21,266 nt of DNA from a virus, in IMG/VR virus record IMGVR_UViG_3300030451_001252, positions 2,957 through 24,222 of that record; one strand, 5' to 3'. Position 1 is the stretch's first letter. Each line of letters begins with the position of its first letter. The notes beneath the pieces were generated by a model that was not told where the DNA came from, ran no database searches, and saw only the letters and a list, made by a program, of their open reading frames with translations. Both the position numbers and the translations under genes were made by a program. Positions 1-21,266 of this stretch are shown one piece after another.

Positions 1-1004
1 TAATTACTAAAAAAGTGTACTCAAATGCCCAAAGTGTCATTGCTTTTGGTGGAGATGAGCTATCACCCCCTGTTTATGGTAAAGTTTACATCGCAATTAA
101 GACAAAAACAGGAAATTTACTCAATAATGCGACAAAATTGTCAATTGCGAAGGATTTAAGGCAATATTCAATGGCATCCATTGAACCAGTCATTACTGAC
201 CCTGCATTCCTCTATGTTTCTACAAACTTGTTTGTTCTTTACGATCCAACCAAAACAAGTAAGAGTATTTCAGAATTACAGTCATTAGTACTTGGTGCAA
301 TTGAACAATTTGCAGCTCAGGAAAATATTAATAACTTCGGATCAGCATTCTCATTATCTAAGTATCAGAAGGCAATTGGTTTAGCAGATAGTTCTATTGA
401 CTCTGCTACCACTCAGACTACATTAATGCGTTATATGCAGATGAATGCAAGTACTGATGCGGTTGATACATATTGTATAGACTTCGGTCAACCACTATAT
501 GACTCTAATCCATCTAATGATAGTGGTGATTCAGGTACTAATGGTAGTGTATGTTTTAAGGAACCAATCCTTAAATCTGGACAATTTGTAACTACTGATA
601 AACCTGGAGTTATTCAATATTTTGAAGATGATGGATTTGGTAACCTAAGAACTTATTATAACAGTGGATCCTCTAAGATTTACACTAATAACAGTGCAGG
701 TAGTGTGGATTATCTATCTGGCAAAGTCTGCTTCGGTCCTGTTGCAATAAATCAACCTCCTGGAGGCGGTAATTTACCAGTTGTAACTATACCAGCTAAC
801 CCATCTGAAATTAGACCAGATACTCCTGGAACTATTTTAACAATACCAACACCTGAAATTACGGTTGTACCAATTGGAACGCTACCACCTGCTACAATTC
901 CGCTAAATAATCTTAACCCTGAACAGTATGCTGAGATACCAACTACAGTAACACCTATTGAAATAGATAATACTGGAGATCTCAATAATATTGCGTGTTT
1001 CTAA
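1..1004 (+). CDS. 6: Baseplate wedge subunit gp6-like, C-terminal part (5' end outside window)
   Basis: The frame is already open at the left edge: codons from base 3 read ITKK before a GTG at 15, so that GTG is very probably internal and the gene starts upstream. About 334 residues are visible. The early stretch VYGKVYIAIKTKTG, followed by a helix-rich segment and the LADSSIDSATTQTTLMRY region, resembles the C-terminal half of T4-like gp6, the wedge protein that dimerises to form the inner baseplate ring. A later block (ILKSGQF, then DDGFGNLRTYY, then GSVDYLSGKVCFGP) also fits that family as I recall it from marine T4-like phages. The last ~75 residues (about 766-1001) form a proline-rich, low-complexity tail that T4 gp6 is not known to have. 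The gene ends with TAA at 1002-1004, 18 nt before the giant gene, which suggests co-transcription. Family recognition is from memory of motifs, not a search. Confidence 0.82.
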   Translation, partial: ITKKVYSNAQSVIAFGGDELSPPVYGKVYIAIKTKTGNLLNNATKLSIAKDLRQYSMASIEPVITDPAFLYVSTNLFVLYDPTKTSKSISELQSLVLGAIEQFAAQENINNFGSAFSLSKYQKAIGLADSSIDSATTQTTLMRYMQMNASTDAVDTYCIDFGQPLYDSNPSNDSGDSGTNGSVCFKEPILKSGQFVTTDKPGVIQYFEDDGFGNLRTYYNSGSSKIYTNNSAGSVDYLSGKVCFGPVAINQPPGGGNLPVVTIPANPSEIRPDTPGTILTIPTPEITVVPIGTLPPATIPLNNLNPEQYAEIPTTVTPIEIDNTGDLNNIACF

Positions 1005-1022
1005 GACCGAACTGAATAATCA
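1005..1022 (+). other. 18-nt intergenic gap without a recognisable Shine-Dalgarno sequence
   Basis: The gap reads gaccgaactgaataatca. It holds an in-frame TAA (1017-1019) just before the ATG at 1023, so the giant gene cannot start further upstream in this frame. I see no GGAG/AGGA-type ribosome site and no T4-type late promoter (TATAAATA) here. Translation may depend on coupling to the upstream gp6 stop codon or on leaderless-like initiation in an AU-rich context; that is inference. Confidence 0.6.
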
Positions 1023-4000
1023 ATGACAAGCACAACTAATAAGGTATCGCAGAACGTCCTTAATCAGTTGCCTGAATTTATCAGGGCTGATTATCCCGCT
1101 TTTGAGAAATTCCTACAATATTACTATAAAGGGCAAGAGAAGACAGGACAACCGCAGAATATAGTCAATGAATTCAGGGAATACCTGAATATAGACGAGT
1201 TTGACTTCAATTTGATTCAAAGTGAGACTTCTTTGCTTGAAGAGGTTACTGCGACTAGTGATACTATAACTGTTGAGAGTGTTGATAATTTTGCAGAACA
1301 GAATGGTTCGTTATTGATTAATGATGAGATTATATACTATGAAAGAGCAGACAAATCACCTGAAATTTCACTAACTGACGGTGTTTCTTACGCTGAGTTT
1401 AGAGAAAAGTGGATTGAACTACAAAACCCATATCTACAGTTCAATGGGGTTCAAAAAACATTTGCATTATTGTCTGAGGACAACCCTATTGCTCCTCCTT
1501 CAGATGACCATATTGTCGTAAGACTATTTGGTAAGTATTTGATTCCTGGTGTTGATTTTACTGTTGCTGGTACTGATATAGTCTTTACAGAGCCACCAAG
1601 ATCACCAAACCCTTCAGATTCTGTTGAAGAAACCGCAATTTTCTACTTAAAAGGATTTTTACAAGACTCTATTAGGGTTCTTGACTCAATTAATAGCACA
1701 TTTAACAGTTCAAACACTGAATTTAACTTAACTAGTGGTGATGTTAAGTATGTTCCTGTTTTAACAGTATATTTGCAGGTAATTATTGCTGATAGACTAC
1801 TTGTTCCATATATTGATTATTCTGTCGTAAATGATGGAACTAACGAGATTTTAAAACTTAAGAGTGCACCAGCATCTGACGATAGGGTTTATGTTGCTTC
1901 AATTGAAGCACCTATTACTAGTTTTGGTACAGGAGCAACTGCTGTTGCCCAAATTACTAATGGTCAACTTTCAGGTATTAAGGTAAAGGATGGCGGTAAG
2001 GATTATAGATTAACTAATCCCCCTGCTGTCACTGTTACTACAACTATTGGTGGTGGAGGTGCATCTGCTGAATCACTTGTAAATGGTATTAAGAGTCTTA
2101 CACTTCTTGATGGTGGTGCAGGTTATAGTGATCAACAACCTCCTATTGTAGATATTCAGGTTCCAACTGCTGCTGGTGGTGTTGCTGCTACTGCAAAAGC
2201 AACTGTTGTTAATGGAACTGTAACAGCAATTGAATTAGATAACTCTGGTAGCAACTATACATTCACCCCTAGAATCGTTTTTAAGGATCCTGGTGGCGGT
2301 TTACTAAGTCAACCTACTCTTGATGCTAATAATGGCGTAGATCCCGCTTCTATAGAGGTTTTAGCAGGTGGTGTAGGTTACACTGTTCCTCCTATTGTAT
2401 ATGTTGATGCTCCTACTGGTGCTGATCCTGTACAAGCAGAAATTACTGCTGAAATCACTGATGGGTCCTTAACTGGATTTAGTGTTGTTAATAGAGGTAG
2501 AGGTTATACATCTGCTCCTAGAATTGCTATTATTGACCCAGGTGCTGCTCAAATTCTTGATGTTACTGTTGACTCAATCGGAAGAGTTATTGATATTGAA
2601 CTACTTTCTGGTGGTTCTGGTTATGTTGACGTTCCATCTATCTACATTGTTGATAATAGAAAGGATAATTCAGGTGCATTTATAGGTGGTACTGGTGCAA
2701 CTGCTGTTGCTTCAATATTCAACGGTCAAATTACTGATATTAATATTACCAACTTTGGTACTGGTTATAGTATCACTGAACCTCCAACAATCATTATTCA
2801 GAGACCACCTTCTGCTACTGCCTCTGCTGAAGTAGGATTTGGTGAAGTTACTGGATTTAAAGTTGTAGAAGCAGGTTCTGCTTATAATAAAGCACAGTTT
2901 GTTGGTTGTGCTCGTGGTGTTTCTGGTCTTGTTGGATATGATAAGGACGGAAATGCTATATTTGAGAATCAAACATATCCAGCAGTTCATCCAGTTCTTA
3001 CAAGTACTGTTAAATGTTTAGATGGTGTCTTTATTGAGAAGATGCTTACTAAGTTCACAGAACAGTATCTTCCAGATATTCCTAAGATTGACCTTACTAA
3101 GATTAACATTAATACGGTCATTAAGAACATTAGGACGTTCTATTCTGCAAAAGGAACTCCGAAATCTATTGCATATCTGTTTAAAATCCTTTATGGTGAA
3201 GAAGTTAACGTATCTTACCCTAAAGAACAGATTACTAAACCATCTGCTGCTACTTGGCAAGTAGATACTATTTTACGTTGTGTTATTGTAGAAGGTGATC
3301 CTAATAACCTTGCTGATGGTTTAATCCAACAGTTCCCAGATAATGTAGATCCTTCTATTGGTACTGCATCTGCTCTAATTGAGAACTTTATCTCAATTAA
3401 AACCTCAGAATTAGAAATCTTTGAAATTGTACTATCAGAAGAGACAATTCAAGGGCAATTTACTATTCCATATAAGACAAAACTTGCTGAAGGTATCAGT
3501 TCAACTGATAGTGTTATTACAGTTGACTCTACTATTGGTTGGCCAGAAAGAAACGGTGAAGTTTTAATTGGAACAGAATTAATACGTTATAAAGAGAAAT
3601 CACTTAACCAGTTCATTGAGTGTACTCGTTCTGTGAATGGAATTGTAGAAGATTGGGATTCTGCTACTGAAGTAACCTCCAATTTCTACGTTTATGTAAA
3701 TTATAATCAAGATACACAAATTACTATCAAGGTAGTTGGTATTGTTAAGGCAGAAAACACTACTTTGACTGATGATGGTAGTTATTATCTACCTGGAGAC
3801 AAATTAACAGTTTCTAAGTTAGGTGCTACTGAAGATGCCAAATTACTTGATACTTGGAACTATAATGTTAAAAAACTAGTTTCTGTTACTGGTATTACCT
3901 TTGGTGGACTGAATAATCAGACTGCAACTGTTACTTGTGCTAACCCACATGGTCTTTTGGTTGGAGATCAGGTAACCATCTATGGTGCAAACCCAATTCT

Positions 4001-7000
4001 TTATAATGGAACGTATTTTGTACAGTCTAGAGAATCTGCAACTGTATTCAAGTATGAGTTAGCACAACCAGGGTCTACTATCCCTCAAGGTAATATTTTG
4101 ATATCTGTTGACCTTAACAGAGGTAAATCAGACGTACAATCTATCAATAATGTTATTAGCATCTATACTACTAACATTCAGAACACTTTCTTTAATAATG
4201 ATTACGTTTATGTTGCTGCATCTGGTATTCCTAACTATAAAATTGGACCTTTTGCTGGACAAGCACTTATTCCAGGAAACCAGCGTAAATTACTTCGTTT
4301 TCCAAGAAATGCTCAAACAATTTCAACAAAAGATGAAATTGTACCAGGTGCAATTGGTTCATGGGTAAATGGTGTTTCTGTATGGTCTTATAAGTCTGAC
4401 GATAAGAAAATATTTGGTAAAATCACTGGAATTAGTATTGACAATGCTGGATCTGAATATGATGCTGGTGCACCTCCAAATTTAACACTTTCTGGTGGTG
4501 GAGGTACTGGAGCAACTGCTGAAGTAGTTGTTAACGGTTCTATTACTGCAATTGACGTAAGTTCTTCTGGATCTGGTTATACTGAACCTCCTCTAGTTTC
4601 TATTGTTGGTGGAGGTGGATCTGGAGCATCTGCAACTGCTGTGGTAGTTAATAAGGCAGTTTCAAGAGTTTTGATCAATGATGGTGGTACTGGTTATACA
4701 TCTAAACCTGAAATCACTATTGTTGGTGGTGGTGGAGCAGGTGCAGTAGCTGAAGCATCAGTTAGAGGTCCGATTAAGAATGTTAATATTACTAATGCTG
4801 GTACTGAGTATACTTCATCTCCAAGTGTTACTTTAAGTTCTGGTACTGGTGCTCAGGCACAAGCAATTGTTAATAATGGAAGAATCATCTCTATTGCTGT
4901 CATTAACGCTGGTAATGGATATACTACACCTCCTACTGTAGAAATCTATGGTGATGGATTTGGTGCTGTTGCAAAAGCAGTTATTGACACTGATGGTGAA
5001 AATGCAGGTCGTGTTACTAGTATTCTCATTAATAACCGTGGTATTAACTATACACAAGGTACTACAGTAATTGTTCTAAGTTCTGTTGGTAAAGACGCTA
5101 AATTTACTGCTGATGTCCAAGATTGGACTTATAACCTTGCTCCTATCACATCTTTAGATGCTGCTCAAGGTTCTGTCTTCTCTGGATTGAATAATCAGTA
5201 TGGTGGTGAATATGCACACCTTACTAATCCTAAGAGACTTAGATATGTTCTTGGAGATAACCTTCTTGAAGATGATCAAGGAAATCTAACTGAAGCAACT
5301 TCAAATATTGAACATTCACCCATTTTAGGTTGGGCGTTTGATGGAAACCCAATTTACGGTCCTTATGGATATGGAGATCCTACTGATCAGTCATCTAATG
5401 TACGTCGTCTAGAACCCAGTTATAGTCTAGCATCTGAGTTGGTATTTAATGAAGCAACTAATCCAACTCCAGTTAGAACAGGTGGACCTTTACTTTCGGA
5501 TGATGCTGCTGGTACATATACTGAAGATTACACCTATAACTTTGGTGTTGGTGATTTAGACCGTTATAATGGTCGTTTTGGTAAGACACCCGATTTCCCA
5601 GAAGGTGTATATGCATACTTCATTACCATTGATGCTACTGAGCAAGGTAATCCAGTATTCCCATATATCATCGGTCCTAGTTTCAACTCAAGTGTAGATC
5701 AGTGGAACCTTTCACCAAATGCTACACAGGTTAATATTCCTACTGGGGTTATTCGTTATAGAGACCCATATGAGAATGTTGACATTGATGTTGAACGTAC
5801 ACCTAACGCAACTGCTGACCTATTAACTACTGAAGATGGATTAGAATTGACATTTGATCCAGTTTGGGAAGATGCTGATGGTGATAGTGTAATTGATACT
5901 GATTATCAATTGAATGGACAGAGACTTGCAATTCGTAATGATGATAGAGTCTTTAGAATCACTTTTGATCAGAATCAGATCCCAATGGCAGAGGATGATA
6001 TCTATGAAGTACCTCAATATGTAACTACAAATGCTGGAAATGCTCCTAGCACAGATCCTATTAATATTCAGGTTCTATACAATGGTATTACATCTAATAC
6101 TATTCTTGTAAGAGCAGTTTCTACACAAAATTTTGCTAGGGCGTTTGATGGAACATACGATCAGTATATTGGATTAGATTTTGCTAAAGCAGGTGCTGGA
6201 ACTGCTAATATTACTGATATTGAGTATGTTGGATTCCGTGCAACTTATGAACCTGCTGCTGGTCAAGCAGAAGAATTAACTGATGTTGGAAGTCTATTAG
6301 AAGAGAATAAATTAGAATTATTTGACTATTTCCCTAAAGTTAGATTTGACTCTAAGGTTGATATTGAAGTTGAAACTACTACTAAATTTGAAGATGCATC
6401 TGTTTCTGGATTTGTTGTTGAGAACCCAGGTAATAATTATCAGGTTAATGACCGTTTAATATTTGATGACACTGATACTGAAGGTTATGGTATATCTGCT
6501 GTTGTTAGAACTATTGAAGGTAAAACAGTTAATTCTTACAATTATGAATTAATAGATGATGTACCTCATGGTGTTGTAGAATGTTCTGAACCACATGATC
6601 TATTAAATGGAGATAGAGTACTTGTTAACTATACTCCAGATATTTCAAGTGAAATTGAGACATATAAGGTTAAAGTTGTTGATGGTATTGAACAAATCAA
6701 TGTAACTCAAATAGGTACTGGATATAATGATGATGTTCCTATTTCAGTTGAAATTGATGGTGTAGGACAACATGCTGCTATTACTCCAATAATTGATACT
6801 GGTAATGGTACTGTATCCGAATTTAATATTATTAGATCTGGTAATGGGTTTACTAGTGCTCCAAAACTTATAATTTCACACCCTCAGTCATTTAAGAAGG
6901 CAGAATACTTTATTAATAATACTAATAATCTTAAAGATACTGAAATCAATGCAATATTTACAGATGATAGTACTAAAGATTATTATGTTGCTGGTAACAC

Positions 7001-10000
7001 TTTAGATCAGTTTAATAATAGAATTGGTTTTATTGCCAAGTATTCACAAGCTGGAGATAAGATTTGGGCAAAAACTGCTAGATCTAATCAACCAAGTGGT
7101 CAAGATACTTATTGTGATTTTACTTGTTTGTATGTTGATGTCAATTCAACAACTCAAGATGTTTATGTTTCTGGTATTACAAAACCAAATTCACTTAATA
7201 TTAACTACAACCCTGATATTGTTTTAATGAAGTTCAACCAGTCTTCTGGTGGTGCTAATATAGGAATACAATATCAAAAGGAACTTGCTGGTATTTCAGG
7301 TTCTACTCGTGAAGATATTGTAACTTGTATCACAAAAGTTGGTGATAATAAGTTCTGTATTGGTGGTTATACTAATACTAACACTTCTAACCCATATGAT
7401 GCATTCTTAGTTGTATTCAATGAGAATCTTATTATACAACAAAAGAGAAAGATTGCAACTACTGATTCTTCAGAAAAAGTAACAGATATTAAGTATAATG
7501 CAGATACTGGTAAATTCTATGCACTTTTAGAGGTTGCACCTTCTACAACTTCCTCTGCTAAGTCATTTGCTATTGCTGAATGTGAAGCACAACAATTCTT
7601 ACTATCGGTAAGTGCACTTGTTAATTTCAATACTTCTGGATTCTCTGTTTGGGATCCTAAGTTTGATATTGATGAATTTGGAGATTTTTACGTTTCTGGT
7701 ACTGCATATTCTGGAAATAACTCTAATTCAGTATTTGTTGGTAAAATTTCTGGTATTGGAACTACAAATACAATTGTTTGGGCAAAACGTTGGGTTCCTA
7801 CTGGAAGTGTAAGTTGGAGAAACCTCAAGGTTATTGGTGGTAATGTTGATGTATTTGGTGAGTATAATCTTGGTTATAACTACGAAGTTAATGAATCTAC
7901 TGCTGAATTTGATGCTTATCGTAAGCAAAGTGAAGTAACTAAAGTTAAGTATGATGGATCACTCATTTCTACTAATGTAATTAAGTTTACTAGAAATATT
8001 GTTGGATTTGAAATTAATGATATGCTTTCTGATGCATCTGGTGATCCAATTGTGGTTGGTAGAGCATATCGTAATGAAGTTATAGGTTTGTTTAACTTTG
8101 AACAGACTGCTGAGACTGAACCTGTAGATACTACAGGAAATATCACTTATAGAAATCTTATCGGAGATTACTATAAAGGTTCTAATGTTACTAGTGGTGC
8201 TCCTAATGGTAAGGGTAGTACTGGTGGTTTAATGATTGATGCTTGGGATGGAACTGCCTGGTCCGATACTCATTTAGAACTAGAACCAGGTAATACTACT
8301 GGAGTCTATGGATATAGAGATTCCTTTGATCCTAATGGTAATTGGACTGTAGAAGGATTCTTCTCGGTTGATGAATCTAACGATCAGCAAGATACAAGGC
8401 TGGCAACTGTTGGTGGTACACACCACGTTTTATTCGGTATTGGTGAAGGTAACAGTCCAGGTGTGACTGTTATGTTAAATCGTAGTACTAAAGCAATTGA
8501 TTGGTATGCTTCTGCTACTACTCAAAGAACTGCGGGTGCTATTTCAACAGTTAACAATATTATTGTCAATAACATTGGTTATGTTCATATTGCATTGACA
8601 AAGAATGGTAATGTATACAAATTGTATGCAAATGGAGTTGAGATATCTACTGGAACTATATCACTAACATATCCAACTGATGCTAAGATCTATTTGGGTA
8701 ACTCACCAAACTGGACAGGTGCTGCCACTGGGTTTGCTGTTAATACTCAAGGTTCATATAATGTTGATGGATTTAGAATTACTGACCGTGTAAGACAGGT
8801 TATTGTTCCATCTACAACTGCTGATTTTAATACTTATCTACAGAAATATCATTATGCAGAAGATTGTGGTTTAATTATCAAGACTGATAAGAATGTTGAT
8901 AGTACTCGTCAAGGTACTTTCATTGGAACTAATACTAATTGGCATTTCAATACTGCTGCATACACTTATGGTAATGTAGTGGATCAAGCAACTAATCCTC
9001 TTACTTTGACACTCGCAAGTGAAGGTTTACAGGTACTTGATTATAATGATGCTAACTCTACATTAACTCTTGATTCTGAGACTATATCATCTACAACAGA
9101 TGTTTGGTCAACTAGAACTGCTACTATACCTGCTATTGGTGGTAGAAAAGTTAAGGCAAATACAACTACTTACGGTAAGTTCTATATTAGAACAGTAGAT
9201 ACTACAGTTGCAGATAATATTCTTAGATTTAACTTCAATCAAGCAGCAGATTACAATGTAGGGTCTATACTTTCACAAGTTAACTCTTCTGGTCAAACTT
9301 TAGGTACTGCAAGGATTGTTGATAAGGATGCAGCTGGAATATATGTTGCTCAATATGGTAGTGCAACTGATTGGCAAAATTGGGAAGGTACTGGCGAAAT
9401 TCAGACAGATGGTGGAGAAGTTAATGAAATTCCATCACAAACCTTTGCTAACCAAGATTTTGATCCTACTGATGGACAAGGTGTATTCAAATTTGATATA
9501 CCTGCTGGAGTATCTGCTAGATTTAAAACTTATAATATTAATGACTACACGGTAAGAATTGATGCTACTGCACCAGCTGGATCTCCATATATTGTAGGAA
9601 GTGTTATTACACCTACTTCTGATCAAGTAAGTTGGAATGCAGATAGAACTCAGTTAATTATTGGTGCATCACCTGATCAATTAACTGCTGTAACTCAGAT
9701 TACTTTAATTACTAATCTTGAGAAGGTAGTTATATTAGATGATGCTGCTAATACCGATAAGATTTTCTATAAGACTGCTGAAGCACATCGTTTTGCTGTA
9801 AATGATAATGTTTATATTTCTGGTAATGATAATGAAGAATTTAATGGATCATTTAATGTAATTAATGTTTTAAACACTAGAGAGTATATTGTAGGATTAA
9901 GAGGAACTGCTACTACTCTACCAAATGCATCTGCTGGTACTATTGACATATATGCCAAGCATCCTGTACTTAAGATGTACTATCAGCACAAGTATAAGTT

Positions 10001-13000
10001 CTTACTTGATGATACATCTCTACAAGGATATTATATGTCCTTCTCTAAGGATAATCTATTCAAGTTAGAGTACTCATTTAACTCAATTACTCGTGTTGGT
10101 ACACCAGGTTTCCAACAAGGTAATGACCCTGCACCTTATGTTCAGATTTCTATTAATAATGACGTAACAAACATTTCATACTACTTTGACCCATCTAGAA
10201 CTGGTGCTACCTCTCCAGTTGATGCTGGTACATATATGGACGTTGTAACTACTCCATATAACGGTAACTTTGTTATTAATCGTCTTGCTGGTGCTACAAT
10301 TACCACTGGTGCAACAATATTTAAGTTCCCATTAACTTCTGAACCAGAAGGTGCTGCTCAAGCAAGTAGAGTAACATATACCACATTCTCTGAGAAAGCA
10401 GTTGGTTCTATTGGAGATATTCGTCTTGTAAATGGTGGTGGATTCTATAAGAAGTTACCTGTTATATCAGGTATTGAATCCAATCGTAAGATTGAAAGAG
10501 TTGCAATCACTGAACCAGGTACTGAATATGCTGTAGGAGAATACACTGGAGTACCTATTACTGGTGATGGTGAAGGTGGTAAGGTTAATATTACTGTTGC
10601 TGATGGAACTGATGATGAAGGAAATACAATTCCAGGTCAGATTTCAGAGGTAGTTGTAGTTGATCCAGGTAAGAATTATACTACTGCATTGATTGATATT
10701 GAATCTATCACTGGTATTTTAGGTGCAGGTCTTGCTGGTTCTGGTGCAGAATTGACTGTTGTTATTCCTCCAAAAGGTACTGGTGCATCTATCTTTGTTA
10801 AAGCAGATAAGATCGGTAAGATTAAGAAACTTAAGAACAACAACTTCGGTTTTGATTATACTCATGACTATACATTACGTCCTGAAATCACATTCCCAGT
10901 TAACGTTCAGTTAACAAGTACAAACATACTAGACAGTATCACTGTTACTGACCCAGGTTCTGGATATGCTACACCTCCAGCTGTTATTATATCTGGTGGT
11001 GGAGGTACTGGTGCAACTGCTGAAGCATCTATTAAGAACGGACGTATTGATAATATTGAAGTTAAGGATCCAGGTGCAGGTTATTCATCTGAACCTGCTG
11101 TAACATTGAAGTCATCCTTCAACTATGTTGTTAACCTTGACCTTGCTTTACTACAATTCTCATTCCCACACGGTATTACTAACGGTGCTGCTGTAACAGT
11201 ATTGGCACAGGATGATGGTAGTGGAGATACTCCAGAGTTACCAATTTCATCTTTCGGTAGATTGAATGCTAATACAACATATTATGCTATTTCTGGTGCT
11301 GCAAACTCTCTAGAAGATGATCAATTACGTTTAGCAATTACTAAAGATAACGCAAATATTGGTGATTACATCACATATACCAACGCAGGTACTGGTAGAC
11401 AACTACTATTAACTGATTCATTTGGTGGTGCTGCTACTGCAAACGTTGTTACTGGTCGTTTCCTTGCTGGTGAATTAGTTTATCAGGGTGAGTCACAAGA
11501 CATTGCAACTGCTGTAGGTTATGTTTCTGAGAATGATGGTTGGCAAATCGGACCTAGAATTCTTAAGATTGTTGATTATGAAGGAGATTTTGTTGCTGGT
11601 CAGATTGTTACTGGTACAATTTCTAAAGCATCTGGTACAATTGATAACTTAGCGATTGCTAAGGGTGTTCTAGAAGTTGGTGCTATAACAACAACTCCAG
11701 GTAGATTCGTTGATGATATTGGTAAACCTTCAGAAATCATTCAGAAGATTCAAGACTCTTACTTCTATCAGGACTTCTCCTATAGTGTTAAGGCTCCTGT
11801 TTCAATATCTGACTGGAGAGACATCCTTATTACTAACGTTCACCCTGCTGGATTTAAAGTATTTGGTGAATTGGGATTAGTTGAAAAATCAACTATTGAG
11901 AACAAAGAGACTGCATTTGAACTTACTAAGTCAGTTAACCTTGCAGATTCTGCAATTGTTCCTAATCTACAGAACTTTACTCTTGTTGAACCAGTTTATC
12001 AAGAATTTGATAACACTGAGGTTCGTTTCAGACAGAAGAATTTGACTTCTTCCGAGCAGATTCTAACTTCTACTGTTCAGAAGATTAATGATATTTCAGA
12101 TCAGTTTGATGGTGAGAAGATCTCATTCCCATTAACTGTTCAAAATTTAGATCAGGATGGTAGTGTTGTAACACAACCTGTTATTGCTGCTGCTAATCAA
12201 CTCCTAATCAGTTTGAATGGTATTGTACAGTCACCTGGTGAAGCATTTACTGTACAGGGTTCTAATATTGTATTTACTAATCCACCTCAACCACCTGCTG
12301 CTGTACAGTATTCAAATGTTACTTTAGAGTTTAAATCTCTAATTAGATTGAATTTAAGTTCAGTTTCTGGTATTTTCCCATCTGAAGGTAATACTATTAG
12401 AGGTGTTCAGAGTGATGTTGAAGCAGTTGTTGTTGCTACTGGTTTAACAAGTATTGATTGTTATTATAAGACTGCTGCTGATGCTAATACAGGATTCCAA
12501 GTAGATGATGCTAATACTCCTCTTGTAAATGAAGGTGAAATTATTAACTTCTCTGGTACTGGATTTACTGCAAATCTTGATAGTATCACTACTTTAACTG
12601 TTAATCAAATATTTGAATTTAAGGAGGACGTTAAGAACTTTAGAGGGGACTTTGCTAAAGTTGAGAAAATTAACCTTGAAGGTAATAATGGTCAGGTTCT
12701 AACTACTATTCCTGGTGGTCTTTCTGCATCTGGATCAACATTTGATGTTGCTGATGCTTATCAGTTATCAGATCTTAATATAACAACTGCTGGTACTAAC
12801 TACTCTACACAAGAAAATGTAGCAACTACTGGTGGTTCTGGAACAGGATTAACATTTGATATTGTTGCTAATGGACAAGGTGCTATTACTAATGTTAAGA
12901 CAAACGCTAAAGGTGAAAACTATGCAATCGGTGACGTAGTTACAATCACTACTGGTGATGGTCAAGCAACTGTTACAATAATAGCGGATACTACTGGAGT

Positions 13001-16000
13001 ATTCCAAGTAGATGCTGAAAGATTTACTATATCAAGTATTACAAACAATACTGTTATTGCTAATCGTGGTGTTGATGGAACTGCTATTGTTGGTCATGTT
13101 ACTGGTAGTAACATATTTGGAACAACTGTTGAAGTTGGTGATACACTCTTATTAAGTAAAACTGCTGGTACTTATCAGTCAACTCCTGGTCTATTTGATA
13201 TCGTTATTGGTGATATACTAACTGGTCAAAAGAGTGGTGTTGTTGCTGAAGTTATTGGTATTGCTGCATATAGAGATCCAATAACTAATGAGCAAAATAA
13301 CAGAGTTGTTATTTCAGAAGGTTCTTCTTTCCAAGGTTTAGTATTCAACAGAATTACAAACGTTAACTTCCAGAACGTTATTCTTGACAATATATCTCAA
13401 ACTCAGTTGCAACTAACTGATATTGCTGATACTGCTGTTGAGATGAACAGTAAGTTCCCGAATTCTGAGGTTGTAAGTAACCTAATTCTTGAGTGGAATA
13501 ATTCATCTGGTACTTTCCAAGTTGATGAAGATATAAGAAATCATATTATCAATTACTCTAACATCAATGGTGATATAATTGATGGTGAAACAGTTCGTTT
13601 ATATAAACTTGCTTATGATGATTTGGCTAGTGGTGCTGATGGTCTAATTCTAACTGGTGATATTATCCGTAGTGAGAATGCAACTGGTCAAGTAATTGGT
13701 ACTAACTATGCCCGTGGATTTGCATATTTGGGTAAAGTTGCCCGTGCAACAACTTCTTTACATGTACCTGTTGCTCAAAATGGTGCTATTATTGCTACTT
13801 TGCAGAAGAAATTCGGTAGTGGTTCACTATTCTTAAATGGTACTGCATATGCTTCTGTACCAACTTCAACAGATTTTGGATTTGGAACTAATGATTGGAC
13901 TATTGAATGCTACATTTATGCTTCTAGTGTAACTGGTACACAACATATACTTGACTTTAGAACTACTACTAATGAAGTATCTCCTACATTACGTTCTGAT
14001 GGTACTGGATTAGAATTCCATGTAAATGGATCTGATGTAATTACTGGTGGTACTATCACTCAGAATACATGGCATCATATTGCAGTTTCTAAATCTGGTA
14101 GTTCTACTAAGATGTTCTTGGATGGAACTCAAGTAGGTTCTACTTATACTGATAATAATGACTATGGAACTACAAAACCAATTAAGATTGGTGCTGATCA
14201 TAATGGATCAAATGCTTTAAGTGGATATGTTGATGAAGTTAGAGTTTCTACTAATGCAAGATACACTGCTACATTCACTCCATCAATATACATGTTCCAA
14301 GGAGATGTTAATACAGTTCTCTTAGTTCACTTTGATGGTGCTAACTTATCTACTACTTTCCGAGATTGGTCTGGTGTACCAACATGGAATGAGGGTGACC
14401 AGTTCTTAACTGGAGATGTATCATTTAGATTCTTTGATGCTTCTGAAGAAATTCTTAATAATATTGATCTAATTGCTCAGGAAGCAATATTCCAGACAGA
14501 TTCTACATTCCCTAGATTACATATTCCTCATCCTGATGATGAAGTTGCTGTTACTTATGGTAAGGATTTCTATAATGTAACTATTGCTAACTTAGATCTA
14601 ATTGCTGCTGAAGCATATGATCGTATTAATCCAACACCTCCTCCTAATACTGGACCTACAGATTGTCGTGATGATGTAAAAGATGTAATTAGAAACATTA
14701 TCTATAACGTAACCTATGGTTACAATAACAAGACTTATGATGCTGCAAGTCTTTATGTTAATAATTCTAATGCACTAGATCATCTTAAGGGTAAGGAAGA
14801 TTTCTCAATTCGTGTATTTAACGAAGCAAGAGATATTACTAAGAAAATTATTAATAACTCTCCAATTCCTCTTTACAACAGTTTCAAACCAACTGCTGCA
14901 ACTTATGATTCAAATTCTGGTCTTGTGACTATGAATATTGGTAAGAGACATAACTTTGCTGTTGATCCTGGAAGATCAAATGGTAGTGCTGTTATTAAAC
15001 CAAATTCTCTTACATTTACATGTAGTGCAGATGGTTATAAGTCTGAGCACACATATCCTCGTCAAGAAGATGAGAATTATGCTCGTGAGTTAGAAATTCT
15101 TGATGTTGGATTTACAACTCACACTATTGACCATTCAACATATGATCCTGAAACTGGAACTCTTAAGATTTGGGTTCCTGGACATCAATTTGAAGATGGT
15201 GAAAAAGTTCAGATTCAAACTAATTCATTATCATTCAAATGTGAGCAAGATAATAATGTAACTGATCATAAGTATCCTAGAGAATCAGATCCTTGGAATG
15301 GTCGTTGGTTAAAGATTTCTAATGCAAATCCAGATAGTTTTGAAGTACATGTAGGAAGAAGTAATTCATATCTATTCACACCTACTGCTGGTACATTTGA
15401 TCCTAATACTGGAGATATGAGTCTTACTATTGGTACTCATAATCTTCATAAAGGTCAACCAATTAAACTTGCTACCAAGTCATTAGTTTGGACTTGTGCA
15501 TTAGATGGTGATGCTACTGAGCACAATTATCCTCGTGCAACTATTGATACTCATCAAGCAGCATCTGGTTCCACATACGTTGCTACCACTGGTGTTTTAG
15601 ATGTTACTACTACTGCTGCTCATGGCATTAAAGTAGGAGATTGGATCAAGTTTGATGAAGGTGCAATTACATTCAGTTGTACAATGGATGGTGGTTCTGC
15701 TAATAAAGCATATCCACGTAAGAGTGATCCAACATACGGTAAGTGGTTACAAGTTGAATCTATTCCTAGCACAACAAGGTTTACTGTTAATGTAGGTACA
15801 TCACCTCAGAAGACATATACTCCAACTGATGCTGATTATAATCCTACAACAGGTATCATGGAACTTACCATTGGTACTCATGGAATGGTTGCAGGTGATG
15901 CAATTAAACTTGCTCAGGATTCATTAACATTTACTTGTGATTATAATAACGATAATCATACAACAACTAAGACTTATCCTAGAAGTAATGGTAACGATAG

Positions 16001-19000
16001 TGCCACATATAATACTTCAATTGAAATTACTTCTGTTGGTGATGCTATTCTAACACCTACATTTGCTCTTTATGATCCAACTACAGGATATGTAACATTA
16101 ACTGTTAAAAATCATCCTATTAAGAATGGTGATAAGATCAAGATCGCTGATAATGCATTACAATTTACTTGTGAGAAAGATAATTTCCAAACTAAGCATA
16201 CATATCCAAGAGCAACTGATGAAGCAAGTGGTAAGTGGTTAAGTGCATTTAATGTCACTAATCATACATTTGATGTTCAAATTCTACCTGTTGTTCCTTC
16301 TAGTAACGTAACAGAGCATAAGTTTACACAAGCAACTGCTAATTCTGTTAGTGTTAAGGATGCAACTATTAGTATGCAGGTTCTTCCATCTGCTCCTTCA
16401 ACAGATCAAACAGAACATAGATTTGTTTCTGCATCTGCTGGTGCTGTAATTACTGGTGGTAACTATACTCATACATTCGTTTCTGGTGTTGCTAACGGTA
16501 TCAAACAGAAGAGAGATAAGGCATACGATCAACCTGTTACAATTAAGTACGAAGGAACACCATTTACTGCTGCTCAAGCTTCTACTTCTTATGACCCTGC
16601 TACAGGTAATTTAACTATAGGTTCTAGTGGACATGATTTAGTAGTTGGTGATTATATTAAACTTGCTGATGAATCATTAACCTTCCAGTGTACTCTTGAT
16701 AGTAACGGTAGTAATCATCTATATCCACGTCCATCTGACCCTGCTAGTGATACATGGTTGCGTGTTGATAGTGTAGATACAAATGATTTCGTTGTTAATG
16801 TTGGAAAATCTCCTGATTTATCAACTCATACTTGTACTGCTACAGTAACAAATGGTTGTGTCAAGAGAGATGGAACTATTACTATTAATGTTGGTACATC
16901 TTCTAACACATCTAACCATACATTTGTCAGAGCGAAGACAGGTGCTATTCAAACAGGAACTGGAGAACCAGTTGAAGGATATAGTGTAAGTGGTGCAACT
17001 TATACACCTGCATCTGGACTTCTAGAACTTAATGTTGGTAAGAATAATTTCTCCATTGGTGAGATGGTTAAAATTGCAAACAATTCTCTAACATTCGTTT
17101 GCAATCATGCTGGTGACAATTATATCACAACCAAATCTTATCCAAGAACAACTGATCCAATTTATGACACATATGTTGAGATTACTGATCTTGGAACTAG
17201 TTCTAAGACAGCAACTGGTGCAACTTATATTCCTACAACAGGTCTATTAACACTTACTGTTCCTAATCATGGATTTGAATCTGGAGATGAGATTAGAATT
17301 GTTGATCAATCATTAGTATTCACATGTCTTGCTGGTGGTGGTACTCATGCATATCCAAGATCTACTGACCCTGCTAGTGGTAAATGGTTGACTGTTACTG
17401 TAGTTGATTCTGATACTTTCAAGGTTAATCCTGGTACATCTTCTAACACTACAACTCACGCATTTGACAGTGCTGTTGCTAATGGTATTCTGTATAAGAG
17501 TGGTATCATTAAGATCAATGCATTACAAGGTACTTCTCCAACTAATACAAGTACACATCAATTCGTTAATGCTAATAATCAGTACACTCCAACTGACGCA
17601 GAATATGAACCAACTACAGGTTGGATGAAACTAACTCTTGCTAATCATGGATTTGCAAATGGAGAGATGGTTAAAGTTGCTGATGCTGGTTTAGTATTCA
17701 CTTGTGCCCTTGATAATGATAGAACTCTTCATTCTTATCCAAGAGAGACAGATCCTAAGTCTGGTAAGTGGATGAGGATTGCTAATGTAACTCAAAATAC
17801 TTTTGATATTAATGTTGGTATATCATCTAATGAAACACTCCATACATTTGACAGTGCTGTATTCAATTGTTTAACAAGAGCAGTTGTATATAACGGAGGT
17901 CCTTATGTACATGAATTTGTAAGTGCTGTTCCTCATGGATTACTAGCTCAGAATGGTGATATTACAGTTAACGTTGGTGAATCTCCAAATATCGGACATG
18001 ATGTAAGTGCTGCAACTTATACAGCAACTACAGGTGATATGACATTGAATATTGGTGCTCACAACTTGAACGTTGGTAACACCATTAAGATCAATGATGA
18101 TTCATTGACTTTCCAATGTAATATGGATAGTCAAACAACTAATAAGACTTATCCTCGTGCAACTGATCCAGTTCATGATACACCTATTCCAATCACTGCT
18201 ATTGGTGAGACACAACATTCAGTAACTGCTGGTACTCACTTATTTGTTTCTGCACTTAGTGGTGGTATTAGAGATGCTGATAATACAGGAAATACTTACA
18301 CTGTAAGTGGTGCAGTCTATACTGCTGAAACTGGCAATTTGGTAGTTACTGTTGCTGCTGATGGTACAGATTCATTACAAGCAGCTGACTCTATTCAAAT
18401 GAAGGTCAATTCACTAACAATGACCTGTGATTTAGATGCTCATGGATCTAATCATCAATATCCTCGTCTTACTGACCCAATCTTTACTACTTTAGGAACT
18501 GGAACTTCAGATTCTACATGGAGTAGAATTATTCCAATTACTAAATCAGGAAATGATCTCACATTTAATGTTGGTATTGGTACTGCTGGTACTCAATACG
18601 ATCCTACTACTGGACTCCTCAAACTCTACATTAACGGTCATGGATTTACTGGAACTTCTAACCTAACTGCTGCTTCAGGATCTACATATAATCCTACAAC
18701 TGGTGAGTTAGCTGTTACTACTTCAAGTTCACATGGTCTTGCTAATGGAGATAAGATTAGATTTGATGAAGGTGCTATTACCTTCCAGTGTTCAATGGAT
18801 AGTAATGCTACTAACCATGCATATCCACGTAAGACTGATCCTACATTTGGTAAGTGGTTAGATGTTACTGTTGATAGTTCTGCTGTATTTAAAGTCAATG
18901 TTGGTAAGTCACCTATTAAGGCATACCATGTTGCTCATGCTGAGTATGATCATACTAGTGGTGAATTAGAACTTATTATTGGTAATCATAATCTTCATGC

Positions 19001-21266
19001 TGGAAGCAGTATTAAGATAGAAAAAGAATCTCTAACATTTACATGTTCAAATGATGGTTATGCAACAGAGCATAAGTATCCAAGAACTTCAGACCCTGCA
19101 TATGATACACCATTGAAGATTATTGGTGTAACTCCAACTTCAATTACTGTTGATGTAGATGTTGCAGCTGGTGGTAACCAATTCCCTCATAGATTTGTAC
19201 CTGCTCCTGGTTTAACACCTAGTGCTGCAACTTATGATGCAACTACTGGTGTTCTTCAAATGACTATTACTGGTCATGGAATTGTATCAACTGGTAAGAT
19301 TAAGATCGCTGAAGAAGCACTTAAATTTACTTGTGATATGGATCATCATGAGACTGTTCATAATTATCCTCGTAAGACAGATCCAATTTATGAAGAGTGG
19401 TTAGATGTTACTGTTGTGGATGCTAATACTATTAGTGTTAACGTTGGTACAACACCTGCTGTTAACCATGATGTAACTAATGCAGTCTACAATCCAAATG
19501 ACGGAACTATGGTTCTTACAATTGGAGATCATAGTCTTGAGAAGGGACAAGGTATTAAGATTGGTCAAGATAAGTTAACCTTTAAGTGTAAGCAAGATGC
19601 TACTGAACAAGAACCAGATGGTGTAACACTACACACTTATCCAAGGAATGTTATTGATACTGAAACAGTTAATACTGCATCATATGACCCTGCTACAGGA
19701 CATTTACAGTTGACTGTTCCTCTTCATGGATTCAGTTATGGAGATAAGATACAACTTGTAGATGATTCATTAACATTCAGATGTGCTAAGGATGGTAATA
19801 CTACTGATCATACCTATCCTAGATCTTCTGACCCAATTAGCGGTAAGTGGTTACCAATCTTTGATGTAACTTCAACTACCTTTAAAATCAACGTTCTAGA
19901 TTCTGCACCTTCTACAAACCCAGATGCACACATCTTCCAGTCTGCTACTAATAACGGTGTTAGAATTCAGAGAGACCCATATTATGATAGAACAATTTAC
20001 ATTGATGATGTAACTCGTACTACTATTACAGTTAACGTTGGTATCTCATCTAATGTTTCTGATCATACATGGGCTGGTGGTACATCATCCAATGCTATTA
20101 CAAGTGGTGGTAACTATACTCATACATTCTATGGTGCAGTAGATAATAGTATTAAAACTTCTGCTGTTACAACTGGTGGAAATTATACACATGTATTCCA
20201 ATCAGGTGCATCTAATGGAATTAAGAAAGCTGGTGATCTAATCAAACTTGATACTGATTCCTTGAAGTTTGTTTGTAAGAAAGATGATAATAGTACATAT
20301 CATACTTACCCAAGAATTTCAGATCCAGCTAATAAGCAATGGATTCCAATTGAAAATGTAGCAACAAATACATTTGATGTTCAAATTGGTAAATCACCTG
20401 ATACTTCAGTTCATACATTCATTTCTGCTCCTAGCAATACTGTTAAGAAACAGACTGGTGAAATTACAGTTAATGTTGGTGCATCACCTCAAGTTCTATA
20501 TGATGTTAATGGTGCAACTTATAACTTCACCACTGGTGATCTAGTACTTAATATTGGTGCTCACGATCTACTTGCAGGTCAGAATGTTAAACTTGCTAAT
20601 GAGTCCTTAACATTCCAGTGTACTTACGGTGGTTCTCCTCAACAGGTTGCTTATCCTCGTGCTTCAGGTTCTGGTTATGTTGGTGGTACACCAGCTGGTT
20701 CTGACTATGCATATAATAGATCTTTACCAATCGCTAGTGTTGGTGAAGTTAGTAAGACTGTAGAAGCTGCTACATATACTCCTAATACTGGAATATTAAG
20801 AATTAGTATTCTAAATCATGGTCTATCAGATAGTGATAAAGTAAGAATTTTAGATGGAACATTAACATTCACATGTTCTAAGGATAATCACATGACTACT
20901 CATGCTTATCCTAGAGGAAATGATCCTATTAGTAACAAGTGGATGAATATTAGTAATGTAACTGATAACACATTTGATATTGATGTAGGGACAACTACTA
21001 TTGGTGATTTTGAACATATATTTGTAAGTGCATCTGCTAGTGGACTTAAGGTACAAAATGGTCAGATTACACTTGATGTAAAACCAATTACTTCTGTTGG
21101 TGCACCTACTGCTCACACATTTATTGGTGCAACTGCTGGTGCTCTTATTACTGGTGGTAACTACACTCATACATTCCAGAGTGCATCTGCTGGTGCTGTT
21201 AGAACTGGTACTGGTTATATTAATAAATTTGTATCTGCTGAGGAGAATTCAGTTACTTCTCACGGA
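1023..21266 (+). CDS. Giant multidomain baseplate/tail-fibre-like structural protein (3' end outside window)
   Basis: One frame is open from the ATG at 1023 to the final base: 6,748 codons, no stop, ending on a complete codon. The start is fixed by an in-frame TAA at 1017. No signal peptide or hydrophobic membrane segment is visible. The protein is mostly beta-rich, full of Gly, Thr, Ala, Val, Asn and Asp, with few Trp and Met. Modules in order (residues): docking-like region 2-300; GY repeats 302-657; conserved helical block 663-757; GY repeats 1132-1360; YHYH-like 1393-1557; beta-propeller-like 1977-2363; LamG-like 2390-2610; conserved tail block 3560-3613; fibre-like beta domain 3695-3775; LamG-like 4260-4440; helical linker 4470-4621; 20 Cys/YPR repeats from 4623 to the window end. 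Its place right after gp6 matches that of large structural genes in T4-like cyanophages. A baseplate-anchored host-recognition fibre is the best guess; the exact role is unknown. Confidence 0.9.
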   Translation, partial: MTSTTNKVSQNVLNQLPEFIRADYPAFEKFLQYYYKGQEKTGQPQNIVNEFREYLNIDEFDFNLIQSETSLLEEVTATSDTITVESVDNFAEQNGSLLINDEIIYYERADKSPEISLTDGVSYAEFREKWIELQNPYLQFNGVQKTFALLSEDNPIAPPSDDHIVVRLFGKYLIPGVDFTVAGTDIVFTEPPRSPNPSDSVEETAIFYLKGFLQDSIRVLDSINSTFNSSNTEFNLTSGDVKYVPVLTVYLQVIIADRLLVPYIDYSVVNDGTNEILKLKSAPASDDRVYVASIEAPITSFGTGATAVAQITNGQLSGIKVKDGGKDYRLTNPPAVTVTTTIGGGGASAESLVNGIKSLTLLDGGAGYSDQQPPIVDIQVPTAAGGVAATAKATVVNGTVTAIELDNSGSNYTFTPRIVFKDPGGGLLSQPTLDANNGVDPASIEVLAGGVGYTVPPIVYVDAPTGADPVQAEITAEITDGSLTGFSVVNRGRGYTSAPRIAIIDPGAAQILDVTVDSIGRVIDIELLSGGSGYVDVPSIYIVDNRKDNSGAFIGGTGATAVASIFNGQITDINITNFGTGYSITEPPTIIIQRPPSATASAEVGFGEVTGFKVVEAGSAYNKAQFVGCARGVSGLVGYDKDGNAIFENQTYPAVHPVLTSTVKCLDGVFIEKMLTKFTEQYLPDIPKIDLTKININTVIKNIRTFYSAKGTPKSIAYLFKILYGEEVNVSYPKEQITKPSAATWQVDTILRCVIVEGDPNNLADGLIQQFPDNVDPSIGTASALIENFISIKTSELEIFEIVLSEETIQGQFTIPYKTKLAEGISSTDSVITVDSTIGWPERNGEVLIGTELIRYKEKSLNQFIECTRSVNGIVEDWDSATEVTSNFYVYVNYNQDTQITIKVVGIVKAENTTLTDDGSYYLPGDKLTVSKLGATEDAKLLDTWNYNVKKLVSVTGITFGGLNNQTATVTCANPHGLLVGDQVTIYGANPILYNGTYFVQSRESATVFKYELAQPGSTIPQGNILISVDLNRGKSDVQSINNVISIYTTNIQNTFFNNDYVYVAASGIPNYKIGPFAGQALIPGNQRKLLRFPRNAQTISTKDEIVPGAIGSWVNGVSVWSYKSDDKKIFGKITGISIDNAGSEYDAGAPPNLTLSGGGGTGATAEVVVNGSITAIDVSSSGSGYTEPPLVSIVGGGGSGASATAVVVNKAVSRVLINDGGTGYTSKPEITIVGGGGAGAVAEASVRGPIKNVNITNAGTEYTSSPSVTLSSGTGAQAQAIVNNGRIISIAVINAGNGYTTPPTVEIYGDGFGAVAKAVIDTDGENAGRVTSILINNRGINYTQGTTVIVLSSVGKDAKFTADVQDWTYNLAPITSLDAAQGSVFSGLNNQYGGEYAHLTNPKRLRYVLGDNLLEDDQGNLTEATSNIEHSPILGWAFDGNPIYGPYGYGDPTDQSSNVRRLEPSYSLASELVFNEATNPTPVRTGGPLLSDDAAGTYTEDYTYNFGVGDLDRYNGRFGKTPDFPEGVYAYFITIDATEQGNPVFPYIIGPSFNSSVDQWNLSPNATQVNIPTGVIRYRDPYENVDIDVERTPNATADLLTTEDGLELTFDPVWEDADGDSVIDTDYQLNGQRLAIRNDDRVFRITFDQNQIPMAEDDIYEVPQYVTTNAGNAPSTDPINIQVLYNGITSNTILVRAVSTQNFARAFDGTYDQYIGLDFAKAGAGTANITDIEYVGFRATYEPAAGQAEELTDVGSLLEENKLELFDYFPKVRFDSKVDIEVETTTKFEDASVSGFVVENPGNNYQVNDRLIFDDTDTEGYGISAVVRTIEGKTVNSYNYELIDDVPHGVVECSEPHDLLNGDRVLVNYTPDISSEIETYKVKVVDGIEQINVTQIGTGYNDDVPISVEIDGVGQHAAITPIIDTGNGTVSEFNIIRSGNGFTSAPKLIISHPQSFKKAEYFINNTNNLKDTEINAIFTDDSTKDYYVAGNTLDQFNNRIGFIAKYSQAGDKIWAKTARSNQPSGQDTYCDFTCLYVDVNSTTQDVYVSGITKPNSLNINYNPDIVLMKFNQSSGGANIGIQYQKELAGISGSTREDIVTCITKVGDNKFCIGGYTNTNTSNPYDAFLVVFNENLIIQQKRKIATTDSSEKVTDIKYNADTGKFYALLEVAPSTTSSAKSFAIAECEAQQFLLSVSALVNFNTSGFSVWDPKFDIDEFGDFYVSGTAYSGNNSNSVFVGKISGIGTTNTIVWAKRWVPTGSVSWRNLKVIGGNVDVFGEYNLGYNYEVNESTAEFDAYRKQSEVTKVKYDGSLISTNVIKFTRNIVGFEINDMLSDASGDPIVVGRAYRNEVIGLFNFEQTAETEPVDTTGNITYRNLIGDYYKGSNVTSGAPNGKGSTGGLMIDAWDGTAWSDTHLELEPGNTTGVYGYRDSFDPNGNWTVEGFFSVDESNDQQDTRLATVGGTHHVLFGIGEGNSPGVTVMLNRSTKAIDWYASATTQRTAGAISTVNNIIVNNIGYVHIALTKNGNVYKLYANGVEISTGTISLTYPTDAKIYLGNSPNWTGAATGFAVNTQGSYNVDGFRITDRVRQVIVPSTTADFNTYLQKYHYAEDCGLIIKTDKNVDSTRQGTFIGTNTNWHFNTAAYTYGNVVDQATNPLTLTLASEGLQVLDYNDANSTLTLDSETISSTTDVWSTRTATIPAIGGRKVKANTTTYGKFYIRTVDTTVADNILRFNFNQAADYNVGSILSQVNSSGQTLGTARIVDKDAAGIYVAQYGSATDWQNWEGTGEIQTDGGEVNEIPSQTFANQDFDPTDGQGVFKFDIPAGVSARFKTYNINDYTVRIDATAPAGSPYIVGSVITPTSDQVSWNADRTQLIIGASPDQLTAVTQITLITNLEKVVILDDAANTDKIFYKTAEAHRFAVNDNVYISGNDNEEFNGSFNVINVLNTREYIVGLRGTATTLPNASAGTIDIYAKHPVLKMYYQHKYKFLLDDTSLQGYYMSFSKDNLFKLEYSFNSITRVGTPGFQQGNDPAPYVQISINNDVTNISYYFDPSRTGATSPVDAGTYMDVVTTPYNGNFVINRLAGATITTGATIFKFPLTSEPEGAAQASRVTYTTFSEKAVGSIGDIRLVNGGGFYKKLPVISGIESNRKIERVAITEPGTEYAVGEYTGVPITGDGEGGKVNITVADGTDDEGNTIPGQISEVVVVDPGKNYTTALIDIESITGILGAGLAGSGAELTVVIPPKGTGASIFVKADKIGKIKKLKNNNFGFDYTHDYTLRPEITFPVNVQLTSTNILDSITVTDPGSGYATPPAVIISGGGGTGATAEASIKNGRIDNIEVKDPGAGYSSEPAVTLKSSFNYVVNLDLALLQFSFPHGITNGAAVTVLAQDDGSGDTPELPISSFGRLNANTTYYAISGAANSLEDDQLRLAITKDNANIGDYITYTNAGTGRQLLLTDSFGGAATANVVTGRFLAGELVYQGESQDIATAVGYVSENDGWQIGPRILKIVDYEGDFVAGQIVTGTISKASGTIDNLAIAKGVLEVGAITTTPGRFVDDIGKPSEIIQKIQDSYFYQDFSYSVKAPVSISDWRDILITNVHPAGFKVFGELGLVEKSTIENKETAFELTKSVNLADSAIVPNLQNFTLVEPVYQEFDNTEVRFRQKNLTSSEQILTSTVQKINDISDQFDGEKISFPLTVQNLDQDGSVVTQPVIAAANQLLISLNGIVQSPGEAFTVQGSNIVFTNPPQPPAAVQYSNVTLEFKSLIRLNLSSVSGIFPSEGNTIRGVQSDVEAVVVATGLTSIDCYYKTAADANTGFQVDDANTPLVNEGEIINFSGTGFTANLDSITTLTVNQIFEFKEDVKNFRGDFAKVEKINLEGNNGQVLTTIPGGLSASGSTFDVADAYQLSDLNITTAGTNYSTQENVATTGGSGTGLTFDIVANGQGAITNVKTNAKGENYAIGDVVTITTGDGQATVTIIADTTGVFQVDAERFTISSITNNTVIANRGVDGTAIVGHVTGSNIFGTTVEVGDTLLLSKTAGTYQSTPGLFDIVIGDILTGQKSGVVAEVIGIAAYRDPITNEQNNRVVISEGSSFQGLVFNRITNVNFQNVILDNISQTQLQLTDIADTAVEMNSKFPNSEVVSNLILEWNNSSGTFQVDEDIRNHIINYSNINGDIIDGETVRLYKLAYDDLASGADGLILTGDIIRSENATGQVIGTNYARGFAYLGKVARATTSLHVPVAQNGAIIATLQKKFGSGSLFLNGTAYASVPTSTDFGFGTNDWTIECYIYASSVTGTQHILDFRTTTNEVSPTLRSDGTGLEFHVNGSDVITGGTITQNTWHHIAVSKSGSSTKMFLDGTQVGSTYTDNNDYGTTKPIKIGADHNGSNALSGYVDEVRVSTNARYTATFTPSIYMFQGDVNTVLLVHFDGANLSTTFRDWSGVPTWNEGDQFLTGDVSFRFFDASEEILNNIDLIAQEAIFQTDSTFPRLHIPHPDDEVAVTYGKDFYNVTIANLDLIAAEAYDRINPTPPPNTGPTDCRDDVKDVIRNIIYNVTYGYNNKTYDAASLYVNNSNALDHLKGKEDFSIRVFNEARDITKKIINNSPIPLYNSFKPTAATYDSNSGLVTMNIGKRHNFAVDPGRSNGSAVIKPNSLTFTCSADGYKSEHTYPRQEDENYARELEILDVGFTTHTIDHSTYDPETGTLKIWVPGHQFEDGEKVQIQTNSLSFKCEQDNNVTDHKYPRESDPWNGRWLKISNANPDSFEVHVGRSNSYLFTPTAGTFDPNTGDMSLTIGTHNLHKGQPIKLATKSLVWTCALDGDATEHNYPRATIDTHQAASGSTYVATTGVLDVTTTAAHGIKVGDWIKFDEGAITFSCTMDGGSANKAYPRKSDPTYGKWLQVESIPSTTRFTVNVGTSPQKTYTPTDADYNPTTGIMELTIGTHGMVAGDAIKLAQDSLTFTCDYNNDNHTTTKTYPRSNGNDSATYNTSIEITSVGDAILTPTFALYDPTTGYVTLTVKNHPIKNGDKIKIADNALQFTCEKDNFQTKHTYPRATDEASGKWLSAFNVTNHTFDVQILPVVPSSNVTEHKFTQATANSVSVKDATISMQVLPSAPSTDQTEHRFVSASAGAVITGGNYTHTFVSGVANGIKQKRDKAYDQPVTIKYEGTPFTAAQASTSYDPATGNLTIGSSGHDLVVGDYIKLADESLTFQCTLDSNGSNHLYPRPSDPASDTWLRVDSVDTNDFVVNVGKSPDLSTHTCTATVTNGCVKRDGTITINVGTSSNTSNHTFVRAKTGAIQTGTGEPVEGYSVSGATYTPASGLLELNVGKNNFSIGEMVKIANNSLTFVCNHAGDNYITTKSYPRTTDPIYDTYVEITDLGTSSKTATGATYIPTTGLLTLTVPNHGFESGDEIRIVDQSLVFTCLAGGGTHAYPRSTDPASGKWLTVTVVDSDTFKVNPGTSSNTTTHAFDSAVANGILYKSGIIKINALQGTSPTNTSTHQFVNANNQYTPTDAEYEPTTGWMKLTLANHGFANGEMVKVADAGLVFTCALDNDRTLHSYPRETDPKSGKWMRIANVTQNTFDINVGISSNETLHTFDSAVFNCLTRAVVYNGGPYVHEFVSAVPHGLLAQNGDITVNVGESPNIGHDVSAATYTATTGDMTLNIGAHNLNVGNTIKINDDSLTFQCNMDSQTTNKTYPRATDPVHDTPIPITAIGETQHSVTAGTHLFVSALSGGIRDADNTGNTYTVSGAVYTAETGNLVVTVAADGTDSLQAADSIQMKVNSLTMTCDLDAHGSNHQYPRLTDPIFTTLGTGTSDSTWSRIIPITKSGNDLTFNVGIGTAGTQYDPTTGLLKLYINGHGFTGTSNLTAASGSTYNPTTGELAVTTSSSHGLANGDKIRFDEGAITFQCSMDSNATNHAYPRKTDPTFGKWLDVTVDSSAVFKVNVGKSPIKAYHVAHAEYDHTSGELELIIGNHNLHAGSSIKIEKESLTFTCSNDGYATEHKYPRTSDPAYDTPLKIIGVTPTSITVDVDVAAGGNQFPHRFVPAPGLTPSAATYDATTGVLQMTITGHGIVSTGKIKIAEEALKFTCDMDHHETVHNYPRKTDPIYEEWLDVTVVDANTISVNVGTTPAVNHDVTNAVYNPNDGTMVLTIGDHSLEKGQGIKIGQDKLTFKCKQDATEQEPDGVTLHTYPRNVIDTETVNTASYDPATGHLQLTVPLHGFSYGDKIQLVDDSLTFRCAKDGNTTDHTYPRSSDPISGKWLPIFDVTSTTFKINVLDSAPSTNPDAHIFQSATNNGVRIQRDPYYDRTIYIDDVTRTTITVNVGISSNVSDHTWAGGTSSNAITSGGNYTHTFYGAVDNSIKTSAVTTGGNYTHVFQSGASNGIKKAGDLIKLDTDSLKFVCKKDDNSTYHTYPRISDPANKQWIPIENVATNTFDVQIGKSPDTSVHTFISAPSNTVKKQTGEITVNVGASPQVLYDVNGATYNFTTGDLVLNIGAHDLLAGQNVKLANESLTFQCTYGGSPQQVAYPRASGSGYVGGTPAGSDYAYNRSLPIASVGEVSKTVEAATYTPNTGILRISILNHGLSDSDKVRILDGTLTFTCSKDNHMTTHAYPRGNDPISNKWMNISNVTDNTFDIDVGTTTIGDFEHIFVSASASGLKVQNGQITLDVKPITSVGAPTAHTFIGATAGALITGGNYTHTFQSASAGAVRTGTGYINKFVSAEENSVTSHG
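1026..1920 (+). other. N-terminal region of the giant protein, probable baseplate-docking part
   Basis: Residues 2-300. It opens with LPEFIRADYPAFEKFL and a short helical stretch (QNIVNEFREYL), a start I recognise from large T4-like cyanophage structural proteins. Next comes a beta motif TITVESVDNF...NGSLLINDEIIYYE (residues 82-107). Two further beta segments share the pattern of a hydrophobic strand, Pro, Asp-aromatic, Val, then a Pro/Ala-rich turn: VVRLFGKYLIPGVDFTV (165-181) and VIIADRLLVPYIDYSV (253-268). Docking to the baseplate is inferred from the N-terminal position and adjacency to gp6, not shown by the sequence. Confidence 0.55.
1926..2990 (+). repeat. GY beta-repeat cluster 1 (8 degenerate copies, ~40 residues each)
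   Basis: Residues 302-657. Each unit has the form hydrophobic strand - G-x-G/N-Y - x(2-4) - P-P - strand - G/A-rich turn - AEA-like - strand - NG - xIT-. The Tyr codons of the eight copies lie at 2004, 2124, 2256, 2379, 2505, 2622, 2766 and 2883, giving spacings of 117-144 nt. Example cores are DGGAGYSDQQPP and NRGRGYTSAP. The copies are divergent at both DNA and protein level, so this is an old array. Function is probably structural, as a beta-solenoid-like or stacked beta spacer. Confidence 0.75.
3009..3290 (+). other. Conserved helical block of cyanophage-type tail proteins
   Basis: Residues 663-757. After CLDGVFIEKMLTKF and a segment with YLPDIPKIDL comes TFYSAKGTPKSIAYLFKILY (residues 705-724) and then VSYPKEQITKPS. 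This combination of a helical segment, K-G-T-x-K-S and a strand ending in YPKE is one I recognise from large T4-like cyanophage structural proteins. It is one of the few helical, charge-rich parts in a mostly beta protein and may be a core interface with the baseplate. The recognition is from memory; no named Pfam family is claimed. Confidence 0.5.
3480..3720 (+). other. Second copy of the N-terminal NG...EIIYY-type beta motif
   Basis: Residues 829-859 read SVITVDSTIGWPERNGEV and then LIGTELIRYKEK. This matches, position for position, the motif at residues 82-107 (ITVESVDNF, E-x-NG, LLINDEIIYYE). It is followed by IECTRSVNG, a short strand-turn typical of phage capsid and tail beta domains. 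The two copies are about 2.2 kb apart and suggest an internal duplication or two instances of one small fold. Confidence 0.55.
3897..4110 (+). other. HGL-x-x-GD beta module
   Basis: Residues 959-1030. The stretch TVTCANPHGLLVGDQVTI is followed by YNGTYFV and a strand ending FKYEL. The PHGL-x2-GD-x-V-x-I loop followed by N-G-T/S-Y-x-V is a common small beta fold in phage structural proteins. Related forms recur here near 6570-6670 (EPHDLLNGDRVLV) and 9778-9915 (AHRFAVNDNVYISG, then FNGSFNVI). The C-terminal repeats use a similar HGF-x2-GD loop. Confidence 0.5.
4410..5100 (+). repeat. GY beta-repeat cluster 2 (6 copies)
   Basis: Residues about 1132-1360. This is the best-preserved set of GY repeats. 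Tyr codons lie at 4458, 4578, 4695, 4809, 4920 and 5049, with spacings of 111-129 nt (37-43 residues). Typical cores are SSSGSGYTEPPLVSIVGGGG and INAGNGYTTPPTVEI, each followed by GAxAxAxV and NGxI. The stretch GGGGSGASATAVV marks the glycine-rich turn. The set leads directly into the YHYH-like domain. Confidence 0.78.
5200..5690 (+). other. YHYH-like domain
   Basis: Residues 1393-1557. Key signatures are GWAFDGNPIYGPYGY (1436-1450), DLDRYNGRFGKTPDFPEG (1511-1528), VYAYFITI (1529-1536) and PVFPYIIG (1544-1551). These match the conserved core of the YHYH family (G-x-A-x-DG-x-PIYGPYG, NGRFG-x-TP-x-FP-x-G-x-YAYF). The literal tetrapeptide YHYH is absent; GEYAHLTNP (from about 5205) may correspond to it. 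The family is found in bacterial secreted proteins and, as I recall, in large cyanophage structural proteins. Its biochemical activity is not established, so none is assigned. Confidence 0.82.
5691..6400 (+). other. Unassigned beta-rich stretch of the giant protein
   Basis: Residues about 1557-1793. No repeat or domain is recognised. The segment begins with NLSPNATQVNIPTGVIRYRD and contains acidic stretches such as WEDADGDSVIDTD and FDYFPKVRFD. Alternating hydrophobic and polar residues suggest beta structure. It links the YHYH-like domain to GY cluster 3. Confidence 0.4.
6400..6900 (+). repeat. GY beta-repeat cluster 3 (3 degenerate copies)
   Basis: Residues about 1793-1960. Copies are centred on VENPGNNYQVNDRLIF (Tyr codon 6438), VTQIGTGYNDDVPISVEI (6723) and IIRSGNGFTSAPKLII (aromatic codon 6849, Phe instead of Tyr). 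An HDLLNGD-type module (about 6570-6670) sits between the first and second copies, so the cluster is interrupted. Confidence 0.6.
6950..8110 (+). other. Beta-propeller-like region (SBBP-type blades)
   Basis: Residues 1977-2363. Blade-like units repeat the pattern [KD]-x-Y/F-x-[VI]-[SAG]-G-x-T ... D-x-[FV]-[LV]-x-K-[FIY] ... W-A-K or Q-K. Visible copies are DYYVAGNT...GFIAKYS...IWAKTA; DVYVSGIT...DIVLMKFN; KFCIGGYT...DAFLVVFN; KFYALLEV...; GDFYVSGTAYS...VFVGKIS...IVWAKRW; and NVDVFGEY, then DPIVVGRA. This resembles the SBBP (Pfam beta-propeller repeat) family found in bacterial surface proteins. Six or so blades are plausible. Its role would be binding or scaffolding; no active site is seen. 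Confidence 0.6.
8190..8850 (+). other. LamG/concanavalin-like jelly-roll domain 1
   Basis: Residues 2390-2610. Typical LamG-like (concanavalin A-like) signatures appear in order: NWTVEGFFSV (2440-2449), LFGIGEGNSPGVTVML, YVHIALTKNGNVYKLYANGV (2520-2539), then KIYLGNSPNW and NVDGFRITDRVRQ (2580-2592). The W-T-x-E strand, the x-H-I-A-x-T-K-x-G-x-V-x-L-Y-x-N-G strand pair and the final D-x-[FV]-R-[IV] strand are the classical order. Such domains often bind glycans, which would fit a host-recognition fibre. Binding is inferred, not shown. Confidence 0.8.
8851..10420 (+). other. Unassigned beta-rich stretch between LamG domain 1 and GY cluster 4
   Basis: Residues about 2610-3133. No full domain is recognised. 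One small element stands out: EAHRFAVNDNVYISG followed by FNGSFNVI (about 9780-9865), a diverged HGL-x2-GD module. The segments ATDWQNWEGTGEIQ and HPVLKMYYQHKYKFLLDD are relatively aromatic. The second, and DPSRTGATSPVDAGTYMDV further on, resemble parts of large cyanophage structural proteins, but I cannot name a family. Confidence 0.4.
10420..11120 (+). repeat. GY beta-repeat cluster 4 (about 6 degenerate copies)
   Basis: Residues about 3133-3367. Tyr codons are at 10446 (GGGFY), 10527 (PGTEY), 10677 (PGKNY), 10857 (FGFDY, weak), 10965 (PGSGY) and 11082 (PGAGY). The last two are the cleanest: TDPGSGYATPPAVII followed by GGGGTGATAEASIKNG, which closely resembles cluster 2. The lysine-rich stretch DKIGKIKKLKNN (near 10806) interrupts the set. 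Confidence 0.65.
11300..11860 (+). other. Glycine-rich beta modules followed by a conserved cyanophage tail-protein block
   Basis: Residues about 3427-3613. Two small beta units share a GE/GQ-x-V-x-x-G pattern (FLAGELVYQGESQ and FVAGQIVTGTISKASG). They are followed by SEIIQKIQDSYFYQDFSYSV (about residues 3570-3589), then VSISDWRDIL and HPAGFKVFGELG. The block Q-D-S-x-[FY]-YQDFSY-x-V-K ... WRD ... HPAGFK-x-FG is one I recall from large T4-like cyanophage structural proteins, where it lies towards the C-terminus. Here about 3,100 further residues follow. Recognition is from memory. Confidence 0.5.
12100..12345 (+). other. Tail-fibre-like beta domain
   Basis: Residues about 3695-3775. The pattern FDGEKISFPLTV ... 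NQLLISLNGIVQSPGEAFTV ... SNIVFTNPPQPPAAVQYSNV is the common phage fibre motif of a hydrophobic strand, N-G, Q-x-PG, a strand, then F-x-x-PP. It is the third and best example in this protein, after residues 163-200 and 253-290. Confidence 0.6.
12770..12960 (+). repeat. GY beta-repeat pair 5 (2 weak copies)
   Basis: Residues about 3917-3980. The copies are ITTAGTNYSTQENVAT (Tyr codon 12801) and TNAKGENYAIGDVVTI (12921), 120 nt apart, with GTGLTFDIVANGQGAITNVK between them. The PP after Tyr is lost in both, so these are diverged members of the same repeat family. Confidence 0.5.
12961..13799 (+). other. Unassigned beta stretch before LamG domain 2
   Basis: Residues about 3980-4260. Short units with the theme I-x-x-GD-x-L-T-G-x-x-S-G-x-V/A recur (FDIVIGDILTGQKSGVVAEV; LILTGDIIRSENATGQVIG). 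They resemble the glycine-rich units near 11460-11640. No named domain is recognised. Confidence 0.4.
13800..14340 (+). other. LamG/concanavalin-like jelly-roll domain 2
   Basis: Residues 4260-4440. The order of signatures is complete: FGSGSLFLNGTAYASVPTS, then NDWTIECYIYASS, then QHILDF, then NTWHHIAVSKSG with TKMFLDGTQVGS, then KPIKIGADHNGS, and finally YVDEVRVSTNARYTATFTP, ending in VLLVHFDGA. This is a textbook LamG-type (concanavalin-like) fold, better conserved than domain 1. It likely binds carbohydrate on the host surface (inference). It lies just before the helical linker and the C-terminal repeat array. Confidence 0.88.
14430..14885 (+). other. Helical linker segment
   Basis: Residues 4470-4621. 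Unlike its surroundings, this stretch is rich in helix formers and charged residues: ASEEILNNIDLIAQEAIF, NLDLIAAEAYDRI, then CRDDVKDVIRNIIYNVTYGY, NKTYDAASLYV and RVFNEARDITKKIINNSP. Similar helical segments (N-x-x-YDAA-x-LY, then an EARD-like helix) occur in cyanophage structural proteins as I recall them. It separates the LamG domain from the Cys/YPR repeats and may be an oligomerisation or hinge element (inference). Confidence 0.55.
15558..15746 (+). repeat. Repeat copy 4, close pair with copy 13
   Basis: This unit (STYVATTG ... FDEGAITFSCTMD ... AYPRKSDPTYGKWL) and copy 13 align without any gap over about 190 nt at a constant offset of 3,111 nt. Shared runs include tttgatgaaggtgc and gcatatccacgtaaga. 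The FDEGAI variant is found only in these two copies; the others read ADxSL or similar. Confidence 0.65.
16455..16478 (+). repeat. GGNYTHTF 24-nt direct repeat, copy A
   Basis: This 24-nt run starts ggtggtaactatactcata and encodes GGNYTHTF. It is identical to 20106-20129 and differs by one base from 21153-21176; a more diverged fourth copy (GGNYTHVF) is at 20175-20198. It marks a short alternative linker (TGGNYTHTF-x-SG-x-x-NGI) that adds length between Cys/YPR units. Confidence 0.75.
18669..18857 (+). repeat. Repeat copy 13, close pair with copy 4
   Basis: Partner of the unit at 15558-15746. It reads STYNPTTG ... FDEGAITFQCSMD ... AYPRKTDPTFGKWL. The gap-free alignment at 3,111 nt (1,037 codons) distance suggests a segmental duplication or gene conversion within the array. 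Confidence 0.65.
20106..20129 (+). repeat. GGNYTHTF 24-nt direct repeat, copy B
   Basis: Identical over 24 nt to copy A, 3,651 nt upstream. It is followed within 70 nt by the diverged GGNYTHVF copy (20175-20198), so the linker is itself duplicated in tandem here. Confidence 0.75.
21153..21176 (+). repeat. GGNYTHTF 24-nt direct repeat, copy C
   Basis: One synonymous difference (tat to tac) from copies A and B. It lies in ALITGGNYTHTFQSASAGAV, close to the window end, and is followed by another linker-like unit (TGYINKFVSA), so the array clearly continues to the right. Confidence 0.72.

Follow-up and report, generated by a model that had tools for sequence, protein, structure and literature searches.

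A probable gp7-type baseplate wedge protein encoded by a single frame of about 9,197 codons in a T4-like marine cyanophage

Genomic context and extent of the open frame

The window, that is the whole stretch of DNA analysed here, comprises 21,266 nucleotides and corresponds to positions 2,957 to 24,222 of the 24,222-base virus record IMGVR_UViG_3300030451_001252 (G000:C1:2957-24222). It opens with the C-terminal part of the baseplate wedge subunit gp6 (3-1004, plus strand), recognised by phrog_219 (E=1.7e-83) and, below their cutoffs, by the Pfam models Gp6_C-III and Gp6_C-I. The remainder is taken up by one frame on the same strand, which starts with an ATG at position 1023 and holds 6,748 codons up to the window end at 21266 with no stop. 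From base composition (36% GC) about 480 chance stops would be expected in this frame; the other five frames contain 313, 1087, 330, 345 and 798 in the same interval. Since the window end is also the contig end, the gene leaves the contig and not just the window. Just before window position 1 the contig has a short stretch of N (L006). Judged by eye, this stretch is preceded by one ORF about the size of gp25 and another reading like the start of gp6, so that gp6 is seemingly split in two in the contig.

The end of the gene is supplied by a second contig. A scan of IMG/VR with a repeat segment retrieved G006 (IMGVR_UViG_3300020394_001021, 15,692 bases). Its overlap with the window, at positions 19097-21266, is 2,170 bases long and shows 4 mismatches; beyond it the open frame goes on until a stop codon. 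The summed gene has 9,197 codons, for a product of about 987 kDa, a length obtained by overlapping two metagenome contigs, possibly from different samples, and not from one molecule. Intact, collinear genes are present in contigs from two other datasets, G001 (150.6 kb; 9,242 codons, the gene free of N) and G007 (90.5 kb; 9,243 codons), which are 94.5% identical to each other. The window is collinear with G001 throughout, at 78.8% identity over 6,808 alignment positions, and its gaps of at least eight residues take up 49 residues of the window in total. An earlier sequence-only reading of this DNA had described one open frame of at least 6,748 codons and proposed a search for its stop beyond the contig end; the frame is real, and its size had been put too modestly. 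That reading had also given the gene a large share of a T4-like genome, and at 27.6 kb it would make up about 15% of a genome near the 182.8 kb of S-SSM4.

Purifying selection acts along all 6,748 codons of the window, in agreement with the strong selection for one polypeptide claimed earlier. Using a simple Nei-Gojobori estimate from our own script, dN/dS between the window and G001 was 0.165-0.457 in every one of 14 blocks, none longer than 500 codons; against a further locus (L023) it was 0.10 over 1,553 codons. Constraint against G001 is tightest in the first 1,500 codons (0.165-0.173) and looser in the blocks holding the repeat array described below (0.32-0.46) and in codons 3501-4000 (0.44).

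Downstream of the giant gene (L121:9530-15095) lie genes for a YHYH protein of 284 residues, a gp9-like protein of 398 residues and a phrog_708 protein of 1,168 residues. The YHYH protein matches only positions 1-282 of a 587-position model; in S-SSM4 the gene found there encodes 590 residues.

Relatives and gene size

All four window pieces scanned, and the C-terminal piece of the overlapping contig, match phrog_701, and homology along the chain places the predicted protein among the giant cyanomyovirus structural proteins (PHROG 701 / 2885 / T4-GC969). A search with its first 247 residues hit 414 of 50,697 phage records, whose names begin with Synechococcus (324), Cyanophage (61), Prochlorococcus (24) or Marine (5). 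In an alignment of the core, 75 of 80 loci spanned it in one frame, of which 29 were left after dropping those more than 93% identical to one already retained.

We measured the gene at this position in 19 cyanophage isolates, 18 picked from the matching records and S-SM1 added by accession. It exceeds 15 kb in 11 of them, with equal lengths within the pairs P-SSM4 and P-SSM3 (21,939 nt) and S-SSM4 and S-SSM6b (20,799 nt), followed by ACG-2014d (20,454 nt), S-WAM1 (20,214 nt), S-SZBM1 (19,860 nt), Syn19 (19,452 nt), S-CAM22 (18,822 nt), S-RIM14 (18,597 nt) and S-SM1 (18,543 nt). The other eight are MED4-213 (13,377 nt), P-HM2 (13,365 nt), S-SCSM1 (12,363 nt), ACG-2014e (10,488 nt), S-PM2 (9,147 nt), S-SSM7 (9,024 nt), DSL-LC02 (7,545 nt) and MC09 (5,829 nt); T4 gene 7 itself has 3,099 nt. 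Phage structural genes beyond 15 kb, which the earlier reading had called rare, are thus not so in this group. Among 22 IMG/VR contigs of at least 39.7 kb, chosen for their length, the matched segment lies in an open frame of more than 5,000 codons in 21, the frames around the core ranging from 4,079 to 9,244 codons when counted stop to stop; some of these may be cut by contig ends, and several with equal frame lengths may be near copies. The three genes of the window's lineage (window, G001 and G007) are the longest measured here. Very long frames at the core are also seen in the less related contigs G022 and G024 (8,864 and 8,569 codons), so that great length has perhaps evolved, or persisted, in at least two lineages.

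Three isolates illustrate the relationship. CYXG_00059 of S-SSM4, annotated as a virion structural protein (20,799 nt, 6,932 aa), occupies the same position after gp6, is 70.5% identical over window aa 2-4630, and can be aligned with G001 at the C-terminus (61% over 1,515 positions). In P-SSM4 the gene at the same position, PSSM4_080 (7,312 aa), is named gp7; its product is about 1,900 residues shorter, 49.5% identical over window aa 6-223 and related to the window's array region at 31%. SSM1_102 of S-SM1 (6,180 aa), again at the same position, is about 3,000 residues shorter than the window gene's product and 59% identical over window aa 6-1625, and homologous pieces cover much of window aa 6-4703. 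Giant forms are therefore already known, annotated up to 21.9 kb and in some cases named gp7, and the gene is not unprecedented; it is a very long member of a known but little-described family, remarkable for its size and not for its kind. The titles and abstract openings of the literature searched named no phage protein of more than 9,000 residues, which is no proof of absence.

A gp7-type core

The giant gene sits in the slot of T4 gene 7, because the C-terminus of gp6 is encoded directly upstream. In T4 gp7 follows gp6, and in S-SM1 the order is gp25, gp6 and then the giant gene; the window gene likewise lies directly after gp6 in the baseplate cluster. Further downstream the order is unlike that of T4, gp9 preceding gp8 in S-SM1, which counts against gp7.

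Two stretches of the protein match phrog_26741. The N-terminal one (1035-1193, plus strand, aa 5-57; model positions 2-54, E=6.2e-8) is a helical segment, the apparent counterpart of the helical domain of T4 gp7; helices are predicted at aa 8-54 with block pLDDT of 42-60. The other, a gp7 core with a KGT motif at aa 701-731 (3102-3530, plus strand, aa 694-836), gives E=1.8e-27. About 640 residues separate the two parts, whereas in T4 gp7 they lie together: residues 664-759 match the same model at positions 24-116 (E 1.7e-5 with the whole protein, 8.2e-7 with a 120-residue piece), and aa 643-689 are Pfam Gp7_helical. Between the motif and T4 gp7 734-759, BLASTP gave E=2.6e-4 for the one pair and matched nothing else between the two proteins; hhalign of the core with T4 gp7 gave E=5.6e-5 (probability 66). 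The best PDB profile match of the core is a T4-like gp7 (E=0.016), and its pLDDT is below 50 at aa 710-816. Furthermore, T4 gp7 (around 729-759) finds the same motif of 25-30 residues in all seven proteins compared (window, G001, S-SSM4, ACG-2014d, P-HM2, S-SSM7 and S-SM1), with single-pair E-values from 1.4e-6 to 1e-3. A further match between S-SSM7 and T4 gp7, separate from this motif, is weak (E 0.001).

Three models, phrog_26741, phrog_17744 and phrog_2885, are common to T4 gp7 and the window protein. The two thus share the helical segment, the KGT motif and a gene position after gp6, although the full-length window protein is about nine times as long as T4 gp7 (1,032 aa). The Pfam gp7 domains V and VI, present in T4 gp7, were found neither in the four window pieces nor in the gp7 of S-SSM7; we therefore write gp7-type and not full-length T4 gp7, without taking these domains as defining. 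A short but consistent sequence signature, weak in direct comparison, ties the N-terminal part to the T4 gp7 core.

Foldseek of the N-terminal model against PDB gave no match at E<=0.001, no gp7 was identified among the matches listed in the structural comparison of this model, and the PDB searches found no solved structure of the giant protein. The missing gp7 is no evidence against the assignment, because the N-terminal part is predicted with low confidence. PHIKZ130, a phiKZ baseplate protein, was the one match of phmmer with the first 1,159 residues against PDB (E 0.33, at 185-278) and recurs at Z 5.2 in the structural comparison; it is not taken as evidence.

Modules of the long chain

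Between the two core pieces lies an inserted segment. At aa 216-297 (1668-1913, plus strand) a small beta domain is predicted, whose model resembles the N-terminal attachment domain of T7-type tail fibres; the likeness is suggestive only, as the best VIA-align Z of 7.6 (rmsd 2.8 over 73 residues) is below the safe level of 8. The first 15 matches in that comparison all end at model residues 293-298 and are all parts of phages or injection systems. A Pfam scan of window positions 1455-1931 gave a single sub-cutoff match, to an unrelated family. Glycine-rich G-x-G-Y repeats follow at aa ~303-620 (1929-2882, plus strand; motifs at 365, 531 and 579 in the translation) and are predicted to be all-beta, with block pLDDT mostly 84-92. 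P-HM2 does without most of the insert, window residue 626 aligning to its residue 138.

Beyond the core, a second glycine-rich cluster is found at aa ~1130-1350 (4410-5072, plus strand; motifs at 1183-1310, best phrog_708 stretch 1132-1231) and a YHYH domain at aa 1390-1539 (5190-5639, plus strand; PF14240, E=1.2e-28). Two concanavalin/laminin-G-like domains (PF13385) lie at aa 2429-2568 (8307-8726, plus strand) and aa 4273-4413 (13839-14261, plus strand; E=3.3e-22); the former was seen when a 267-aa piece was scanned (E=7.4e-7) and missed in the surrounding 1,666-aa piece. Pfam found nothing at E 0.1 in window positions 16017-21266 or, apart from the match in the shorter piece, in 6021-11018, and nothing at E 5 in 7080-8501.

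Further along lies an array of 20 YPR units, each about 65-100 residues long and diverged in sequence (14880-21032, plus strand, aa 4620-6670). Units were counted at E<1e-12, weaker hits being left out; the model was made from those of the window, so the count is biased towards it. We found 20 units in the window, 26 in G001, 5 in P-HM2, 4 in S-SSM4, 3 in ACG-2014d and 2 in S-SM1, and none even at E 0.01 in S-SSM7 or T4 gp7. The number thus ranges from 0 to 26 among the eight proteins counted, and the window array exceeds those of all four unit-bearing isolates. Each of the 20 window units has its own partner in G001 (57-88% identity), the best match within the window being 38-61%; being closer across than within, the array probably predates the split of the two. 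S-SSM4 residues 4838 and 4888 correspond to G001 residues 4891 and 6957, which leaves S-SSM4 about 2,000 residues short at this place, and by this alignment much of the extra length of the window's lineage is the YPR array.

A stretch of three units is predicted to form small all-beta domains (mean pLDDT 77.5, pTM 0.45), for which Foldseek against PDB returned nothing at E<=0.001. With Z 7.1 and an rmsd of 1.9 over 65 residues the units resemble a small beta-barrel in ubiquitin-activating E1, and at Z 5.3-5.4 the barrels of phage endosialidases; with Z below 8 this is possibly just a common arrangement of the predicted fold and implies no functional link. An iota-carbonic anhydrase match of the unit profile (E 0.0015) had no stretch that passed alone and is not taken as evidence. 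Relatives of the array region occur in 364 phage records, including cyanophage genes annotated as tail fibres, and the unit therefore looks like a shared cyanophage module. Of the cysteines and histidines, only the cysteine of an F-x-C motif (60 of 60 units in six proteins) and one histidine (90%) are conserved in more than 75% of the units; two aspartates also exceed this level (87% and 92%). In the window, 19 of the 20 units lack a second cysteine. A metal site would be speculation, as only one cysteine and one histidine are conserved among such residues in the aligned units.

Detection of a homologue in virions, and alternative explanations

For purified S-SM1 virions, PMC3037559 describes 41 proteins detected by multiple peptides and names T4-GC969 among them; this label is carried by SSM1_102, which occupies the position in S-SM1. 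The description of the window gene as a phage structural gene was well founded, as were the giant selected frame and the genome share; the supposed rarity was not, and the sequence-only reading had named neither gp7 nor the known relatives. In S-PM2, a passage of PMC9910659 describes mutations in S-PM2d081 (3,048 residues) during coexistence with Synechococcus. S-PM2p081 has the same number and length (3,048 aa) and is 35.6% identical to the window protein over window aa 5-122. Together with the domains and the shared units, these mutations lead us to infer a role in adsorption.

Could the long frame be an assembly artefact, with repeats collapsed or expanded or several phages joined in a chimera? 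It comes from one metagenome contig with an N run upstream, and it contains 20 related repeat units. However, the units are diverged (median identity 35%), each of the 20 has its nearest counterpart at the same rank in G001, which means that short reads can place them, and Tandem Repeats Finder reported no array in the window. With collinear, intact genes assembled from two other datasets, mis-assembly is extremely unlikely in our view and we reject it; the stop codon, frameshift or chimera that had been named as contrary findings did not emerge from comparison with these assemblies. It is very improbable, too, that the gene encodes a giant precursor cut into several separate virion proteins. 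The mix of domains and the length would suit a precursor, and since genes at this position range from 5.8 kb to 27.7 kb, much of the chain is dispensable or separable. A pair of neighbouring gp7-annotated genes in S-SSM7 (L009:17980-36303), of about 9.0 kb each with a 1,023-nt virion structural gene between them, would also fit. No processed product was seen, however, and the relevant passages of PMC3037559 are silent on fragments.

A more serious objection concerns the name. According to a passage of PMC7029224, T4 gp7 is absent in cyanomyophages and apparently substituted by VrlC, and the giant protein might then be a virion protein of the baseplate region or of a fibre network, with no orthology to gp7. 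A VrlC-annotated gene does lie four genes downstream in S-SM1, and direct similarity to gp7 is confined to about 30 residues. Against this stand the three PHROG models shared by T4 gp7 and the giant protein, one of which covers the helical segment before the motif, and the synteny directly after gp6. We therefore consider this alternative unlikely and judge gp7 to be probably the better name for the giant protein. It may be added that in a passage of PMC10966104 gp7 designates a neck protein.

Proposed role and significance

The window gene probably belongs to a Kyanoviridae-like (T4-like) marine cyanophage and encodes its gp7-type baseplate wedge protein, in one frame of about 9,197 codons. 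T4 gp7 assembles with two gp6 chains into the (gp6)2-gp7 heterotrimer of the wedge. By analogy, the core of the giant protein would nucleate each of the six wedges together with two gp6 chains. From this core a covalent arm would extend, made up of the inserted segment and a very long C-terminal series of beta-rich modules (fibre-attachment-like, YHYH, lectin-like and the YPR array), and the arm may form the outer baseplate, dock fibres and touch the cell surface. A more specific version, which we regard as distinctly unlikely, is a wedge initiator with its own adhesion arm on one chain, in which the YPR array would provide a length that varies between lineages, the cysteines would let adjacent units, or the several copies within a baseplate, cross-link or bind metal, and length and stiffness would set the reach to the host. 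If each baseplate holds six copies, as that of T4 does, the 20 to 26 units on every chain would add up to 120 to 156.

T4-like cyanophages are abundant in the sea, yet this protein is named differently across records, as gp7, structural protein or hypothetical protein, and the assignment to gp7 bears on the statement in PMC7029224, in the passage referred to above, that gp7 is absent in cyanomyophages. Should the giant protein be gp7, these phages may have an outer baseplate that consists largely of covalent extensions of the wedge initiator.
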